This document shows positions 1 through 64,000 of a stretch of 64,000 nt of DNA, in pieces; position 1 is the first letter of the stretch; each line of letters starts with the position of its first letter. A program made the translations under genes and the position numbers. This DNA is from Puia sp. (GTDB taxonomy: Bacteria; Bacteroidota; Bacteroidia; Chitinophagales; Chitinophagaceae): assembly GCA_031292515.1 (NCBI GenBank), contig JARLGZ010000030.1:62001-126000 (forward strand), written 5' to 3'. Under the pieces are notes generated by a model, which was not told where the DNA came from, ran no database searches, and saw nothing but the letters and a program-made list of their open reading frames with translations.

Positions 1-1
1 C

Positions 2-436
2 TGCTATGACAGCTGGTTCACCGATGTCGCGGAACTAGTGGCGCTTAAGGGGGCGGAGTTGATTCTTTTCCCCAACGCGGGTTATTACAGGAGCCTGATG
101 CCGGCCCGGGCCACGGACAACAATGTACGGATCCTGGCCAGCAGCCTATATGTCAGGAACGGAATTTGGGATACTGGCGGACGTGATGTCCTAAACCCGA
201 ACAGCGATTCGTCTTCCTATTTGCAGCCGGGTGAGACCTTCCGCGATGTGAAGTCCATTCAGATAGGAAAGATGAACCTGCTGGTATCGAGCCTCGATCT
301 TAATTTTTCGCCTTCTCCACATTATAACGGAGGTACTTTGTCCAGTTCGCCGGCCGGCCGGCGCAACAGGCGGGACCAGCTTTATTATCCGGACCAGGAT
401 ATCATCCGGGAGAAGGAGCGCTGGTGGACAGAATAA
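2..436 (+). CDS. Carbon-nitrogen hydrolase (nitrilase superfamily), C-terminal part only
   Basis: The gene enters from the left edge of the window. Frame 2 reads CYDSWFTDVAELVALKGAEL from the first full codon, which matches the segment of the nitrilase superfamily that begins with the catalytic cysteine of the Glu-Lys-Cys triad. It is followed by ILFPNAG and a segment with ARATDNN typical of the same fold. The Glu and Lys parts lie outside the window. The family hydrolyses C-N bonds in amides, nitriles or ureido compounds; the substrate cannot be told from this piece. A GTG at 38 exists, but using it would remove the catalytic Cys, so I treat the gene as 5' truncated by the window rather than as starting there. 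It lies 59 bp upstream of the fucosidase on the same strand. Confidence 0.75.
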   Translation, partial: CYDSWFTDVAELVALKGAELILFPNAGYYRSLMPARATDNNVRILASSLYVRNGIWDTGGRDVLNPNSDSSSYLQPGETFRDVKSIQIGKMNLLVSSLDLNFSPSPHYNGGTLSSSPAGRRNRRDQLYYPDQDIIREKERWWTE

Positions 437-448
437 GGAGGGGGAACG

Positions 449-469
449 GTGAATAGTGAACAGTGAGCA
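449..469. repeat. Three degenerate 7-bp tandem units
   Basis: GTGAATA, GTGAACA and GTGAGCA follow each other directly in the gap between the nitrilase and the fucosidase. This is the smallest of the locus-specific tandem arrays in the window. Confidence 0.5.
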
Positions 470-495
470 GAATTTCAAAATATTAAAACACGGAT

Positions 496-2022
496 ATGAA
501 ATCGAAGACTGACCAACAGGTATGCAGGAAGACCAGGATTGGAAGAAGACAAAGACTGGCAGGAGTTTTATTGGGGGCGACACTCTTTTTGGGGAGCGGA
601 GCCACATATTTACAGGCGCAGGAGGGGACACAGCCCCGGGAGAGGTACCAGGCCAATTGGGAGTCGTTAAAGGAATACCAGACGCCGGATTGGTTTCGCG
701 ATGCCAAGTTCGGCATCTTTATTCATTGGGGGGTGTATTCGGTCCCTGCCTTTGGGAGCGAATGGTATCCCCGCAACATGTATGATTCCACCTCCAGTGA
801 ATTCAAACATCACGTAGCGACCTATGGTTCTCAAAAGACGTTTGGTTATAAGGACTTTATACCGATGTTCAAAGCCGAGAAGTTCGACCCCGCCAAATGG
901 GTTGCGCTTTTTAAGAAAGCGGGCGCAAAATATGTGGTGCCGGTAGCCGAGCATCATGATGGATTTGCCATGTACAAAACGAACCTGTCAAAGTGGAATG
1001 CCGTGGAGATGGGACCCAGGCGTGACGTATTAGGCGAACTGGCTACTGAAATCCGCAAACAGGGATTGATATTCGGGTTGTCTTCTCATCGTATCGAGCA
1101 TTGGTTCTTCTTTAATTTCGGGCGCCAGTTTGTTTCGGATGTGCTGGATCCGAAATACGCAGATTTTTACGGGCCAGCCCGCGAGGAGAGCGACGATCCT
1201 TCCTCCGAATTCATGAACGACTGGCTGCTCAGGTGTACAGAGCTGGTGAATAACTATAAACCCCAACTCTTCTGGTTTGATTGGTGGATCGAGCAGCCTG
1301 CCATGGATCCCTACCGGAAGTCTTTTGCCGCTTATTACTATAACAAGGGCCGGGAATGGAACAAGGGAGTGGTGATCAACTATAAATATGCCAAGTCTTA
1401 TCCCGATGGAGTGGCGGTGCTGGATCTCGAAAGGGGCAAGCTGGATGCGGTGCGGGAGCTGCCCTGGCAGACCGATGATGCCGTTGGAGACAGTTCATGG
1501 GGATATGCGGCCGGCAATACTTTCAAATCGGCCCGGTACGTGATCACCAACCTGATCGATATCGTCAGCAAGAATGGAAATCTCCTCCTAAACATCGGGC
1601 CTCGTTCCGACGGAACGATCACCGACGAGGAGACACAAGTGTTGCTGGGGACAGGCAAATGGCTGGACGTGAACGGCGAAGCAATTTATGGTACGCGTCC
1701 CTGGAAGCTGTATGGAGAGGGACCCACCAAATCCGCGAGCGGCGCTTTTGCGGATCAGAAAGTCCCTTTCACGGCCAAGGATATCCGTTTTACCACCAAA
1801 GGGGAGGTCCTCTATGCGACGGCGCTGGGGCTTCCTTCCGAAAAGACCTTTATCCGTTCGCTGGGTGCAAAATCCGGCAATGGCGTGATTGCCGGTCTGG
1901 AGCTGGTCGGCAGTGGCGAGAAGGTGAAATGGGCTCAAAAGGCCGATGCCCTGGTGATTGAGCCCTCGGCTTCCTATCCTTCGGAAAGCGCGGTCGTTTA
2001 TAAGATCAGTTTTAAGAAATAA
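496..2022 (+). CDS. Alpha-L-fucosidase, glycoside hydrolase family 29, secreted
   Basis: This 508-residue protein should remove terminal alpha-L-fucose from glycans by the retaining GH29 mechanism. Residues 21-42 form a signal peptide after a basic n-region, with likely cleavage after LQA. The catalytic (beta/alpha)8 domain starts at about residue 53 with WFRDAKFGIFIHWG. HHDGF at 153-157 is the conserved fucose-binding stretch, and the nucleophile is Asp262 in LFWFDWW. LLLNIGPRSDG marks the end of the barrel. A C-terminal beta-sandwich of about 100 residues follows. The length fits the family. The ATG at 496 is the only start that keeps the full signal peptide. No SusC/SusD pair or ECF sigma factor is visible nearby, so it is not in an obvious polysaccharide utilisation locus here. 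Confidence 0.93.
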   Translation: MKSKTDQQVCRKTRIGRRQRLAGVLLGATLFLGSGATYLQAQEGTQPRERYQANWESLKEYQTPDWFRDAKFGIFIHWGVYSVPAFGSEWYPRNMYDSTSSEFKHHVATYGSQKTFGYKDFIPMFKAEKFDPAKWVALFKKAGAKYVVPVAEHHDGFAMYKTNLSKWNAVEMGPRRDVLGELATEIRKQGLIFGLSSHRIEHWFFFNFGRQFVSDVLDPKYADFYGPAREESDDPSSEFMNDWLLRCTELVNNYKPQLFWFDWWIEQPAMDPYRKSFAAYYYNKGREWNKGVVINYKYAKSYPDGVAVLDLERGKLDAVRELPWQTDDAVGDSSWGYAAGNTFKSARYVITNLIDIVSKNGNLLLNIGPRSDGTITDEETQVLLGTGKWLDVNGEAIYGTRPWKLYGEGPTKSASGAFADQKVPFTAKDIRFTTKGEVLYATALGLPSEKTFIRSLGAKSGNGVIAGLELVGSGEKVKWAQKADALVIEPSASYPSESAVVYKISFKK

Positions 2023-2068
2023 TGGATCTGAGCCGAATACAGTAAGACGCCCGGGTGCAGGGAATGGG

Positions 2069-2108
2069 AAAGGCCGGTAAGAAACGAATCGTTTTTGCCG
2101 GCCTTTTT
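2069..2108 (+). terminator. Rho-independent terminator after the fucosidase gene
   Basis: AAAGGCCGGTAA and TTGCCGGCCTTTTT can pair with one mismatch (stem near 2070-2080 and 2096-2106), followed by a T-run on the plus strand. It lies about 50 bp after the fucosidase stop codon. Confidence 0.75.
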
Positions 2109-2223
2109 GTTATCTCCGGTTCGAGGATCCAGAGGAATGAATCGGGGACAGGTGCCCGATTGTCCAAAAAAAACGACTTACCGGTATACCACCGGGGAGG
2201 AGAAAATCGCCGGCGGGTCTTTA

Positions 2224-2254
2224 ACAAAAAAAGAGTGGTCCGGAGACCACTCTT
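2224..2254 (-). terminator. Rho-independent terminator of the PKD-repeat gene
   Basis: AAAGAGTGGTC (2230-2240) and GACCACTCTTT (2244-2254) form a perfect 11-bp stem with a 3-nt loop. On the minus strand it runs into seven or more T residues, about 35 bp beyond the stop of the minus-strand PKD gene. Between the two terminators (2110-2223) I see nothing else. Confidence 0.85.
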
Positions 2255-2287
2255 TGGGATTATCAATTCTAACAGGTGTTTTCGATG

Positions 2288-5200
2288 TTACTGTTTTATG
2301 AATTTGGATGTGATCCTGTCGCTGCCGATGATCGCCTGCAGGAAGTATGTCCCTTTTGTCAGGTTGGCAATGATGATCTGGTCATCCAACTCGGGGGCCT
2401 GTTTGCTGGCCTCTTTGACATAGAGGAGCCTTCCTGTGATATCAAAGATCCTGTAGGCTACATTTCCGGTCGTATCGGAGATCAGGCGCGTGTTGATCAG
2501 ATCGGTAGCCGGGTTCGGATAGATGATCAGCTGATCCTGCAGGTAAGACCGTTGGGTATTTATCACATTGACAAGTACGGACGCGGTATCCGTGGCGCCC
2601 TTGCCATCCGTAACGGTAAGCAGGAAAACATACTGACCGGAGTTCAGGCCGCTGACCGAAGTCGTTGCCGCGTCTGAGGAAGAAATGGCGGCGGTGGAAG
2701 GTCCGCTGACCTGTTGCCATTCGTAGGTCGTGATGGCGCCTCCTGTCTCGTAGGAATTGCTTCCGTTCAGGGTGGCGGTCGTCGCGGGCGCTGCGATCGT
2801 CGTATCGTTCCCGGCCATGGCGACCGGTACGGCCGCGGCCGCGTTCACGATGATGGTCACCTGGCTGGTGCTGGTAGCGCCGTCGTTATCCGTTACGGTC
2901 AGCTGGAAAACATAGGTACCTGCTTGCAGCCCTACTACGCCTGGCGTAGCGGTATTGGAATTGGTGATGGTGATCGCTCCGGGTCCGGAAATCTTTTCCC
3001 AGGAATAGGAGACGATGGTACCATCGGGGTCGTATGATTGAGAACCATTCAGGGTTACAGTGCTTACAGGCAATGTGATCGTCTGGCTGCTGCCTGCGTT
3101 GGCGACCGGTGGTTGATTGGCCTCGAGGAGGGTGACGATTATCTGGGTCGTCCCCGTTGCGCCAAGATTATCGGTAACAACCAACTGGTAAACATAGTCT
3201 CCCTTTGACAGGTTGGTAATCGTGGTTTTGGCGGCTGCGGGGTCCGTGATCGTTCCTCCTGCCGGACCCGATAATTTGGTCCAGCTATAGGACACGATAG
3301 ATCCGTCCGGGTCGTAAGACTGGGAGCCGTCAATCGTCAGACTGCTTTGCGGCAGGTAGACCGATATGCTGTTGGCGATCGCGACGGGCGGCTGGTCGGC
3401 GGCAGCGCTCACATTTACGATCACTTGTGCCGTTCCCGTAGCACCCTGGTTATCCGTCACCGTCAGCTGAAATACGTACTGTCCCTGTACCATGCCTGTC
3501 ACCGTCGTCGTAGAGGCCGTCGGACTGGTGATAGTCGCGACACCCCCGGATAGTTTGGTCCAGCTGTAGGACGTAATGGTTCCGTCCGGATCGTAAGAGG
3601 CTGTGCCGTCCAGGGTAATCGTATTGACGGGCAGGGTGATGGATTGTGAGGTCGCGCTGGCGATCGGAGGCAGGTGCGGGGCCGCGTTTACGGTAACCCT
3701 GACCTGTGCGCTGCCGGTAGCCCCGTTATTATCGGTCACTGTCAATTGGAATATATAGGTTCCTGCCGTCTGCAAACCATTGATCGTGGGGGTAGCGGTG
3801 GCCGCTCCGGTGATCGTGGCCGTGGCACCTGAGACTTGCGTCCAACTATAGCTGACGATTGTGCCGTCTGGGTCGTAGGAAGCGCTGCCATTCAGGCTCA
3901 CCGAGCTGGTGGGCAGGGTGATGGTCGGCGCCGGGCCGGGGTTGGCCAGCGGCGGCTGGTTGGCTGCGGGGAGAACCGTTACGGTCATATTATCCGTGCT
4001 GGTGGCGCCACCGGCATCCGTGACTATCAATTGGAAGGTATAGACACCTGCCTGCGTTAGGCCGCTCACAGAGGTCGTGATATTGCCTGCGGTCAGTAAG
4101 CCGGCTTGAACCGGGCCTCCGGTTTGGGACCAGGCATAGGAGCTGATGGTTCCGTTGGCATCCGTTGATCCGCTGCCACTCAGGTCGGTAGAGCTTTTCG
4201 GCAGCGTGATGGTCTGATTGGCGCCGGCATTGGCGACCGGAGTGGGAACGGTAGTAGGTGCGTTTACGATCACTTTTACCTGGGCCGAGCCGGTGGCGCC
4301 GAGGTTATCGGTGACGGTCAGCTGGAAGGTATAAGTGCCTGCCTGCAAACCGCTCACGGTGGCATTCGCGGTGGCGCCGCCCGAGATCGTGGCCGCTGCG
4401 CCGCTGACTTCCGACCAGCTATAGGAGGCGATGGTGCCGTCCGGATCGTAAGAAGCACTGCCATTCAGGTTCACCGAGCTGGTCGGCAGGGTGATCGTCA
4501 TGTTACTTCCCGCGTTGGCAACGGGTGGTTGATTGGCGGCAGCATTGACCGTGATTGTCACCTGGTCGGTTGCGGTAGCTCCACTGTTATCCGTTACGGT
4601 CAGCGTGAACACATAGGTTCCCTGTATCAGGCCGGTGACCGTTGTTTTTGCGCTGGTAGCGCTGGTGATGGCTCCGGAAGAAGGACCGGATGCCTGTGTC
4701 CAGCTGTAAGAAGTGATCGTGCCGTTCGGATCGGATGATTGGGATCCGTCGAGGCTGACGCTGCTGGTCGGCAGGGTAATCGTTTGGTTATTTCCGGCGT
4801 TGGCGACGGGCGGCTGGCTGGCCGCACTAACGGTGATGGTCACCGTGGCTGTCGACGTGGCGCCGTTGTTATCGGTTACGGTCAGGGTAAAGACATAGGT
4901 TCCCTGGACAAGGCCGTTGACAATGGTAGTCGCGGAGCCGGCGGCCGTCATCGTGGTGGTTGAGGGGCCCGAGGTCTGAGCCCAGCTATAAGAGGCGATG
5001 GTGCCATCGGGATCGTAGGATCCGCTGCCATTCAGGCTGACGCTACTTGTCGGCAGGACGACTGTCTGGTTGGCGCCTGCATTGGCTACCGGCGGCTGAT
5101 TCGTCGGAGCGTTGACGGTAATCGTCACGGTTGCCGTTGAAGTGGCGCCACTGTTGTCGGTGACAGTCAGTGTGAATACATATGTGCCTTGAACGAGGCT

Positions 5201-7018
5201 ATTCACAACGGTCGTTGCTCCCGTTGGCGTGACGATGGTTCCGGAAGAGGGGCCTGAAGTTTTTACCCAGCTGTAGGAGGCGATGGTGCCATCCGGATCG
5301 GATGAAGCGCTTCCGTTCAGGCTAGCCGTGCTGGTGGGCAGGGTGATAGTCTGGTTGGCGCCCGCGTTCGCGACCGGCGGCAGGTTTGCGGCATTGACGG
5401 TGATCGTTACCGTAGCGTTCGCGGTGGCCCCGCTGTTGTCAGTCACGGTCAATGTAAAAACATAGGTGCCTTTAGCCAGCCCGGTAACCGTCGTCTTTGC
5501 GGCGTTTGCGGTGGTGATGGTCGCGTTCGAAGGCCCCGATGTCTGTGTCCAGCTATAAGAAGCGATTGTTCCATCAGGATCCGTAGACGCGCTTCCATCC
5601 AGGCTTACACTGCTCGTCGGCAGGGTGATAGTCTGGTTGGCGCCTGCGTTGGCTACCGGGGGTTTGTTCGTCGTCGTTCCGGTAGAATATTCCCTGGCGC
5701 CGATATCATATGCGGCTCCCTGCGGGCGGACGATACCGGCAATATCCGTCGTTACGACGGGTTCGGTATAGCCTTTGTCTATCGCAGGGCTGGTCGGCAG
5801 GAGATAGCAATTGGTTTGATCGACGAGGACACTTCCGATCTGGGCGGAGGTATAATATTGATTATTCGAAGTGTCGGGCAGCGGATCGCCTGCGTTCATC
5901 TGGATCATCTTATCCGCCTGGATCTGGAAGGTGTTGAATGATAAGTTGTTGCGGATTTCACATTTGTAACCGGTGAAGGCCCCTACGATCACCATGCAGG
6001 TCGTATAATTATCTGCCTGTGTCTTATTGCCGGAAGTATTATTTAGGACGTGAATATTCCCGCCCGTGCAAAAAGGAGGGGTGGTTCCGGAGGTCAGGGA
6101 GACGGGATCCACGCGCGTGTCAATAGTCCCGTATTGCCAGGAATTGAGATCGATACAATTATATAAATAGCTATCGGCAACACCATCCAGCCCCACGTTC
6201 ACAATCCGCATGATATAGCCATATCCTCCATTCCGGTATATATTGTGCACCCGCGCATTGCCGTAGACCTGGAAGATGCCCACGTCACCCGAGGCATTCG
6301 GCACGGAGCCTGTCACGTTCCAATCATGCGCATCGAGGTGATAGATAGACGCTCCGGCGAGTTCCTGGCCGTTTGAAACGGAGTTGGAGATGATGACGTT
6401 GAAGACGGCAATCGAGTCGATCACGTTCTTAAAATCCGGCGTACTGCCATAACTTCCCTGCATAAGGACACCTGAGCTCGTGAGGCGGATGTTTGCGATC
6501 GCCGTATTCACCAATAGTTTTGTCGAGGGATTCCCGTTGTAGGTAGCCAAGCCGTTGGCTGAGCAGTCAAAGAATTCTCCGACCGATGTATTATCCATGT
6601 TATAGAGTCTCAGACCGGTACACTTGCCCTGGAGAGTGATGGAGGTTCCTGAGCCCTGAAAGTAAAAGCCGTAGGTGATTCCCGCTGCGCCATTCCCTGC
6701 GATGGTGACGCTGGTAAGATTCGAAATCGCCATACCTCCGGTGAAATTTACGAGGCCGCCGTTGTTGATGATGGAAACGCCGTTCAGGTTCGAGAAATTT
6801 GCGCCACTATAGGTTCCCGGTGTAATTGCGATCACGTCGCCGGCGTTGAGACCGTTCATGCTTGTAACAGAAAGGTTTCCGCTTCCGGTTCCAATGACGA
6901 CCGTATTTGCTTTCGCTGTATTAAATGAAAAAAATGAAGATGTTAATAGAAGACAGCAGAAGATAAAAAACCGGGAAGGGCCTAAGCCGGCCTTTTGAGA
7001 GTAAAAATTTACTTTCAT
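2288..7018 (-). CDS. Large surface protein: beta-helix-like N-terminal region, eleven PKD/REJ-like repeats, type IX sorting domain
   Basis: The 1576-residue product starts with a signal peptide (about residues 1-38, hydrophobic FFIFCCLLLTSSFF). Residues 39-440 are rich in Asn/Ile/Val, look like a right-handed beta-helix of the kind found in polysaccharide lyase-like proteins, and end in AYDIGAREY. Residues 450-1487 hold eleven repeats of about 94 residues, each with PPVANAG near the start, (S/A)YDPDGTI-SYSW in the middle and TYVF-LTVTDN-GAT near the end, as in PKD and K319/REJ-type immunoglobulin folds. The last 88 residues contain LIIYPNPATD and end in FIKQ, the type A sorting signal that directs export through the type IX system. 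Its role is inferred as glycan binding or processing at the cell surface; no catalytic residues were assigned. It has its own terminator and no operon partner. Confidence 0.85.
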   Translation of the reverse strand: MKVNFYSQKAGLGPSRFFIFCCLLLTSSFFSFNTAKANTVVIGTGSGNLSVTSMNGLNAGDVIAITPGTYSGANFSNLNGVSIINNGGLVNFTGGMAISNLTSVTIAGNGAAGITYGFYFQGSGTSITLQGKCTGLRLYNMDNTSVGEFFDCSANGLATYNGNPSTKLLVNTAIANIRLTSSGVLMQGSYGSTPDFKNVIDSIAVFNVIISNSVSNGQELAGASIYHLDAHDWNVTGSVPNASGDVGIFQVYGNARVHNIYRNGGYGYIMRIVNVGLDGVADSYLYNCIDLNSWQYGTIDTRVDPVSLTSGTTPPFCTGGNIHVLNNTSGNKTQADNYTTCMVIVGAFTGYKCEIRNNLSFNTFQIQADKMIQMNAGDPLPDTSNNQYYTSAQIGSVLVDQTNCYLLPTSPAIDKGYTEPVVTTDIAGIVRPQGAAYDIGAREYSTGTTTNKPPVANAGANQTITLPTSSVSLDGSASTDPDGTIASYSWTQTSGPSNATITTANAAKTTVTGLAKGTYVFTLTVTDNSGATANATVTITVNAANLPPVANAGANQTITLPTSTASLNGSASSDPDGTIASYSWVKTSGPSSGTIVTPTGATTVVNSLVQGTYVFTLTVTDNSGATSTATVTITVNAPTNQPPVANAGANQTVVLPTSSVSLNGSGSYDPDGTIASYSWAQTSGPSTTTMTAAGSATTIVNGLVQGTYVFTLTVTDNNGATSTATVTITVSAASQPPVANAGNNQTITLPTSSVSLDGSQSSDPNGTITSYSWTQASGPSSGAITSATSAKTTVTGLIQGTYVFTLTVTDNSGATATDQVTITVNAAANQPPVANAGSNMTITLPTSSVNLNGSASYDPDGTIASYSWSEVSGAAATISGGATANATVSGLQAGTYTFQLTVTDNLGATGSAQVKVIVNAPTTVPTPVANAGANQTITLPKSSTDLSGSGSTDANGTISSYAWSQTGGPVQAGLLTAGNITTSVSGLTQAGVYTFQLIVTDAGGATSTDNMTVTVLPAANQPPLANPGPAPTITLPTSSVSLNGSASYDPDGTIVSYSWTQVSGATATITGAATATPTINGLQTAGTYIFQLTVTDNNGATGSAQVRVTVNAAPHLPPIASATSQSITLPVNTITLDGTASYDPDGTITSYSWTKLSGGVATITSPTASTTTVTGMVQGQYVFQLTVTDNQGATGTAQVIVNVSAAADQPPVAIANSISVYLPQSSLTIDGSQSYDPDGSIVSYSWTKLSGPAGGTITDPAAAKTTITNLSKGDYVYQLVVTDNLGATGTTQIIVTLLEANQPPVANAGSSQTITLPVSTVTLNGSQSYDPDGTIVSYSWEKISGPGAITITNSNTATPGVVGLQAGTYVFQLTVTDNDGATSTSQVTIIVNAAAAVPVAMAGNDTTIAAPATTATLNGSNSYETGGAITTYEWQQVSGPSTAAISSSDAATTSVSGLNSGQYVFLLTVTDGKGATDTASVLVNVINTQRSYLQDQLIIYPNPATDLINTRLISDTTGNVAYRIFDITGRLLYVKEASKQAPELDDQIIIANLTKGTYFLQAIIGSDRITSKFIKQ
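2560..5670. repeat. Eleven tandem DNA repeats of about 280 bp encoding PKD-like domains
   Basis: The repeats within the surface-protein gene are similar at DNA level as well as protein level. Short words such as CCATCGGGATCGTA and GGTTATCGGTGACG recur with about 280-bp spacing. Repeats 1-4 (high-coordinate end) resemble each other most, while repeats 6 and 11 have drifted. Such arrays are prone to unequal recombination and to assembly collapse. Confidence 0.8.
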
Positions 7019-7319
7019 AGATATGGATGTTGGTTTTTCGAAAATTGGATTTCACACGAACTAGTCACGTATATCAAATTGTTTGCCAAAATTGTTGTTT
7101 TAAGGGATGGTCAGAGAAAAATATTATACAACCTGGGGGATTTTTACCCCGTATTTTTACTATTTTGACCGCTTCGGTGTGATGTCAAATTTTTTGCCAG
7201 AACGATTGATGTTGAAACAATGTTGATAACATAGAGGTTGCTCACAGAAAAATACGGAGATCTCTCTATTAAAAAGAGGGACTATGTATTAAAAAGCCGT
7301 CGGGCATGGGATTTATGGA

Positions 7320-7419
7320 GAGGGGCAATACCATCATGCGAGGGGCAACACAAGCATGGAAGGGACGATACAATTGATACGGGACAATATAATTTTTGCG
7401 GGGACAGGAGTGGATGAGG
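7320..7419. repeat. Five degenerate units of about 20 bp in the 7019-7525 gap
   Basis: Units begin at 7320 (GAGGGGCAATACCATCATGC), 7340 (GAGGGGCAACACAAGCATGG), 7360, 7381 and 7401. Each starts with a purine-rich GGG-ACA-type core followed by an AT-rich half. The rest of the 507-bp gap between two minus-strand genes is AT-rich from 7019 to 7220 and presumably holds the promoter of the PKD gene. I found no clear TAnnTTTG box there and no ORF that looks real. Confidence 0.55.
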
Positions 7420-7525
7420 GATGAGGATTCCGTTCGACACACTGTTATGGTGGAGTTCCGGAGAAAAGCGGAAGATGGTTGCGGATGAAGATAAAAAGGA
7501 GGACGCCGTCAGCTAAACTTATTAT

Positions 7526-8392
7526 TTATCTATAGCCATACTGATACTCAATGCGTCCGACCAGTTCCCGTCTTTTGGAATAGCAGGATTCCCTGGTTTT
7601 TAGGTTTTTTTCGTTGTATTCGTAGAGCCATTTCTGGTACTCGTTGCCGTCGGAGGGAACCACGATCTGGGAGATGATCCTGGACTGCGCATCGTATTCG
7701 AAAATATTATCGGGGAGCAATCGCTGAGCTTTTGGGTTGTAGCGGACGATATCGGTCAAACGGCCGGCTGAATCCCAATAATAATAGACGACCGGCAATT
7801 CCTGCCGGAAGCGGGTGGCATGCTCTTCAACGATGTTGCCATTGTCGTCTTTTACAAAACGGATGAATGTCGTGTCGGCGCCGTTCTTGATCTTAAGCAT
7901 TCCGGAAGGCCTGCCGTCCGTATCATATTGCCAGGCATGAATCTCTATATCTTTCAGCTGGTTGTCAGTCTCGATGGAAATATTGGAAATACCGGTCAAA
8001 CGGCCTTTTTCGTCGAAGGTATATTCCGAGATGCTCCGAAAGGTGTCGCTGGTGTCAATGCTCTTTTGCAGGAGCCCCATCGGGGAATAGGACGCTATCA
8101 ACCAGGATTCGGGAGTCTGTTTGGTCAGGGTATGGGTCGTGATCCGGGTATAATCGGCAGAGATATCCTGTTGACAATCAAATCCTTCTGTAGGCCGCCC
8201 GTTGTCTTCGAAACTATTAATTTTCACATTGCGCACTTTATTATCCCGGTATTCCCGCCAGGTGGCCGTGGTCTGTTTCAAAACGACCTGGTCTTTGTAG
8301 TAGTACTGAGCCTGTGAGACCCTGGTGAAACCGGTCAGGCAAAAGACCACGAGTAGGGGGAAGGAGACTGATAGTTTCAGCGAACGATTCAT
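7526..8392 (-). CDS. Secreted YD/RHS-repeat-like protein of unknown function
   Basis: The start is set at 8392, giving 288 residues, because MNRSLKLSVSFPLLVVFCLT begins a good signal peptide ending in SQA-QYYY; the 28 upstream codons to 8476 are basic and unlike an export signal. The mature part contains several short motifs of the form YD-GR-..-I (for example EYTFDEKGRLTGI, YDTDGRPSGM, YYWDSAGRLTDI, FEYDAQSRIISQ and YEYNEKNLKT). This is the tyrosine/aspartate pattern of YD (RHS) repeats that fold into beta-shells. It lacks the core and toxin domain of a full RHS protein and is far shorter, so I read it as a small stand-alone YD-repeat protein. It is divergent from mazG, sharing a gap of about 126 bp. 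Confidence 0.6.
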   Translation of the reverse strand: MNRSLKLSVSFPLLVVFCLTGFTRVSQAQYYYKDQVVLKQTTATWREYRDNKVRNVKINSFEDNGRPTEGFDCQQDISADYTRITTHTLTKQTPESWLIASYSPMGLLQKSIDTSDTFRSISEYTFDEKGRLTGISNISIETDNQLKDIEIHAWQYDTDGRPSGMLKIKNGADTTFIRFVKDDNGNIVEEHATRFRQELPVVYYYWDSAGRLTDIVRYNPKAQRLLPDNIFEYDAQSRIISQIVVPSDGNEYQKWLYEYNEKNLKTRESCYSKRRELVGRIEYQYGYR

Positions 8393-8518
8393 GCACCCGA
8401 AACGAAAAAACGCCTTTTTATGATATATTGCAGGGCCAATAAGTTTTATTTTCGGCCGGAATAACCTGATAATCATTCAAAAACCTCGCAAGTGTCTCAT
8501 TTAAAGCAAGGAAAGGAT

Positions 8519-9343
8519 ATGGAATCTTCAAAAGAATCTTCAGAGCACAGGGAATCTTCAGTCGCAGATTCTTTTACCCGTTTGGTGGGCATCATGGATG
8601 AGCTGAGGGAGAAATGTCCCTGGGACAGGAAACAGACCTTGCAGAGTCTGCGTACGCTGACTATCGAAGAGTTATATGAACTGGCCGATGCGATCACGGA
8701 GACCGACTGGAAAGGCATCCGGGAGGAATTAGGTGACTTGCTGCTTCATATCGTTTTCTATGCCCGTATCGGGAAGGAGCAGGGACAGTTCACCCTGGAT
8801 GAAGTCATCAATGGCGTCTGCGATAAACTGATCGCAAGGCACCCGCACATTTACGGCGACGTGGAGAAACAGGAAGGCCTCGTAAAAGTAACCAGTGAGG
8901 ACGATGTGAAGAAGAACTGGGAACAGCTGAAACTGAAAGAGGGCAAAAAATCGGTGCTGAGTGGTGTTCCGGGGGCGTTGCCGGCGACGGTAAAGGCGAT
9001 CCGGCTGCAGGAGAAATCGGCGCAGGTGGGATTCGAGTGGGAGGTCCCGGAGCAGGTATGGGATAAGGTTAAAGAGGAGATGGACGAGCTGCAGGACGCC
9101 GTTTCGTTGAAAGATCCGGAGAAGATATCGGAGGAGTTCGGCGACCTGGTGTTTTCGTTGATCAATTACGCACGGTTTTTGCACATCGATGCGGAGAATT
9201 CGCTGGAAGGTACTAACCGCAAATTCATCGCCCGGTTCACTTATATGGAGCAGGAGGCCGTGTCACGGGGAAAGAGTTTGGCGGATATGAGCCTGGAGGA
9301 AATGGACAGGATTTGGGGAGACGCGAAGAAACGCGAAAAGTGA
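8519..9343 (+). CDS. mazG: Nucleoside triphosphate pyrophosphohydrolase MazG
   Basis: MazG hydrolyses (d)NTPs, including aberrant ones, to monophosphates and pyrophosphate. The 274-residue protein has two tandem MazG domains. The first carries CPWDRKQTLQSLRTLTIEELYEL and EELGDLLLHIVFYARI, the EExxE-ExxD metal-binding pattern. The second carries EVPEQVWDKVKEEMDELQDA and EEFGDLVFSLINYARF. I choose the ATG at 8519 rather than the GTG at 8492 because AAGGAAAGG sits directly upstream (8508-8516). Residues 1-20 (MESSKESSEHRESSVADSF) are a Ser/Glu-rich extension made by a short tandem repeat and precede the conserved start of the fold. Confidence 0.93.
   Translation: MESSKESSEHRESSVADSFTRLVGIMDELREKCPWDRKQTLQSLRTLTIEELYELADAITETDWKGIREELGDLLLHIVFYARIGKEQGQFTLDEVINGVCDKLIARHPHIYGDVEKQEGLVKVTSEDDVKKNWEQLKLKEGKKSVLSGVPGALPATVKAIRLQEKSAQVGFEWEVPEQVWDKVKEEMDELQDAVSLKDPEKISEEFGDLVFSLINYARFLHIDAENSLEGTNRKFIARFTYMEQEAVSRGKSLADMSLEEMDRIWGDAKKREK
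8522..8560. repeat. Three copies of GAATCTTCA at the 5' end of mazG
   Basis: The 9-bp word occurs at 8522-8530, 8534-8542 and 8552-8560, with a fourth partial copy near 8567. It encodes the ESS tripeptides that open the MazG protein. Confidence 0.7.
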
Positions 9344-9491
9344 GATGGGAAAGAACAGGAATGAAGGGAACAAGAACAGGCGCAAACCGGAAGTCTTGAA
9401 TAGCCGAAGGAGAGAACGCCGGTGGATGCGGGCGGAAAGAGATGTCGACCGGGACAGCCGGCTCGATCAAAATTAAACATCAAAAAAAGAT

Positions 9492-12400
9492 TTGTTGAAG
9501 TCTTTTCTGAAAAATATATTCAGACGGAATATCTATCTCGTGCTGGTCGCGACGGGGTTGTTCATTGCGGCTTCACTCAGCCGGGTATTTATGGATAGCG
9601 GCGCTTCCATCCGGCTCCTGCATAATTCCATAGAGGGTTTTCTGCAAAAGAGAGAACGTGATTTTGTCAAAACTACGAATAACACCCTTCTCCTGGAGAA
9701 GCTCTGCAACCGGGAGGTCACAAAGGAGCAGCTGGGGGAACTGGTCGGGAGGAGTTATGCGATCTTCCTCTATGAGCGTGACGGCGCGGGCAACGACAGC
9801 CTTCGATTCTGGAACGACCAGCGTTCGCTTCCGACTTCCGCGATCCTGAATGGTCCGGACAGCAGCGGGTTCATCCACCTTAGCAACGGACAATACGAAT
9901 CCATCAAACGGACATTGCCGGGCCAAAGCGGAAAGACCATTGTGGCCATTGCCCTGATCCCCGTGCGTTACCAGTATTTTATCACCAATATCAACCTGCT
10001 TCCCGAGTTTGCGGGATATCCTTCCGCAGAGAACAAGGTCCGTATCGTTCCGGGTCCTTCGGGGTATCCCGTCCACAGTATCAACGGGCAGGTACTGTTC
10101 TACCTGGAAAAGAAGCCGGGTTATAACGCGGCAACCAGCAACCCGCTATTGCTGGTCATGGCGCTGATCGGGGTGCTGTTGCTGCTCGTGGTCATCCACA
10201 ATGTCGCACATGCGATCACCATGAGATTTGGCAGCGTGGTGGGGATTGTCTTCCTGGTCGTCGTCATCCTGTTTTTACGGGGGCTGATCTATGCTTTTCC
10301 GTCGTTGCTCAACCTCCGGCAGTACCGGCTCTTCGATCCGACCATTTATAGCGCCAGTTATATCCTCCGATCGCTCGGAGACCTGTTGATCAATTCATTC
10401 CTGTTGTGCTGGGTGGCTTTGTTTATCAGGCGGGAGATCGGAGAGTATATGATCCCGGTGTCGGAAAAGCGCTGGAAGAATTGGGTGGGTATCGTCTTCG
10501 TGCTGGCAATCCTGGTGCTTTTAACCCTTGTCTTTGCCAATACCGTGCAGACCCTGGTCCTCGACTCAAAGATCTCTTTCAACGTCACCAATTTTTTCAG
10601 TATTCTGAACATCAACAGCTTTATCGGGTTTATCGTGCTGGCGTCGATGGCGCTGGGCTATTTCTTCCTCTCCCAGGTCCTGTTCCGTCTCATCACGCTG
10701 CTGATCCGCCAGTTGTCTATCGTGCTGTATATCCTGATTGCGACCATGGGCCTGCTGGCGGTGACCTTTATGACCAGTACCAAGGTGGTGGAACTGGATA
10801 TCTTCGTATTGCTCTGGCTGCTGGCCTATGTCTGGCTGATACAGAGAAAGATCTTTTCCGATCTGCATTTCCGGCTGAACGTTTCCGAAGTATTATTCTG
10901 GCTGTTCATCTTTTCCGCTTCCATCTCCGCGGTCATCATCTTCGAAAACAGGAAGATCGAGCTTGAACAGAGAAAGCGGCGGGCCGAGACGCTCTCGGAA
11001 CTGGCCGATCCTTCCAGCGTAAAGGTGCTAAGCATCGTCCTGAGTTACATCGATAATGATTTCCTTGCTCCCAATTTCCAACGGTTCAGGGATTCCGCGT
11101 CCAACGCGATCATCAAGGACAGCCTGATCAACACGAATTTCACTGCATACCAGGACAAATTCGATTCTAAGATCTACACCTACGATGGCAACGAGCGGCC
11201 TCTCTTCAACAAAGATCCTATCTCTTACGACACGCTCAATACCATTTTTAAGGTGCAGGGCAAGATCACGGGCATACAGGATCTCCGGTATATCGAAAAA
11301 GCCTACGATCGCTTTAGCTATATCTTCAGGAAGGTCGTCACAGACGGCTCCCAGAAGGTACTCGGTTATGTGTTCGTTCTCTCCGAGCCAAAGAGCTATA
11401 AAAGCGATGCCCTGATTCCGGAACTCTTCACGCAGAAAAAGGAGTACCTTCCTGAATATTCTCCGATCTATTCGTATGCCCTGTATAACAAGCGGGAGTT
11501 GATCGAGCACTACAGCGATTACCAGTTCCCCACCAATCTCTCCGAGGACCAGATTCCAAAGACGGACTTTATACAGATAAAAAACGGCTCTTATGATGAA
11601 CTTTGGCATCGCGTCACAAACGATAGCATCGTCGTCATCGTTAAAAAGGACAATGACGCGATCGAGGCATTGACCTTGTTCTCCTATCTTTTCAGCGCCT
11701 TCCTGTTTCTGGTGGCGCTATTCCGGATGACAGCCCTGCTGATCTGGTCGCGGCTGCACTGGAGCCAGTTAAAGACGTTCTGGCAGCTCAATATCCGTTC
11801 ACAGATCCATACCTCGATCATATTTATCAGCCTGTTCTCTTTTGCGGTGATCCTGGTGGCGACGATCATCTTCTTTTACAACCGGTATAACCGGAACAAC
11901 CGCGACCGGCTGGGGCGCGCCATCCAGATCATGGCCAATGAGGTGGAGAACAAGCTGGCCTCTCATGGCGGTTTCGACCCGGTAAAGCTCTACGATCCTT
12001 CTTCGCGGGAGGTGCTGGAAGGGCTTGTCGACGGTATCGCCGAGATTCACGGGATGGATGTGAACCTTTATGACCTGGACGGAAACCTGCAGGTGTCTTC
12101 CAATCCACTGGTCTATAACAAGGGGATCCTGAGCGAAAAGATGCACCCGCTGGCGTTCTATAACCTGAGCGAGCTGCGTTCCGTGCATTATACAAACGAG
12201 GAGAAGATCGGGGATGTGAGTTACCTCAGCGTCTACTGCCCGGTACGGGATGTGAACGGGAATGCCTATGCCTATCTGAATATCCCGTCCTTTACCACAC
12301 AGGACGAGCTGAAAGAGGAGATCTCCAACTTCCTGGTTACGATCATCATCCTGAATGCCTTTATTTTCCTGATAGCCGGTACAATCGCCCTGTTCCTTAC

Positions 12401-13259
12401 CAATGGCATCACGTCTTCGTTCACCCTGATTTCGGAGAAGATGCAGCAGGTCAATCTCGGGAAGACCAACGAGGTGATCGAATGGAAGAGGAATGACGAG
12501 ATCGGGGGGCTGGTCAAGGAATACAATAAGATGGTGCGTAAGCTGGAAGACAGCGCCGTGGTCCTGGCGAAAAGCGAAAGAGAGGGCGCCTGGCGCGAGA
12601 TGGCCAGACAGGTCGCACATGAGATCAAGAACCCGCTTACGCCGATGAAACTGAGCATACAGTATCTTCAGAAGGCGATAGATAACAATTCCCAGAATGT
12701 CAAGGAAATGGCCGCCGGTGTCGCCAGGACCCTGGTGGAGCAGATCGATCATCTGTCCAAGATCGCATCGGATTTCTCGCAGTTCGCCAATATCGGCAAC
12801 CCGAAAAAGGAGGTCTTCGATCTGCACGAGTTGCTTTATTCCCTCACGTCTTTGTACGAGACAACCGAGAATCTCTTGTTCAAATGGGTGCCGGTGCATC
12901 AGCGCCTCATGATCTATGCGGATAAGACCCAATTGAACCGTCTCTTCACCAATCTCCTGCAGAATGCCGTGGAGGCTTGTGATGGAAATGAGGGGCGTCG
13001 CGTGATCAGTGTCAGCGAAGAGCTGCGGGAAGAATCCATATTGGTAAAAGTCTCGGACAATGGCGAGGGGATTCCTGTGGAGATGCGTTCCAAGATCTTT
13101 ATCCCGAATTTCACGACGAAGTCTTCCGGTACGGGTCTCGGGCTCGCCATGAGCAAGACGATCGTCGAGCAGGCCAAAGGCAATATCTGGTTTGAGACCG
13201 TCGAGGGGGTGGGAACGACTTTCTTTGTCGAGCTGCCGGTGCTGAGGGCGACTGCTTAG
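9492..13259 (+). CDS. Very large NtrY-like membrane sensor histidine kinase
   Basis: The 1255-residue protein has a first membrane segment at about residues 13-30, an extracytoplasmic region to about 215, then seven or eight close membrane segments (about 217-470), a second extracytoplasmic domain, two more segments around 720-800, a third sensor region and a final membrane segment leading into HAMP. The transmitter is complete: H-box REMARQVAHEIKNPLTPMKL with the phosphorylated His1043, N-box NLLQNAVEA, DNGEGIP and GTGLGLAMSKTIVEQ. Transmitters of this NtrY-type sequence often partner NtrX/NtrC response regulators, but no regulator gene is adjacent. The start is TTG at 9492 (or 9495); the first ATG-encoded Met (residue 31) lies after the first membrane segment, so TTG is preferred. 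It is about twice the usual NtrY length. Confidence 0.85.
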   Translation: MLKSFLKNIFRRNIYLVLVATGLFIAASLSRVFMDSGASIRLLHNSIEGFLQKRERDFVKTTNNTLLLEKLCNREVTKEQLGELVGRSYAIFLYERDGAGNDSLRFWNDQRSLPTSAILNGPDSSGFIHLSNGQYESIKRTLPGQSGKTIVAIALIPVRYQYFITNINLLPEFAGYPSAENKVRIVPGPSGYPVHSINGQVLFYLEKKPGYNAATSNPLLLVMALIGVLLLLVVIHNVAHAITMRFGSVVGIVFLVVVILFLRGLIYAFPSLLNLRQYRLFDPTIYSASYILRSLGDLLINSFLLCWVALFIRREIGEYMIPVSEKRWKNWVGIVFVLAILVLLTLVFANTVQTLVLDSKISFNVTNFFSILNINSFIGFIVLASMALGYFFLSQVLFRLITLLIRQLSIVLYILIATMGLLAVTFMTSTKVVELDIFVLLWLLAYVWLIQRKIFSDLHFRLNVSEVLFWLFIFSASISAVIIFENRKIELEQRKRRAETLSELADPSSVKVLSIVLSYIDNDFLAPNFQRFRDSASNAIIKDSLINTNFTAYQDKFDSKIYTYDGNERPLFNKDPISYDTLNTIFKVQGKITGIQDLRYIEKAYDRFSYIFRKVVTDGSQKVLGYVFVLSEPKSYKSDALIPELFTQKKEYLPEYSPIYSYALYNKRELIEHYSDYQFPTNLSEDQIPKTDFIQIKNGSYDELWHRVTNDSIVVIVKKDNDAIEALTLFSYLFSAFLFLVALFRMTALLIWSRLHWSQLKTFWQLNIRSQIHTSIIFISLFSFAVILVATIIFFYNRYNRNNRDRLGRAIQIMANEVENKLASHGGFDPVKLYDPSSREVLEGLVDGIAEIHGMDVNLYDLDGNLQVSSNPLVYNKGILSEKMHPLAFYNLSELRSVHYTNEEKIGDVSYLSVYCPVRDVNGNAYAYLNIPSFTTQDELKEEISNFLVTIIILNAFIFLIAGTIALFLTNGITSSFTLISEKMQQVNLGKTNEVIEWKRNDEIGGLVKEYNKMVRKLEDSAVVLAKSEREGAWREMARQVAHEIKNPLTPMKLSIQYLQKAIDNNSQNVKEMAAGVARTLVEQIDHLSKIASDFSQFANIGNPKKEVFDLHELLYSLTSLYETTENLLFKWVPVHQRLMIYADKTQLNRLFTNLLQNAVEACDGNEGRRVISVSEELREESILVKVSDNGEGIPVEMRSKIFIPNFTTKSSGTGLGLAMSKTIVEQAKGNIWFETVEGVGTTFFVELPVLRATA

Positions 13260-13264
13260 AAGCC

Positions 13265-13286
13265 GAAGGAGGACTGAAGGAGGACT
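13265..13286. repeat. Direct repeat of 11 bp between two convergent stops
   Basis: GAAGGAGGACT occurs twice head to tail in the 28 bp between the stop codons of the kinase and of PolX. Confidence 0.7.
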
Positions 13287-13287
13287 G

Positions 13288-15120
13288 TTATACTCCCCGT
13301 GCCGCTCTTCTTTCCGCGATAAAGCTTCTGAATTGTGCAAGGGGGAAGCTGCTGAGGTTCCTGTCTTTTGTCAAGCCTGCTTTTTGGGCGGCCAGCACTC
13401 CGTATTTTATATCCTTATAGCCTGTTATGGAGTGGGCGTCGGGGTCGACGGAGAGCAGGACACCTTTTTCCAGCGCGTAGCGGATCCAGCGCCAGTCGAT
13501 ATCCAGCCGGCGGGGATGGGCATTCAATTCTATCACTACTTTATTGGCTGCGCAGGCGTCGATGACTTTTTTTGTGTCGAGGGGATAACCCGGGCGGCTC
13601 AGCAGCAGTCTGCCGGTCATGTGGCCAAGTATGGTAGTATAGGGATTTTCGACGGCTTTCAACACCCGCATCATGGCTTTCTCTTCGTTCATCTTCAGGT
13701 TGGAATGTACCGAGGCGATCACCAGGTCGAAGCCGGCCAGGACTTCGTCCGAATAGTCGAGCTGGCCGTCGTTGAGGATATCGCTTTCGATGCTGTGAAA
13801 GATGGTGAAGGGGGCCAGTTCTTTGTTGAGAGCGGCGATTTGAAGGCGCTGTTCCTTAATCTGGTCTTCCTTGAGGCCTTGCGCATAAAAGGCGCTCTTG
13901 CTGTGATCGCTGATGACCAGGTATTCGAATCCCTGGTCTATGCAGGCTTTCGCCATTTCTTCGAGGGTGTTGGATCCGTCGCTCCAGACGCTATGGCTGT
14001 GGATGATGCCCCTGATGTCGGAGGGCTGTATGGGGGTGCGGAGATTGGACGCGGAGCCTGCCGATGCCGGAACGGTTGAGTCGGCCGGCCCGGAGAGGGC
14101 GGATGGATTCCGAGTCCCATATGGGTCAGATGTCCTGAACCTCTCTATTACGGAAGCCTGCTCTCTTTCCGCCGCGGGAATAAAGGGGATGCCTGCGTGG
14201 GAGAAAATTTCTTCTTCAGAACCGTAGCCGGATCCGTGTCCGCTTGCGGGATTCCAGCCGGCAATGGCCGTCCATTCTTCAAGAAAGGCGGGGCTGCAAC
14301 TGGTTGTGAAGAGGGTAGCAGCAAAATTTGCGGCGGGGCAGCAATAGATGCCGAGCGAGAGATGTTCGGGGCTTTTGAAGCGGATATAGGTTATGGGGCC
14401 GGGCATCGAGCCGGGCGAAAAGCCAGCTGCAGCGGCCGATGGTTGCAGCTCTTCTTCCGCTTCGTAGATGAAATCATGCGATTCAAAAAAATGGCGGATG
14501 GCCGGAAGGTCTCCTGCTATGACCCAATCGAGGCGGTCGATGATCTCGAGCTGTCTGCGGTATTCGCCGGTCAGCGCGAGGGGTGTGTCTCCGAAATGTG
14601 TATGAAGCAGTTTGTCCATCTTCTGTGTATAGGCTTCCACTTCCGAATAGAGATGGCTGCCCTGGCTTCTCAGGTAGAATTCGATCGTGTCGCGGGTGTT
14701 CTTTTGCGTCTTCTCACCGAAACCCCGGTATAAGAGAAGGCGGTTCTCCTGGCAGGCGTACAATAGCTCGCCGATCGACTCGATGCCCATTTCCTTCCAG
14801 ATCGTGGCGATTTTTTTTGGGCCGAGACCCTTGAGATTTAACATTTCAATGACCCCCGGCGGGGTCTTTTCCCTGAATTCTTCGAGAAGAGCCAGTTCCC
14901 CGGTGGCGAGGATGCCGGCTATTTTTTTGCCGATTGCGTCCCCGATTCCTTTGATGGAGATGATTTCCGCGGGCGATAATCCGGATAGCTGCTGTGGCAG
15001 TTTCTCGATGGTGAATGCGGCGACGGAATAAGATTTGATCTTGAAGGAGTTCTCTCCGTGGATGTCCATCAGCTTGGCCAGCCGGCTGAACTGATCGGCG
15101 ATGTAATCGTTGTCTGGCAT
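13288..15120 (-). CDS. polX: PolX-type protein: degenerate family X polymerase domain plus intact PHP domain
   Basis: The 610-residue protein has the bacterial PolX layout: helix-hairpin-helix regions at about 50-145 (KGIGDAIGKKIAGI, KGLGPKKI), a nucleotidyltransferase palm at about 180-290 and a C-terminal PHP phosphoesterase at 370-600. In the palm the expected GSxRR...DxD reads TGEYRRQLEIIDRLDWVIAG: the first catalytic Asp is Arg196, only Asp198 remains, and GS has become GE. The PHP metal ligands look intact (H374 and H376 in HSHSVWSDG, SDHS, a Glu in HSIESDIL, SVHSN, GHMTG, DPDAHS). The protein is therefore probably a nuclease or phosphoesterase rather than a working polymerase. A Ser/Ala/Pro-rich insert at about 330-366 separates the halves. 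Confidence 0.85.
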   Translation of the reverse strand: MPDNDYIADQFSRLAKLMDIHGENSFKIKSYSVAAFTIEKLPQQLSGLSPAEIISIKGIGDAIGKKIAGILATGELALLEEFREKTPPGVIEMLNLKGLGPKKIATIWKEMGIESIGELLYACQENRLLLYRGFGEKTQKNTRDTIEFYLRSQGSHLYSEVEAYTQKMDKLLHTHFGDTPLALTGEYRRQLEIIDRLDWVIAGDLPAIRHFFESHDFIYEAEEELQPSAAAAGFSPGSMPGPITYIRFKSPEHLSLGIYCCPAANFAATLFTTSCSPAFLEEWTAIAGWNPASGHGSGYGSEEEIFSHAGIPFIPAAEREQASVIERFRTSDPYGTRNPSALSGPADSTVPASAGSASNLRTPIQPSDIRGIIHSHSVWSDGSNTLEEMAKACIDQGFEYLVISDHSKSAFYAQGLKEDQIKEQRLQIAALNKELAPFTIFHSIESDILNDGQLDYSDEVLAGFDLVIASVHSNLKMNEEKAMMRVLKAVENPYTTILGHMTGRLLLSRPGYPLDTKKVIDACAANKVVIELNAHPRRLDIDWRWIRYALEKGVLLSVDPDAHSITGYKDIKYGVLAAQKAGLTKDRNLSSFPLAQFRSFIAERRAARGV

Positions 15121-15147
15121 GGGTTTGCTGGTTTCTCTATAAAAAGA

Positions 15148-15174
15148 AAAAGTCCCGAATCTCTCCGGGACTTT
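15148..15174 (-). terminator. Rho-independent terminator after the Lys/Ala-rich small gene
   Basis: AAAGTCCCG (15149-15157) and CGGGACTTT (15166-15174) form a 9-bp stem. On the minus strand it continues into TTTCTTTTTAT. It lies about 30 bp beyond the stop of the 32-residue gene and upstream of polX. Confidence 0.8.
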
Positions 15175-15202
15175 ACTATTTTCTGCTAGACTAAGAGAAG
15201 AA

Positions 15203-15301
15203 CTATTTCTTCTTCGCAGCTTTCTTTGCAGCTTTCTTTTTAGGAGCTGCTTTTTTCTTGGGAGCTGCTTTTTTCTTAGCTGCTTTTTTTGCTGTTGCCA
15301 T
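15203..15301 (-). CDS. Histone H1 tail-like 32-residue Lys/Ala protein
   Basis: An ATG at 15301 opens a 32-codon frame reading MATAKKAAKKKAAPKKKAAP and continuing in the same style to a TAG at 15203. Sixteen of the 32 residues are Lys, 12 are Ala and 2 are Pro. This is the AAKK/AAPKK composition of eukaryotic H1 tails and of bacterial Hc1-like nucleoid proteins, but without any globular domain, so binding to DNA or RNA through charge is the likely role (inference). It has its own strong terminator at 15148-15174 and follows rpmA after about 100 AT-rich bases. A real gene is supported by the start, the unbroken biased composition and the terminator. Confidence 0.75.
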   Translation of the reverse strand: MATAKKAAKKKAAPKKKAAPKKKAAKKAAKKK

Positions 15302-15371
15302 TTTTTTTGAATTTAAATTGGTTAGTAAATCAATTTACAACAGTAAAAATAAAAACTTCTTTGAAACAACC

Positions 15372-15405
15372 AAAAATTTTTTTTGATTTCTTCAAAAAAT
15401 TTTTT
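15372..15405 (-). terminator. AT-rich hairpin at the end of rpmA
   Basis: AAAAATTTTTTTTGA (15372-15386) and TCAAAAAATTTTTT (from 15392) can pair almost completely. It lies immediately after the rpmA stop and may slow or end transcription. The absence of G-C pairs makes this weak. Confidence 0.3.
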
Positions 15406-15670
15406 ACGCACCTACTGCTGCAGCATTGACACTAATGAAGGTCTTATCGCCTTTTCCTTTTTTAAATTCAACCAATCCATCGGTCAGTGCGAACAAAGTA
15501 AAATCTTTTCCGACGCCTACATTTTTGCCGGGATGATATTCCGTTCCGCGTTGGCGAACGATGATATTACCGGCAATAGCGGGCTGTCCGCCGTAGATCT
15601 TTACTCCGAGACGCTTGCTCTGCGAATCGCGTCCGTTCTTTACACTACCTTCTCCTTTTTTGTGTGCCAT
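15404..15670 (-). CDS. rpmA: 50S ribosomal protein L27
   Basis: The 88-residue protein is L27 of the large ribosomal subunit, whose N-terminal tail reaches the peptidyl transferase centre. [20 protein letters not shown] is the conserved N-terminus, followed by LGVKIYGGQ and [10 protein letters not shown]. The length is normal. There is no Firmicutes-type N-terminal cleavage extension. It lies 46 bp downstream of rplU in the standard rplU-rpmA operon. Confidence 0.98.
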
Positions 15671-15716
15671 ATTCTAAAAGTTGTAGTTGCTGCTTTTGAT
15701 GATTACGATCCTGCGA

Positions 15717-16019
15717 TTAAGCAATCTCGTTGATCTTGATTTTTGTGTAATGAGTACGGTGACCATGTTTCTTGCGGAAACCCTTCCTTCTTTTCATTTT
15801 GAAGGCGATCACCTTGTCACCCTGCACTTGTCCGAGGATCTCGGCCTTGATGGTGGCCTTGACATCTTTGCCTACCGACAATTTACCGTCGGCGTCGGTC
15901 AGCAGGACTTCTGCAAATTCGAGCTTATCTCCTGCATTTCCTGCTACCCGGGGAACGTACAATGTCTGGTCTTTCTGGACCTTGAATTGCTGGCCGGCTA
16001 TTTTTACTACTGCTAACAT
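15717..16019 (-). CDS. rplU: 50S ribosomal protein L21
   Basis: The 100-residue protein is L21, which binds 23S rRNA. Recognisable stretches are VVKIAGQQFKVQKDQ near the N-terminus and KRRKGFRKKHGHRTHYTKIKI near the C-terminus, the family signature. It is the first gene of rplU-rpmA and is read from the promoter at 16135-16166 through a leader of about 110 nt containing two hairpins. Confidence 0.98.
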   Translation of the reverse strand: MLAVVKIAGQQFKVQKDQTLYVPRVAGNAGDKLEFAEVLLTDADGKLSVGKDVKATIKAEILGQVQGDKVIAFKMKRRKGFRKKHGHRTHYTKIKINEIA

Positions 16020-16127
16020 AAAATTTCAATTTGTTGCACCGGGAATATGTTGTCCGAAATTTAACCCATCCCCGGTGCAGGGCTAATGATGGGCCTTCGG
16101 CCTGCAAACCTTGGGGTTTGCAATATT
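16020..16127 (-). promoter_or_regulatory. Structured leader of the rplU-rpmA operon
   Basis: Between the putative start point and the rplU ATG the minus-strand RNA can fold GCAAACC with GGTTTGC (16104-16110 with 16115-16121) and GGCC with GGCC (16092-16095 with 16099-16102). Ribosomal protein operons are often autoregulated through such leaders. An L21-binding role here is a guess based on position. No other gene lies between rplU and 16374. Confidence 0.4.
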
Positions 16128-16134
16128 AGGGCTG

Positions 16135-16166
16135 CAAAGGTAGGGAGAAATGGTTGAAAATAGAAA
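16135..16166 (-). promoter_or_regulatory. Bacteroidota-type promoter of rplU-rpmA
   Basis: On the minus strand TACCTTTG (16135-16142) matches the -7 consensus TAnnTTTG, and TTTC (16163-16166) stands 20 bp upstream at the -33 position. Confidence 0.65.
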
Positions 16167-16374
16167 GAATCCGGGAAAAAAAGGGGGCCCGGGGGCAAAA
16201 ATAACCAGGGGGAATGTAAAAATAGGGGTCTCTCTCCAAAAAAGGGTTAAAAAGGCAGGGATGGCTCCCCCTTAAAATTAACATCATTTATGGATAACTC
16301 ACTGGCATTTGGGCATTTTTCACGTAGGTTTGCCCGCGGGAAACGATCCCCTATATGAGATAAACCACGCATCC

Positions 16375-17868
16375 ATGAAGTTGAAATCGATTTTAGCAAG
16401 GCCATTTGCTTCATATATATATAGGTCTATACGGAAGGGAATGTCGACGGCGGTGGAAGACCAGGAGGCCCTGTTCCGGGATTTGCTCAAAACGGGCAGT
16501 AAAACGATGTTCGGACAGGATCATCACCTGGAGGCGGTAAAGACATATGAGGAGTTTGTGCAGGCAGTGCCTGTAAGGGACTATGAGCAGTTCCGGAAAT
16601 ATATAGACCAGATTAAGGAAGGCAAACACAATGTGCTCTGGCAGGGGCAGCCGATCTACCTGGCCAAGACCTCCGGCACCACCAGCGGGATAAAATATAT
16701 CCCGATCACCAAGGATTCGATCCCCAACCATATCAATTCTGCCCGTAACGCGTTGTTATGTTATATGGCGGAGACGGGCAACACGGCTTTCGCGGACAGT
16801 AAGATGATCTTTTTGTCCGGGTCGCCGGAGTTGGAACGGGTAGGAGGTATACCGACGGGCCGGTTGAGCGGGATTGTAAACCATCATATTCCCCGGTATC
16901 TCCGGACCAACCAGCTCCCTTCTTATGAGACCAATTGTATAGAAGACTGGGAGACGAAACTCGACAAGATCGTGGAGGAGACGCTCGGGCAGAATATGTC
17001 GCTGATCAGCGGGATTCCGCCATGGGTGCAGATGTATTTCGACAGGCTGAACCAGCTCACCGGGAAGCGGATAAAAGAGATCTTTCCTTCTTTCTCCGTG
17101 TTGGTGCATGGGGGTGTGAATTTCGAGCCCTACAAGGCCAAACTGCTGGAGAGTATCGGGGGCCCTATCGACACGATCGAGACTTTCCCGGCTTCGGAAG
17201 GCTTTTTTGCCTTCCAGGACTCGCGGCAGGCCGAGGGGCTGCTTTTGAATACGAACAGCGGCATCTTTTATGAATTCATCCCTTCCCAGGAGATATTCAA
17301 CGAGAAGCCCACCCGTCTCAGTCTGAAAGACGTAAAAGTCGGAGAGAACTACGCATTGGTGGTAAACAGCAATGCGGGTCTGTGGGGGTACAATATCGGC
17401 GATACGGTGCGGTTCCTCTCCGTGAATCCCTACCGGTTGGTGGTGACGGGCAGGATCAAGCATTTTATATCGGCATTCGGCGAACACGTGATCGGCGAAG
17501 AGGTGGAGTTCAGCCTGATGAAGGCGGCCAGGGAGAATGGTCTGCAGATCACGGAATTCACGGTTGCCCCGATGATCGGGCCGGGCAAAGGCAAATCCTA
17601 TCACGAATGGTTTGTCGAATTCGAGAACAAGCCAGCCGATATGCAGGAGTTTGCCCGTAAGGTCGACAGCAACCTTCGTTCGAAGAATATCTATTATGAC
17701 GACCTGATCACCGGCAACATCCTTCAGCCGTTGAAGATCCGGCCGGTGAAGAAGAACGGGTTTATCGACTATATGAAATCGATCGGCAAGCTGGGCGGGC
17801 AGAACAAGGTCCCCAGGCTGAGCAACGACCGGAAGCTGGCGGAAGAATTGGAAAAATATTCAGACTAA
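16375..17868 (+). CDS. GH3 (auxin-responsive promoter) family acyl-adenylating enzyme
   Basis: The 497-residue protein belongs to the GH3 branch of the ANL adenylating superfamily. The plant members conjugate amino acids to jasmonate or auxin; the bacterial substrate is unknown. The ATP-binding loop is KTSGTTSGIKYIPITKDS near residue 100, followed by the GH3-style LSGSPEL and IETFPASEGFFAFQ stretches, the motif YNIGDTVRF and the hinge VTGRIKHFISAFGEHV. The start is set at the ATG at 16375 (MKLKSILARPFASYIY), because the 22 codons upstream to 16309 are not family-like. It lies 22 bp before dxr and may be co-transcribed with it. Confidence 0.88.
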   Translation: MKLKSILARPFASYIYRSIRKGMSTAVEDQEALFRDLLKTGSKTMFGQDHHLEAVKTYEEFVQAVPVRDYEQFRKYIDQIKEGKHNVLWQGQPIYLAKTSGTTSGIKYIPITKDSIPNHINSARNALLCYMAETGNTAFADSKMIFLSGSPELERVGGIPTGRLSGIVNHHIPRYLRTNQLPSYETNCIEDWETKLDKIVEETLGQNMSLISGIPPWVQMYFDRLNQLTGKRIKEIFPSFSVLVHGGVNFEPYKAKLLESIGGPIDTIETFPASEGFFAFQDSRQAEGLLLNTNSGIFYEFIPSQEIFNEKPTRLSLKDVKVGENYALVVNSNAGLWGYNIGDTVRFLSVNPYRLVVTGRIKHFISAFGEHVIGEEVEFSLMKAARENGLQITEFTVAPMIGPGKGKSYHEWFVEFENKPADMQEFARKVDSNLRSKNIYYDDLITGNILQPLKIRPVKKNGFIDYMKSIGKLGGQNKVPRLSNDRKLAEELEKYSD

Positions 17869-17890
17869 CTTACAAACGCGCATCATTGAC

Positions 17891-19060
17891 ATGTTAAAAG
17901 GATCACCCAGAAAGCGCATCGCTTTATTTGGCTCCACCGGATCGATCGGCAAGCAGGCTTTGGAAGTCATCGATGCGAACCCCGCTCTTTTCAGTGTGGA
18001 GATACTTACGGCCCAGAACAATGACGATCTGCTGGTGCGGCAGGCCCGACATTACAAACCGGATATGGTGGTGATCGGGGATGAGCGGAAATACGCAAAG
18101 GTCAAGGAGGCGCTGGAGGCACTGCCTATCAAGGTCTTTTCGGGGGAAAAGGCGCTGGAGGAAGTGGCTGCCCTGGACAACTATGATATGATGCTGGCGG
18201 CGATCGTCGGGTTTGCGGGTCTTCGTCCCACCTTAAAGGCGGTGGAGAGTGGCAAGGCGATTGCGTTGGCCAATAAGGAGACGCTGGTCGTGGCAGGTGA
18301 TATCGTGATGCAGCGGGCCGTGGATAAAAAGGTGCCCATTATCCCGGTCGATTCGGAGCATTCGGCCATCTTTCAATGCCTGGTCGGGGAGAGCAGGAAC
18401 CCAATCGAAAAAGTGGTGCTGACGGCTTCCGGGGGCCCGTTTCTCGGTAAGAAACCCAATTTCCTGGTCAATGTGAAGCGGGATCATGCCTTGCAGCACC
18501 CGAACTGGACGATGGGCGCCAAGATCACGATCGACTCCGCCACCCTGATGAACAAGGGGCTCGAGATGATCGAGGCCAAGTGGCTCTTCAATCTGGAACC
18601 CGAACAGGTGCAGGTGGTAATCCATCCGCAGAGCATCATCCACAGCATGATCCGTTTCCAGGACGGCAGCATCAAGTCGCAGATGGGCTTGCCGGATATG
18701 AAGCTTCCCATCCAATATGCGCTGGGTTTCCCGCATCGGATCGCGAGTGATTTTCCGCGTTATGATTTCAAGAAGCCGGCGACCCTGACCTTCGAGGAGC
18801 CCGACACAAAGACTTTTCGCAACCTGGTGCTGGCAACGGATGCCCTTTTTAAAGGGGGGAATCTGCCCTGCGTGCTGAATGCGGCGAACGAGATCGCCGT
18901 GTTTGCATTCCTGCGTAACCGCATCGGGTTCCTGGATATGACGGACCTGATCGAACGCACGATGCAGCATGTCCCTTTTATCAAGACACCTACACTTGAA
19001 GAATATTTTGAAAGCGATGGGGAGGCCCGTAATTTTGCGGCTTCGCTGATAAAGCTTTAG
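17891..19060 (+). CDS. dxr: 1-deoxy-D-xylulose 5-phosphate reductoisomerase
   Basis: Dxr converts 1-deoxy-D-xylulose 5-phosphate to 2-C-methyl-D-erythritol 4-phosphate with NADPH, the committed step of the MEP isoprenoid pathway. The 389-residue length is standard. The NADPH loop is GSTGSIG at residues 14-20. ANKETLVVAG, the metal-binding region PVDSEHSAIFQCL, TASGGPF and ATLMNKGLEMIEAKWLF are all present. It is followed after 25 bp by rseP, so isoprenoid synthesis and envelope proteolysis may share a transcript. Confidence 0.97.
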   Translation: MLKGSPRKRIALFGSTGSIGKQALEVIDANPALFSVEILTAQNNDDLLVRQARHYKPDMVVIGDERKYAKVKEALEALPIKVFSGEKALEEVAALDNYDMMLAAIVGFAGLRPTLKAVESGKAIALANKETLVVAGDIVMQRAVDKKVPIIPVDSEHSAIFQCLVGESRNPIEKVVLTASGGPFLGKKPNFLVNVKRDHALQHPNWTMGAKITIDSATLMNKGLEMIEAKWLFNLEPEQVQVVIHPQSIIHSMIRFQDGSIKSQMGLPDMKLPIQYALGFPHRIASDFPRYDFKKPATLTFEEPDTKTFRNLVLATDALFKGGNLPCVLNAANEIAVFAFLRNRIGFLDMTDLIERTMQHVPFIKTPTLEEYFESDGEARNFAASLIKL

Positions 19061-19085
19061 ACATAAAAATTTAGAAATTTTCCTA

Positions 19086-20438
19086 ATGGTACTATTAGTA
19101 ATTAACTGGGCAAGCATCGGTATAAAAGCAACCCAACTGATCTTATCCCTCTCCATATTGATCGTGATGCACGAATTCGGTCATTTTCTTCCTGCCAAGC
19201 TGTTCGGATGCAGGATCGAAAAGTTCTTCCTGTTCTTCGATCCCTGGTTTGCGCTGGTGAAGAAGAAGGTAGGGGATACGGTATATGGCCTCGGCTGGCT
19301 TCCGCTGGGCGGCTATGTGAAGATCTCGGGGATGATCGACGAAAGCATGGATACGGCTCAGATGAACGAGCCTGCGCAGCCCTGGGAGTTCCGCAGCAAG
19401 CCGGCGTGGCAGCGGTTGATCGTGATGATCGGGGGGGTGACGGTGAATATCTTTCTGAGCTTTTTCATCTTCGCCATGATCCTTTGGAAGTGGGGCGAGG
19501 AGTACCTGCCGGCGAAGAATGTCAAGTATGGTATTTACGTGGATAGCATCGGTAGGAAGATCGGTCTGCAGAACGGCGATAAGATCCTCTCCTTAAATGG
19601 TAAGGAGGTCGATAATTTCGACAAGATCTCCAGTATGATCGTGCTCGAAGAAGCCAAGACGCTCGGCATCGAAAGAAATGGCCAGCTTATGGAGATCCCG
19701 ATTCCGACGGGCACCATCCGGGGTATATTGAAGAGAAAGGGCGATCCTGTAGCGATGGCTCAGTTCCCGCTGGTCGTCGACTCCGTGGATTTGAAATCCG
19801 CAAAATTCCAGTCCGGCAGCCTGCAAAAGGGCGACCAGATCATCGGGCTCAACGGGGTGCCCGTGAGTTCTTTTTACCAATTCAGCGAGCTGAAGGCTCC
19901 CCATAAAAAAGAGGTATTGGACCTTTCGGTTCTACGGGGCGCCGATACCCTGCATGTCCGTGCGCTTACCAACGAAAAGGCGCAGGTGGGTTTTATCCCG
20001 GTGTCCGAGACGAAGTTTCTCACCTATACAAAGAAAGAGTACGGTTTCTTCGAATCTTTCCCGGCCGGTGTCAAGAAAGGCTGGAATACGCTGGTGATGA
20101 ATGTCACCAACCTGAAGCTGATCTTCACCTCTCCGGAGGTAAAGGCCAGCGAGTCGGTAGGCAGTTTTATCACCATCGGAAACATGTTCGGAGATCAGTG
20201 GAACTGGGAGCATTTCTGGTCGATGACGGCGCTGCTCAGCGTGGTGCTGGCGTTTATGAATATCCTGCCGATACCCGCTCTCGACGGGGGGCATGTCCTG
20301 TTCATCATCTACGAGATGATCACCGGCCGCAAGCCCAGCGACAAATTCATGGAATATGCGCAGGTCGTAGGCATGGTGCTGATCTTTGCGCTGATGATCT
20401 ACGCGGTGGGTTTGGATGTGTTCAGGCTGTTTAAATAA
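19086..20438 (+). CDS. rseP: RIP metalloprotease RseP (site-2 protease)
   Basis: The 450-residue protein is a membrane zinc protease that cuts substrates within the bilayer, such as anti-sigma factors and signal peptide remnants. HEFGH at residues 29-33 in the first membrane segment supplies two zinc ligands and the catalytic Glu. The third ligand is in PIPALDGGH near the C-terminus. Two PDZ-like regions lie between them (around IDSIGRKIGLQNGDKILSLNG-type sequence near 150 and SLQKGDQIIGLNGVPVSS near 240). Other membrane segments are around 110-130 and in the last 90 residues. An anti-sigma factor is not encoded nearby. Confidence 0.95.
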   Translation: MVLLVINWASIGIKATQLILSLSILIVMHEFGHFLPAKLFGCRIEKFFLFFDPWFALVKKKVGDTVYGLGWLPLGGYVKISGMIDESMDTAQMNEPAQPWEFRSKPAWQRLIVMIGGVTVNIFLSFFIFAMILWKWGEEYLPAKNVKYGIYVDSIGRKIGLQNGDKILSLNGKEVDNFDKISSMIVLEEAKTLGIERNGQLMEIPIPTGTIRGILKRKGDPVAMAQFPLVVDSVDLKSAKFQSGSLQKGDQIIGLNGVPVSSFYQFSELKAPHKKEVLDLSVLRGADTLHVRALTNEKAQVGFIPVSETKFLTYTKKEYGFFESFPAGVKKGWNTLVMNVTNLKLIFTSPEVKASESVGSFITIGNMFGDQWNWEHFWSMTALLSVVLAFMNILPIPALDGGHVLFIIYEMITGRKPSDKFMEYAQVVGMVLIFALMIYAVGLDVFRLFK

Positions 20439-20447
20439 AATTTTTCG

Positions 20448-20455
20448 TATATTTG
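20448..20455 (+). promoter_or_regulatory. -7 box of the tmRNA promoter
   Basis: TATATTTG fits TAnnTTTG and lies about 65 bp before the mature tmRNA 5' end, which leaves a leader of roughly 58 nt to be trimmed. I could not assign a convincing -33 box. Confidence 0.5.
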
Positions 20456-20519
20456 CAGGCTGTTCCGGAGTCGGCATCCGCTTTGGGTGTCCGGTTCGGC
20501 CCGGTTTTCCCGGTTTTTT

Positions 20520-20889
20520 GGGGGTGCCCGGTTTTGACAGCATAGATCTTTGAAGGTGTAAGCATGCAGTGCATTGGGTAAGCGGCACTTTAATCCCGAC
20601 TACCTAAACTTCAAATGGCAATACTCAGTATGCCATGGCTGCCTAATCAGTGATTAGATAGTCATTAGGGCCGCAGAGCAGGTTCGCCTGTTACCAAGTT
20701 CTGCCGCCGACTCAAAACAAATACAGGATGCTGCGACGGAAGGCTGTGACCGTCGCTTAAGACCATCCAGCTAAGGAGACGATCGGTGTGCCAGGTTCCT
20801 GTCGTCTCCCGACAACCAATGCCGGGATAAGCATGTAGAAAGCTTTCGGCGATTATGTTTGGACAGGGGTTCGATTCCCCTCACCTCCA
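20520..20889 (+). ncRNA. ssrA: Transfer-messenger RNA
   Basis: tmRNA rescues stalled ribosomes and tags the unfinished protein. The acceptor stem pairs GGGGGTG (20520-20526) with CACCTCC (20882-20888), and the T-arm GGGGTTCGATTCCCC lies just before. The CCA end is not encoded. The tag frame begins at the resume codon GGC at 20617 and reads GNTQYAMAA before TAA at 20644-20646, so the tag should be (A)GNTQYAMAA. The ending YAMAA follows the pattern of Bacteroidota tags and supplies the hydrophobic end recognised by ClpXP-type proteases. The 370-nt length is typical. Confidence 0.95.
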
Positions 20890-21084
20890 CAGCAAGAATG
20901 AGTAGTGCCTCCGCCAACAGCGGGGGCATTTTTATTTCTGGGTAGCGAGGCAGACTTGTTTGCCGGAGCAGACAGGAAATTAAAATACCGCACATAGTGC
21001 GGCACTATTCAGTGTTGTTGTCGGCCCCCGCCGGGAACACCGAGTACGGCCGGAGGACGGCGGAGGTAATCCCCTCACCTCCAC
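20876..21084. repeat. 15-bp direct repeat duplicating the tmRNA 3' end
   Basis: TCCCCTCACCTCCAC is the 3' end of tmRNA (20876-20890) and recurs exactly at 21070-21084. The 179 bp between the copies hold a terminator (20906-20935) and no real gene. tmRNA 3' ends are well-known integration sites, so the pair looks like the two ends of a small or mostly deleted insertion. Confidence 0.6.
20906..20935 (+). terminator. Terminator immediately after tmRNA
   Basis: TGCCTCCGC (20906-20914) pairs with GCGGGGGCA (20920-20928), 9 bp with a 5-nt loop, followed by TTTTTATTT. Confidence 0.85.
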
Positions 21085-21093
21085 TAAAATTTA

Positions 21094-21129
21094 AGCCCTG
21101 CAAATCAATGGTTTGCGGGGCTTTTTTTA
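21094..21129 (+). terminator. Second terminator, downstream of the duplicated tmRNA end
   Basis: AGCCCTGCAAA (21094-21104) pairs with TTTGCGGGGCT (21112-21122), an 11-bp stem, followed by TTTTTTTATT. It may be the original tmRNA terminator, displaced by the insertion. Confidence 0.8.
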
Positions 21130-21392
21130 TTGTATCTTACAGTTGGTAAGCTCATTAAATTATTACTCCTGCCTTTTCAGGCTTATTATCTCGCCTTCCA
21201 GCCATTCATTCCCTCTTGGTCTCGCCATTATACCAAGCTTGGAACCATTCTCAAAATTGTGAAGCCAATAGATTTTGACGGGCATAGGAAAATAGTTTGG
21301 ATCTTAGACGACAGGATCTATTTTTTATACCATTCAATCTTTCGCCCTTCTGGATCTGCTATGACGGCCATTTCGCTCCATTCTGTCGTTGA

Positions 21393-22826
21393 CTATTTGA
21401 AGAGAACATCCATTGTCAAGCTTTTTTTGACCAAGCTATCTGAGTGGCTGTTTTCTTTAACTCCGTAAGTAGTAATTAAAGTAAGGAACAGGGTTTTTCG
21501 GGTTTTTACCTTTTCCTGGAAAACATCTAGTTTTTGCTGTAGGTCGCCGGCATAAGATTTACTGATAGTTAACTCACCCGTATAGAATTTTAACTCGCAT
21601 ACGTTAATGCTATTATCCTCCCGGTCGATCAGCAGATCAATCTGAGCGCCATCCTCTTTTGAACCTTTGGGAGGAACATATCGCCAGCTTGCTTCTTTTG
21701 TCAATTTTTCCATAAGCCCGAGGCCACTTTTAATTTGATTGATATGCTTTAAGCAGACTGCTTCAAATGCCATTTCGCTCCATATTTTGTAAGACGCACC
21801 CTCACTCAGCCTGGCCCAACTCATTGTGTCATTGGCCTTGTCCATAAATTTCAGATAAAACAATGAAAACTCGTCAATCAAACGATAGACGGCGTCTTTG
21901 GTTTCTTTATCATATGGCTTATATGATTTAATGAAGCCGGATTGTTCTAACTCGTCTAGCATCAGCGTCGTACGACCACCTGAGCTGAGTCCGCCATTTT
22001 CAATGATTTTCTGCCGGGTCAATCCTTTGGGAGTAGCAGCAAGAGCTCGAACTACCTTTAGGTGATTATCTGCCATCTCAAAAAGTGAATTATACAGATT
22101 ATTGAATTCTCCATTTAATAAACCATTTTTTGTGAAGCAGATTCTTTCGATTGCTTGTGGAGCACTATCACCCTTTCTGACATTATTCAAGTATTGAGGA
22201 ATACCACCGAGTGCCATGTAAAGCTGCAGTATCTGGTATCGGTCCAAATTGCTTCCTTTACTTTTCAGGTATGTTTCGGTTTCTGACAGCGTAAATGGCA
22301 ATAGCCTTATTTTTTGCGTTATCCGGTGGTGCAAGCCTCCTCTGTTATTTACAATTTTGCGAATCATCCAGGATGCGGCTGAACCGCATATAACAAGCAA
22401 CAAGTGAGCCTGCCGGCTCGCCCATGAGTTCCAGAAATGTTTAAACGCTGAAAGAAATCCGGACTTTCGGCTATCAAGCCAAGGGAATTCATCCAGGAAT
22501 ACTACTAGTTTTTTTCGTCTGGGCAGCTTATCCAAGAACTGTTCAAGTGCGTGAAATGCATCTATCCAGGAATTCGGAGGAGTTATAGACAAGGCAGATC
22601 CTGTTGCTCTTTGTAAGGACCTGCTAAATTGCAGTAGTTGCTCCTTCAACGATCCTCCATACATTCCTGTTAGTTCAAATACCAGTCTGTCGGCATAAAA
22701 ATTCCGTATCAGAAAAGTTTTGCCGACTCTGCGTCTCCCATAAACTGCAATCAGGCCAGCATCCTTTGTTTTCAAGGTGTCTTCCAGAATTATTATCTCC
22801 TCTTTTCTTCCGATAATAGGTTCCAT
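21393..22826 (-). CDS. AAA-type ATPase with DUF234-like C-terminal nuclease-like domain
   Basis: The 477-residue protein starts MEPIIGRKEEIIILEDTLKT. AVYGRRRVGKTFLIRNF is a Walker A loop and KLVVFLDEFPWL a Walker B motif, with CGSAASWM as sensor 1. A winged-helix region follows (about 280-345). The last 120 residues contain IDLLIDREDNSINVCELKFY, a D-x(n)-ExK nuclease-like core. This is the architecture of the archaeal-type ATPases with DUF234, often found in accessory regions; their function is not established. The start is set at 22826, because the frame upstream to 22988 runs through the iterated repeats at 22857-22945. After the TAG stop the same frame stays open for 24 more codons to 21318. 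The base composition is AT-richer than the flanks. Confidence 0.8.
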   Translation of the reverse strand: MEPIIGRKEEIIILEDTLKTKDAGLIAVYGRRRVGKTFLIRNFYADRLVFELTGMYGGSLKEQLLQFSRSLQRATGSALSITPPNSWIDAFHALEQFLDKLPRRKKLVVFLDEFPWLDSRKSGFLSAFKHFWNSWASRQAHLLLVICGSAASWMIRKIVNNRGGLHHRITQKIRLLPFTLSETETYLKSKGSNLDRYQILQLYMALGGIPQYLNNVRKGDSAPQAIERICFTKNGLLNGEFNNLYNSLFEMADNHLKVVRALAATPKGLTRQKIIENGGLSSGGRTTLMLDELEQSGFIKSYKPYDKETKDAVYRLIDEFSLFYLKFMDKANDTMSWARLSEGASYKIWSEMAFEAVCLKHINQIKSGLGLMEKLTKEASWRYVPPKGSKEDGAQIDLLIDREDNSINVCELKFYTGELTISKSYAGDLQQKLDVFQEKVKTRKTLFLTLITTYGVKENSHSDSLVKKSLTMDVLFK

Positions 22827-22856
22827 AAAGGCGTAATAAGGCGTAAAGGTAGACTT

Positions 22857-22945
22857 TTGGCCGGATATAATGCTAGTATAAGTGGCCAAATATGTAATTG
22901 AAATGAGGATTTGGCCGCTTATAAGTTGGTCATAAGTGGCCAAAT
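22857..22945. repeat. Iterated 14-bp elements just upstream of the ATPase start
   Basis: ATAAGTGGCCAAAT occurs at 22878-22891 and 22932-22945, in inverted near-identical form ATTTGGCCGCTTAT at 22909-22922, and as a partial inverted copy TTTTGGCCGGATAT at about 22855-22868. The array ends about 30 bp from the ATPase start codon, a position suited to an operator, but it may also mark a mobile-element end. Confidence 0.65.
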
Positions 22946-23069
22946 GTGCCTCGATAAGCAGTGCAATAAGGGACTGGCCAATACTCAAAAATGGTCTCGC
23001 TATATTTTCTGGTGGGAAAAGAGCGACTTGATTTATGAGGGTATTTTATTATTACTTATAATTGATCAG

Positions 23070-23228
23070 TCAGGATAAACCAGGTTCCTCCAGTTCTCCC
23101 TCCGCATAGATATTTTTGATGTGCGTACCAATGGTGTCAGAATCTTTTTCAAACAGATCTGCGATGAGCTTTTGCGGACGCCCTTCTAACTCGTTGTAAA
23201 TAACGATTTTACCTTTCCCTTCAGTCAT
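23070..23228 (-). pseudogene. Remnant of a RhuM-family gene (52 codons)
   Basis: The frame from the ATG at 23228 reads MTEGKGKIVIYNELEGRPQK and then LIADLFEKDSDTIGTHIKNI, followed by YAEGELEE, before TGA at 23070. RhuM proteins begin with a segment of the form IVLYQ...W-TQ-QMA-LF---...V--HI-NI--EGEL; here the W-TQ block is missing and the protein ends soon after EGEL, whereas complete RhuM proteins exceed 300 residues. I read it as an internally deleted and truncated remnant, though a short expressed helix-turn-helix protein cannot be excluded. RhuM genes are frequent near restriction-modification and other defence genes. Confidence 0.6.
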
Positions 23229-23253
23229 ATTGTAAGTATTTGATAGTCAGCTA

Positions 23254-23385
23254 TTTTGAACTACCGTGTTTTTTACGGTAGTTCAAAACCGTTGAATTTT
23301 AATGGTTTGCGAAAAGATTCTGTTTATCCTTATATTATTGATAATCAAGTGGTTTCAACTACCGCATTTTTCCCGGTAGTTCAAA
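23254..23385. repeat. Two related palindromes upstream of the RhuM remnant
   Basis: TTTTGAACTACCGT (23254-23267) pairs perfectly with ACGGTAGTTCAAAA (23275-23288) across a T-rich 7-nt loop. A second copy at 23353-23385 pairs AACTACCG with CGGTAGTT, also with a T-rich loop. They share the core AACTACCG. The remaining sequence to 23624 holds no credible gene. Confidence 0.7.
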
Positions 23386-23555
23386 TTTCGCTATGCTAAT
23401 CTAGGAAAGCCTAATTCAACGGTGCCTGTATATTCTTGAAGCCATCATTTTAATAACCGACCCACCAAGATTTCAACCGAATGATCAAAAATGAAAAATG
23501 CAACAAGGCGTTCTAGAAAATGGTTGCCGCCTTAATGGAAATAAAGCACAGAAAG

Positions 23556-23580
23556 TCAATGGTTTACAGGGGTTTTTTTT
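23556..23580. repeat. Degenerate copy of the tmRNA-side terminator sequence
   Basis: TCAATGGTTTACAGGGGTTT followed by more T residues resembles TCAATGGTTTGCGGGGCTTT at 21105-21124, with three or four differences. The two copies flank the ATPase and the RhuM remnant, so they may be the ends of a 2.45-kb insertion next to tmRNA. Confidence 0.45.
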
Positions 23581-23624
23581 GTTCATCGCAAGTCGGGTGT
23601 CTTTAAATTAAGTAACTTCAATTA

Positions 23625-23969
23625 GTGATTTTTACTTATCTAATTGCTACTGTTTGGGTGATCAATGGCCTTGTTTGTAAGGTCTTTAACCTGGTGCCCA
23701 GGCATAGGGCAATCGTGGCTCGCATCTTAGGCCAGCGGCATGCCAGAGGGCGCACAATCCTCATCGGATTGCTGGAGATGGCAATGGCAGTCTGGATCGT
23801 TAGCGGGATCGAACCGGCCCTTTGCACCTGGACACAAATAGGTCTGGTGCTTTGCATGAACATTATTGAATTTCTTCTGGCGCCGGATCTTCTCCTATGG
23901 GGTCGTTGGAATGCTCTTTTTGCCTTCCTGTTCGTATTTTTAATTAATTACCATGCTTTCTTTTCTTAA
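23625..23969 (+). CDS. Small DoxX-like membrane protein
   Basis: The 114-residue protein has about four hydrophobic segments (residues 1-22, 42-60, 66-86 and 92-112) and the look of the DoxX-like family, whose members are often paired with DUF2071 genes in this phylum. The conserved start FTYLIATVWVINGLVCKVF and the central RILGQRHARG are visible. The start is GTG at 23625; no earlier start exists in frame. Its end overlaps the next gene by 17 bp, which suggests translational coupling. The function is unknown. Confidence 0.65.
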   Translation: MIFTYLIATVWVINGLVCKVFNLVPRHRAIVARILGQRHARGRTILIGLLEMAMAVWIVSGIEPALCTWTQIGLVLCMNIIEFLLAPDLLLWGRWNALFAFLFVFLINYHAFFS

Positions 23970-24501
23970 GAACCATCCATTCGCAGTAGAGGCTTTCCTT
24001 GATCGATCTTTGGTCTTGACTTTTGCGGCTCCAAAAGAAGCGTTGGAAGGATTGATTCCGCCCTGTTTGAGATTAGACACTTTCGAGGAACGTTGGGGTT
24101 TCCTCGCCCTGGCTATGGTACAGACGTCGGGGCTACGACCTAAGGGCTTTCCCCCATTCTTAGGCTCAGACTTCTTTCTGACAGGATACCGCATCTTTAC
24201 ACGTTTTACGACCGAAAAGGGACGGAATCTCAGGGGACTATATATTCTTCAGTCTGAGACTGACAAAAGGCGAATGGAGTTTTTGGGAAATGTTTTTACG
24301 CATTACCGGTACGCTTTTAGCGATATCAGACACAGTGAAAATATAATTCAGTCAACGCGATCTGGTTTGGTGATAGAGACAATGGATGGCGATATATTGC
24401 CCGAGGGCTCGCCTTGCCACGACTGGAAAAACGCACGGAAGTTTGCGGGACCGCTGCCCTTCACCTTTACTTACCTACCCAAACTACCCATAGTTAGATA
24501 A
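23953..24501 (+). CDS. DUF2071 family protein, probably shortened at the C-terminus
   Basis: The 182-residue product contains the DUF2071 (YqjF-like) pattern: LPPCL-type IPPCLRLDTFEERWGFLALAMV, GSDFFLTGYRIFTRFTTEKGRNLRGLYIL, and the closing GPLPFTFTY. Members I recall are about 230-250 residues and continue past FTFTY with a conserved segment that is absent here; the frame instead stops at 24501 after KLPIVR. I could not find the missing part in another frame downstream. It overlaps the DoxX-like gene. The function is unknown. Confidence 0.6.
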   Translation: MLSFLKNHPFAVEAFLDRSLVLTFAAPKEALEGLIPPCLRLDTFEERWGFLALAMVQTSGLRPKGFPPFLGSDFFLTGYRIFTRFTTEKGRNLRGLYILQSETDKRRMEFLGNVFTHYRYAFSDIRHSENIIQSTRSGLVIETMDGDILPEGSPCHDWKNARKFAGPLPFTFTYLPKLPIVR

Positions 24502-24605
24502 AAATTCCTGGGTCTTGTTGATGAGATGATTGCTAATACTTTTTTGAGCCAATTCATAGGATTGACATCATGGAGTTGTATTGCTGCATCTTTACAGCTA
24601 ATTAA

Positions 24606-25070
24606 TTACTGGCCGATACGTGGTAACTCCGCCGGTCCTTTGGCAACAATATATCCAGCCAGTTGTATCTCCTCGCCAGTCTTCAACCAGGTGAACATTT
24701 CTGTAAGAACCGCTTTATCGAATTGCGAATTGTATATTACGCGAATTTGAACAGGAGAGCCACCAACTACGTTTACCCGCTTATCTATTATACCCTTAAA
24801 TTTTCCACATTGTTGATGACCATTATTCAAAAACGTAAGAAAGTCCTTCTTGCTGACAGCTTGCTGAAGCCCCGGAGCTGCCTGATTCCAGATCGAGTCA
24901 TAATCCTCCGAATTAAACCGGCCATGAAATTTCTTAATTTCCTGTTCAGTCAATTGTTTATCCTCAGCAATATATTCAGCCTTGACATTCAATCTGCAAG
25001 ATTCAACCAATAATAGCAGACATGATATAAAAGCCGTCGTAGAAATATACTTTACACGTTTTGAATTCAT
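24606..25070 (-). CDS. Small lipoprotein, DUF3887/DUF4019-like
   Basis: The 154-residue protein starts with a lipoprotein signal: hydrophobic FISCLLLLVES followed by Cys25, so it should be anchored in the envelope. The mature part has a helix with FHGRFNSEDYDSIWNQAAPGLQQ and then a small alpha-beta body ending in GEEIQLAGYIVAKGP. This resembles the NTF2-like DUF3887/DUF4019 proteins found in many Bacteroidota. No enzymatic motif is visible. It stands alone between a plus-strand pair and the GH2 gene. Confidence 0.6.
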   Translation of the reverse strand: MNSKRVKYISTTAFISCLLLLVESCRLNVKAEYIAEDKQLTEQEIKKFHGRFNSEDYDSIWNQAAPGLQQAVSKKDFLTFLNNGHQQCGKFKGIIDKRVNVVGGSPVQIRVIYNSQFDKAVLTEMFTWLKTGEEIQLAGYIVAKGPAELPRIGQ

Positions 25071-25231
25071 TAAATTATTTCTTCATTTGGTTTATTCCTG
25101 CATCCAATAAACAAGGTAAATAAAAAAATCATTAGTGGCTGTTTATTGCATCTTCGAGGATAAGTTCGGGCACTTACGAACTAATGATTTGGCTTAGTTG
25201 GTAAATAAGGTGTTCGATTGTTCGACAATTT

Positions 25232-27136
25232 TTAATTATCAGGCTGATGGTACAATTGTTGGTGAAGCTTGAACATTTTTTCCCTTGGGTATTTCAATAC
25301 CTTTCGGTCATAAGTGAACAGCCCGTTTGTTTCCATTTCCACATCGGTGGTTTGGGTATACACGGCAGCGGATAAACCCGATTTGATCAGATAGGGTATG
25401 GAATTGATCATTTCTCTGTATTGCTGAAATAGCTTTTCCTGATCGTCAAAAGACCTGTATCCCCAGTTTCCTTTATCAAGCCATACATGCTCTTTAACCG
25501 GAAGACCCAATCCGCCAAATTCGCCGAGTACTAAAATCTGATCATGCCCATAAATTTCCGGGTCCGGCATGGCGGGACCGGGGTAATAATGCAAGTCCAG
25601 CATGGGGCTTGCTCCGATGAAGAAGTTGCCTCCACTCGCGCCATCTACCAATCTCGAAGAATCATATTGCATCGTCCAATTGATGATCTCCTTGCTTTTA
25701 AACTGCCCCCATGCTTCATTAAAGGGCACCCAGGTGACAATGGAAGGATAATTATGCAGTTCATCCATAATAGCCTTCCACTCCTTCCGGTAGATGGCTT
25801 CCGACCCCGGCGTGCGTACTTTATCGAACACCAGACCCGGTAGCTGCGAGGTAAGCAGATGGCTGCCGTCCACCTTTTGCCCTTCAGGCATTTTTATCCG
25901 GAGTTGCTGCGACCAATCATTTCCCGCTCTGTCGCCGCTTGGCATATCCTGCCAAACCAGCATGCCCAGTAAATCGCAGTAATAATACCAGCGAGCCGGT
26001 TCCACTTTTACATGCTTTCGGATCATGTTAAAACCAAGCGCCTTGAGTTGTTCGATATCAAATTTTAGGGCATCATCTGTCGGAGCAGTGTACAGCCCAT
26101 CCGGCCACCAACCCTGGTCAAGCGGCCCGTATTGAAAGACGAATTTATTATTGAGCATCATCCGTTGAACGCCACCGGCATCTTTTGCCATGGAAATTTT
26201 TCGCATGCCGAAATAAGAGCCCACTTCGTCGACCGTTTTTCCCTTTCGTTTGACGGAAATTGTTAAACGATATAAGAAGGGTGTTTGTGGCGACCATAAT
26301 CGGGCATCCGGAATAGGAAGGCTGATATGATTTTCATCCGCCGATGTTTTAGTCGCGACCTGAAGGGAGCCGTCCCAGGCGGATACATCGATTTCATCGC
26401 CAGGCATCAGGCCGGTTGTGTTCACAGAGATATTCACTTGCTGCCGGTCGATGTCGGGTGTCTGCAGCGTTGATGCGATGTAGGTATCCGGGACGTTTTC
26501 CAGCCAAACAGTTTGCCAGATACCTGTAACCGGGGTGTACCATATACCGCTGTGGTTGATGACCTGTTTGCCGGCTGGCTGTGGTCCTTCATCCGTAGGA
26601 TCCCATACCCGAACGGTGATGGCTTGCCGGGCTCCTTTCTGTAGCGCCTGGGTAATATCCATCGAGAAGGGATCGTAGCCTCCCTCATGCTCACCTACTT
26701 TTGTTCCATTTACAAATACCTGCGCTGCCCAATCAACGGCTCCAAAATGCAATAATAGCCTGCCTTTTCGCATAGATGCCGGCACCTCGATGACCCTGTA
26801 ATACCACAAAACACTATCTTTTCCCACCGTTTTTCCCACACCACTCAACGAAGATTCTATGGCATAGGGCACGAGGATATCGCCGCTGTATTGGGTCGGT
26901 ATCTGATCGGCCCCGGCTTTTGCCTGAATCGCATACTGCCATAGTCCGTTTAAATTCTTCCAGTTGTTTTTGCGCACCAGTTTGGGGCGGGGATACTCCG
27001 GCAAAGGGTTCGACGGATCTACTTTTGCGGACCATTCCGTTGTTATTTTGCCCGGTACCGGTTTCCATTGCGCCTGCGCAATCGCCAGGGACTGGATAAA
27101 AACGTATCCTGAAAGAAACAATAGCCTGTGCTTCAT
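25232..27136 (-). CDS. Glycoside hydrolase family 2 (beta-galactosidase/beta-glucuronidase type), secreted
   Basis: The 634-residue protein has a signal peptide (residues 1-22, ending AIAQA) and the GH2 order: jelly-roll sugar-binding domain (about 45-215, with FVNGTKVGEHEGGYDPFSMD), immunoglobulin-like domain (about 220-315) and TIM barrel (about 320-630). The acid/base is Glu474 in WVPFNEAWGQ and the nucleophile is Glu539 in LVLGEFGGLG. RKHVKVEPARWYYYCDLLGMLVWQDMPSG is the conserved barrel segment. It is shorter than LacZ and lacks the C-terminal small domains, as in many Bacteroidota GH2 enzymes. The exact glycosidic specificity cannot be told. It stands alone with no transporter beside it. 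Confidence 0.9.
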   Translation of the reverse strand: MKHRLLFLSGYVFIQSLAIAQAQWKPVPGKITTEWSAKVDPSNPLPEYPRPKLVRKNNWKNLNGLWQYAIQAKAGADQIPTQYSGDILVPYAIESSLSGVGKTVGKDSVLWYYRVIEVPASMRKGRLLLHFGAVDWAAQVFVNGTKVGEHEGGYDPFSMDITQALQKGARQAITVRVWDPTDEGPQPAGKQVINHSGIWYTPVTGIWQTVWLENVPDTYIASTLQTPDIDRQQVNISVNTTGLMPGDEIDVSAWDGSLQVATKTSADENHISLPIPDARLWSPQTPFLYRLTISVKRKGKTVDEVGSYFGMRKISMAKDAGGVQRMMLNNKFVFQYGPLDQGWWPDGLYTAPTDDALKFDIEQLKALGFNMIRKHVKVEPARWYYYCDLLGMLVWQDMPSGDRAGNDWSQQLRIKMPEGQKVDGSHLLTSQLPGLVFDKVRTPGSEAIYRKEWKAIMDELHNYPSIVTWVPFNEAWGQFKSKEIINWTMQYDSSRLVDGASGGNFFIGASPMLDLHYYPGPAMPDPEIYGHDQILVLGEFGGLGLPVKEHVWLDKGNWGYRSFDDQEKLFQQYREMINSIPYLIKSGLSAAVYTQTTDVEMETNGLFTYDRKVLKYPREKMFKLHQQLYHQPDN

Positions 27137-27237
27137 CTGTTTGTGTTGATTCTATAAACTGGTCAATGATCCCTAAATGTAAGGATATATTCTTAGGTAT
27201 TGTTTCTCCTGTAAGGATGCTGATATAGGGGGAATAT

Positions 27238-27846
27238 CTACACAATCGAAATACTCTGCACGCTTTTTTCGAAAGCCGTCTCCTTCACGCCTTCGATCCT
27301 CAATCCTTCGGCCCGAAAAAAGGAGATATCCGTTATGCCCAGAAAGCCCAGCATAAATTTCAAATAGGGACTGACGTAGTCGAACGATTGAAACGGCCCC
27401 TCCGAATATACCCCACTCGAGGCTGTCGCGATGTATGCCTTTTTGTTTTTCAGAAGACCCTCCGGCTTCCCCTCCTCATTATAGCGAAATGTGATGCCGG
27501 GTCGGGCAATATGATCCAGGTAGGCCTTAAGGGTCGAGGGAATGGCAAAATTGTAAAAGGGCGCGCCGATGACATAAATGTCGGCTTCCTGCATCTCCCT
27601 GATCGCCTGGTCGGAGACCTGGATAGCCTCGATCTGTACGGGAGTTCTGGCGGCATCAGGAGCAAACCAAGAACCGATCTGCAATTCGTCCAGATGCGGA
27701 AAAACTTCAGCCGCCAGATCCCGCTCTTTCACTACTGTATCAGGATATTTCGCTTTGATTTTGCCGATAATTTCGTCCCCCAGTTTTCTGGTGACGGATG
27801 CCTCGCCTCTCGGGCTTGAAATAATATGCAATACGTTCTTTGCCAT
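27238..27846 (-). CDS. azoR: FMN-dependent NADH:quinone reductase / azoreductase
   Basis: The 202-residue flavodoxin-like enzyme reduces quinones and azo compounds with NADH and FMN. LHIISSPRGEASVTRKLGDEII is the FMN phosphate loop, APFYNFAIPSTLKAYLDHIARPGITF is the family core and ATASSGVYSEGPFQSFDYVSPYLKFMLGFLGI the flavin-ring region. The start is the ATG at 27846; the longer frame to 27876 would run through the TAnnTTTG box. It is divergent from an HxlR regulator, a very common pairing for stress-responsive azoR genes. Confidence 0.92.
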   Translation of the reverse strand: MAKNVLHIISSPRGEASVTRKLGDEIIGKIKAKYPDTVVKERDLAAEVFPHLDELQIGSWFAPDAARTPVQIEAIQVSDQAIREMQEADIYVIGAPFYNFAIPSTLKAYLDHIARPGITFRYNEEGKPEGLLKNKKAYIATASSGVYSEGPFQSFDYVSPYLKFMLGFLGITDISFFRAEGLRIEGVKETAFEKSVQSISIV

Positions 27847-27873
27847 AGCTGTGAATTTATTTTTTAGATAGGG

Positions 27874-27937
27874 CAAATCTATGTATACTTGCTATCAAAA
27901 CATTAGCAGTAAACAAAAGGTTAGCGGTAACCAATGG
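27874..27937. promoter_or_regulatory. azoR promoter box and repeated operator-like elements
   Basis: On the minus strand TAGATTTG (27874-27881) is a -7 box for azoR. Between it and the HxlR gene lie CATTAGCAGTAAAC (27901-27914), the inverted repeat GGTTAGCGGTAACC (27919-27932) and a third TTAGCA half (27939-27944). The shared TTAGC(A/G)GTAA core makes them candidate HxlR binding sites. Confidence 0.5.
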
Positions 27938-27953
27938 GTTAGCACTCCGGAAA

Positions 27954-28325
27954 ATGGGACAGATTAAAGAGATAAAACCGGCATATACTGAGGCTCGTTG
28001 CGGAAAACACCTGGCCGCTACGGAAGACGCCTTATACGTCATCGGGGGAAAATGGACGCTGAGAATAGTTATCGCGGTATTGAGCGACCACCGGCGCTTC
28101 AATGATCTGCAGCGCACCATAAAAGGCATATCTGCAAGGGTGCTGTCATCAGAACTGAAAGACCTCGAACTCAACGGGCTTGTCAAAAGAGTAGTGCTGA
28201 CTGATCAGAAACCCGTTGTAACAGAATACTTACCTACCGAATACACGCGAACGCTAAAAGACGTTATCTCTGCCCTGGCCGATTGGGGCGAAAAACACAA
28301 GAAGAAAATTACCAGGAAGGAGTAG
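27954..28325 (+). CDS. HxlR-family transcriptional regulator
   Basis: The 123-residue protein has the HxlR winged helix: YVIGGKWTLRIVIAVLSDHRRFNDLQRTIKGIS, then ARVLSSELKDLELNGLVKRVV with the recognition helix, and LTDQKPVVTEYLPTEYTRTL as the wing. A single Cys lies near the N-terminus (Cys16), where redox-sensing HxlR members such as YodB/HypR carry theirs. Together with the divergent azoR this suggests control of quinone or electrophile detoxification. The stop of this gene and the AraC gene downstream are 65 bp apart. Confidence 0.92.
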   Translation: MGQIKEIKPAYTEARCGKHLAATEDALYVIGGKWTLRIVIAVLSDHRRFNDLQRTIKGISARVLSSELKDLELNGLVKRVVLTDQKPVVTEYLPTEYTRTLKDVISALADWGEKHKKKITRKE

Positions 28326-28390
28326 TCGGCCGGGAAGATTTCCGCGTGGAATAGCTGAAAAGTTTGAGATTTGCAATAAATAGCCCGCTC

Positions 28391-29245
28391 ATGGTCTTGC
28401 AGGATCAACCGGAGCAAAGCCGGTATTTCAACGCCTATAATATTCGCGATCGTATCGCGTCGGGGGCCGTCTACCCCACATATATCCGCAGGGATTTCTA
28501 CAAGATCATGCTTTTTCATGGTTCGAACGTCTTTCATTATGGCGACCAAAGCGTTCCCATCAGCGGCGACACCCTGTTGTTCTTCAATCCAAAGGTCCAT
28601 TACACGTATGAGGCTTTGTCACCTGAGACGACGGGCTATTTTCTCGTATTCAAAGAGGGGTTCTTCCATGAGAGCCCCCGCCTTCGCCTGGACGAGATCC
28701 CCTTGTTTATGCCAGGGTACAAAACGGTTTTTCCCCTGGATGCCGCGGCGCTGATCGATGCAGAAACCCTTTTCAGGAAGATCCTGGCGGAACTCGATGG
28801 TGGATACATTTATAAATACGACCTTATTTTGACCTATATCACCGAGTTGATCCACTTCGCCATGAAGCTCGGGCCCGTTCCATATGCCTCCCATAACGGC
28901 ACTGCCAGTTCGCGCCTTACGGCCGCTTTCCTGGAGCTGCTGGATCGCCAGTTTCCGGTGGAATTATCGCCCCATCGGATCCCGCTGCGAACGCCGAAGG
29001 ATTTTGCCAATCGGCTTTCGGTACATGTCAATTATCTGAACAGGGTGGTAAAACGTGAGACGGGCAAGACGACCACCGGGCATATCTTTAACCGCCTTGT
29101 CGGCGAAGCCAAGGCCATGCTCAAACATACGGCATTGAATGTCGCGGAGATCGGGTTTACGCTCGGTTTCGAGGACCCGGCAAACTTCAATAATTTTTTT
29201 CGCAGGCAGGTAGGGATGAGCCCGTCTGCTTTTAGGGGAGCGTGA
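28391..29245 (+). CDS. AraC-family transcriptional regulator
   Basis: The 284-residue protein (from the ATG at 28391; a TTG at 28364 would add nine residues) has an N-terminal cupin-like sensing domain (GDTLLFFNPKVHYTYEALSPETTGYFLVFKEGFF) and a C-terminal pair of helix-turn-helix motifs (FANRLSVHVNYLNRVVKRETGKTTTGHI and VAEIGFTLGFEDPANFNNFFRRQVGMSPSAFR). It lies upstream of a short-chain dehydrogenase on the same strand, a frequent regulator-target arrangement in this phylum. Confidence 0.9.
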   Translation: MVLQDQPEQSRYFNAYNIRDRIASGAVYPTYIRRDFYKIMLFHGSNVFHYGDQSVPISGDTLLFFNPKVHYTYEALSPETTGYFLVFKEGFFHESPRLRLDEIPLFMPGYKTVFPLDAAALIDAETLFRKILAELDGGYIYKYDLILTYITELIHFAMKLGPVPYASHNGTASSRLTAAFLELLDRQFPVELSPHRIPLRTPKDFANRLSVHVNYLNRVVKRETGKTTTGHIFNRLVGEAKAMLKHTALNVAEIGFTLGFEDPANFNNFFRRQVGMSPSAFRGA

Positions 29246-29358
29246 CGACGGGCGAGGCGGCCCCGGGCGAAGTGGGCCCTGTCGAGGCCGACAATGCAAG
29301 GTTTGATTTTCACAAGTATTGGTATGAATTGTACAATGAGCCGGGCCGGCCCGGGCCC

Positions 29359-29366
29359 TACCTTTG
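29359..29366 (+). promoter_or_regulatory. -7 box upstream of the SDR gene
   Basis: TACCTTTG lies 19 bp before the ATG at 29385. It overlaps the alternative start at 29364, which therefore is unlikely to be used. No good -33 element was found; GC-rich palindromic sequence (GCCGGGCCGGCCCGGGCC) precedes it. Confidence 0.55.
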
Positions 29367-29384
29367 CATCCTAATACAGCATTT

Positions 29385-30410
29385 ATGGAAAAACAACAGC
29401 GTCAGGAACCCATCGGTTCCGGATTCGGCCCGGCTGCCACAGCCGCGGATATCATTAAAGGAGTTGACCTAAAGGGCAAGATTGTTATCGTTACGGGTGG
29501 CTATTCAGGCATCGGGTTAGAAACGACCAGGGTTTTGCTCGGGGCGGGCGCCAGCGTCGTCGTTCCGGCCCGGGATCAGCAGAAGGCATCTGCCGCACTC
29601 AGGGGGTTAGCGGATGTCGAACTGGCTTCGATGGACCTGATCGATCCGTCCTCCGTCGACGCCTTTGCCGATATGTTCATTGCCAGCGGGCGACCCCTGC
29701 ACCTGTTGATCAACAGCGCGGGTATCATGGCTTCGCCGCTCGTGCGTGACGCGCGGGGATATGAATCGCAGTTCGCCACCAATCATTTGGGACATTTTCA
29801 GCTTGCAGCAAGGCTTTGGCCCAGCCTGTTGAAAGCAGGGGATGCCCGGATCGTCAACGTGTCATCCTGGGGGCACCGGTACTCTCCGGTGGTCTTCGAG
29901 GATCCGAACTTCGAACACCGGGAATATGAGCCCTGGTCGGCCTATGGACAAAGCAAGACCGCGAACGTCCTGCACGCGGTAGCATTGGATGCACGCGGCA
30001 AAGACAAGGGTATCCGTGCCTTTGCCGTTCATCCGGGGACCATCGTGAGTACCGATCTGAGCCGTTACCTCACGGTGGAGCAGTTGCAAAAGGCGGGTGC
30101 GCTCGACGCGGATGGCAACCCGGTGCTGGACCCATCCAAACAAATGAAGACGATTGCCCAGGGCGCGGCAACCAGTGTCTGGTGCGCCACCAGCCCAAGA
30201 CTCGCGGCTATGGGTGGTCTTTACTGTGAGAACAGCGATATATCGCCCCTGATCGTGACTGAAAACAAGGAGATCGGGACCAGCTGGGGCGGCGTGAGGA
30301 TGGCCGAAAGACCGACCGGCGCGCTCGGGGTTTATCCCTATGCCATCGATCCCGACGCGGCTGAACGGCTTTGGGTGTTGAGCGAACGGTTAACCCGCAA
30401 ATATCTGTAA
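29385..30410 (+). CDS. Short-chain dehydrogenase/reductase, retinol dehydrogenase-like
   Basis: The 341-residue protein is an NAD(P)-dependent oxidoreductase with the classical SDR elements: VTGGYSGIGLETTRVLLGAG (cofactor loop), NSAGIM, the catalytic Ser in IVNVSSWGHR and YGQSK as the YxxxK pair. The tail of about 80 residues after the fold, with NKEIGTSWGGVRMAERPTGALGVYPYAIDPDAAERLW, is typical of the longer light-dependent/retinol-type SDRs. The substrate is unknown. Confidence 0.88.
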   Translation: MEKQQRQEPIGSGFGPAATAADIIKGVDLKGKIVIVTGGYSGIGLETTRVLLGAGASVVVPARDQQKASAALRGLADVELASMDLIDPSSVDAFADMFIASGRPLHLLINSAGIMASPLVRDARGYESQFATNHLGHFQLAARLWPSLLKAGDARIVNVSSWGHRYSPVVFEDPNFEHREYEPWSAYGQSKTANVLHAVALDARGKDKGIRAFAVHPGTIVSTDLSRYLTVEQLQKAGALDADGNPVLDPSKQMKTIAQGAATSVWCATSPRLAAMGGLYCENSDISPLIVTENKEIGTSWGGVRMAERPTGALGVYPYAIDPDAAERLWVLSERLTRKYL

Positions 30411-30502
30411 CAAATGAGCCAGGCGGTCCGGGGTTTAGCGTTTTCACGGATGAATGTCGGTTGAACATGGAAATGTGCTGACGGTTATGGGATATTGCCG
30501 GG

Positions 30503-30836
30503 ATGCTGACAGAGGCGTTGCATACCGAGGATGTCGCGGTATTGGTCGACGCGCATCACCATTGTGTGGCCTCGCGGGAGAATAAGGGGTATGACGAGCG
30601 GAAGGGGAAATGGAAAACCTCAAACCTCTATCGGTAAGGCAAAGTTCGCCGTCGATTCGACGGAGGGTCGGCTAAAAGTTTCGTTCTTCGGGCCCTTCTA
30701 CGCGGGATATAATATAATAGCGCTGGATACTGACTACCGGTATGCGCTGGTAGCGGGCAATAATACCTCGTATTTGTGGCAGGCCGAAGGACTGGGGTAC
30801 GACACCGGTAAGCTGGTTTGGACGAAACAAAATTGA
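30503..30836 (+). pseudogene. Scrambled remnant: folE fragment joined to a broken lipocalin (blc) gene
   Basis: The frame from about 30503 reads MLTEALHTEDVAVLVDAHHH and then CVASR, which is the active-site region of GTP cyclohydrolase I (FolE) including the HHC zinc ligands. Without a stop it turns into ENKGYDERKGKWKTS, a lipocalin motif, and stops at 30635. In another frame the lipocalin continues: IGKAKFAVDSTEGRLKVSFF, GPFYAGYNIIALDTDYRYAL, VAGNNTSYLW and then, after a missing stretch of about 20-30 residues, QAEGLGYDTGKLVWTKQN to the TGA at 30834. So one fusion, one frameshift and one deletion are visible. The flanks (30411-30502 and 30837-31032) hold no credible gene. Confidence 0.7.
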
Positions 30837-31032
30837 CAAAATTCCCCGGGTTTGCCCGATGAAGATGCAGCGGTGCTGTTTTTTTGCCCCCGACGACAGG
30901 ATTTCCCGTTTGAGTTCGAAAAGGAGCAGTCGATCCACCGGTGGCATATATACCTGGTTATGAACCGAAATAATCAAATTGTGCGGTATCTGGAATACGG
31001 GAAGACACCCGGGAAAGGATATAAATCAGCTA

Positions 31033-31060
31033 TTGCCTACAGGAAAACTGTATATATTTG
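31033..31060 (+). promoter_or_regulatory. Promoter of the RRM gene
   Basis: TATATTTG at 31053-31060 is a perfect -7 box, with TTG at 31033-31035 as a possible -33 element (17-bp spacing). It ends 4 bp before the first candidate ATG, so the transcript would be leaderless or nearly so. Confidence 0.6.
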
Positions 31061-31064
31061 TCCC

Positions 31065-31319
31065 ATGCGAATGACAATATCCGGCCTTCCGCGCCACTTC
31101 GACAAATTTGATCTTCAACGGCTTTTTAACCCATTTGGCTGGGTGGAATATACAAAAATCCTCATAGACCCGCTCTCCGGTCTAAGCAGGGGGAGAGGAA
31201 TCGTCGAGATGAGGGATGATCAGGCGAAACAGGCTATGGCTGCGTTACAGGGTAAAGTGCTGGGGACGAACCCGCTGAACATTAAAGAAGCTAAAGAAAG
31301 CGGTCCTAAGCCCTGGTAG
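31065..31319 (+). CDS. RNA-binding protein with a single RRM domain
   Basis: The 84-residue protein is one RNA recognition motif. The RNP2-like strand is MTISGLPRHFDKFDLQRLFNPFG and the RNP1-like strand is SRGRGIVEMRDDQAKQAMAAL, followed by a short basic tail. Such single-RRM proteins are common in Bacteroidota and are thought to act as RNA chaperones, partly during cold shock. The longer frame upstream to 30852 is rejected because the promoter lies inside it. The second ATG at 31071 is an alternative start. RNP1 has GIVEM where canonical proteins have GFGFVEM, so one aromatic contact residue is missing. Confidence 0.85.
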   Translation: MRMTISGLPRHFDKFDLQRLFNPFGWVEYTKILIDPLSGLSRGRGIVEMRDDQAKQAMAALQGKVLGTNPLNIKEAKESGPKPW

Positions 31320-31330
31320 AGGCCCTGGTA

Positions 31331-32149
31331 TCAGGCTTGTATAAGCGCGACAAAATCGTCGCTTACATGGTGTTTTCCTTTCTTTGCCTTTCGTGCGAAT
31401 GCCGCCGGCGTAGTGTCGCTGTAGCGTTTGAATTCCCTGCTCAGGTGGGATTGATCCGTATAGCCCAGCTCATGAGCCAAGCCGGCAATATTGGAATCCG
31501 GATAAAGCCATAGATGGTTTCGTACCTGCTCAAAGCGCATCAGGCCGGACACATCTTTAACACTGTACCCGGAAGAGTGTTTGAACTTCCTTTCCAATGT
31601 ACGAACCGTTGCATGAGCGGCCGCCGCTACCTGGCTTACCGGCATGGCGCCGTTTGCTTCCCTCATGGCAACTCCCGCTTTGAATAGCATACTGTCAATA
31701 GCAACCCGCGACCGTGCATGCCGGAAATGCTGCTCTACCTGAATCAGCGCCTCCTCTATCTTTCCGGCAAGTATGCATTTATTCAGCGTGGTTTGAAGCC
31801 CGGCGATAGGGTGCTCAAAAATCCTCACGCTGTCTTTGCCGGAAGGCAATCCGAGCAAATCGAACACGGTCCAGGGAAAACACCTGATACCAATGATCTG
31901 TAAACAATTTTTCGCGTGTAAAAGCACAGGCTGATTGAGCAACCCCATTATAAACGGCGACGGTAACGGCTGCAGGCCTCCGTTATAAGAAATGCCACAG
32001 GGGCTTCCGAAATAAAAAATAATTTCAGCATAGCCATCGGGCAGGACCTCAAAACCCGATGGGAGTTCTCCGAAGTCCCTTTTGTCGTACCAAAAGCACT
32101 TTATGGTATCCCGTAGTTCTTCAGGTGGTTCAAATTCCTGGTGCTGCAT
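31331..32149 (-). CDS. AraC-family regulator with DUF6597-like N-terminal domain
   Basis: The 272-residue protein begins with a beta-rich sensing domain (GFEVLPDGYAEIIFYFGSP, LHAKNCLQIIGIRCFPW) of the DUF6597 type and ends with the AraC DNA-binding pair (VSQVAAAAHATVRTLERKFKHSSGYSVKDVSGLMRFEQV and IAGLAHELGYTDQSHLSREFKRYSDTTPAAF). It is divergent from the oleate hydratase gene with a 190-bp gap and may control it in response to a fatty acid or other small ligand (inference). Confidence 0.88.
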   Translation of the reverse strand: MQHQEFEPPEELRDTIKCFWYDKRDFGELPSGFEVLPDGYAEIIFYFGSPCGISYNGGLQPLPSPFIMGLLNQPVLLHAKNCLQIIGIRCFPWTVFDLLGLPSGKDSVRIFEHPIAGLQTTLNKCILAGKIEEALIQVEQHFRHARSRVAIDSMLFKAGVAMREANGAMPVSQVAAAAHATVRTLERKFKHSSGYSVKDVSGLMRFEQVRNHLWLYPDSNIAGLAHELGYTDQSHLSREFKRYSDTTPAAFARKAKKGKHHVSDDFVALIQA

Positions 32150-32339
32150 TTTTGAAAGATAGCATATTTGAGGTTTATCGGATAGAGGTATGAAGGAAAC
32201 TAACGATTAGGTATTGAAAACCAATCATTTGCAAGTGGCTTTTGTCGCTTGTCCGCAACAGGATCCGATAGCCTGCCCGGATGTTTTAGGAAAAGAGCGG
32301 GTGGTTGTGTATTTTGCCCCATAACTAAAGAGGGAAAGG

Positions 32340-33935
32340 ATGAGCACCAACCATTCAGACAGGCATGCGTATTTTGTGGGCGGCGGTTTAGCGAGTTTAG
32401 CGGGAGCCGTCTACCTGCTGACAGACGGCGATTTCCAAGGTGAACAGATACATATTATTGAAGCCTTGCCTATTTTGGGCGGAAGTAATGATGGCGCGGG
32501 CAGCAGCGAAAAAGGCTTTGTTTGCCGGGGCGGCCGGATGCTGAATGAAGAGACCTACGAAAACTTCTGGGATCTGACAAGCCGGATCCCTTCTCTGGAG
32601 GTGCCAAATATTTCCGTGAAAGATGAGATTCTGGCTTTCGACCACGCTAACCCGACCCATGCCCGGGCACGCCTGATCGACAGGGATGGAAATAAATTGG
32701 CCGTTACCGATATGCAGTTCAGCGCCGCGGATCGTATGAAAATGGTCAAGCTGTTCTTTGCCGATGAAAATGAGTTAGACAATATAACCATCCGGGACTG
32801 GTTCGATGACCATTTCTTCACGACCAATTTCTGGTATATGTGGCAAACTACGTTTGCCTGGCAGGAATGGTCCGGCATATTTGAGTTTCAGCGCTATATG
32901 AAAAGGATGCTGCTGGAGTTCTCCCGTATCGACACGCTGGAAGGAGTCACCAGAACGCCTTACAACCAATATGAATCCGTGATCCTGCCGTTGAAAAGTG
33001 TCCTGGATAAATATCATGTCGATTTCTCTTTACGAAAGACGGTCACAGACATGGATTTTAAAGACGGCGATGGCGTCACCGTCACATCCATTAAGTGCAC
33101 CGGTTCAAAGGGAGAAGCAGAAACAATTACGGTAAAGGACGGAGACCTGGTATTTTTCACCAACGGATGTATTACTGATAATTCCAATAACGGGGATTAT
33201 CAAACGCCTGCGAGATATCTGCCCGACAATCCGCCAAGCTTTGCCTTGTGGCGTAAAATTGCAGACAAAAAGCCGGGCAGACTGGGCAACCCGGATCCAT
33301 TTTTTACCAAACCCGACGAAACCAAATGGTATTCGTTCACGCCTACTTTTAAGGGGAATAAGATGCTCGGACTCATTGAAGCCTATTCCGGTAACAAGCC
33401 GGGAAGCGGTGCTTTGATGACATTCAAAGACTCTTCCTGGAGAATGTCTATTGTAGTGGCGGCGCAACCGCATTTTAAGGCCCAGGGCGAGGACACCACT
33501 ATTCTTTGGGGGTATGGATTGTACCCCGACAAGATCGGGGATTTTGTAAAAAAGCCCATGATCGATTGCACCGGTGAAGAACTTCTTACAGAACTGATCC
33601 ATCACCTGCATTTTGAACAATATGAGCTGGAAATAAAGAGCAGCGTGATCAATGTCATTCCTTGCATGATGCCCTATATCGATGCCTTATTCCAGCCAAG
33701 GGCTAAAGCCGATCGTCCGGCCGTCGTGCCTGAAGGCTCTACCAACCTGGCATTCATCAGCCAGTTTGTGGAGATTCCGGAAGACATGGTATTCACGGAA
33801 GAATACTCCGTCCGTGCGGCAAGATTGGCGGTTTACACTTTACTTGGCCTGGACAAAAAAGTCGCCCCGGTCACCGAACATTGGAAGCGTCCGGAGGTAT
33901 TGGCCAAGGCTATTCATACTTCATACAGGCGATAG
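32340..33935 (+). CDS. ohyA: Oleate hydratase
   Basis: The 531-residue FAD enzyme adds water to the cis-9 double bond of oleic acid to give 10-hydroxystearate, a detoxification route for unsaturated fatty acids. The FAD loop is AYFVGGGLASLAGAVYLLTD; RGGRMLNEETYENFWDLTSRIPSL, FAWQEWSGIFEFQRYMKRML, ITDNSNNGDYQTP and the C-terminal FVEIPEDMVFTEEYSVRAAR are all family stretches. The length is normal. GAGGGAAAGG directly before the ATG is a rare good ribosome-binding site in this window. The upstream TATTTTG may be a promoter box. It is divergent from an AraC regulator. Confidence 0.95.
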   Translation: MSTNHSDRHAYFVGGGLASLAGAVYLLTDGDFQGEQIHIIEALPILGGSNDGAGSSEKGFVCRGGRMLNEETYENFWDLTSRIPSLEVPNISVKDEILAFDHANPTHARARLIDRDGNKLAVTDMQFSAADRMKMVKLFFADENELDNITIRDWFDDHFFTTNFWYMWQTTFAWQEWSGIFEFQRYMKRMLLEFSRIDTLEGVTRTPYNQYESVILPLKSVLDKYHVDFSLRKTVTDMDFKDGDGVTVTSIKCTGSKGEAETITVKDGDLVFFTNGCITDNSNNGDYQTPARYLPDNPPSFALWRKIADKKPGRLGNPDPFFTKPDETKWYSFTPTFKGNKMLGLIEAYSGNKPGSGALMTFKDSSWRMSIVVAAQPHFKAQGEDTTILWGYGLYPDKIGDFVKKPMIDCTGEELLTELIHHLHFEQYELEIKSSVINVIPCMMPYIDALFQPRAKADRPAVVPEGSTNLAFISQFVEIPEDMVFTEEYSVRAARLAVYTLLGLDKKVAPVTEHWKRPEVLAKAIHTSYRR

Positions 33936-34029
33936 CCCACCCGGTATTTTTTGAAACGGGAATTTGGATTGTTGTCGGAGGATATGCATATTACACCTGG
34001 ATTCAAATCACAACTTCAAATCGAAAAAG

Positions 34030-35460
34030 ATGAAGAGACGCTCGTTCCTGAAGTCCTCGGGTCTATCCGCGGCCGGTCTGGTCGCCGGTCCCGGGTTGTT
34101 AAAGAATATCGGTTCATTTGGGGCGGGGGATGTGCCCGGTTCCGGCAGCGGGCCAATGTCGTTACGGGGAAATAGGTTTGTGACCCTTTGTATTATGATC
34201 CGGACCACTCCCTGGGAGGTCTCCAGGGATGTCAAGCTGTTGCCAAGGGATGAGTATGCGTGGCATACGCTTGACGGCGTGAGATCCATGAGAGAGGCTT
34301 TTGCAAAAAATAATCCGGGAGGAAGGCTGACCTGGGGATTCACGCTGAATGCCCTGGAAGACAAACGGAAGAACTACCGCGAGATCCGGGATTACGTGGT
34401 CGAATGCCAGGATAAATACAAAGACGAAGTGTCTTATTTTCCCGGTTACTTCCCTGCCATGTATCTTCCCCGGGAAAGGATCAATCGCGAGATGTCGGAA
34501 GCCATACAAATCATTTCGGATTTTGTCGGAAACGGCTATCGACCACAGGCGATCATGGGTGGGTTCTTATCGGCCAATAATCTGCAATACCTGGCGGAAA
34601 AAGAGAATATTCATGCGGCTCATGCCGTCATATGGAGCCAATTCAATGTAGACGGCGGCGGGGCGGATGGCTCTCCCTCGTATCCTTTTTATCCTTCAAC
34701 CGAACATTTTTGCAAGCCCGCTCAAGGCGATAAGGATTTTATCGATTGTGTGAATCTCGATGGGTGGACGATGGATTTCATTTGCGCCCGGAAAAGCGGG
34801 TCGCTCGACCAGAAACTCACCGGGTATAACAGCCGCCGGGGGGTAGGTCCGCTTGAAACATATGTGGGTTGGGGCCTGGACCTGGGACACAGGGAGGTGA
34901 TGCACACCCAGTCCATTCATTTTGACAAGGGTTTCGATTTCAATGGATTTGGATGGGTAACCAACATATGGGAAGCCCAACTGGTTTATGAAATGGGCAA
35001 GGAGCTTATTTGCGGGGCTCTCGAAATGTGGGTATCCGATACAAAAAAACGCTGGCCCGATACCCAATTTATAACCTTTGGGGAGTATGGCAATATCTGG
35101 CGAAACAGTTACAAGAACAACGACGCCTGGAATTATCGTTTCGAGGAGCGGGGTTCCGGACTGGGTGATTCCTACAATAATCTCGAGATCAAATGGTATA
35201 TGAATAAGGAGTTTCGTTTGGCATTGTTGCGGGACTGGCATGAAAATTCACCCGAGCTGGTCATAGACTTTACCCGTTACGATCTGCCGGCCAAAGAGCC
35301 CCCGGACCCAAGCCCTGAGCATCCGGCAAAAAACTGGAGCCTGATAAACGAAATCAACCAAAAGAATCTGAGGCCCCGGGATAAGCCGAGACCTATTCAG
35401 GAACTCGGTAAAAATGAGCGGGATTTGATTGCGGGGTATTATCCGCATATAACGATGTAA
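34030..35460 (+). CDS. Tat-exported protein of unknown function, DUF3863-like
   Basis: The start is the ATG at 34030, because MKRRSFLKSSGLSAAGLVAG is a twin-arginine-type signal; the 22 codons upstream to 33964 are rejected. The mature part of about 450 residues looks like a polysaccharide-deacetylase or glycosidase-like barrel: FVTLCIMIRTTPWE at the start, LTWGFTLNALEDKRKNY, YFPGYFPAMYLPRERINREM, GWTMDFICARKSG, ETYVGWGLDLGHREVMHTQSIHFDKGF and FITFGEYGNIWR. From memory it resembles the DUF3863/DUF3864 proteins of gut and soil Bacteroidota, which have a known fold but no assigned reaction. It follows ohyA by 94 bp on the same strand. Confidence 0.6.
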   Translation: MKRRSFLKSSGLSAAGLVAGPGLLKNIGSFGAGDVPGSGSGPMSLRGNRFVTLCIMIRTTPWEVSRDVKLLPRDEYAWHTLDGVRSMREAFAKNNPGGRLTWGFTLNALEDKRKNYREIRDYVVECQDKYKDEVSYFPGYFPAMYLPRERINREMSEAIQIISDFVGNGYRPQAIMGGFLSANNLQYLAEKENIHAAHAVIWSQFNVDGGGADGSPSYPFYPSTEHFCKPAQGDKDFIDCVNLDGWTMDFICARKSGSLDQKLTGYNSRRGVGPLETYVGWGLDLGHREVMHTQSIHFDKGFDFNGFGWVTNIWEAQLVYEMGKELICGALEMWVSDTKKRWPDTQFITFGEYGNIWRNSYKNNDAWNYRFEERGSGLGDSYNNLEIKWYMNKEFRLALLRDWHENSPELVIDFTRYDLPAKEPPDPSPEHPAKNWSLINEINQKNLRPRDKPRPIQELGKNERDLIAGYYPHITM

Positions 35461-35822
35461 GAAAAATGATTTTGTCTATCTTCAGATCTTAGTAGCAGAA
35501 CTTGACCGCCCTTACGGACCATACGGACATATCTTTGTTTGTCCGCATCGACATGGGCTACTTATTCCTTTCATTTCCTGAAGGCGTTGCTGGAAGGAGG
35601 GGTAGTCATCGTCCTGGCTTTCGTCCTGCCGTTACATCCCCTCAGATCCCCTCACGATCATGCTGTTTACCTTTGTCTCCTTTACTTTTCGGGCGTAATC
35701 GCTGATGCTGCGACAAGTCTTGTTGAAGGCGGGTCTTTGTTGTTGCGCAGGAAACATGCGCTGCGACGGGTTTGCTGCGCGAATGGTAAAAAATTGCGGT
35801 AAATGAATTACATTGTAGTATC
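35461..35822. other. Intergenic stretch without a credible gene
   Basis: Two short overlapping frames exist (35502-35705 and 35539-35802). The second contains FLKALLEGGVVIVLAFVLPL, which could be a membrane segment of a decayed gene, but neither has a recognisable family pattern. TTACATTG near 35808 may be part of the promoter of the next gene. Confidence 0.4.
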
Positions 35823-36479
35823 ATGAAAAAAGCGATCCTTTTCGGAGCAAGCGGATTTATAGGCTCGTATTTGCTCGAGGAACTATTGAACAACCCCGGC
35901 TATGAGCAAGTGACGATCGTGGTGCGGAAAAGGCTGTCCGTCGATCATCCAAAATTGAAAACGGTCATCGGCGATTTCCGATCCTTGCCCGGTCTGCGCA
36001 AGGATATGGTGGCGGATGAGATTTTCATAGCCCTGGGGACGACGAAAAAAAATACGCCGGACAGGAACGAATATTACCAGGTAGATCATGACTACCCGGT
36101 CCTGGCTGCAAAAATGGCCAGGGAGAATGGTGCGAAATCTGTTTTCGTGGTCACCGCGGTCGGCGCCGATGCCGGTTCGGGTGTTTTCTATATAAGGACG
36201 AAAGGGGAGACGGAACGGGATATCATCGCCCTGGATTTCGATCATACGCATATTTTCCGGCCATCGATGCTGCTGGGAAGCCGGAAGGAGAGACGGCCTT
36301 TGGAAAAGGTTTTGCAAAAAATATGGCCGGTTGCAAATTTGCTCCTCTTGGGAAAACTTAACAGGTACAGAGGTATTGACGGGAAGGATGTAGCCAGGGC
36401 GATGAGCCGTGCAGCGGGCCATCAGACAGAAAAGGTGAAGATTTATCATTGGGAAGAAATGAGCGGGCCAGGGAAATGA
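35823..36479 (+). CDS. NAD(P)-binding Rossmann protein, TIP30/HTATIP2-like
   Basis: The 218-residue protein is an atypical SDR. ILFGASGFIGSYLLEELL is the NAD(P) loop (GxxGxxG), DEIFIALGTT follows strand 4 and FVVTAVGADAGSGVFYIRTKGETE has the Y-x3-K pair. FRPSMLLGSRKERRPLE is the typical C-terminal segment of the TIP30/YbjT-like group. It is shorter than true epimerases. The function is unknown; members are linked to redox sensing or are simply annotated as oxidoreductases. It stands alone. Confidence 0.8.
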   Translation: MKKAILFGASGFIGSYLLEELLNNPGYEQVTIVVRKRLSVDHPKLKTVIGDFRSLPGLRKDMVADEIFIALGTTKKNTPDRNEYYQVDHDYPVLAAKMARENGAKSVFVVTAVGADAGSGVFYIRTKGETERDIIALDFDHTHIFRPSMLLGSRKERRPLEKVLQKIWPVANLLLLGKLNRYRGIDGKDVARAMSRAAGHQTEKVKIYHWEEMSGPGK

Positions 36480-36581
36480 CCATGAAAATGAGCGCGGGCA
36501 TCGTCCGACAGCCGGACGCAAACCCGCCCGGTCTTTTTGACTGCGTTAGCCCTTTCCGGGAATTTTGTAACTTACAAGTCC

Positions 36582-37502
36582 ATGACCAGTTCTCTTCAAT
36601 TGTCGATTATAAAAGTAACGACCGATTCGGTGAGCCCGGGGCCGGACCTGCTTGCCATCGAGGAGCCGCTGGAGATCAGGGTGGCGTATGGAGACAGGGT
36701 GCAGAACCTTGCGGTGACGATGCGAACGCCGGGGGATGATGCCGACCTGGCGTTGGGATTTCTCTTTACGGAAGGGATTATCAAGGGGGGCGGCGATGTG
36801 CAGGAAGTGGCTCCTGCGACGCTGTCCTGTTCGGAAAACAGGCAAAATACGATACTGGTTACGCTGAAAGAGGGTATTGCCCCGAATCTGCAACGGGCGG
36901 AGCGAAATTTCTATACGACGTCGAGCTGTGGGGTATGCGGGAAGGCGTCTATCGATGCTATCCGGACTGTCAGCGCTTTCCATGCGGAGACCCGGAAGGC
37001 AAAAGACGGATCCGAAGTCGAAGGTGAGCACAGAGGAGAGGAGAGCGGGGGGCAAGAAAGCAGTGAGGAAGGCATCGATCCGGTTTTTATACTAGGCCTG
37101 CCGGAGCGGTTGGTGCGGGCGCAGGCGGTTTTTGCGGATACGGGGGGGCTGCATGCGGCGGCCTTGTTTGGCAAAGGGGGTGAGTTGTTGTGTATCAGGG
37201 AGGATGTGGGCAGGCACAATGCGGTCGATAAGCTGATCGGCGCCACCTTGAGGGGAGCCGGCATACCGCTGTCGGAGTCTGTCCTCCTGCTGAGCGGCAG
37301 GGCGAGTTTTGAGCTGGTGCAAAAGGCGGCGATGGCGGGTATCCCGGTGATCGCGGCCATGAGTGCTCCTTCCAGCCTGGCCGTGTCGCTGGCGGAAGAA
37401 TTCCATATTACGCTGATCGGGTTTCTGAGGGATAACCGGTTCAATATTTATTCGGCAGCGCATCGCATCGAAATGCCGGTGCATGAAAATACGGATGTAT
37501 GA
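36582..37502 (+). CDS. fdhD: Formate dehydrogenase accessory sulfurtransferase FdhD
   Basis: FdhD moves sulfur from a cysteine desulfurase to the molybdenum cofactor of formate dehydrogenase-type enzymes. The 306-residue protein carries the active-site pair in SSCGVCGKASID, preceded by EEPLEIRVAYG and DDADLALGFLFTEGII, and followed by DVGRHNAVDKLIGA and LSGRASFELVQKAAMAGIPVI. The start is the ATG at 36582; the 15 codons before it are not family-like. An unusual acidic insert of about 30 residues (KAKDGSEVEGEHRGEESGGQ and more) follows the CGVCGK domain. The next gene overlaps it by 4 bp (ATGA), and the YdeP-type molybdoenzyme it presumably serves lies just downstream. Confidence 0.95.
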   Translation: MTSSLQLSIIKVTTDSVSPGPDLLAIEEPLEIRVAYGDRVQNLAVTMRTPGDDADLALGFLFTEGIIKGGGDVQEVAPATLSCSENRQNTILVTLKEGIAPNLQRAERNFYTTSSCGVCGKASIDAIRTVSAFHAETRKAKDGSEVEGEHRGEESGGQESSEEGIDPVFILGLPERLVRAQAVFADTGGLHAAALFGKGGELLCIREDVGRHNAVDKLIGATLRGAGIPLSESVLLLSGRASFELVQKAAMAGIPVIAAMSAPSSLAVSLAEEFHITLIGFLRDNRFNIYSAAHRIEMPVHENTDV

Positions 37503-37876
37503 AGATAAGAATCAAGGGAAATTCTTTGCGATACAGGCTGACGAGGTCTGAAGTGCTGCGGTTTGTGACGGACGGATACCTGGAGGAGAAGATCAACTTC
37601 GGGGGTGCGGTCTTGTCTTATACGTTGTGCAGGACGGATGGGGAGCAATTGTCGGCTTCGTTCAGGGATAACCGAATCACGGTATATATTCCCGGCGTGC
37701 TGACCGGCGACTGGGTGGATGGCAACCAGGTGGGTTTTGAAAACCATATCGGTTTAGGCGATAGCGGGGAGACGCTGTACCTGCTGGTGGAGAAAGATTA
37801 TACCTGCCTGGAAAACGTGGAGGAAGATCAAAGCGATAACTATCCTAATCCTTTAAAAAAGGGCAGGGATCATTAG
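37499..37876 (+). CDS. Conserved DUF7009-like protein between fdhD and fdhF
   Basis: The 125-residue protein starts with MKIRIKGNSLRYRLTRSEV and has a beta-rich body (GGAVLSYTLCR, ITVYIPGVLTGDWVDGNQVGFE) and an acidic C-terminal end. From memory this matches the small DUF7009 proteins that accompany fdhD and fdhF in Bacteroidota. Its ATG overlaps the fdhD stop, so it is translationally coupled. A role in handling the molybdoenzyme is suggested only by its position. Confidence 0.65.
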   Translation: MKIRIKGNSLRYRLTRSEVLRFVTDGYLEEKINFGGAVLSYTLCRTDGEQLSASFRDNRITVYIPGVLTGDWVDGNQVGFENHIGLGDSGETLYLLVEKDYTCLENVEEDQSDNYPNPLKKGRDH

Positions 37877-37937
37877 AAAGACATTATGAGTGATTGCCGT
37901 ATAAGCAATAGGTCTGAGTAATGAAGATATAAATGCC

Positions 37938-38012
37938 AAACGTATAAGTACCAAACTTATAAGTGACAAACGTATGAGCGATAAACATACAAGTGATAAA
38001 GATAGCGAGCAG
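37938..38012. repeat. Five degenerate 15-bp units running across the fdhF start codon
   Basis: Units: AAACGTATAAGTACC (37938), AAACTTATAAGTGAC (37953), AAACGTATGAGCGAT (37968), AAACATACAAGTGAT (37983) and AAAGATAGCGAGCAG (37998). The ATG of fdhF (37974) is created inside unit 3, so the array forms both the 5' untranslated region and the first codons (MSDKHTSDKDSEQ). Confidence 0.85.
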
Positions 38013-40322
38013 CCTTCGGCGGAAAACCCCGAGCGGCTTGCAGCTTTGAAACTGACCGATCCGAAGGGCTGGGCCGCGGGTGTCCCCGGGGTGATAGCGG
38101 CGCTGAGCGAGGTTTTTACGGAGGCCGGGGTGGTCAGGGGGCTAAAGGGATTGGCAAAAATGAACCAGAAGGGTGGCTTCGACTGTTCGAGTTGTGCATG
38201 GCCCGACGAGGATGGGGACCGTTCCCTGATCGCTGCCTATTGCGAAAACGGTGCGAAGGCGCTGGCGGAGGAAGCGACAAAGAAAAAGCTGACCGCTGAA
38301 TTCTTTGCGTCCCATTCTGTAAAGGATCTGGCGGCATTGTCCGACATGGAGTTGGGCAAGAAGGGCAGGATCGGCTTCCCGGTATATCTGCCAAAGGGCG
38401 CGTCTCATTTTCAGCCCATTAGCTATGAAGAGGCGTACAAAAAGCTGGCGGACGCGCTCAACGGGCTGGGGTCGCCGCATGAGGCGGCGTTTTATACTTC
38501 GGGGCGACTGAGCAATGAGGCGTCTTTTATGTACCAGCTATTTGTCCGTGAGTTCGGCACCAATAATATGCCGGATTGCTCCAATATGTGTCATGAGTCC
38601 AGCGGGGTGGCGCTGCTGGACACGATCGGGTTGGGAAAGGGCTCGGTGGTGCTCGATGACTTCCCGCGGGCGGAGGTGATCCTGATGATGGGCATCAACC
38701 CGGCGACCAATATGCCCCGGATGCTGGACAATCTTCAGAAAGCAAAGAACAACGGGGCAAAGATCATCGCCGTCAATCCGCTAAAGGAGGCGGGGTTGAT
38801 CGGCTTCAACAATCCGCAGCAGATCCGTGGTATCGTGGATAGCCTGTTGAACAAGCCGGCTACCCAACTGGCCGATTTGTATATACAGGTCAGCATAAAC
38901 GGCGATATGGCCGTCTTGCAGGCGATAGAGAAATTGCTCTATCGGGCGGAACAGGAGAACCCGGGGAGTGTATTCGACCAGGCCTTCATCGAAAAGAATA
39001 CGGTAGGATATGAGGGGCTGAGGGCTCACTGGGAGAAGTCATCCCTGGAAGAGCTGGCGGATGCGGCGGGTGTCCCGCTCCCGGTATTGGCCGAGGCGGC
39101 GGAGATGATAAAGGATAAGAAAAAGATCATCATCTGCTGGGCGATGGGCATCACACAACAAAAGAATGGCGTGGATACGATCAAGGAGATCGTCAACCTC
39201 ATCCTGTTAAAGGGCGCCCTCGGCAAGCCTGGCGCCGGTCTCTGCCCGGTGCGTGGCCATAGCAATGTCCAGGGCAACCGGACAATGATGATATGGGAAA
39301 AGCCGCCGGCCTGGTTCCTGGATAAGTTAAAAGAGGTGTTTGGCTTCGAGCCGCCCCGGGAGCATGGGGTGGATGTGGTGGATTGTATCAAGGCCATGTG
39401 GGAGGGAAAGATAAAAGTGTTTTTCGCGATGGGAGGTAATTTCCTGTCGGCCACCCCGGATACGGTCTTTACGGCGGAGGCTATGCGAAAGCTGACACTC
39501 GCGGTCAACGTCTCCACAAAACTGAATCGCACGCACCTGGTGCATGGTGAAGAGTCGATCATTCTCCCGACGCTGGCCCGCAGCGACAAAGATGTGGTGG
39601 ACGGGGTCGATCAGTTTGTGAGTTGTGAGAATTCCATGGGCGTGGTACAGTCGTCTAAGGGGATATTGAAGCCTGTTGCCGAAGGGTTGCGCAACGAGAA
39701 CCGGATTGTTTGCGAAATAGCAAAGGCGACCCTCGGCGGGCGGACAAAAGTGGACTGGGATCACTATTTGAAAAATTATGATGCGGTTCGGGATCTGATC
39801 GAAGGGTTCATCCCGGGTTTCGACCAGTATAATAAAAGGGTGCGGGAACCCGGTGGGTTCTACCTGCCCAATGGTCCCCGGGCGGGAAAGTTTAGCTCTA
39901 AGGAATTTGGTGACAAGATGCCTTTCACCGTCAGCCAGCTGACGGAGATCAGGATGGAGCCTGATGATTACCGGATGGCTTCGGTCCGCAGCCACGACCA
40001 GTTCAATACGACGATCTATGGCATGGACGACCGGTATCGCGGCGTTTACGGGGAAAGGAGGGTGGTGTTTATGAATCAGACGGATATCGAGGAAGGCGGG
40101 TTCAGGGCCGGTGAGCGTGTCGATCTGTTCAATTATTATGGAGACGTGGAGCGGGTGGCCCGGCTGTTCATCATCGTGCCTTATAATATCCCCCGGCGTT
40201 GTACGGTGACTTATTATCCCGAGACAAATGTGCTGGTGCCGATTGACAGCGTGGCAGAGAAGAGTAATACGCCGACTTCAAAGATGGTGCTGATCAAGAT
40301 CCGGAAGCATGGCAGCGACTAG
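37974..40322 (+). CDS. FdhF/YdeP-family molybdopterin oxidoreductase
   Basis: The 782-residue protein is a bis-MGD enzyme of the YdeP branch of the DMSO reductase superfamily. Residues 1-20 are encoded by the 15-bp array; the family proper begins near residue 25. GFDCSSCAWPDE is the N-terminal cysteine motif of this branch and NMPDCSNMCHESSGVALLDTIGLGKG is the active-site region, with Cys rather than selenocysteine. CPVRGHSNVQGNRTM and MGGNFLSATPDT are cofactor-binding stretches, and the C-terminal 120 residues form the molybdopterin-dinucleotide-binding domain. Formate oxidation has not been shown for most YdeP proteins; acid-resistance links are known in E. coli. fdhD and the DUF7009-like gene lie directly upstream. 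Confidence 0.9.
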   Translation: MSDKHTSDKDSEQPSAENPERLAALKLTDPKGWAAGVPGVIAALSEVFTEAGVVRGLKGLAKMNQKGGFDCSSCAWPDEDGDRSLIAAYCENGAKALAEEATKKKLTAEFFASHSVKDLAALSDMELGKKGRIGFPVYLPKGASHFQPISYEEAYKKLADALNGLGSPHEAAFYTSGRLSNEASFMYQLFVREFGTNNMPDCSNMCHESSGVALLDTIGLGKGSVVLDDFPRAEVILMMGINPATNMPRMLDNLQKAKNNGAKIIAVNPLKEAGLIGFNNPQQIRGIVDSLLNKPATQLADLYIQVSINGDMAVLQAIEKLLYRAEQENPGSVFDQAFIEKNTVGYEGLRAHWEKSSLEELADAAGVPLPVLAEAAEMIKDKKKIIICWAMGITQQKNGVDTIKEIVNLILLKGALGKPGAGLCPVRGHSNVQGNRTMMIWEKPPAWFLDKLKEVFGFEPPREHGVDVVDCIKAMWEGKIKVFFAMGGNFLSATPDTVFTAEAMRKLTLAVNVSTKLNRTHLVHGEESIILPTLARSDKDVVDGVDQFVSCENSMGVVQSSKGILKPVAEGLRNENRIVCEIAKATLGGRTKVDWDHYLKNYDAVRDLIEGFIPGFDQYNKRVREPGGFYLPNGPRAGKFSSKEFGDKMPFTVSQLTEIRMEPDDYRMASVRSHDQFNTTIYGMDDRYRGVYGERRVVFMNQTDIEEGGFRAGERVDLFNYYGDVERVARLFIIVPYNIPRRCTVTYYPETNVLVPIDSVAEKSNTPTSKMVLIKIRKHGSD

Positions 40323-40362
40323 TTAGCAGTGGGTAATCGGTAGTGAGTAGTCGGATCCGGGA

Positions 40363-40434
40363 GAATTTGGGGTTGTTAATCGAAATTTGGAGGTTATAAT
40401 CCCCAAAAAAGGCTAAATTTAGGGATCACAATCG
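40363..40434. repeat. Three degenerate 20-bp direct repeats ahead of the ATPase pseudogene
   Basis: Copies are GAATTTGGGGTTGTTAATCG (40363-40382), AAATTTGGAGGTTATAATCC (40383-40402) and AAATTTAGGGATCACAATCG (40415-40434). The last ends 6 bp before the ATG at 40441. TTTGGGG and CCCCAAA also form an inverted repeat across copies 1 and 2. Confidence 0.65.
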
Positions 40435-40440
40435 CCGAAT

Positions 40441-41329
40441 ATGATAAAGAGATCCCTTGAGGCCGTTCTTTTAAATAAGATCGATTATAAGAAAGCAACT
40501 CTTTCTTTCAGGCTCTTCTTCCTTAGAAATAGCCAGTAAGGTAAATGAACTGCTGACAGGTAGAAAATGGGAATACCGGCTCTATCCATTGTCCTGGTCA
40601 GAAATTAAAAAACATTTTTCCTTTGCCAAAACGATTTCTCGTCTGGATGATTTCCTCGTGACAGGCATGTATCCGGAAGTCATAACTAATCCTGAGAATG
40701 CAAAGGAAATCCTAACCAATTTGGCCGGCAGTTACCTCTATAAAGATATCCTGGAATTAGGCGGTGTTCGAAGGCCGGACATCTTGCTGAAATTACTCCA
40801 AGCGTTGGCGTGGCAGGTAGGCAATGAAGTATCTTATAATGAACTTGCGCAAACGTTAGGCGCCGACAAAGCAACGGTGAGCGATTATATTGATCTGTTG
40901 GAAAAAGCTTTTGTCATCTTTCGTCTTAATCCTTTTGCCCGTAACCTGCGCAATGAAATCAGCAGTACCCGCAAGATATACTTTTATGATAACGGGGTTC
41001 GTAATACAATCATTAATAATTTCGCGCCCGTTTCCCAACGTGACGACATCGGCGCCCTATGGGAGAATTTTATCATAAGCGAGCGAAAAAAGCAACTGGC
41101 CTATAGTGGATTTTATGGTAATACCTATTTCTGGCGCAACACAGCCCAGGCGGAGGTCGATTACGTCGAAGAGCAAGATGGTAAAATCTTTGCCTATGAA
41201 TTTAAATGGAGTCCCAAAGCAAAGGTCAGTTTTCCAAAGGCATTTTTGAATGAGTATCATCCACCGAGCGCACGAGCCATCCACCGAGATAATTATTGGG
41301 AATGGCTTTCACCGGAGGGAATAAAGTAG
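40441..41329 (+). pseudogene. DUF4143-type AAA ATPase with the ATP-binding core deleted
   Basis: The ATG at 40441 opens MIKRSLEAVLLNKIDYKKAT, the usual N-terminus of this ATPase family. It then runs directly, in the wrong frame, into sequence encoding SSSLEIASKVNELLTGRKWE, which normally follows sensor 1 (TGSSS). The roughly 80-100 residues with Walker A and Walker B are missing. From about 40510 to the stop at 41329 the rest is intact: FLVTGMYPEV, the DUF4143 winged helix (NELAQTLGADKATVSDYIDLLEKAFVIFRL) and the nuclease-like core with AEVDYVEEQDGKIFAYEFKW. The product cannot hydrolyse ATP. The internal reading frame might still be expressed from 40589. Confidence 0.85.
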
Positions 41330-41345
41330 AAAGGAGAAAGTCAGG

Positions 41346-42779
41346 TTATTTCCAGCCCCCACCCAAATTTGTATATAGCGCGACGATTGCCTGCAGTTGC
41401 TGAAGCCTGTCATCGACTCCCTGGAGTTGGGCAGTTAGCAGGTTTTGTTCGGAGGTGAGGACATCGGTATAGTTTGCTTTTGCGTCGGCTCTCATGAGTT
41501 CTTTTGTGTAGTCCACGGATTTCTGCAGGAAATGGATCTGTTTTGCGCGGGTATGGATTTTTTCGGTTGCAGATTGGTAATCGAAGAGCGCATTCGATAC
41601 TTCCTGTCCGGCCGTAAGCAGGGTTTTTTCAAAGGTCAGCAGGTATTCCTGTTGCTGGCCTTTGGCTACTTCCAATCGTTGACGGTTGATGCCATTGTTA
41701 AAGAGGGGTTGGGTGAGGCCGCCTACCAGGTTGCCGAAGAAGGCCGAGGCGTCGAAGAAATGGGCGAGGTTGCCCGAGGAGAGGCCGCCTTCGCCGGTGA
41801 TCGTGAGGGCGGGATAAAAATAGGTTCTTGCCACGTTGGTGAGTTCTGCATAGTAGCGGAGCTGGAATTCTGCTTCCTGCACGTCGGGGCGGTTGGAGAG
41901 CAGCTGTGCGGGCAGCCCCATGCGAAGGTCTTTGGCCAGGGTCTGGGCTCCGAGGCTATCGCGTGCAATGGCTCCCGGGTTGCGGCCCAACAGGAGACAG
42001 ATCGTATTTTCCGTCTGCCGGATATTCTGCCGGATATCCGGGAGGGTGACTTCCACCGAATACTGGCCGGCCTGGCTCTGCATGACGGCAGCTCCGGTGA
42101 GGACATCGGCTTCCTTCAAAGCCTGCGTCGTTATGACGTCTTCCTTACGGTTTTCGACGGTGGCCAGGGTGATCTGCAATTGCTGGTCATAGGCCAGGAG
42201 GGCGTAGTAGCCGGTGGCTATATTGGAAATGAGTTGAGTTTGAACATCCCGTTTGTAGGCATCGCTTTGCAGCAGGGCCGCCAACTGGGCCTTTTTCGTG
42301 CTGCGCAATTTTCCCCAGAGATCTACCTGCCAGCTGGAATTGAGCCAGGCCTCATAGGTTTGGGTCGAAGGAGTGCCCGGGTTCTTCTGCAGGGAGGCGC
42401 TGGCGTTGGCGTTCAGGCTCGGAAAAAAGGCGAGCTGGCTCTGCCGGAAGTTGGCCGCGGCCTGGTGGATACGTGCAATGGCGATGCCCAGGTCGAGGTT
42501 GCTGCGGAGCCCTTCTTCAATGAGGCGTTGCAGGAGGGTATCGGTGAAGAACTGTTGCCATGGGATATCTGCTATCGTAGTCGTATCGGTGAGGACGGTG
42601 TCGCGATAGAGGCCGTTGCCGGCGAGGTTGGCAGCGCGGTGGTAGGGGCTGGCGACCTTACAGGCGGCCATAAAAAGACAGGCGGGTATAAAAAAACACA
42701 CAGTTATAAAAAGAGGCGCCGAAAAAAGGAGGATCCCTCTCCAAGGCGGGAGGATCTGTTTATGCGGTTTCATCGTCAT
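41346..42779 (-). CDS. Outer-membrane efflux lipoprotein (TolC/OprM/NodT type)
   Basis: The 477-residue protein is the outer-membrane channel of the RND system encoded upstream. After the signal region two repeats of the OMF fold are visible: IARIHQAAANFRQSQLAFFPSLNANASAS, YEAWLNSSWQVDLWGKLR, AQTLAKDLRMGLPAQLLSNRPDVQEAEFQL and GGLTQPLFNNG. The signal region is odd: three tandem hexapeptides LFITVC, FFIPAC and LFMAAC each end in Cys, so the lipidated residue is uncertain (Cys41 in LFMAACK is the best lipobox). Its start overlaps the stop of the pump gene by about 20 bp, so the two are coupled. Confidence 0.92.
   Translation of the reverse strand: MTMKPHKQILPPWRGILLFSAPLFITVCFFIPACLFMAACKVASPYHRAANLAGNGLYRDTVLTDTTTIADIPWQQFFTDTLLQRLIEEGLRSNLDLGIAIARIHQAAANFRQSQLAFFPSLNANASASLQKNPGTPSTQTYEAWLNSSWQVDLWGKLRSTKKAQLAALLQSDAYKRDVQTQLISNIATGYYALLAYDQQLQITLATVENRKEDVITTQALKEADVLTGAAVMQSQAGQYSVEVTLPDIRQNIRQTENTICLLLGRNPGAIARDSLGAQTLAKDLRMGLPAQLLSNRPDVQEAEFQLRYYAELTNVARTYFYPALTITGEGGLSSGNLAHFFDASAFFGNLVGGLTQPLFNNGINRQRLEVAKGQQQEYLLTFEKTLLTAGQEVSNALFDYQSATEKIHTRAKQIHFLQKSVDYTKELMRADAKANYTDVLTSEQNLLTAQLQGVDDRLQQLQAIVALYTNLGGGWK
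42660..42713. repeat. Three 18-bp tandem units in the signal-peptide code of the efflux lipoprotein
   Basis: ACAGGCGGCCATAAAAAG, ACAGGCGGGTATAAAAAA and ACACACAGTTATAAAAAG follow without a gap. On the minus strand they encode LFMAAC, FFIPAC and LFITVC. Confidence 0.9.
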
Positions 42780-45700
42780 AGTTTTTGTTTTTCCGGACTT
42801 TCTCCTGCAAGCCCTGGAAGATGATGAACAGAGTCGGTATCACGAATACACCCAGACAGGTTCCGAACAGCATACCGCCGATGGCTCCGGTGCCGATGGA
42901 CTTGTCTCCATTGGCGCCAACGCCGCTGGCAAAGATCAGCGGCAGCAATCCAAAGACAAAGGCGAAGGAAGTCATCAAAATAGGTCTGAGGCGGGCCTTG
43001 CCGCCTTCGATGGCCGCTTCCAGCAACCCCATGCCTTTTTGTCTTCTTTCCACCGCGAATTCCACGATCAGGATGGCGTTCTTCGACAACAGACCGATCA
43101 GCATGATCATGGAGATCTGCATATAGATATTGTTGTCTTCTCCGAAGAGCTTCGCGAAAACGAAGATACCCGATAAGCCGACCGGCAGCGACAGGAGTAC
43201 GGCGAAGGGCAGCAGGTAGCTCTCATACTGCGCGCTCAGCAGCAGGTAGACAAATGCCAGGCAGAGAAGGAATATATAGATGGTCTGGGAGCCCGCTGCC
43301 TGTTCTTCCCTGCTGATACCGGAATACTCAAAGCCGTAGCCCGTGGGCAGTTTTTCGGCGGCTGTCTGCTGGATTGCCAGAAGGGCCTGGCCGGTGCTGT
43401 AACCATCGTTTGGGGAGCCGCTGACGCTCATGGAGGTGAACATGTCGAAGCGCGAGACCGTCTCGGGGCCGAAGACCCGTTTGAGGGTGATGAATTCCGC
43501 GATGGGTATCATGGTGCTGTCGGTACCGCGCACATAGATCTTGCTAAGTCCTGCGGGTGCGGCGCGATAGTCGGAGTCAGCCTGGACGATCACCTGGTAT
43601 TGCTGGCCGAACTCCGTAAAATTGGATGCATAGGAGCTGCCATAGAATACCTGCATCGCATTCAGGATATTGGTGACCGAGACTCCCGCGTCTTTGCACT
43701 TGGGGACATTGATATCCATCTCGTATTGCGGGAAATTGGGATTAAAGGAGGTCTTGGCGTATTGGATCTCCGGCCGTTTATTGAGGGCTCCCAGGAAGCC
43801 CTGGGCGGTCTGGTAGAACTGGTCGGTCGTATGACCGCCCTTGTCCTGCAATTGGATGGTGAAGCCGCCGCTGGTACCGAAGCCGGTGATGGTGGGCTGG
43901 GACATATATACGATATCCGCTCCGCGGATGCCGGCGGTCTTCTTCGTCAGGGTTTGGATCACGTCTTTATTGGTGACGCCGGGCCTTGAGTCCCAGGGTG
44001 TCAGCCGGACCGTGACCATCCCGTAGGCGCTGCCGCTGCCGCCGATATAGTTCGATCCGAGCGTACGCATGGTGTTGGCGACCTGTGGCAGGCTGCGGCA
44101 GATACTGTCGACCTGGTCGGCTACCACCTGTACTCTTTCCATGCTGCTGGCCGGTGGCAGGCTGATATTGACGAAGAGGGTACCCATGTCTTCTTCGGGC
44201 ACGAAGCTGGATGGTGTCGCCTTCATCAGCCCATAGAAGAGCGCTGCGAAGCCTATGATAATGACGACCACCAGCCATCGTCTTGCCGATAGAAAGGTCA
44301 CGGTACGGGAATAACGCTCGGTCAACCGGTTATATCCCCTGTTGAACCAGACACCGAACCGCTGCAAAACGGTTTTCTTTTCGTTCTCTTTTCCGTGATC
44401 GGGAGGGCGGAGGAACATCGCTGCCAGGGCGGGGCAGAGTGTCAATGCGTTTATGGAGGAGATGCCGATGGCGATGGCGAGCGTGATGCCGAACTGCCGG
44501 TAGAATACCCCGGAAGAGCCGGTGACAAAGGACACGGGTACGAATACCGAAGCCATGACCAGCGTGATGGAGATGATGGCGCCCGAGATCTCGCTCATAG
44601 CGTCGATGGCTGCTTTTTTCGGGGATTTATACCCGCTTTCCAGTTTGGCGTGCACCGCCTCCACTACGACTACGGCGTCGTCGACGACGATACCGATGGC
44701 CAGCACCAATGCGAAGAGGGTCAGCAAATTGACGCTGAACCCCAGCAGATAGAGGAAGAAGAAGGTGCCGGTGATGGCTACGGGTACGGAGATGCCATGG
44801 ATGATCGTAGACCGGAAGTCCTGCAGGAAGATAAAGATGACCAGGAAAACGAGGGCGAAGCATTCGAAAAGCGTATGCAAGACTTTGCTGATGGAGGCGT
44901 CGAGAAAATCGTTGATGTTGACGAGATAGATAATTTTGACGCCGGCGGGCAGGGAGGGCATGGCCTCTGAGATGACTTTCTGGCAATCGAGGATCACTTG
45001 TTTCGCATTCGAGCCGGGTGTCTGGCTGATGGAGATGCCGACCGATTGTTTGCCGTCAGTGGAGTTGGAGCCGGTATAGCTCTGTGCACCCAGTTCGATG
45101 CGGGCGATGTTCTTTAGCTGCAGGTATTGTCCTCTTCCCAGGGATTTTATGATGACGTTGCCGAATTGCTGCGTGGAGGCCAGTTGCCCGCTATAACGGA
45201 TAACGTATTGGAAGCTTTGGTTATCGTTCTGGCCGAATTGGCCGGGGGCGGCTTGTACGTTCTGTTCGGCGAGGGCGGCGCTGACATCCGCGGGTGTGAT
45301 CTTGTATACGGCCATGAGATCGGGCTTGAGCCAGATGCGCATGGAATAGGTCATGGACGAGCCGGTGACGGAGGCGCTGCCTACGCCGTTCACGCGTTGC
45401 AACTGCGGCAGGATGTTGATGGCCGCGTAGTTCTGGAGAAAGGTCTGGTCATAGCCCGGCTTATCGCTATAGAGCGAGAGAATCAGGAGGTTGCTGCTCT
45501 GCTGTTTGCGCACCGTCACCCCGTTCTGTGTCACCGATTGGGGCAGGAGACTGGTAGCTGCCGAGACGCGGTTCTGCACGTCGACGGCGGCGATGTCCGG
45601 GTCGGTCCCCACGCCGAAGTATACGCTGATATTGGCCGAGCCTGTGTTGTTGGCGGAAGAAGTCATATACGTCATGCCTTCCACGCCGTTGATCTGCGCT

Positions 45701-45897
45701 TCGAGCGGGACGATCACGCTCTTCAGCACGACATCTGCGTTGGCGCCGCTATAGGTGGCGGAGACCTGTACCGTCGGTGGCGAGATATTAGGATACTGTG
45801 CCACGGGTAGTTTCGTCAATCCCAGCACCCCGAGCAGGACGATGATCACTGAAATGACGGTACTCCGGACGGGGCGTTCTATAAATCTTTTAAACAT
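42760..45897 (-). CDS. RND efflux pump inner-membrane transporter (HAE1/AcrB type)
   Basis: The 1045-residue protein is the proton-driven pump of a tripartite multidrug exporter. It begins MFKRFIERPVRSTVISVIIV with the first membrane helix and SPPTVQVSATYSGANADVV. Helix 4 carries GIVVDDAVVVVEAVHAKLE with the Asp pair of the proton relay. Two large periplasmic loops and twelve membrane helices are evident, as are AIGISSINALTLCPALAAMFLRP and the C-terminal LIGLLSKNAILIVEFAVER. The length fits AcrB/MexB. It lies between the adaptor (44 bp upstream) and the outer-membrane factor (overlap), the usual operon order. Confidence 0.96.
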   Translation of the reverse strand: MFKRFIERPVRSTVISVIIVLLGVLGLTKLPVAQYPNISPPTVQVSATYSGANADVVLKSVIVPLEAQINGVEGMTYMTSSANNTGSANISVYFGVGTDPDIAAVDVQNRVSAATSLLPQSVTQNGVTVRKQQSSNLLILSLYSDKPGYDQTFLQNYAAINILPQLQRVNGVGSASVTGSSMTYSMRIWLKPDLMAVYKITPADVSAALAEQNVQAAPGQFGQNDNQSFQYVIRYSGQLASTQQFGNVIIKSLGRGQYLQLKNIARIELGAQSYTGSNSTDGKQSVGISISQTPGSNAKQVILDCQKVISEAMPSLPAGVKIIYLVNINDFLDASISKVLHTLFECFALVFLVIFIFLQDFRSTIIHGISVPVAITGTFFFLYLLGFSVNLLTLFALVLAIGIVVDDAVVVVEAVHAKLESGYKSPKKAAIDAMSEISGAIISITLVMASVFVPVSFVTGSSGVFYRQFGITLAIAIGISSINALTLCPALAAMFLRPPDHGKENEKKTVLQRFGVWFNRGYNRLTERYSRTVTFLSARRWLVVVIIIGFAALFYGLMKATPSSFVPEEDMGTLFVNISLPPASSMERVQVVADQVDSICRSLPQVANTMRTLGSNYIGGSGSAYGMVTVRLTPWDSRPGVTNKDVIQTLTKKTAGIRGADIVYMSQPTITGFGTSGGFTIQLQDKGGHTTDQFYQTAQGFLGALNKRPEIQYAKTSFNPNFPQYEMDINVPKCKDAGVSVTNILNAMQVFYGSSYASNFTEFGQQYQVIVQADSDYRAAPAGLSKIYVRGTDSTMIPIAEFITLKRVFGPETVSRFDMFTSMSVSGSPNDGYSTGQALLAIQQTAAEKLPTGYGFEYSGISREEQAAGSQTIYIFLLCLAFVYLLLSAQYESYLLPFAVLLSLPVGLSGIFVFAKLFGEDNNIYMQISMIMLIGLLSKNAILIVEFAVERRQKGMGLLEAAIEGGKARLRPILMTSFAFVFGLLPLIFASGVGANGDKSIGTGAIGGMLFGTCLGVFVIPTLFIIFQGLQEKVRKNKNYDDETA

Positions 45898-45941
45898 TGG
45901 CGGAACTATTTGGTAGGTACAGTGGCTAAATCGGTTCTGCG

Positions 45942-47090
45942 CTATTTGCCATACAGGCTGTCTGCATTCACCGGCCGCGGGTTCACCACGGTGCTGTCAC
46001 GCAGGTTAAAGCCGTTGATCAGTATCCTGTTCCCGGATTTCAGGCCTTCTGTCACCACCAGGAATTTTCCGTCGTTTGTCGGCGTAGCCGTGATAGGCAG
46101 GGAGATGACGCGGTTGCCGTCGATCAGCAGGTAAACGAAGGTCTTGTCCTGGAGTTGATAGGTCGCCGACTGGGGCACCAGCAATGCCGTGTCGATGGTG
46201 CGTGGAATGCGTACGACGGCGCTCGCGCCGCTGTAGATGAGGCCCGTTGGATTCACGAACTGGGCCTTCAGGCTGACCGTGCCGGTTCCGGTGCTGATAA
46301 AACCGCTGGCGGTCTCCAGTCGGCCTTTCTGCGGGTACTGGCTGCCGTCTGCGAGTACCAGAGATACAGTCGGCAGGTGATTCAGTTTGTCCTGCAGCGT
46401 GGCGCCCGGCACACGGTGGCTGAGGTTCAGCAGTTGCTTCTCGCTGAGCGCAAAGTAAGCGTACACCTGGTCGATGCGTGAAAGACTCGTAAGCGCACTG
46501 GCTGTCGTGCTGCTGATCAGGTCTCCGATCTTATAGGGAATCGAGCCCATCACCCCGGTTATGGGGCTGCGCAGCGTCGTATAGCCCAGGTTGGTCTGCG
46601 CATTGCGCAGGGAGGCGTTGGCCTGGTCGAGGGCGGCTTCCTGTGACTGGAGCGTATATTGAGCGGATTCCAGCTCGTATTTGCTTACGATGTCTTTCTC
46701 CACCAGCGGGCGGACTTTTTCCACATTCATTTTGGCGGCGTCGACATTTGCCTGTGCGCTCCGGACGGCCGCTTTGGCTGTGACGACGGCTTCTTCGTAT
46801 ACCGGGTTTTTTATCTGGAAGAGGAGTTGTCCTTTGGTTATGTTGGCTCCTTCCGGCACATAGATCTTCTCCAGGTAGCCATCGACCATCGGACGGAGTT
46901 GTACGATCTCGATCCCCTCGATGGTGGCGGGAAAATCGCCATATAGGGTAGTCGACCGGGGGGTGAGGGTCAGTTCACTGTAAGTTAGCGGTGTGACGGG
47001 TGGGTGAACGCCTTTTTTGTCGTCCCGGCAGGACGATAAAAAGAACAGGAGCGAGATGAACGCGGCAATACTCCTCTTGTGTATTATCAT
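45942..47090 (-). CDS. RND efflux periplasmic adaptor (membrane fusion protein), lipoprotein
   Basis: The 382-residue protein bridges pump and channel. The start is the ATG at 47090 (MIIHKRSIAAFISLLFFLSS followed by Cys), because a perfect -7 box lies inside the longer frame to 47129. Cys21 is the lipidation site. The lipoyl/barrel-sandwich domain has LRPMVDGYLEKIYVPEGANITKGQLLFQI. A coiled-coil hairpin follows (about residues 90-160), then LGYTTLRSPITGVMGSIPYKIGDLIS, the beta-barrel and the membrane-proximal domain. It is the first gene of the operon. Confidence 0.94.
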   Translation of the reverse strand: MIIHKRSIAAFISLLFFLSSCRDDKKGVHPPVTPLTYSELTLTPRSTTLYGDFPATIEGIEIVQLRPMVDGYLEKIYVPEGANITKGQLLFQIKNPVYEEAVVTAKAAVRSAQANVDAAKMNVEKVRPLVEKDIVSKYELESAQYTLQSQEAALDQANASLRNAQTNLGYTTLRSPITGVMGSIPYKIGDLISSTTASALTSLSRIDQVYAYFALSEKQLLNLSHRVPGATLQDKLNHLPTVSLVLADGSQYPQKGRLETASGFISTGTGTVSLKAQFVNPTGLIYSGASAVVRIPRTIDTALLVPQSATYQLQDKTFVYLLIDGNRVISLPITATPTNDGKFLVVTEGLKSGNRILINGFNLRDSTVVNPRPVNADSLYGK

Positions 47091-47107
47091 ATTCAGGCGG
47101 TTGCAAT

Positions 47108-47115
47108 CAAATATA
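47108..47115 (-). promoter_or_regulatory. -7 box of the RND efflux operon
   Basis: TATATTTG on the minus strand, 18 bp from the ATG at 47090, giving a leader of only about 10 nt. Upstream (47142-47166) GATCGGCCGG occurs twice with a short spacer, a possible operator. Confidence 0.55.
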
Positions 47116-47217
47116 TTCAATTTTTCCATTAATTCGTGTTTAGATCGGCCGGCTTCGATCGGCCGGTTTTCGGTCGTTCCGCGCCGGGGGCATGGGGTCG
47201 AGACCAGTTGAGAAAAA

Positions 47218-47919
47218 TCAGTGGCGGTCGTTGAAGATGAGCTTTCTGTTTTTCATCGCATTTTCCCAGCCGGTGGGGAAAAGGGATATTTTGTCGTTGA
47301 CCATCGCTTGCATTTTCTTCTTTATTGCCTCCTGCAGGGACAGGGGCAAGTCATAGAATGCCGGGTCGACTTTCGTCTCCCGCCCCTCGTCCAATTCGCT
47401 GTTCTGGTGGCGGATGGTGATCTTCCGGTCTTTGTAAAAGACGATGATTTTTATCCGGCTATCTTCGTATTCATTCAGGCCTAAGGCGCCGTAGACGATG
47501 ACCGGATCGATCAGCGAATCACCGTCGATGTCCTTAAAATCCATGTACCCGGTCAAAAAGCCGATGGTATATTCCTCGTATCCGGTGTTTTCGAGTTTGT
47601 CGTTCAGCTCCCATGTCTTGAGGAGCGTGTGGCCTTCCGATTGCATGTTCACGGCCCTGATATTATAATGCAGGGTATCGCCTTGCGGGGTGATAAAATC
47701 GAGGCTTTGGGTCAATATACAGTAGTGTTGGCCGGATTTGTCGACATAGCTATATACTCTCCGGATCGGGTCCATGAGTTGCAGCTCCTGTTTCAAGGAG
47801 TCCGTTAAGAGGCGGGAGACGGCGCTATCACTCAGGATCCGGCAGCCGGCTGCCGGATCCTGGGAGAACAGATCTGTTATCGTTATCGTTGAGAATAGAC
47901 ATACAAAGAGAAATTTCAT
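47218..47919 (-). CDS. Secreted protein of unknown function
   Basis: The start is set at the ATG at 47919 (MKFLFVCLFSTITITDLFSQ), a signal peptide; the longer frame to 47973 overlaps the upstream gene. The 233-residue product has no motif I recognise as enzymatic. It contains repeated beta-type stretches (RVYSYVDKSGQHYCILTQS, LHYNIRAVNMQSEGHTLLKTWELNDKLEN) and YMDFKDIDGDSLIDPVIVYG, a calcium-loop-like or FG-GAP-like acidic motif. Related proteins with the YxDKxGxHYxxLT pattern occur in Bacteroidota surface-polysaccharide regions, but that link is weak. It follows the APH-fold gene after 25 bp on the same strand. Confidence 0.55.
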   Translation of the reverse strand: MKFLFVCLFSTITITDLFSQDPAAGCRILSDSAVSRLLTDSLKQELQLMDPIRRVYSYVDKSGQHYCILTQSLDFITPQGDTLHYNIRAVNMQSEGHTLLKTWELNDKLENTGYEEYTIGFLTGYMDFKDIDGDSLIDPVIVYGALGLNEYEDSRIKIIVFYKDRKITIRHQNSELDEGRETKVDPAFYDLPLSLQEAIKKKMQAMVNDKISLFPTGWENAMKNRKLIFNDRH

Positions 47920-47944
47920 GTCTCCAAAAATAGAAATTTTTTTA

Positions 47945-49189
47945 TCAGTATGGTGATTCTGAAATACCGGCAAGTCTTTCGATCGATTCCGGAAAACGAG
48001 TGCTTCTCATGTCGTTCAATGCCGCGTTGATGAGTGCTTTTGCAAACAGCAACTGGCCTTCCGGAGAAAAAACCGATGATTTGCCGGGATCGGGTGTGTC
48101 TCCCGCGTTTTTTGAATGATGCGCCAGTTTGCACATGAGAATGGCATAGACAAGCCGGCAGACCTGCCGCATGATGAAAAAGCGGGACTGTCGATAGGCG
48201 TCCGGGGGATTGCCGAAATAGGCCGTCAAAAAGAGATCTTCCTGCGTATCGGTGTGTACGAAAAAGATGGCTGCGGTGGCAAGGTCGACATAGCGGTCGT
48301 TCCGGAATGCGGCGTCCCAATCGACGACCCAGGTCTTTTGTCCATCCCATATGATATTGTTCGGGTTGAGGTCATTATGACCGGAGACCCTATCGGGGTC
48401 CTGCCAGGGATAGTGTGTTCTTATCCTGTCATAGTAGTCGAAGCTGTCTTCAAAAATGTCTGTCTCCGGAGGAAGGTGCCGGGCTCCTTCGACGAGTTCC
48501 TCAACGATATGCAACAGGTTTTGTTCTTTCGGAAAAGGGGGCAGTTCATGGATGGAGCGGATGGTCCTGCCAAGTTCATTCAAAAGCCCCTCCTGCGAGG
48601 CAAAGGCTTCCCGCAGGGGTTGTTGGATGACAAAGCCGGTGATCAGCAGGCCTTCCGGTATATCCAGGTAAAAGACCGGGGGCGCCACTCCTGCTTTTGC
48701 GGCGATCTCCAGGCAGGAGAGACTTGGGAGAACCGGCGTCGCAGTCGAAGCCATTGCAGTGGGAGTTGTTGCAATGGAAGCTGTTTCGGTTGGCACTGTT
48801 GCATTGGGAACTGTAGCATCGGGGGATGATGCATCGGGAGAGGATGTGTCGGGAGACGGTATATTGGGATGTGTTGCAACGGGTGCATCCAGTTTTAGTA
48901 CATAGGAATGGCCGTCGACGACGATCTTATATACGGAGGACATGGAAAGTCCGCCGGTCAGGGGTTCGATTTCCGACAATTCGCCGGCTCCGAAAGCCTG
49001 TCTGAGCGCTTTTTCAACTGCGGGTATTCTTTTAGAAGGTATAACGGACTGTAGGATTTGGGATGAGTATGGAATAGATGAGGATGGCATGGGTGAGGAA
49101 GGAACGGATGAGGGTTGAATAGATGGGGGTGGAACGTATGAGGATGACATAGGGGAAGATGGCATGGAGGAAGATGAAGATGATGACAT
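47945..49189 (-). CDS. APH-fold phosphotransferase with two low-complexity pentapeptide arrays
   Basis: The 414-residue protein has the aminoglycoside/choline kinase fold. SVYKIVVDGHSYVLKLDAP holds the strand with the ATP-binding Lys, VSGHNDLNPNNIIWDG the catalytic loop (Asp and Asn) and TWVVDWDAAFRNDRYVDLA the metal-binding Asp. Two segments are foreign to the fold: residues 4-38, a run of pentapeptides such as SMPSS, SIQPS and SVPSS, and about 105-150 (IPSPDTSSPDASSPDATVPN and similar), inserted directly after strand 3 before the helix with CLEIAAKAG. Both arise from 15-bp tandem arrays. The true start could be downstream of the first array (for example Met codons near residue 34). The substrate is unknown; choline or a sugar is as likely as an antibiotic. 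Confidence 0.8.
   Translation of the reverse strand: MSSSSSSSMPSSPMSSSYVPPPSIQPSSVPSSPMPSSSIPYSSQILQSVIPSKRIPAVEKALRQAFGAGELSEIEPLTGGLSMSSVYKIVVDGHSYVLKLDAPVATHPNIPSPDTSSPDASSPDATVPNATVPTETASIATTPTAMASTATPVLPSLSCLEIAAKAGVAPPVFYLDIPEGLLITGFVIQQPLREAFASQEGLLNELGRTIRSIHELPPFPKEQNLLHIVEELVEGARHLPPETDIFEDSFDYYDRIRTHYPWQDPDRVSGHNDLNPNNIIWDGQKTWVVDWDAAFRNDRYVDLATAAIFFVHTDTQEDLFLTAYFGNPPDAYRQSRFFIMRQVCRLVYAILMCKLAHHSKNAGDTPDPGKSSVFSPEGQLLFAKALINAALNDMRSTRFPESIERLAGISESPY
48738..48887. repeat. About ten 15-bp tandem units inside the APH-fold gene
   Basis: Units start at 48738, 48753, 48768, 48783, 48798, 48813, 48828, 48843, 48858 and 48873. Examples are ATTGCAGTGGGAGTT, GTTGCAATGGAAGCT, GTTGCATTGGGAACT, GATGCATCGGGAGAG and GATGTGTCGGGAGAC. 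Period 15 is exact throughout although the units are diverged. Confidence 0.9.
49074..49178. repeat. Seven 15-bp tandem units at the 5' end of the APH-fold gene
   Basis: Units start every 15 bp from 49074: ATAGATGAGGATGGC, ATGGGTGAGGAAGGA, ACGGATGAGGGTTGA, ATAGATGGGGGTGGA, ACGTATGAGGATGAC, ATAGGGGAAGATGGC and ATGGAGGAAGATGAA. The consensus differs from the array at 48738-48887 in the same gene. Confidence 0.9.
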
Positions 49190-49209
49190 AGAGGAGGATT
49201 GAGGGTTTG

Positions 49210-49641
49210 TTATGCGAGATTTCCGCCCAGCCCGGCAAGCATATCGGACAGGGGCTGCAGATTTTTCATTTTTTCAGAGGGGATGATTTCGCGTGCCAGG
49301 TGGCTTGCCGTTTCTTTTGCTTCTTCAAAAACGATCTTGCCGGTTTCCGTGAGCACCACATAGCTGACCCTCGCGTCCCTTTCATTTGCCTCCCGTTTCA
49401 CCAGGCCGATCTTCTCGAGGGGTATGAGGCTGCGGGTGACGCCGGAGGCGGTGATTCCTATTTTTTCCGCCAGATCCGTTCTCCGCAGCTTTTCGCCGGG
49501 AGCCTGTCTCAGCAGGTAAAGGATTACGAAGTCATTGAAACCAATGCCATGCGCATTCAGTCCATCGAAACGCCTTGAGATGATGGACTGTGCCCTGGCG
49601 AGGCTCATCAGGAATCTAAGCGAATGATTTATTGTTGACAT
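49210..49641 (-). CDS. MarR-family transcriptional regulator
   Basis: The 143-residue protein has the MarR winged helix: FNDFVILYLLRQAPGEKLRRTDLAEKIGITASGVTRSLIPLEKIGLVKRE and the wing NERDARVSYVVLTETGKIVFEEA. The N- and C-terminal helices needed for dimerisation are present. MarR proteins usually control efflux or stress genes through phenolic ligands. It is 20 bp upstream of the APH-fold gene on the same strand and about 2 kb from the RND operon, either of which could be a target. Confidence 0.92.
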   Translation of the reverse strand: MSTINHSLRFLMSLARAQSIISRRFDGLNAHGIGFNDFVILYLLRQAPGEKLRRTDLAEKIGITASGVTRSLIPLEKIGLVKREANERDARVSYVVLTETGKIVFEEAKETASHLAREIIPSEKMKNLQPLSDMLAGLGGNLA

Positions 49642-49653
49642 ATAGTTGAGTAG

Positions 49654-50718
49654 TCAAGTAATATGCAAATAAAAGACATTTTGCCGGGTTGCGCAAAAAT
49701 ATCTTAGCATGGGTTCTACGGTCATTCGTCCTTTTTGCTGTGTTCGCCGCCACATGCCCGCTACACGGCCGTTGACGACCACTATTGGCTTCAGCCCGTG
49801 AAAAGTTGTCTTTGCATATTCGGGTGGAAGCATATCCGAGCGATCCTTGTAGGCCACCGCATATTCATCGTAGGCCGGTAGCAGCAACACGGCGGCCATC
49901 GGGTGGTCCCGGCCTGCCGCCGGACGGGCCGTCTTTCCGGAGGTTGTGTCTTTGCCCTTCCCTTCGCGCTGAAACCAATAAGCCTGCCCATTTGTCACGG
50001 TGCATTCCAAACCTGCTTTACCGATCTCCAATCCTCGTTTGGCCAGTGCCAGGTTCAATCCGCTCCACCAGGCAAAATCGGGTAGTGTGGCCGGTCCCCT
50101 GCTGTAAAAATACCGCCGGGCCAGTTCTCCCAGGGCCTCCTCGTCAGTAAGATCCAAAACCCGTTTCACCCTTTCTTCCAACAGGGTATAGGTGAATTGT
50201 TTTCCTTTCCGGGCGCCGCTGCAGATCAATCCATCCAATTCCGCGTCCATCATCAGGAAACTCATGCGGATATCATTCGTGTCGATTCCGGCTTTCCGTA
50301 AGAGGACGGCCAGTTCCTGACGGGTCATTTGTTTTCCCCCTTCCAACGCTTTTGCCATGATCTTCTTGCTGAGCCGGAGGATGTGCGTATCGATGCTCAG
50401 TTGCCGGTGCACGGGTCTGCTGAATGCTTTTATTCGTGGAGCCGTCAGTTTCAGCATCCATCCGATATCCGCCGGCAGCACAAAGTGCCAGGTCGGACGC
50501 AGGACGTGCGTCCGAAGGATTTTGCCTTCGTTAAAATCCCTGTCTATTCCCCCTTCTGACGATCCGCTCACCCGCATCCCTAGCGCCCATTTTGCCTGGG
50601 CAAAATCCTGCGCCTGTATGCATCCCATCCTTCCGAACATTGTTTCTGTGTCCGGGAAAGACATTCCTGTGATGCCCTGGTTCTCCATCCGGCGGCGAAT
50701 GATGTCCTTGCTCTTCAT
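49654..50718 (-). CDS. Winged-helix HTH_42 protein related to DNA glycosylases AlkZ/YcaQ
   Basis: The 354-residue protein has the tandem winged-helix fold of the HTH_42 family, whose members AlkZ and YcaQ excise alkylated bases and unhook interstrand crosslinks. The catalytic motif is Q-x-Q in AlkZ; here IQAQDF gives Gln35-x-Gln37. LRPTWHFVLPADIGWML and ATLPDFAWWSGL are the other family stretches, and LLPAYDEYAVAYKDRS near the C-terminus is also conserved. A basic low-complexity loop (residues about 252-272) is inserted before it. It is 12 bp upstream of the MarR gene. Confidence 0.82.
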   Translation of the reverse strand: MKSKDIIRRRMENQGITGMSFPDTETMFGRMGCIQAQDFAQAKWALGMRVSGSSEGGIDRDFNEGKILRTHVLRPTWHFVLPADIGWMLKLTAPRIKAFSRPVHRQLSIDTHILRLSKKIMAKALEGGKQMTRQELAVLLRKAGIDTNDIRMSFLMMDAELDGLICSGARKGKQFTYTLLEERVKRVLDLTDEEALGELARRYFYSRGPATLPDFAWWSGLNLALAKRGLEIGKAGLECTVTNGQAYWFQREGKGKDTTSGKTARPAAGRDHPMAAVLLLPAYDEYAVAYKDRSDMLPPEYAKTTFHGLKPIVVVNGRVAGMWRRTQQKGRMTVEPMLRYFCATRQNVFYLHIT

Positions 50719-50877
50719 ATTGTGCTGCGAAGATAGACCGGTCCTGTGACAACCCTATGTCAGTTGAACATAGCTGCTATGCATTTAATTTTGAGCGAGC
50801 CGTGTTCGCCGGGAGAATATCCTGGCTTTTTCAATAACTTCAGTGTAGGGAGTCCGATGTTTTAAAATAAAAAAGCC

Positions 50878-51672
50878 ATGAAAAAAGACAAACCAGGAAG
50901 AAGGGGTTTTATCAGGCTGGCGTCGCTGGGCTTGGGTAGTCTCTCCGTTCCGCCGGTCCTTTCCGCGACGGGGCCAATATCCGGAGAGCAGTTGTCTGCC
51001 GCCGAAACACCGCTCCGGATTGTTTGCATCGGTGCGCATCCGGGAGACCCGGAATTTGGTTGCGGCGGTACGATGGCGAAATACGCCGATGCCGGGCATC
51101 TTGTGACCTTTCTCTATCTTACACGAGGTGAGGCCTATGATTCCAGACAGTCGTATAGCGTCTCCGCGGCGTTGCGCACCCGTGAGGCGGAGGCGTCCTG
51201 CAGGCTTTTAAAAGTGAAAGCGCTTTTCGCGGGGCAGATAGATGGCAACACCGTCCTGAGCAATGAAAAGAACGAGGAGATGGCAAAGCTGATCGTCTCT
51301 GAAGATCCCGACCTCGTTTTTACGCACTGGCCGCTGGATAGCCATCCGGATCACCAGGTTGCGGGACTTTTGGCGCTGACGGCCTGGGTTAAGACCGGCA
51401 GAAAATTTCAGTTGTATTTTTATGAGGTCAATACCGGGAGTGAGACAATGGCTTTCAGCCCAACCGACTATGTCGATATTTCGGATGTTCGTGACCGTAA
51501 AAAAGCGGCGTTGCTGGAGCACAAGACGCAGGACCCTGAAAAGGTCTATGACGATTTTTTCAGGACGATGGAAACATTCAGGGGCCTGGAGGCGGGGGTG
51601 AAAGCGGCCGAAGGATTTATACATTTTAAGGATAAGGCCACAGGAACGGCGGTTATGGTCCGCGGCCGGTAA
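50878..51672 (+). CDS. PIG-L family deacetylase-like protein with a changed catalytic motif, exported
   Basis: The 264-residue protein has a Tat-type signal (KPGRRGFIRLASLGLGSLSV) and the PIG-L/LmbE fold. Family members remove N-acetyl groups from sugars with zinc. The zinc and base motif AHPDD reads AHPGDPEFGCGGT here: His54 and Asp57 (zinc ligands) remain but the general-base Asp is Gly56. The second zinc-binding region FTHWPLDSHPDHQVAG is intact. Activity may be lost or may use another residue. The gene stands alone with TAnn-type sequence not evident upstream. Confidence 0.85.
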   Translation: MKKDKPGRRGFIRLASLGLGSLSVPPVLSATGPISGEQLSAAETPLRIVCIGAHPGDPEFGCGGTMAKYADAGHLVTFLYLTRGEAYDSRQSYSVSAALRTREAEASCRLLKVKALFAGQIDGNTVLSNEKNEEMAKLIVSEDPDLVFTHWPLDSHPDHQVAGLLALTAWVKTGRKFQLYFYEVNTGSETMAFSPTDYVDISDVRDRKKAALLEHKTQDPEKVYDDFFRTMETFRGLEAGVKAAEGFIHFKDKATGTAVMVRGR

Positions 51673-51747
51673 TGGCCAGGGGGAGGGGACTACAGGGTGC
51701 TGCATCGACGGGGCCGGGGAGTGCCGGGTACGGCAGATTCGGTCGTG

Positions 51748-52638
51748 CTAATTCAGGGAATGCTTTTTGTATTGATGGGGGCTCATGCCTACCTCTCTTT
51801 TGAAAAGCCTCGAGAAATACGGCAGGTTCTCGAAACCCAGGTCATAGGCGATTTCAGATATATTCTGGTCTTCGCCTTTGAGCCGGTTCTTTGCCTCGTT
51901 GATCAGGTAAACGTGGATCAGTTCAAGCGCCGTTTTACCCGTTTCCTGTTTGAGCATGTCGCTTAAGTATCGTACCGAGAGATGGAGCTGGCCGGCCATG
52001 CCATTGGCCGTTGGCAGTCCCTGTATCCCGGGATAGCCTTTTTCGAAATAGTTGGCCAGGGCTTCATTAAACCGGGATACCATTTTGCCGGACAGCTCTT
52101 TCCGGTTGATGAACTGACGTTTGTAAAACCGCAGGGAATATTTCAGGATGGAGTCGATATGGGTCAGCATGATCTCCCGGCTGAATTCATCGGGGTTATT
52201 GTCGTATTCCATTTCTATCTTCCGGTAGAGTTCCCAAATGATCGTTTCTTCCTTTGGCGATAAATGCAGGGCTTCGTTTGTCTCGTATTCGAAGAAGCTG
52301 TACTTTTTCATCTCTTCATGCAGGAGATGACCGGCCAGGAAGTCCTCATGAAAGACGATATTGAATCCGGCCTCTTCCAGTTCCAGATTTTGGAATGCTA
52401 TGGTTTGTCGCGGCTTAAAGAAAGAGAGGGAGCCGTTCTCGCTGTCATATTTTGTCCGACCGTAGAGGATCACGCCGGATTTCAGTTTTTTAAACGCGAT
52501 CATGTAGAAGTCGCCCGTGAATTCGGCGCCACCGGACGGGCAGGAGCCCTGGCAGGGGAAAAGGCCGATCATCGGGTTTTCCGGCGGTGGGAAACCGCTG
52601 GACTTGAAGAATTCTGCTACTGTTTTGAAATGTGTCAT
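51748..52638 (-). CDS. AraC-family regulator
   Basis: The 296-residue protein has an N-terminal sensing domain (FTGDFYMIAFKKLKSGVILYGRTKYDSENGSLSFFKPRQTIAF) of the type often annotated as cupin-like and a C-terminal AraC domain: LHLSVRYLSDMLKQETGKTALELIHVYLINEAKNRL and ISEIAYDLGFENLPYFSRLFKREVGMSPHQYKK. It follows the short-chain dehydrogenase gene on the same strand at a distance of 340 bp; such AraC-SDR pairs are frequent in this phylum and the SDR is a likely target. Confidence 0.92.
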   Translation of the reverse strand: MTHFKTVAEFFKSSGFPPPENPMIGLFPCQGSCPSGGAEFTGDFYMIAFKKLKSGVILYGRTKYDSENGSLSFFKPRQTIAFQNLELEEAGFNIVFHEDFLAGHLLHEEMKKYSFFEYETNEALHLSPKEETIIWELYRKIEMEYDNNPDEFSREIMLTHIDSILKYSLRFYKRQFINRKELSGKMVSRFNEALANYFEKGYPGIQGLPTANGMAGQLHLSVRYLSDMLKQETGKTALELIHVYLINEAKNRLKGEDQNISEIAYDLGFENLPYFSRLFKREVGMSPHQYKKHSLN

Positions 52639-52813
52639 ATATCAGAAGTATATCATGTATTAAAGTTGCGATAGGCAAATAGTCCTCCCTCTATAAAGAG
52701 AAACTGTCCTCAGTGGAAGGAGACTGTCCTCAACAGAAAGAGGGGATGCTCAATAGAAAGAGGCTGTCAAAGAGAACAGGCCACAAGGACAAAAGTTCAC
52801 CAGGTGGAAACAA

Positions 52814-52849
52814 GATAAAATCCATACAAGAATAAGTATGGATTTTATC
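52814..52849. repeat. Perfect 14-bp palindrome in the AraC-SDR gap
   Basis: GATAAAATCCATAC (52814-52827) and GTATGGATTTTATC (52836-52849) with an 8-nt loop. It could terminate the SDR transcript or bind the AraC protein; the following T-content on the minus strand is low. Confidence 0.7.
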
Positions 52850-52879
52850 AGATGACTTTGTGAATCGACGACGATATGG

Positions 52880-52957
52880 ATCAGTGATTGAATGAATCAG
52901 TGATTATGTAAATCAATGACTGTGTGAATCAATGACCCGCGAATCAATGAGGGGTGC
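52880..52957. repeat. Five degenerate 16-bp tandem units next to the SDR stop
   Basis: ATCAGTGATTGAATGA (52880), ATCAGTGATTATGTAA (52896), ATCAATGACTGTGTGA (52912), ATCAATGACCCGCGA (52928) and ATCAATGAGGGGTGC (52943). A different purine-rich array with recurrent ACTGTCC and AGAAAGAGG words occupies 52690-52765. No gene lies in 52639-52978. Confidence 0.85.
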
Positions 52958-52978
52958 CGGCCGAAGGGTACCGGTCAA

Positions 52979-53797
52979 TCAGGACCCGTGGGCGGCGGTG
53001 GCCAGCTCATTCCATTCCTGCCATTGTGCAATACGTCCTTCATAGACCTGTTTCACCCAGGGGTAGGCTACTTTGCCGAGGAAAAGCCGCAGCGGCGGAT
53101 TCTTGCTATCCACCAGTTGCAGGATGGCATCGGTCGTTGCGGCCGGGTCGCCGAAACTGCCCTCGGTGAGGCCGGCCTGGAAATCGGCTTTCACCTGGTC
53201 ATAGATGTCCATGCCGGTAGTATGAAAGGCCGAAGCGCCGCTCCAGTCGGTGGTGAATCCGTTCGGCTCCACGAGGGTGACCCGGATACCAAAGCCTTTT
53301 ACTTCCGCGGCAAGGGTTTCGCTCAGCCCTTCCACGGCAAATTTGGAGGCGTTGTAAAGACCCAGAACGGGCAGCGTGACTACGCCTAACACACTGGACA
53401 GCTGGATGATATGGCCATATCCTTGCTTCCGCATGACCGGGAGTACGGCCTGGGTGATCCACAACAGACCGAATACATTGGTTTCGATCTGATCCCGGGC
53501 TTCCTGCTCGGTAGTCTCTTCTATTGCGCCGAACAGCCCATAACCTGCGTTGTTGATGAGGGTGTCGATTGCCCCGAAATGTTCCTGCGCCTTCTTTATC
53601 GCGGCGAAGCCTGCTGCGCGGTCTCTGACGTCCAGCCGGATGGGTAATATCGAGTTGCCGTACTTTTTGACGAGATCGTCCAGGGTGCTAAGGTCCCGGA
53701 CTGCAGCTACCACTTTATCGCCTCTCTGCAGGAATGCTTCTGCCCAGATCTTGCCAAACCCGCGGGAAGCGCCTGTAATAAAAATTGTCTTTGCCAT
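52979..53797 (-). CDS. Short-chain dehydrogenase/reductase
   Basis: The 272-residue NAD(P)-dependent oxidoreductase begins MAKTIFITGASRGFGKIWAE with the cofactor loop. NNAGYGLFGAIEE, the catalytic Ser in IIQLSSVLGV and YNASKFAVEGLSE (YxxxK) complete the active site. The start is the ATG at 53797; the longer frame to 53833 adds no family sequence. It is of the classical ketoreductase type; the substrate is unknown. Confidence 0.93.
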   Translation of the reverse strand: MAKTIFITGASRGFGKIWAEAFLQRGDKVVAAVRDLSTLDDLVKKYGNSILPIRLDVRDRAAGFAAIKKAQEHFGAIDTLINNAGYGLFGAIEETTEQEARDQIETNVFGLLWITQAVLPVMRKQGYGHIIQLSSVLGVVTLPVLGLYNASKFAVEGLSETLAAEVKGFGIRVTLVEPNGFTTDWSGASAFHTTGMDIYDQVKADFQAGLTEGSFGDPAATTDAILQLVDSKNPPLRLFLGKVAYPWVKQVYEGRIAQWQEWNELATAAHGS

Positions 53798-53887
53798 TGT
53801 TGAATGTTTTAAATGAAGACACAAAGCTATCAACGGCGGCCCGGGGAATTTTATACAAAAGTGGGAAATGATGATACGTTTCGACGT

Positions 53888-54661
53888 TTAGCCGGCGAGT
53901 TCGATCCAGACCGGGGCGTGGTCGCTCGTTTTTTCCCAACCCCGTACATCGCGGTCTACCCCGGCGGCTTTCAGATGGCCTTTTAACGAGGGGCTCAGCA
54001 GGAAATGGTCGATGCGCAGGCCGGCATTGCGGCCGTAGGCGTCCCGGAAATAGTCCCAGAACGTATAGATCTTTTCGTTTGGATGAAGGGTCCTTAATGC
54101 ATCGGTCCATCCCTGGCCGACCAGCTTTTTGAAGGCCTCGCGGACTTCGGGTTTGAACAAGGCGTCGTTTACCCATTTCTCGGGTTTATAAACATCGAGG
54201 TCGGTCGGCATGACATTATAGTCCCCGGTCAGTACTGCCGGCTTCCCTGATTTTATAAGCCCGGCGGCGTGTTCGGTCAGCCTTTCAAACCAGCGTAGCT
54301 TGTAGTCAAATTTCGGTCCCGGGGCGGGGTTGCCGTTTGGCAGATAAAGACAGCCTATGAGGATGCCTTTGACGGATGCTTCTATATAGCGGCTATGGGT
54401 ATCGTCGGGATCTCCCGGCAGGACCCGCCGGACTTCTTCGGGTTTTTTGTCCCGCGCCAGGATGGCCACGCCGTTCCAGCTTTTCTGACCATGCCAGATG
54501 GCATGATAGCCTGCGTCGAGGATCTCCTGCTCGGGGAATTTCTCCTGAGGTGCCTTGAGTTCCTGCAGGCAGACGACGTCGGGCTTTTTTTCACCGAGCC
54601 AGCGCAGCAGTATGGGTAGCCGGCCATTGACCCCGTTCACGTTATAGGTTGCTATTTTCAT
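53888..54661 (-). CDS. xth: Exodeoxyribonuclease III
   Basis: The 257-residue protein is an AP endonuclease and 3' exonuclease for base excision repair. MKIATYNVNGVNGRLPILLRW is the standard start with the metal-binding Asn, VVCLQELKAP holds the catalytic Glu, TGDYNVMPTDLDVYKP the Asp-Asn pair and LRIDHFLLS and KTSDHAPVW the closing Asp and His. The start at 54661 is preferred over 54694. The MFS gene ends 53 bp upstream. Confidence 0.95.
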   Translation of the reverse strand: MKIATYNVNGVNGRLPILLRWLGEKKPDVVCLQELKAPQEKFPEQEILDAGYHAIWHGQKSWNGVAILARDKKPEEVRRVLPGDPDDTHSRYIEASVKGILIGCLYLPNGNPAPGPKFDYKLRWFERLTEHAAGLIKSGKPAVLTGDYNVMPTDLDVYKPEKWVNDALFKPEVREAFKKLVGQGWTDALRTLHPNEKIYTFWDYFRDAYGRNAGLRIDHFLLSPSLKGHLKAAGVDRDVRGWEKTSDHAPVWIELAG

Positions 54662-54713
54662 GATAGTCTTATTGGCGCTGATAAATTTATTCAATTTTCA
54701 TGGGATCTCTATA

Positions 54714-56111
54714 TTAACCCTCTACCCGCTTCATATCGGGGGCTAATATTTTGAACATCAGGAGCCAGGCCGCCAGGTAACCCAGACCGCAATAGAGGAA
54801 TAGGATATAGTAGCCGGTTTCGATGTGACCCAGGTTTTTGTAGTGGTCGAACAGCCGGCCTGCCGATGCGGATATCGTCATTCCGCCTAAGCCCCCTGCC
54901 ATTCCGCCTATGCCGATGACCGAGGCGACGGAATGTTTGGGGAACATATCGGAAGCTGTCGTGAACAGGTTCGCCGACCAGGCCTGGTGAGCGGAAGCCG
55001 CGATGCCGATGATGATGATCGCATACCACATGTGATAGGCGCCGGCCTTTTGCGAGAACATGATCAGTAACGGAAAGAAAGCATAGACGAGCATGGATGT
55101 TTTCCGGGACCGGACGACCGGCCATCCCTGTTTGTTGATGAGCCACATGGGAAGCCAGCCTCCAAAGATACTTGCGATACCGGCAAGCGTATACACGAAT
55201 GCGATGGGAAGGCTGACCTGCATGCCTGCCAGGTGATACTGCGAGTTTAGGAATGCCGGCAGCCAGAAAAGCAGGAACCACCAGATGCCGTCGGTCAGGA
55301 ATTTCCCGGCGATAAAGGCCCAGGTCTGTCTGTATTTTAACAGAGCCGGCCAGGGGATTTTGGGAGTATCCTTTGCGGGGGCTGCATCGACCGCTGCTGC
55401 CGGATTGGTGGAATTGGCGGGATCTTTGAGGTTTGCCTGATTAACGGGATTAGCCGGTTCGTCGGAGTCGCTATGGATATAGTCAAACTCTGCCTGCGAG
55501 AGCCTCTTTTGTTTGGAGGGCACCTCATAGAAGAGAAACCAGAAGATCAGCCATATGAAGCCGATGGCGCCGATGGAGAGAAAGGCTATCTTCCAGCTGT
55601 AGTGGATGGCGATATAAGGCACCATGATGGGTGCCAATATTGCGCCGACGTTGGTTCCCGAATTAAAGATCCCCGCGGCGAAGGCGCGTTCTTTCCGTGG
55701 AAACCATTCGGCTACGGTTTTGAATGCGGCGGGGAAGTTTCCGGCTTCCGTCACGCCCAGTAAGGCGCGGTATGCCGCGAAGCTCAGCGTGCCCGTTGCA
55801 AAGGCATGCAGTACAGAGGCGATGCTCCAGCAGGTCAGCGTCAGGGCATAACCCAGGCGGGAGCCTATTCTATCTATGATCCTCCCCGCGCCGATCATCC
55901 CGAGGGCATAAGCCAGTTGGAAAGCCACTACGATGTTCGAATAATCGGATTCGGTCCAGTTGAATTCTTTTTCGAGGGTGGGTTTCAAAAGGCTGATTAC
56001 CTGTCTATCCAGGTAGTTGATGGTCGTGGCATAAAATACCAGGGAACAGATCGTCCAGCGATACCTTCCTATCTTCGTTTTTGCGATTGTTCCGGCCGTG
56101 GGTGTCTGCAT
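54714..56111 (-). CDS. MFS transporter of the hexuronate/anion-cation symporter (ACS) type
   Basis: The 465-residue protein has twelve membrane helices. NYLDRQVISLLKPTLEKEFNWTESDYSNIV and TEAGNFPAAFKTVAEWFPRKERAFAAGIFNSGTNVGA are signatures of the ACS family (ExuT and relatives), which take up hexuronates and other sugar acids with protons. The central cytoplasmic loop carries a low-complexity segment, DEPANPVNQANLKDPANSTN, in which PAN recurs. The gene is between a Gfo/Idh/MocA oxidoreductase (upstream) and xth, and with the membrane dehydrogenase further upstream forms a sugar- or polyol-acid cluster. Confidence 0.9.
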   Translation of the reverse strand: MQTPTAGTIAKTKIGRYRWTICSLVFYATTINYLDRQVISLLKPTLEKEFNWTESDYSNIVVAFQLAYALGMIGAGRIIDRIGSRLGYALTLTCWSIASVLHAFATGTLSFAAYRALLGVTEAGNFPAAFKTVAEWFPRKERAFAAGIFNSGTNVGAILAPIMVPYIAIHYSWKIAFLSIGAIGFIWLIFWFLFYEVPSKQKRLSQAEFDYIHSDSDEPANPVNQANLKDPANSTNPAAAVDAAPAKDTPKIPWPALLKYRQTWAFIAGKFLTDGIWWFLLFWLPAFLNSQYHLAGMQVSLPIAFVYTLAGIASIFGGWLPMWLINKQGWPVVRSRKTSMLVYAFFPLLIMFSQKAGAYHMWYAIIIIGIAASAHQAWSANLFTTASDMFPKHSVASVIGIGGMAGGLGGMTISASAGRLFDHYKNLGHIETGYYILFLYCGLGYLAAWLLMFKILAPDMKRVEG

Positions 56112-56146
56112 TCATTGATCGATTTGGCAAGTTTGAAAAAAGGATC

Positions 56147-57328
56147 CTACAGGATGGTGACGGCGACTTCCGCTCCCCGTCTTTCCGCGGAGACATATCC
56201 TGCGTAGATGGTTGCGATCACGTCCGAGGCCAGGCTGCTGTTGCTTTCGATAGGATCCCCATAGGCGGCGGATCTGTAAAAGGCGTCCATTTCGTGCTGG
56301 TAACCGGCGAACCAGCCTTCATCGGGGGATACGGAAGACCATCCTTGTTTGGTTTCCGTCTTTTCCACGACATACACTTCTTCAAAATGCTTCTGTGCGG
56401 GCGTATAGGATTGCATGGAGGTATTCGGGTTGATATTGCAGATGGTCCTGTGATTGGTGGTATTGATTTCGATCCAGTTGTGTACGCCTCCCAATACCAG
56501 TTCGCTTGCAAAAAGGTTGGCAAGCGTTCCGTCTTCGAATACGATATGCAGCATGGCGAAGTCTTCGGTATCTTTATAAGTCGTTCTCAGGTAGCCCTCG
56601 TCTTTAAAGCCGGGCATGCGGGTGATGGCGTGGGTTCTCGCGGTGATCGTCTTTGGCCGGATGGGTTTGCCGTTACGGGCCCTTCCTTCCACGTGTTTAA
56701 AATAGATAGCCGCGGCCAGGGGATGACAGCCTTTCCCGATCATAGAGCCGCCGCCGGAAAACTTCCATTGCCCATAGGTCAGTGAGTGGGAGCCGGAGTG
56801 GGATTCTTCTCCATGCATCCAGAGAATTTGGGCCCCCGTCTTCTGCAGCATCTCTTTTTGTTTTTGGATGGCGGGTGCGTAGACCCAGTTTTCGGCATAG
56901 AGGATCCGTCCGGTACTTTTTCTCTCCGCCTCCAGCATCCTGCCGACGCTCTCTATGGAATGGATAAGACCCTGTTCTTTTGGGAAGGTGTCTCCGTTGA
57001 ATGTTTCGGTCCCGTCTCCGAAATAACCGGTGAAGGGTTTCTCCACGATCACATGCCGCCCATGCTGCAGGGCGGCGATGACGATCGGCTCGTGCGTGAC
57101 GGGGGGTGTACAGACGTGTATGACATCCGATGCGTCGATCAATTTCTCCAGGGTATCAAAGAGGCGTAGGTTTCGGGGAGTGGCAAAGGTCTCCAGGTTA
57201 GCCCGGGTTGGGGAGTAGGCTCCTGCCATTTCTATTTTTGTGCTAAAGACCCGTTGCAGGGCGTCGTGGTGAAATTTTGCGGCAAAACCCGAACCCACTA
57301 TTCCTGCCCGCAGGATTCTCTTTTCCAT
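56147..57328 (-). CDS. Gfo/Idh/MocA-family NAD(P)-dependent oxidoreductase
   Basis: The 393-residue protein has the Rossmann start LRAGIVGSGFAAKFHHDAL, the segment DVIHVCTPPVTHEPIVIAAL and EKPF, the family's EKP motif. The C-terminal beta-sheet domain includes GGGSMIGKGCHPLAAAIYFK with the catalytic-type His/Lys region. Members oxidise or epimerise sugars, inositols and sugar acids. The start is 57328 (MEKRILRAG); the first 18 codons of the longer frame are not family-like. It is 35 bp upstream of the MFS gene. Confidence 0.9.
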   Translation of the reverse strand: MEKRILRAGIVGSGFAAKFHHDALQRVFSTKIEMAGAYSPTRANLETFATPRNLRLFDTLEKLIDASDVIHVCTPPVTHEPIVIAALQHGRHVIVEKPFTGYFGDGTETFNGDTFPKEQGLIHSIESVGRMLEAERKSTGRILYAENWVYAPAIQKQKEMLQKTGAQILWMHGEESHSGSHSLTYGQWKFSGGGSMIGKGCHPLAAAIYFKHVEGRARNGKPIRPKTITARTHAITRMPGFKDEGYLRTTYKDTEDFAMLHIVFEDGTLANLFASELVLGGVHNWIEINTTNHRTICNINPNTSMQSYTPAQKHFEEVYVVEKTETKQGWSSVSPDEGWFAGYQHEMDAFYRSAAYGDPIESNSSLASDVIATIYAGYVSAERRGAEVAVTIL

Positions 57329-57406
57329 ATTCAGCAATTTTTTGACTGTTGTTCTTTCCGGCCGTTCTTTGCCGGTTTTCAATTTTTCTCTTTTTATTTC
57401 CCTGAA

Positions 57407-59749
57407 TTATTTTATTTGATCCAGTTCTTCCATCGAGAATGTCTTTTGCCGGTCTTTGTATTTGCTGCGGGTGCCGCCGATCTCTTCCGGGATAATTTTC
57501 TCCCCCTTGTTGTTCCACGAATTACGGACGAAATTCAGGATCTCCGCGATGTCATCGTCCGTAAATTCCTTGTTGGCTCCGATGCCGGGCATGTCCCCGT
57601 TGATCTCGGGCGATTTGTATAGTTTGCCGGTCACTTTCACCGGGCCTGTCAGACCGTATAAGACGATCGGAATGAGTTTGCTCTTATCGCCCTGCACCCA
57701 GTTGGAGCCATTGAGGGGCGGGGCCAGTCCCTTGACGCCATTGCCGTCGTTACCGTGGCAGGTCTGGCAAACGGTTTGAAAAATGGTTGCGCCCCGGGGG
57801 TATTGTTTTTCGAGCTTGCTGAAGTTACTGCCGTTCTTCGCCTTTTCGATACTGACGATCAGTTTTTTCAGCTGTCTGTCAAAGAGGGTATTGCTATCTG
57901 GCTGAATGGACAGGGCCTCCTTGTAAAATGCCTCTTCCTTATTATAGAGATTGCTGATTACGGCGTCCGCGACATAAATGTTATCGGGGTATTCGCGGAC
58001 CAGCGCGGTCAGCAGTTCGTGTGCGACAGAAGCAGAGAACGGCCGGATATAGTCCGCAAGAAAGGCTATATAGGGCGCAGCCAGGGTATCGTGCTCATCC
58101 ATCATGCTTTCCAGCGGGGGCAGGAAGGAGCGGTAGTTGGCCTTATCGATTATTGATGGCAATACGCTCAAAGCCTGCATACGGATGGCCCATTCCGGCC
58201 TCTTCAGCAGGGGCAATACGTCTGCCTGCTGTAAGATGCCCAGTCCTTCCAGGGTCCACATGGCGTGTGCCAGGGGAATGGGGGCGCCGGTATTTTTCAG
58301 CAGTTGCCGCAGGGCCGGCGCCACCGTCTTGTCTTTCCCGTCTACCAGCAGCTGCTGCGCCTTGCTCCGCACCCATCCATTCGGATTTTGCAGCAGCGGG
58401 ACAAGATCCATGGGTTTGCTGCCGAAGGAGACATTCACGGGTGCTATGTTCGCGGATGTCCTGTTCCCGGATGCTGTCTTTGTGGGGACGATTTTGTAGA
58501 TACGTCCGCAGTTCAGCGGCTTTGACAGAGCCCGCTCTTTGATTTCGTTTTTGAGGTAGGGGGTCAGGTAGGTTTTGTGCTGGATGATCCCCCGGTACAT
58601 GTCCACGATATAGATGGCGCCGTCGGGTCCGATGTGCAGGTTTACGGGACGGAATCGCTCGTCCTCACTGGCCAGGAATTCTTTTTTCTCATAGGCTTCC
58701 CGGCCGGTGGTAATATATCCCTGTGAGACGAGCAGATCTCTTTTTATGAGGTTGGCCGAAGGTTCCGCTACGAATGCATTCCCGTCATAGGCCTTTCCGA
58801 ACAGGTCGCCGTTATAGAGCAGCGGGCCGCAGGCCGCGGTAAAATTCACCAGCCTGAGGCTGTCGTCCAGCACACCCGGCATATAGCCCCGGTTTACTCC
58901 CGGAGTAGGTCTGACGGGGTAGACCCTGTTGTCCTCCACGATCGTTTTTTGGAACCCGGCGACTTCTTTCTGATGGGGGTTCCCGGCGCCCAGTCCGGGC
59001 GGGAAATAGTCGCCGATCAGGTTGTCCGAGTTCGTGTTATAGTATAGCCGTCCTTCATTGTCCTGGGTAATGCCCCACTGGCCGCGGAAATGGGTTTTTT
59101 CGATCAGCCAGTGCGAACCTGCCTTTCTATAACGTTTTGTGGATTTTGCGTTGTATATCCAGTTATCCAGGGCCCTGAACAACCCGTTCGGCTGGTGTTC
59201 GACGTTGCCGCCGGCAGTATAGGCCGAATCCACGAGTGTCCTGCCCGCCGGTTTGTCGTTTTTTATGTCATAGAACCAAAGCCTGGGTGGTTCGGCTACC
59301 AGGATCCCGCCTTCCACCAGGCAGATGGCGCGGGGCAGGACCAGGGAATCCAGGAAGACTTCGCCGGTATCCATGACCCCGTCGCCGTTCTTATCGCTCA
59401 GGATGACGATTTTCCCGGTCGGCAGGTTTTCTCCTGTTCCGACCGTGTCGGGCATATAGTCCTGCATTTCGACGACCCAGATCCGCCCTTTTTCATCAAA
59501 GTTCAGGGCGACGGGTGCGGCGATCAGGGGTTCGGAGGCGACCAGTTTCACGGCAAATCCCTCTTCCAGGTGCATTTTGGAGATGGCTGAATCGGCTGGC
59601 AGGACGGGTGTTTCGGCGATGCTCTTCCGGATGGCGAGGGGATCCGGCCGGTCATTTCCCTGTGAGGGATGCCGGCAGCCTTGAAGCAAGAGGGGTACGA
59701 CGACGAAAATACAGCAGATGTTTTGTAAGACAGGATTCAAACGGATCAT
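57407..59749 (-). CDS. Membrane-anchored PVC-type dehydrogenase with C-terminal cytochrome c domain
   Basis: The 780-residue lipoprotein (Cys near residue 25 in LLLQGC) begins with a beta-propeller dehydrogenase domain of the kind seen in PVC-group heme proteins (VALNFDEKGRIWVVEMQDY, ILSDKNGDGVMDTGEVFLD, HIGPDGAIYIVDMYRGIIQHKTY), followed by HEAT-like helices (about 440-620) and a cytochrome c domain with CQTCHGNDG and a later Met in NGDMPGIGANKEFTDDDI. It probably oxidises a sugar or polyol in the periplasm and passes electrons to the respiratory chain. The start 59749 (MIRLNPVLQ) is chosen over 59776. It lies upstream of the Gfo/Idh/MocA and MFS genes on the same strand. Confidence 0.88.
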   Translation of the reverse strand: MIRLNPVLQNICCIFVVVPLLLQGCRHPSQGNDRPDPLAIRKSIAETPVLPADSAISKMHLEEGFAVKLVASEPLIAAPVALNFDEKGRIWVVEMQDYMPDTVGTGENLPTGKIVILSDKNGDGVMDTGEVFLDSLVLPRAICLVEGGILVAEPPRLWFYDIKNDKPAGRTLVDSAYTAGGNVEHQPNGLFRALDNWIYNAKSTKRYRKAGSHWLIEKTHFRGQWGITQDNEGRLYYNTNSDNLIGDYFPPGLGAGNPHQKEVAGFQKTIVEDNRVYPVRPTPGVNRGYMPGVLDDSLRLVNFTAACGPLLYNGDLFGKAYDGNAFVAEPSANLIKRDLLVSQGYITTGREAYEKKEFLASEDERFRPVNLHIGPDGAIYIVDMYRGIIQHKTYLTPYLKNEIKERALSKPLNCGRIYKIVPTKTASGNRTSANIAPVNVSFGSKPMDLVPLLQNPNGWVRSKAQQLLVDGKDKTVAPALRQLLKNTGAPIPLAHAMWTLEGLGILQQADVLPLLKRPEWAIRMQALSVLPSIIDKANYRSFLPPLESMMDEHDTLAAPYIAFLADYIRPFSASVAHELLTALVREYPDNIYVADAVISNLYNKEEAFYKEALSIQPDSNTLFDRQLKKLIVSIEKAKNGSNFSKLEKQYPRGATIFQTVCQTCHGNDGNGVKGLAPPLNGSNWVQGDKSKLIPIVLYGLTGPVKVTGKLYKSPEINGDMPGIGANKEFTDDDIAEILNFVRNSWNNKGEKIIPEEIGGTRSKYKDRQKTFSMEELDQIK

Positions 59750-59866
59750 CTGGAAAGATTGTATTGGGTTTTGCAATGATCAAAAAAATAAAAATACGGC
59801 TAATTTAGATATCCAGTAGAAGAGGATAGGCCCGGGTTTGAATACTCACAGGGCTTCCCGGAGCAA

Positions 59867-60106
59867 TTATTTTAACGCGGAGAGCCCCCTGATCAATTCG
59901 TTGGGATCTGCCTGGAGGGCTTCGGCCAGCCGGAGAAGGGTGGTCAGGGTGGGGTTTGTTTCTCCTTTTTCCATCTTATCGATCTGTGCGAAATCCATGT
60001 CCGCAATAGCGGCGAATCCTCTCAGGCTTAATTTCCTGGCTTTTCGGAAATTTTTCAATCTTGCCCCGAATTCGGTGATAATTATTTGATCGCCTGGTCG
60101 AATCAT
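59867..60106 (-). CDS. XRE-family helix-turn-helix protein
   Basis: The 79-residue protein is one Cro/C1-type domain: FGARLKNFRKARKLSLRGFAAIADMDFAQIDKMEKGETNPTLTTLLRLAEALQADPNELI. The start is set at the ATG at 60106, because TATATTTTG on the minus strand (60131-60139) is a plausible -7 box lying inside the longer frame to 60133. The gene is alone and divergent from the small-RNA candidate, which it might control. It may also be a remnant regulator of a lost element. Confidence 0.85.
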   Translation of the reverse strand: MIRPGDQIIITEFGARLKNFRKARKLSLRGFAAIADMDFAQIDKMEKGETNPTLTTLLRLAEALQADPNELIRGLSALK

Positions 60107-60174
60107 TGGCGAAAGGTCAATGAATCCCGCCAAAATATAGTAGTGTTAAAAGACTACATTTTCCGTGTTTTCTA

Positions 60175-60182
60175 TATATTTG
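60175..60182 (+). promoter_or_regulatory. -7 box of a candidate small RNA
   Basis: TATATTTG is a perfect match and is followed by no ORF, but by a strong terminator 140-170 bp later. Confidence 0.55.
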
Positions 60183-60188
60183 CACTGG

Positions 60189-60358
60189 AACAGATTTAGC
60201 GGTTAAGGTGTACGATTTAGTAGCACTTAGAGTCTTTTTGTTTTTACTTAAAGAATGAGGAGTTATTAAGGCTTTGAATTTCCCGAAGAGAGAACGGGAT
60301 CTGAATTAGTAAGCAGGAGTTTGCCGTCTCAGGGCTGCAGCCCGGGGCGGCTTTCTTA
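60189..60358 (+). ncRNA. Candidate small RNA of about 170 nt
   Basis: The segment lies between a perfect -7 box and a strong intrinsic terminator and has no reading frame of note. A hairpin TTCCCG / CGGGAT is possible near 60277-60296. Its size would fit a 6S-type RNA, which Bacteroidota encode, but I could not build the long bubbled helix that 6S RNA needs. It may also be the 5' leader of the DUF4421 gene at 60542. Confidence 0.4.
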
Positions 60359-60360
60359 TT
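60323..60360 (+). terminator. Strong terminator ending the candidate small RNA
   Basis: GCCGTCTC-A-GGGC (60323-60335) pairs with GCCCGGGGCGGC (60340-60351): 12 bp with one bulge, TGCA loop, followed by TTTCTTATTTT. Confidence 0.75.
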
Positions 60361-60434
60361 TTAAGGGCTTTAAGTGATTTAAGCGATTTTTTTGGGGTTT
60401 AAGCGATCCGTTTTTTTGGCTTTCTAGCGATTTC
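60360..60434. repeat. Degenerate TTTAAG units ahead of the DUF4421 gene
   Basis: TTTAAGGGC, TTTAAGTGA, TTTAAGCGATTTTTTTGGGG and TTTAAGCGATCCG with a T-run start at 60360, 60369, 60378 and 60398; a last degenerate copy (TCTAGCGATTT) follows. Confidence 0.65.
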
Positions 60435-60541
60435 CCAATCCGGAGGGATGCGTTTTGAGGGCGGAGGGTTTCGTCTGTTTTTTTGGGGGAAGTTTTTTTC
60501 AGTTTCTGAAACAGGAACGCCTGCAAACGGGTCAATAGAGG

Positions 60542-61564
60542 ATGACCAGGACTCTTTTGCTGATATCCGCGGGCCTGCTGCTTTTGTCTTCGGCAGGGGC
60601 CCAGACCTATTCCGCAGGGCTACCGTCCTACCCGGATCACGATACTTCTTATTACAGGTCTTACAGGGGATCTCTGATGGTCCGGCTGTTCTTTTCCAGG
60701 AACTACAGCTTGTTGAAGCTGGATCCGCCGGGTTCGCTTCCGTTGATGAAATATCACGCGAACACTCCTCTGAATATCGGCGTGGGGTTCACTTATAAAT
60801 ATATTTCGTTCAGTGTCTCCAAAGGTTTGGGTTTCCTGCAATCCGATTCGAAAAAGGGTACCACGCATTCCTTCGATCTGCAAACTCATATCTACAAGCG
60901 AAAATGGTCTTTCGATGCCCTGGCCCAGTTTTACAAGGGCTATTATCTGGGGCAGCCCAACCTGGGACCACCCGGTACCGGCTATTATTTACGGCCGGAC
61001 ATGGCGCTTCATTCCATCGGTGTCACCGCTTACCGGGTGCTGAACGACCGGCATTTCTCCTATGGGGCAGGGTTGTCCCAGAATGCGTTGCAGCAGAAAT
61101 CCGCGGGTTCTTTTTTGATTGGCGGGAATGTCTTTTATACGGCCGTCAATGGCGACAGTTCCCTGGCGCCTTATGAGGTCGACACGCTGTATGACAAAGC
61201 GAATATCCGGAAGCTGCATTTGTTCGAGATCGGGCCCGGCATCGGGTATGCCTATACCTTTGTCTATCGTACGCATTATTTTGCATTGGGCTCCGTGAAT
61301 GCGAATTTCGATGCCTATTTCTCCAGGGAGATCGGCAATGGGGTCCGCAAAGACCGTATCGGTTTCTCGCCGAATTATATCCTGCGTTTCGGGGCGGGTT
61401 ATAATGCCAATAAGTGGGGAATCAGCGCCTTATGGTTTACCGGCGGCGTGCACACAAAAGGAGAGTCTTCCGGATACCAGTATACGATGACCCTGGGCAG
61501 CTACCGGCTGCAATATGTCAGGCGTTTCGGGATCGGCCGCCGGATGAAAAGGATTCTTGAATAG
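60542..61564 (+). CDS. DUF4421 family outer-membrane protein
   Basis: The 340-residue protein has a clear signal peptide (LLLISAGLLLLSSAGAQ) and a mature part made of alternating beta-strands rich in aromatic residues, as in small outer-membrane barrels. MVRLFFSRNYSLLKL, GVGFTYKYISFSVSKGLGF, the repeated FSYGAGLSQNALQQKSAGSFLIGGNVFYT and SPNYILRFGAGYNANKWG are typical of DUF4421 proteins of Bacteroidota. The function is unknown. It ends with a basic tail (RRFGIGRRMKRILE). The gene is preceded by 180 bp of repeat-rich sequence. Confidence 0.8.
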   Translation: MTRTLLLISAGLLLLSSAGAQTYSAGLPSYPDHDTSYYRSYRGSLMVRLFFSRNYSLLKLDPPGSLPLMKYHANTPLNIGVGFTYKYISFSVSKGLGFLQSDSKKGTTHSFDLQTHIYKRKWSFDALAQFYKGYYLGQPNLGPPGTGYYLRPDMALHSIGVTAYRVLNDRHFSYGAGLSQNALQQKSAGSFLIGGNVFYTAVNGDSSLAPYEVDTLYDKANIRKLHLFEIGPGIGYAYTFVYRTHYFALGSVNANFDAYFSREIGNGVRKDRIGFSPNYILRFGAGYNANKWGISALWFTGGVHTKGESSGYQYTMTLGSYRLQYVRRFGIGRRMKRILE

Positions 61565-61641
61565 GGATTTAATGGCTAATTAATTTCTTAGCGGGTGGTC
61601 TCAATGCAATAGCTCCTACATTTATGGGAAAATTGCATATG

Positions 61642-62619
61642 GACTATATCAGATTCGGGAGTACCGGCATGACGGTATCGAGGTTGTGTCTGGGTACGAT
61701 GACTTACGGAAAGCCCACGGAACGGTGGCCCTGGGCATTGGATGAGGAGCAAAGCCGGCCTTTTATAAAAAAGGCGCTGGAGGCGGGCATCAATTTCTTC
61801 GATACGGCGGATGTCTATACGGCGGGTGCGAGCGAGGAGGTGGTGGGTCGTGCCTTACGCGATTTCGCGAAGCGGGATGAGGTCGTGCTGGCTACAAAGG
61901 TCTTCAACCCGATGGGACCCGGGCCTAATGACCGGGGGCTTTCGAGAAAACATATCCTGAGTGCCATCGACGCGAGCCTCAGGCGTCTCGGGACCGATTA
62001 TGTCGATCTCTATCAGATCCATCGCTGGGACTATCATACACCCATCGAGGAAACGATGGAAGCCCTCCATGACGTGGTAAAATCCGGGAAAGCCCGGTAT
62101 ATCGGCGCTTCGTCCATGTATAGCTGGCAGTTCGCCAAGGCATTGTATACCGCGGATCTTCACGGATGGACCCGCTTTGTCTCCATGCAACCCCACTATA
62201 ACCTCGTTTACCGCGAAGAAGAGCGGGAGATGATCCCTTTCTGCATCGATCAGAAGGTAGCCGTTATTCCGTGGTCCCCGTTGGCCAGGGGCCTGTTGAC
62301 CGGTAAGCGATCGAAACAATGGAATGAGACGGAGCGGGCGAAGACCGATGCCTTTGGCAAAGGGCTTTATGGGGCGGATTCCGATTTTGACGTCGTAAAC
62401 CGTGTAGCGGAAATAGCCTTGCAAAAGGGCATCCCCGACGCCCAGGTAGCGCTGGCCTGGATATTGCATAAATCCGGCATTACGGCGCCCATCATCGGCG
62501 CCAGCAAGCCCGGACACCTCGAGGATGCTGAAAAAGCTTTGTCTGTGAAGCTGAGTGAAGAAGAGATCCGCCGGCTGGAGGAGCCGTACAAGCCGCATGG
62601 CGTGCTTGGCTTTCAATAA
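61642..62619 (+). CDS. Aldo/keto reductase
   Basis: The 325-residue NADPH-dependent enzyme belongs to the YajO/YghZ-like AKR group. MDYIRFGSTGMTVSRLCLGTMTYG starts the barrel; NFFDTADVYTAGASEEVVGRAL has the catalytic Asp and Tyr, LATKVF the Lys and YQIHRWDYHTPIEETMEAL the His. IPWSPLARGLLTG and APIIGASKPGHLEDA close the cofactor site. The start 61642 is preferred over 61624 because TACATTTA at 61617-61624 looks like a promoter -7 box overlapping the earlier ATG. Confidence 0.93.
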   Translation, partial: DYIRFGSTGMTVSRLCLGTMTYGKPTERWPWALDEEQSRPFIKKALEAGINFFDTADVYTAGASEEVVGRALRDFAKRDEVVLATKVFNPMGPGPNDRGLSRKHILSAIDASLRRLGTDYVDLYQIHRWDYHTPIEETMEALHDVVKSGKARYIGASSMYSWQFAKALYTADLHGWTRFVSMQPHYNLVYREEEREMIPFCIDQKVAVIPWSPLARGLLTGKRSKQWNETERAKTDAFGKGLYGADSDFDVVNRVAEIALQKGIPDAQVALAWILHKSGITAPIIGASKPGHLEDAEKALSVKLSEEEIRRLEEPYKPHGVLGFQ

Positions 62620-62742
62620 CAACAGGCGCCGGTCGTCAGGAAATTCCTTCCATTCGGCAAAAAAAACGGGGCATCCGGGTAAAAAAACGTAAATTATGTG
62701 GTAAATAATTTTCAGGGTGTCTCTTCTAAAAATACCTGGTTT

Positions 62743-63207
62743 ATGGCATCTATCACGTTGACGGTTAATAAAAAGAAATATACCATCGAAGCCGATCCCC
62801 AAATGCCGCTGCTTTGGGCGATCCGGGACATCGTCGGTTTGAAGGGTACGAAATTTGGGTGTGGAATGGCCCAGTGCGGCGCCTGCACGGTCCACCTGGA
62901 TGGGGAAGCCGTGCGTTCCTGCGTGACCCTGGTCGGCAGGGCAGAAGGGCAGGAGATCGTGACCATCGAGGGTATCTCGGACGACAACTCCCACCCACTG
63001 CAAAAGGCCTGGATCGAATTCCAGGTTCCGCAATGCGGGTATTGCCAGTCGGGGCAGATTATGTCGGCGGCTGTATTGCTCCGCGAGAATCCGCATCCTA
63101 CCGACAGAGACATAGACGAAGCCATGATGGGCAACCTCTGTCGTTGCGGGACCTATACCCGTATCCGGAAAGCGATCCATCGTGCCGCGGAGATCATGAA
63201 CGCCTGA
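62743..63207 (+). CDS. 2Fe-2S small subunit of a molybdenum hydroxylase (IorA/CoxS type)
   Basis: The 154-residue protein carries two 2Fe-2S clusters. The plant-ferredoxin-type cluster uses [20 protein letters not shown] and the Cys in VRSCVTL; the second uses [12 protein letters not shown] and [12 protein letters not shown]. It passes electrons from the large molybdenum subunit encoded next. The start is the ATG at 62743 ([15 protein letters not shown]). A third (FAD) subunit is not present in the window, as in isoquinoline 1-oxidoreductase-type enzymes that use a quinone or cytochrome acceptor. The stop codon lies inside a tandem array. Confidence 0.94.
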
Positions 63208-63281
63208 GATCCCGAACCCCTGAGATCCCGAATGCCGGGATCCTGAATGCTTAAAATTCCGAACGCTTAGGATTGTGAATG
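63203..63281. repeat. Five degenerate 15-16-bp tandem units overlapping a stop codon
   Basis: CCTGAGATCCCGAACC (63203), CCTGAGATCCCGAATG (63219), CCGGGATCCTGAATG (63235), CTTAAAATTCCGAACG (63250) and CTTAGGATTGTGAATG (63266). The stop codon TGA of the 2Fe-2S subunit (63205-63207) lies in the first unit; the large-subunit gene starts 15 bp after the last. Confidence 0.9.
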
Positions 63282-63295
63282 ATAAATAATTTTTT

Positions 63296-64000
63296 ATGCG
63301 TCTTAAAGAGATGATAAAGCAACCTGCTTCCCGGGGAGACCTGGATCGCAGGCGTTTTCTCCAACTGACCGGGCTGAGTGGTCTGGGCCTTGTACTTGGG
63401 TTGGGGTGGAAACCGGGCGACGAGGAAGCGATCGTCGCCGCCGCCGGCACGACCGCGGTAAATCTTTCCGCCTATATCATCATAGACTCGTCGGGGACGA
63501 TTTCGATTATGAACCCGCAGCCCGATATGGGACAGGGTACTTTCCAATCGGTTCCTGCCATGATCGCCGAAGAGCTGGAGGTGACCCTGGAGCAGATCCG
63601 CATAATTCAGACCGGCGGGGAGAAGCAATATGGGCGCCAGACTTCCGGTGGAAGCAATTCTATCCGCGGCAATTATCAGAAACTTCGTACAGTGGGCGCC
63701 GCTGCCAAAGAGATGCTCATCCTGGCGGCGACCCAGCGCTGGAAGGTTCCGGTCTCCGAATGTTATGCTTCGGGAGGGGTTGTCTATCATAAGCCATCCG
63801 GCAAGTCGCTGTCTTATGGAGAGCTGGCCGTGGAAGCCGGTCGTCTTCCGGTCCCGCAGCAGCCGGTGTTAAAAGATCCCCGCGATTTTAAGATCATTGG
63901 CAAAAATTATCCGAGACCCGATGTGCCGTTGAAGATTTCCGGGAAGGCCGTTTATGGAATCGATGTGGAGTTGCCCGGCATGCTCTACGCTTCGGTGGCG
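63296..64000 (+). CDS. Molybdenum hydroxylase large subunit (IorB type), N-terminal part
   Basis: The gene runs off the right edge; 235 codons are visible. LDRRRFLQLTGLSGLGLVLG is a twin-arginine signal, as in the exported IorB/membrane-bound aldehyde oxidase subfamily. AYIIIDSSGTISIMNPQPDMGQGTFQSVPAMIAEELEVTLEQIRI and GRQTSGGSNSIRGNYQKLRTVGAAAKEMLI are the cofactor-binding family stretches, and GKAVYGIDVELPGMLYASV is the start of the next domain. It is downstream of the 2Fe-2S subunit with the tandem array between. The substrate (aldehyde, N-heterocycle or nicotinate) cannot be told. Confidence 0.92.
   Translation, partial: MRLKEMIKQPASRGDLDRRRFLQLTGLSGLGLVLGLGWKPGDEEAIVAAAGTTAVNLSAYIIIDSSGTISIMNPQPDMGQGTFQSVPAMIAEELEVTLEQIRIIQTGGEKQYGRQTSGGSNSIRGNYQKLRTVGAAAKEMLILAATQRWKVPVSECYASGGVVYHKPSGKSLSYGELAVEAGRLPVPQQPVLKDPRDFKIIGKNYPRPDVPLKISGKAVYGIDVELPGMLYASVA

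Follow-up and report, generated by a model that had tools for sequence, protein, structure and literature searches.

Private tandem arrays and a stop-associated GAGTRGT heptamer family in a Puia genome

Bacterial heptamer repeats have long been known and are still without an explanation. The STRR heptamers of filamentous cyanobacteria are dispersed intergenic arrays, like those described here, and differ from them in phylum and in units, going by their description. Long simple-sequence repeats with units of 5-11 nt, in which heptamers are commonest, were described by Mrazek in 2007, with slippage as the proposed origin and a preference for multiples of three in coding regions (as recounted in PMC4679880). 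Other described heptamers include TAACTGA in Beggiatoaceae, Cyanobacteria and five Bacteroidetes (MacGregor 2015, PMC4679880) and the dispersed intergenic GGGNATC repeats of Xanthomonas and Nostoc (Rehm 2015, PMC4692102). The original prediction, that no known named system makes such arrays at so many unrelated sites, is thus not supported, given what PMC4679880 recounts of long simple-sequence repeats, with their heptamers, slippage and multiples of three. A search of the open-licence literature found no paper on the unit reported below, on replication polarity of such repeats in the genus or on Puia repeats.

The stretch of Puia DNA analysed here (the window, 64 kb) was searched for arrays as ungapped self-matches at lags 6-40 (+1/-0.9, threshold 16), with genes called by a simple longest-ORF rule. 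Ten arrays are detected in the window, as compared with 0, 0, 1, 0, 0, 0, 0 and 0 at control lags in eight blocks, and with none in each of 10 dinucleotide shuffles. Tandem arrays are therefore in excess over chance, at a density above that of shuffled sequence, as the original prediction had it. Seven of its 11 sites pass this detector alone, two are borderline and two do not rise above chance; three further arrays had been overlooked (Table 1). The prediction that each array has a private consensus holds for most arrays of the window, but the one at 444-470 (entered as 437-470 in Table 1), a worn relative, resembles, judged by eye, a genome-wide GAGTRGT family whose exact 14-mer is absent from the window. 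Hairpins do not distinguish most of the arrays: when 56 non-coding arrays from the window and contig were matched to the inverted sequence around them, scores were 4-20 and most controls scored similarly, so that REP-like extragenic palindromes are rejected for most arrays. A tmRNA is the sole match to known RNA families in the window.

Table 1. Tandem arrays and originally listed sites in the window
Positions	Strand	Feature	Period	Score and outcome	Context
437-470	+	worn heptamer array GAACGGT GAATAGT GAACAGT GAGCAGA		13.7, borderline	1-8 nt past end of ORF 38-436, which has no Pfam match and may not be a gene
7318-7373	none	private non-coding array	20	18.9, passes alone
8522-8560		listed site, GAATCTTCA words unevenly spaced		10.0, not above chance
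13265-13287	none	exact 11-bp duplication		TRF score 46; lag score 12.1, not above chance alone	in 28-base gap between ends of two convergent genes
15206-15309	none	array	18	31.7	overlooked originally; minus strand without ORF of at least 40 aa
27894-27943	none	private array	18	18.7	overlooked originally
37900-38004	+	array	15	35.6, passes alone	spans start codon (37974) of molybdopterin oxidoreductase gene (Pfam Molybdopterin)
42660-42714	-	in-frame array	18	21.8, passes alone	near N terminus of outer-membrane efflux protein gene (Pfam OEP)
48735-48885	-	in-frame array	15	45.9, passes alone	about residues 101-151 of APH-family protein (Pfam APH)
49061-49203	-	in-frame array	15	41.3, passes alone	about residues 4-39 of APH-family protein, extending beyond its start
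52688-52768	none	private non-coding array	20	23.7	overlooked originally
52851-52936	none	private non-coding array	16	30.1, passes alone	originally listed as 52880
60360-60431	none	short array	9	15.3, borderline	upstream of 60542 gene
63188-63238	+	array	16	21.7, passes alone	originally listed as 63203; spans stop codon of [2Fe-2S] protein gene 62698-63207 (Pfam Fer2_2)

An assembly artefact or chance is a highly improbable source of the arrays. Control lags and shuffles are near zero, arrays are located inside a 351-kb contig, others run in frame within genes, and orientation matches GC skew. What favours an artefact is that in two contigs (C143 and C198) perfect runs of GAGTAGT lie no more than 35 bases from the contig end, and long arrays thus do disturb assembly.

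In 735 kb of this genome, the period is a multiple of three in 51 of 68 coding arrays as against 20 of 65 private non-coding arrays, which bears out the predicted filtering of expansions by reading frame and the preference for such periods within genes. The predicted dominance of 16 and about 20 bp outside genes does not hold: the commonest non-coding period is 7, and the 65 private arrays are broadly spread, mostly over 11-20. The heptamer family makes up 40 of the 105 non-coding arrays, 30 of these 40 at lag 7. The similarity of units also falls with their distance, from 0.615 at two units apart to 0.572 at three (P = 1.4e-5; 47 arrays, coding ones included and the heptamer family excluded), and this fall supports slippage followed by drift, as originally suggested. 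The polarity of private arrays is weak (44/55, with 0.67 expected under the null, P = 0.04). In the APH-family gene both arrays lie in stretches without a match in homologs, and a comparison with these homologs, which lack both arrays, supports the view that the arrays probably grew inside the gene.

The excess of private non-coding arrays is genome-wide and is concentrated in this genome relative to its congeners. With the 7/8-mer class excluded, non-coding arrays number 34 in 39.8 kb and 51 in 93.6 kb of non-coding DNA (54-86 per 100 kb), compared with 7 in 95 kb sampled from 19 congeneric genomes; this comparison draws on contigs C148, C28 and C33 only, and 6 of the 36 stretches of C28 and C33 come from a set picked near heptamer hits. 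Several stretches of genomes G044, G021 and G015 were likewise picked near hits. The complete sample from this genome comprises 75 stretches, window included, of which 20 were picked near heptamer hits, where densities are inflated. For coding arrays the rise is only mild, with 82 in 930 kb of coding sequence versus 36 in about 632 kb.

The original prediction also held that the arrays are not a dispersed repeat family. For the genome this is incorrect: it contains a scattered GAGTRGT heptamer family, whose single consensus recurs in 61 clusters over 1.54 Mb. The heptamer hits number 533 loose and 111 exact 21-mers, for which a reversed-pattern control is not independent because GAGTGGT read backwards is one of its own cyclic forms. 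The commonest units are GAGTGGT (119), GAGTAGT (93) and CAGTAGT (27). One alternative is that template switching, gene conversion or a reverse transcriptase carries copies of these arrays from locus to locus, making them a dispersed family whose seeds are stops (TAG or TGA) resembling the unit; the private arrays would then be a separate matter. The shared consensus and four reverse-transcriptase matches in the genome argue for such copying, as does the choice of stops at clusters (TAG 26, TGA 14, TAA 3, as against 344, 368 and 441 in all ORFs), although this choice is partly forced, the unit itself containing TAG and TGA. The flanks hold no strong common sequence beyond the unit, though by eye a few arrays are followed by GRTGAAGA, and we regard copying between loci as doubtful. 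A mobile element with common flanks is rejected for want of a strong shared flank. A search confined to MutS, SbcC and reverse transcriptases found no special error-prone copying system, which had been suggested originally.

The heptamer arrays are associated with the ends of genes. In 37 of 43 cases a cluster starts within 20 nt of the stop codon that ends the sense gene before it, a distance that is partly forced since the forward unit stops every frame and an ORF entering the array must end there. Cleaner evidence on placement than such ORF-based distances comes from two ortholog sets, in which the native C terminus is kept and a GAGTRGT array stands at the native stop in this genome only. 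Among 40 arrays in tandem gaps, 23 lie within 15 nt of the stop and 2 within 15 nt of the next start, and none was found in 62 and 65 divergent gaps. In addition, units closer to the stop are cleaner (0.78 versus 1.27 mismatches in 29 arrays, P = 0.002). The sense-oriented placement, the asymmetry within tandem gaps and the cleaner units near the stop would all fit a functional 3'-end element that selection maintains behind genes, for example a translation stop in all frames, an mRNA binding site or a Rho-type signal. This is nevertheless quite unlikely, given that relatives show no conservation of the arrays at the corresponding genes and that their orientation tracks the replication strand too, which plain mRNA function does not demand. 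Eubacteria, going by the title of one study (PMC6764699), are also said to lack evidence of selection for extra 3' stops.

The heptamer arrays mostly follow the replication strand. The G-rich strand lies on the leading strand in 42 of 46 clusters, where leading is defined by the sign of GC skew and not by a mapped origin, and in 9 of 10 in stretches retrieved after the hypothesis was formed. In contig C33 the heptamers are divided 3 to 3 although the skew is clear, and in a held-out set of 3' ends the contrast between leading (7/234) and lagging (1/157) is not significant (P = 0.15). Outside arrays, GAGTGGT words show a strand bias of 31 versus 9 where 26 versus 7.5 is expected; a polar motif of the Chi or KOPS kind is rejected because all fourteen cyclic words are near expectation there.

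We infer slippage as the cause of the arrays and selection as the filter; that replication slippage and drift, filtered by selection, produced them is in our judgement reasonably probable. The arrays would be the current remainder of short tandem duplications and replication slippage, both frequent in the lineage, the duplicated units then diverging by point mutation. Frame-breaking units would persist outside genes and chiefly multiples of three within them, while almost any array may be tolerated directly 3' of a stop codon. The slippage-prone heptamer (TRGTGAG in stop-codon register) carries stop codons in every forward frame, so that in sense orientation at a gene end it would be harmless or would replace the stop, and its growth may be favoured when the G-rich strand is the leading strand. 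Several observations count against slippage: a single unit common to tens of separate loci is hard to reach by independent slippage, coding arrays are raised only mildly, private-array polarity is weak, and neither the even division in C33 nor the held-out contrast follows the leading strand clearly. Nor was a repair defect found, MutS and an SbcC-like protein both being present. Loss of mismatch repair is rejected, as MutS_I occurs in 31 of 33 genomes, this one among them; the longer open frame of its MutS merely reads upstream of the conserved start in an alignment of 20 proteins (part inspected). Loss of SbcC is likewise rejected on the strength of an SbcC-like protein at 167.6 bits, below the curated cut-off, as are the matches in all 33 genomes; G007 has another such protein and the others reach at most 29.8 bits.

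It is conceivable, if unlikely, that in genes transcribed in the direction of the replication fork the heptamer arrays start at the native stop and extend outward, for instance where an RNA polymerase is terminating and the fork restarts on its transcript. Such growth would displace older, worn units away from the gene and, if real, would tie tandem duplication to both transcription termination and the direction of replication. Clusters at stops that mostly track the replication strand, beside relatives with empty sites, open the slippage hypothesis to testing, since such a genome allows polarity, seed and growing end to be measured. They also suggest caution, as slippage debris may account for intergenic length and for some inserts in proteins of such lineages.

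As far as the published descriptions used here go, the long simple-sequence repeats are similar to the present arrays in having heptamers as the commonest class, slippage as the proposed origin and coding multiples of three (PMC4679880); the heptamers and the multiples of three fit the period distribution found here. They differ in that most arrays of this genome are too worn to count as simple repeats, that private 11-20 bp units are dense, and that the heptamers are stop-anchored with replication polarity. The TAACTGA repeats, as described in PMC4679880, are likewise intergenic, sporadic across phyla and endowed with stops in every forward frame; their unit is another one, and in the main genome studied there they are mostly just upstream of starts, whereas the heptamers here lie at stops. 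The GGGNATC repeats, in the account of PMC4692102, share a location on the coding strand no more than 50 bp from the stop, and a rarity between divergent genes. They are G-quadruplex repeats with G-tracts of at least 3 per unit, which GAGTRGT lacks, and a leading/lagging preference is reported absent in Xanthomonas, in contrast to the co-orientation of most clusters here. The arrays are thus best read as the known heptanucleotide or long simple-sequence repeat kind, with the addition of a replication polarity reported absent in the similar Xanthomonas repeats.

Worn tandem repeats are in real, genome-wide excess in the study genome (G000; 7.34 Mb in 285 contigs). By its molybdopterin gene, the named relative that ranks first is a MAG labelled Puia dinghuensis (L051), which points to a relative of the Chitinophagaceae. 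In the window, our detector of worn arrays finds 10 (against 0-1 at control lags and none in each of 10 shuffles). Three of the window's arrays were absent from the eleven sites of the original prediction, of which seven pass on their own as degenerate minisatellites, two are borderline and two do not rise above chance. Tandem Repeats Finder at its lowest threshold returns 45 rows for the window. The candidate array in MazG does not exceed chance (see the table); MazG matches in 31 other genomes start at residues 17-26, except in G009 (10) and G042 (57). The window also encodes a tmRNA and a large surface protein.

Features with coordinates (contig or stretch numbering; "window" denotes positions in the window)
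Feature	Sequence	Coordinates	Strand	Remark
Large surface protein	window	2288-7018	-	11 PKD-like domains, type IX secretion tail
MazG site	window	8522-8560		array score not above chance
tmRNA gene	window	20520-20892	+	sole Rfam match within the window
APH-family gene	window	47945-49189	-	arrays at about residues 4-39 and 101-151
SbcC-like protein	G000:C28	393068-396766		
SbcC-like protein	G007:C14	293474-297160		
Perfect GAGTAGT run	G000:C143	4-129		near contig end
Perfect GAGTAGT run	G000:C198	34-89		near contig end
Long intergenic stem-loop, heptamer or octamer arms	L044 (G015 or G044)	8421-8511		
Same	L044	4647-4750		
Same	L199	8474-8625		
Same	L200	1475-1643		
Same	L193	14974-15051		

An earlier comparison gave 15.6 arrays per 100 kb in the window and 28.2 in the remainder of its contig, with 4.8, 3.3 and 0.6 in Mucilaginibacter, Flavobacterium and Chitinophaga. 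The study genome was sampled over 1,064 kb from three contigs (C148, which holds the window, and C28 + C33), and 19 congeners over 727 kb (12-92 kb each, 95 kb non-coding). Total arrays number 89 in C148 and 119 in C28 + C33, with control lags giving 1.25 and 3.25, respectively. Outside the 7/8-mer class, non-coding arrays number 34 in C148 (86 per 100 kb of non-coding DNA) and 51 in C28 + C33 (54 per 100 kb), against 7 in the congeners, confined to G012, G015 and G044. Coding arrays number 82 in about 930 kb of the study contigs; the congeners have 36 in about 632 kb. The 7/8-mer class itself contributes 22 and 19 arrays in the two parts of the study sample, and its density in G044 (23), G015 (11) and G042 (9) equals or exceeds that of the study genome. 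SbcC-like proteins are clearly present in only 2 of 33 genomes.

The predicted reading-frame filter is borne out in 735 kb, where 51 of 68 coding arrays have a period divisible by three, versus 20 of 65 private non-coding ones. The APH-family gene has matches in nine other genomes, eight of them in two pieces, the first running from residue 39-49 to 100-105 and the second starting at 152-161, with 3-48 bases of DNA between them; the ninth (G008) gives a single weak piece. These matches support growth of the arrays inside the APH-family gene.

The claim that no dispersed repeat family is involved proved incorrect for the genome as a whole: one heptamer, GAGTRGT, recurs throughout the C148 array list, and the 14-mer GWGTRGTGAGTRGT occurs 134 + 94 times in the study genome. 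Allowing up to two mismatches, the heptamer 21-mer is found 533 times there and 25 times in 4 of the 32 other genomes of the genus. Exact 21-mers number 111; in a sample of 395 genomes across the phylum, 13 contain any, the study genome included, and the next counts are 31, 5 and 4. In addition, 41 stretches of a viral collection (L367-L407, some near-duplicates; GC 40-70%) contain a 24-mer from this family, versus 5 and 4 for two scrambled units. The unit thus recurs far beyond the host genus. Perfect runs lie near the ends of two contigs, and the longest arrays may therefore be absent from the assembly.

Placement of the heptamers is tied to stop codons. For 43 of the 61 clusters in 1.535 Mb of the study genome, a sense ORF ends upstream at a distance of 250 bp or less, and 37 of these 43 clusters begin within 20 nt of its stop; the other 18 lack such an ORF. 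The stops are TAG 26, TGA 14 and TAA 3, against 344, 368 and 441 for all ORFs. In the viral collection a sense ORF lies within 250 bp upstream of 20 of 46 clusters, 14 of them placed -22 to +28 nt relative to the ORF end; because the other 26 have none, these data do not establish the stop rule for the viral sequences. A 707-residue protein, which we take by eye to be aldolase/dehydrogenase-like, ends at the same residue in 28 orthologs with a visible stop, one further match being ended by a contig end; no GAGTRGT array follows the stop in the 27 orthologs with sequence beyond it, and the G042 ortholog carries its own AT-rich heptamers there. Likewise, none of 29 orthologs of a 327-residue protein (presumably, by eye, sugar-nucleotide decarboxylase-like) has a GAGTRGT array, and 6 of the 29 have some different array within 300 nt. 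In 29 stop-anchored arrays of at least 6 units, mismatches per unit average 0.78 in the stop-proximal half versus 1.27 in the distal half (P = 0.002), a gradient that a hard boundary at the coding region can help to produce.

The heptamers also mostly follow the leading strand as read from GC skew. On contigs with clear GC skew, the G-rich strand is the leading strand in 42 of 46 clusters (P = 5e-9), the four exceptions lying in C33 (three; 3 to 3) and C98 (one; 1 to 1). In C137, C143 and C209, of which parts were sampled, GC skew is nearly absent and orientation is mixed (+6, -9); these contigs could lie close to the terminus or have undergone rearrangement. Tandem gene pairs are commoner on the leading strand (128 vs 63, 166 vs 89), consistent with this reading of the skew. 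In 800 kb obtained after the hypothesis, with clear skew in 36 of 40 stretches, orientation holds in 9 of 10. Heptamers at 3' ends favor leading over lagging genes more strongly in the discovery set (24/189 vs 1/124, P = 6e-5) than in the held-out set (7/234 vs 1/157, P = 0.15). Replication polarity of the private arrays is weakly supported: leading-strand GC skew is 0.354 versus 0.115 in the remaining non-coding DNA, and by sign the polarity holds in 44 of 55 (null 0.67, P = 0.04), 40 of 53 held out and 85 of 109 pooled (P = 0.014).

Most non-coding arrays in G015, and a minority in G044, G042 and G021, are followed by an inverted copy. In such two-armed arrays the units vary along one arm yet pair across to the opposite arm, and in G015 and G044 this may reflect selection that maintains the stem or, alternatively, template switching that copies one arm from the other. 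In the window and the rest of its contig, 56 non-coding arrays show little sign of inverted copies; six inverted heptamer pairs occur in 75 stretches of the study genome, and those in L183, L184 and L186 have a called sense gene at one arm only.

The excess of worn repeats is best read as slippage and drift under selection; its most interesting component, the shared stop-anchored heptamer class, is only partly explained. For long simple-sequence repeats, as summarized in PMC4679880, heptamers are the commonest class, slippage is the proposed cause and repeats in genes favor multiples of three. Published GGGNATC repeats lie near stops on the coding strand, and those of Xanthomonas are reported to show no replication-strand preference (PMC4692102). 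The heptamers described here resemble TAACTGA repeats in having stops in every forward frame, and GGGNATC repeats in lying near stops on the coding strand.
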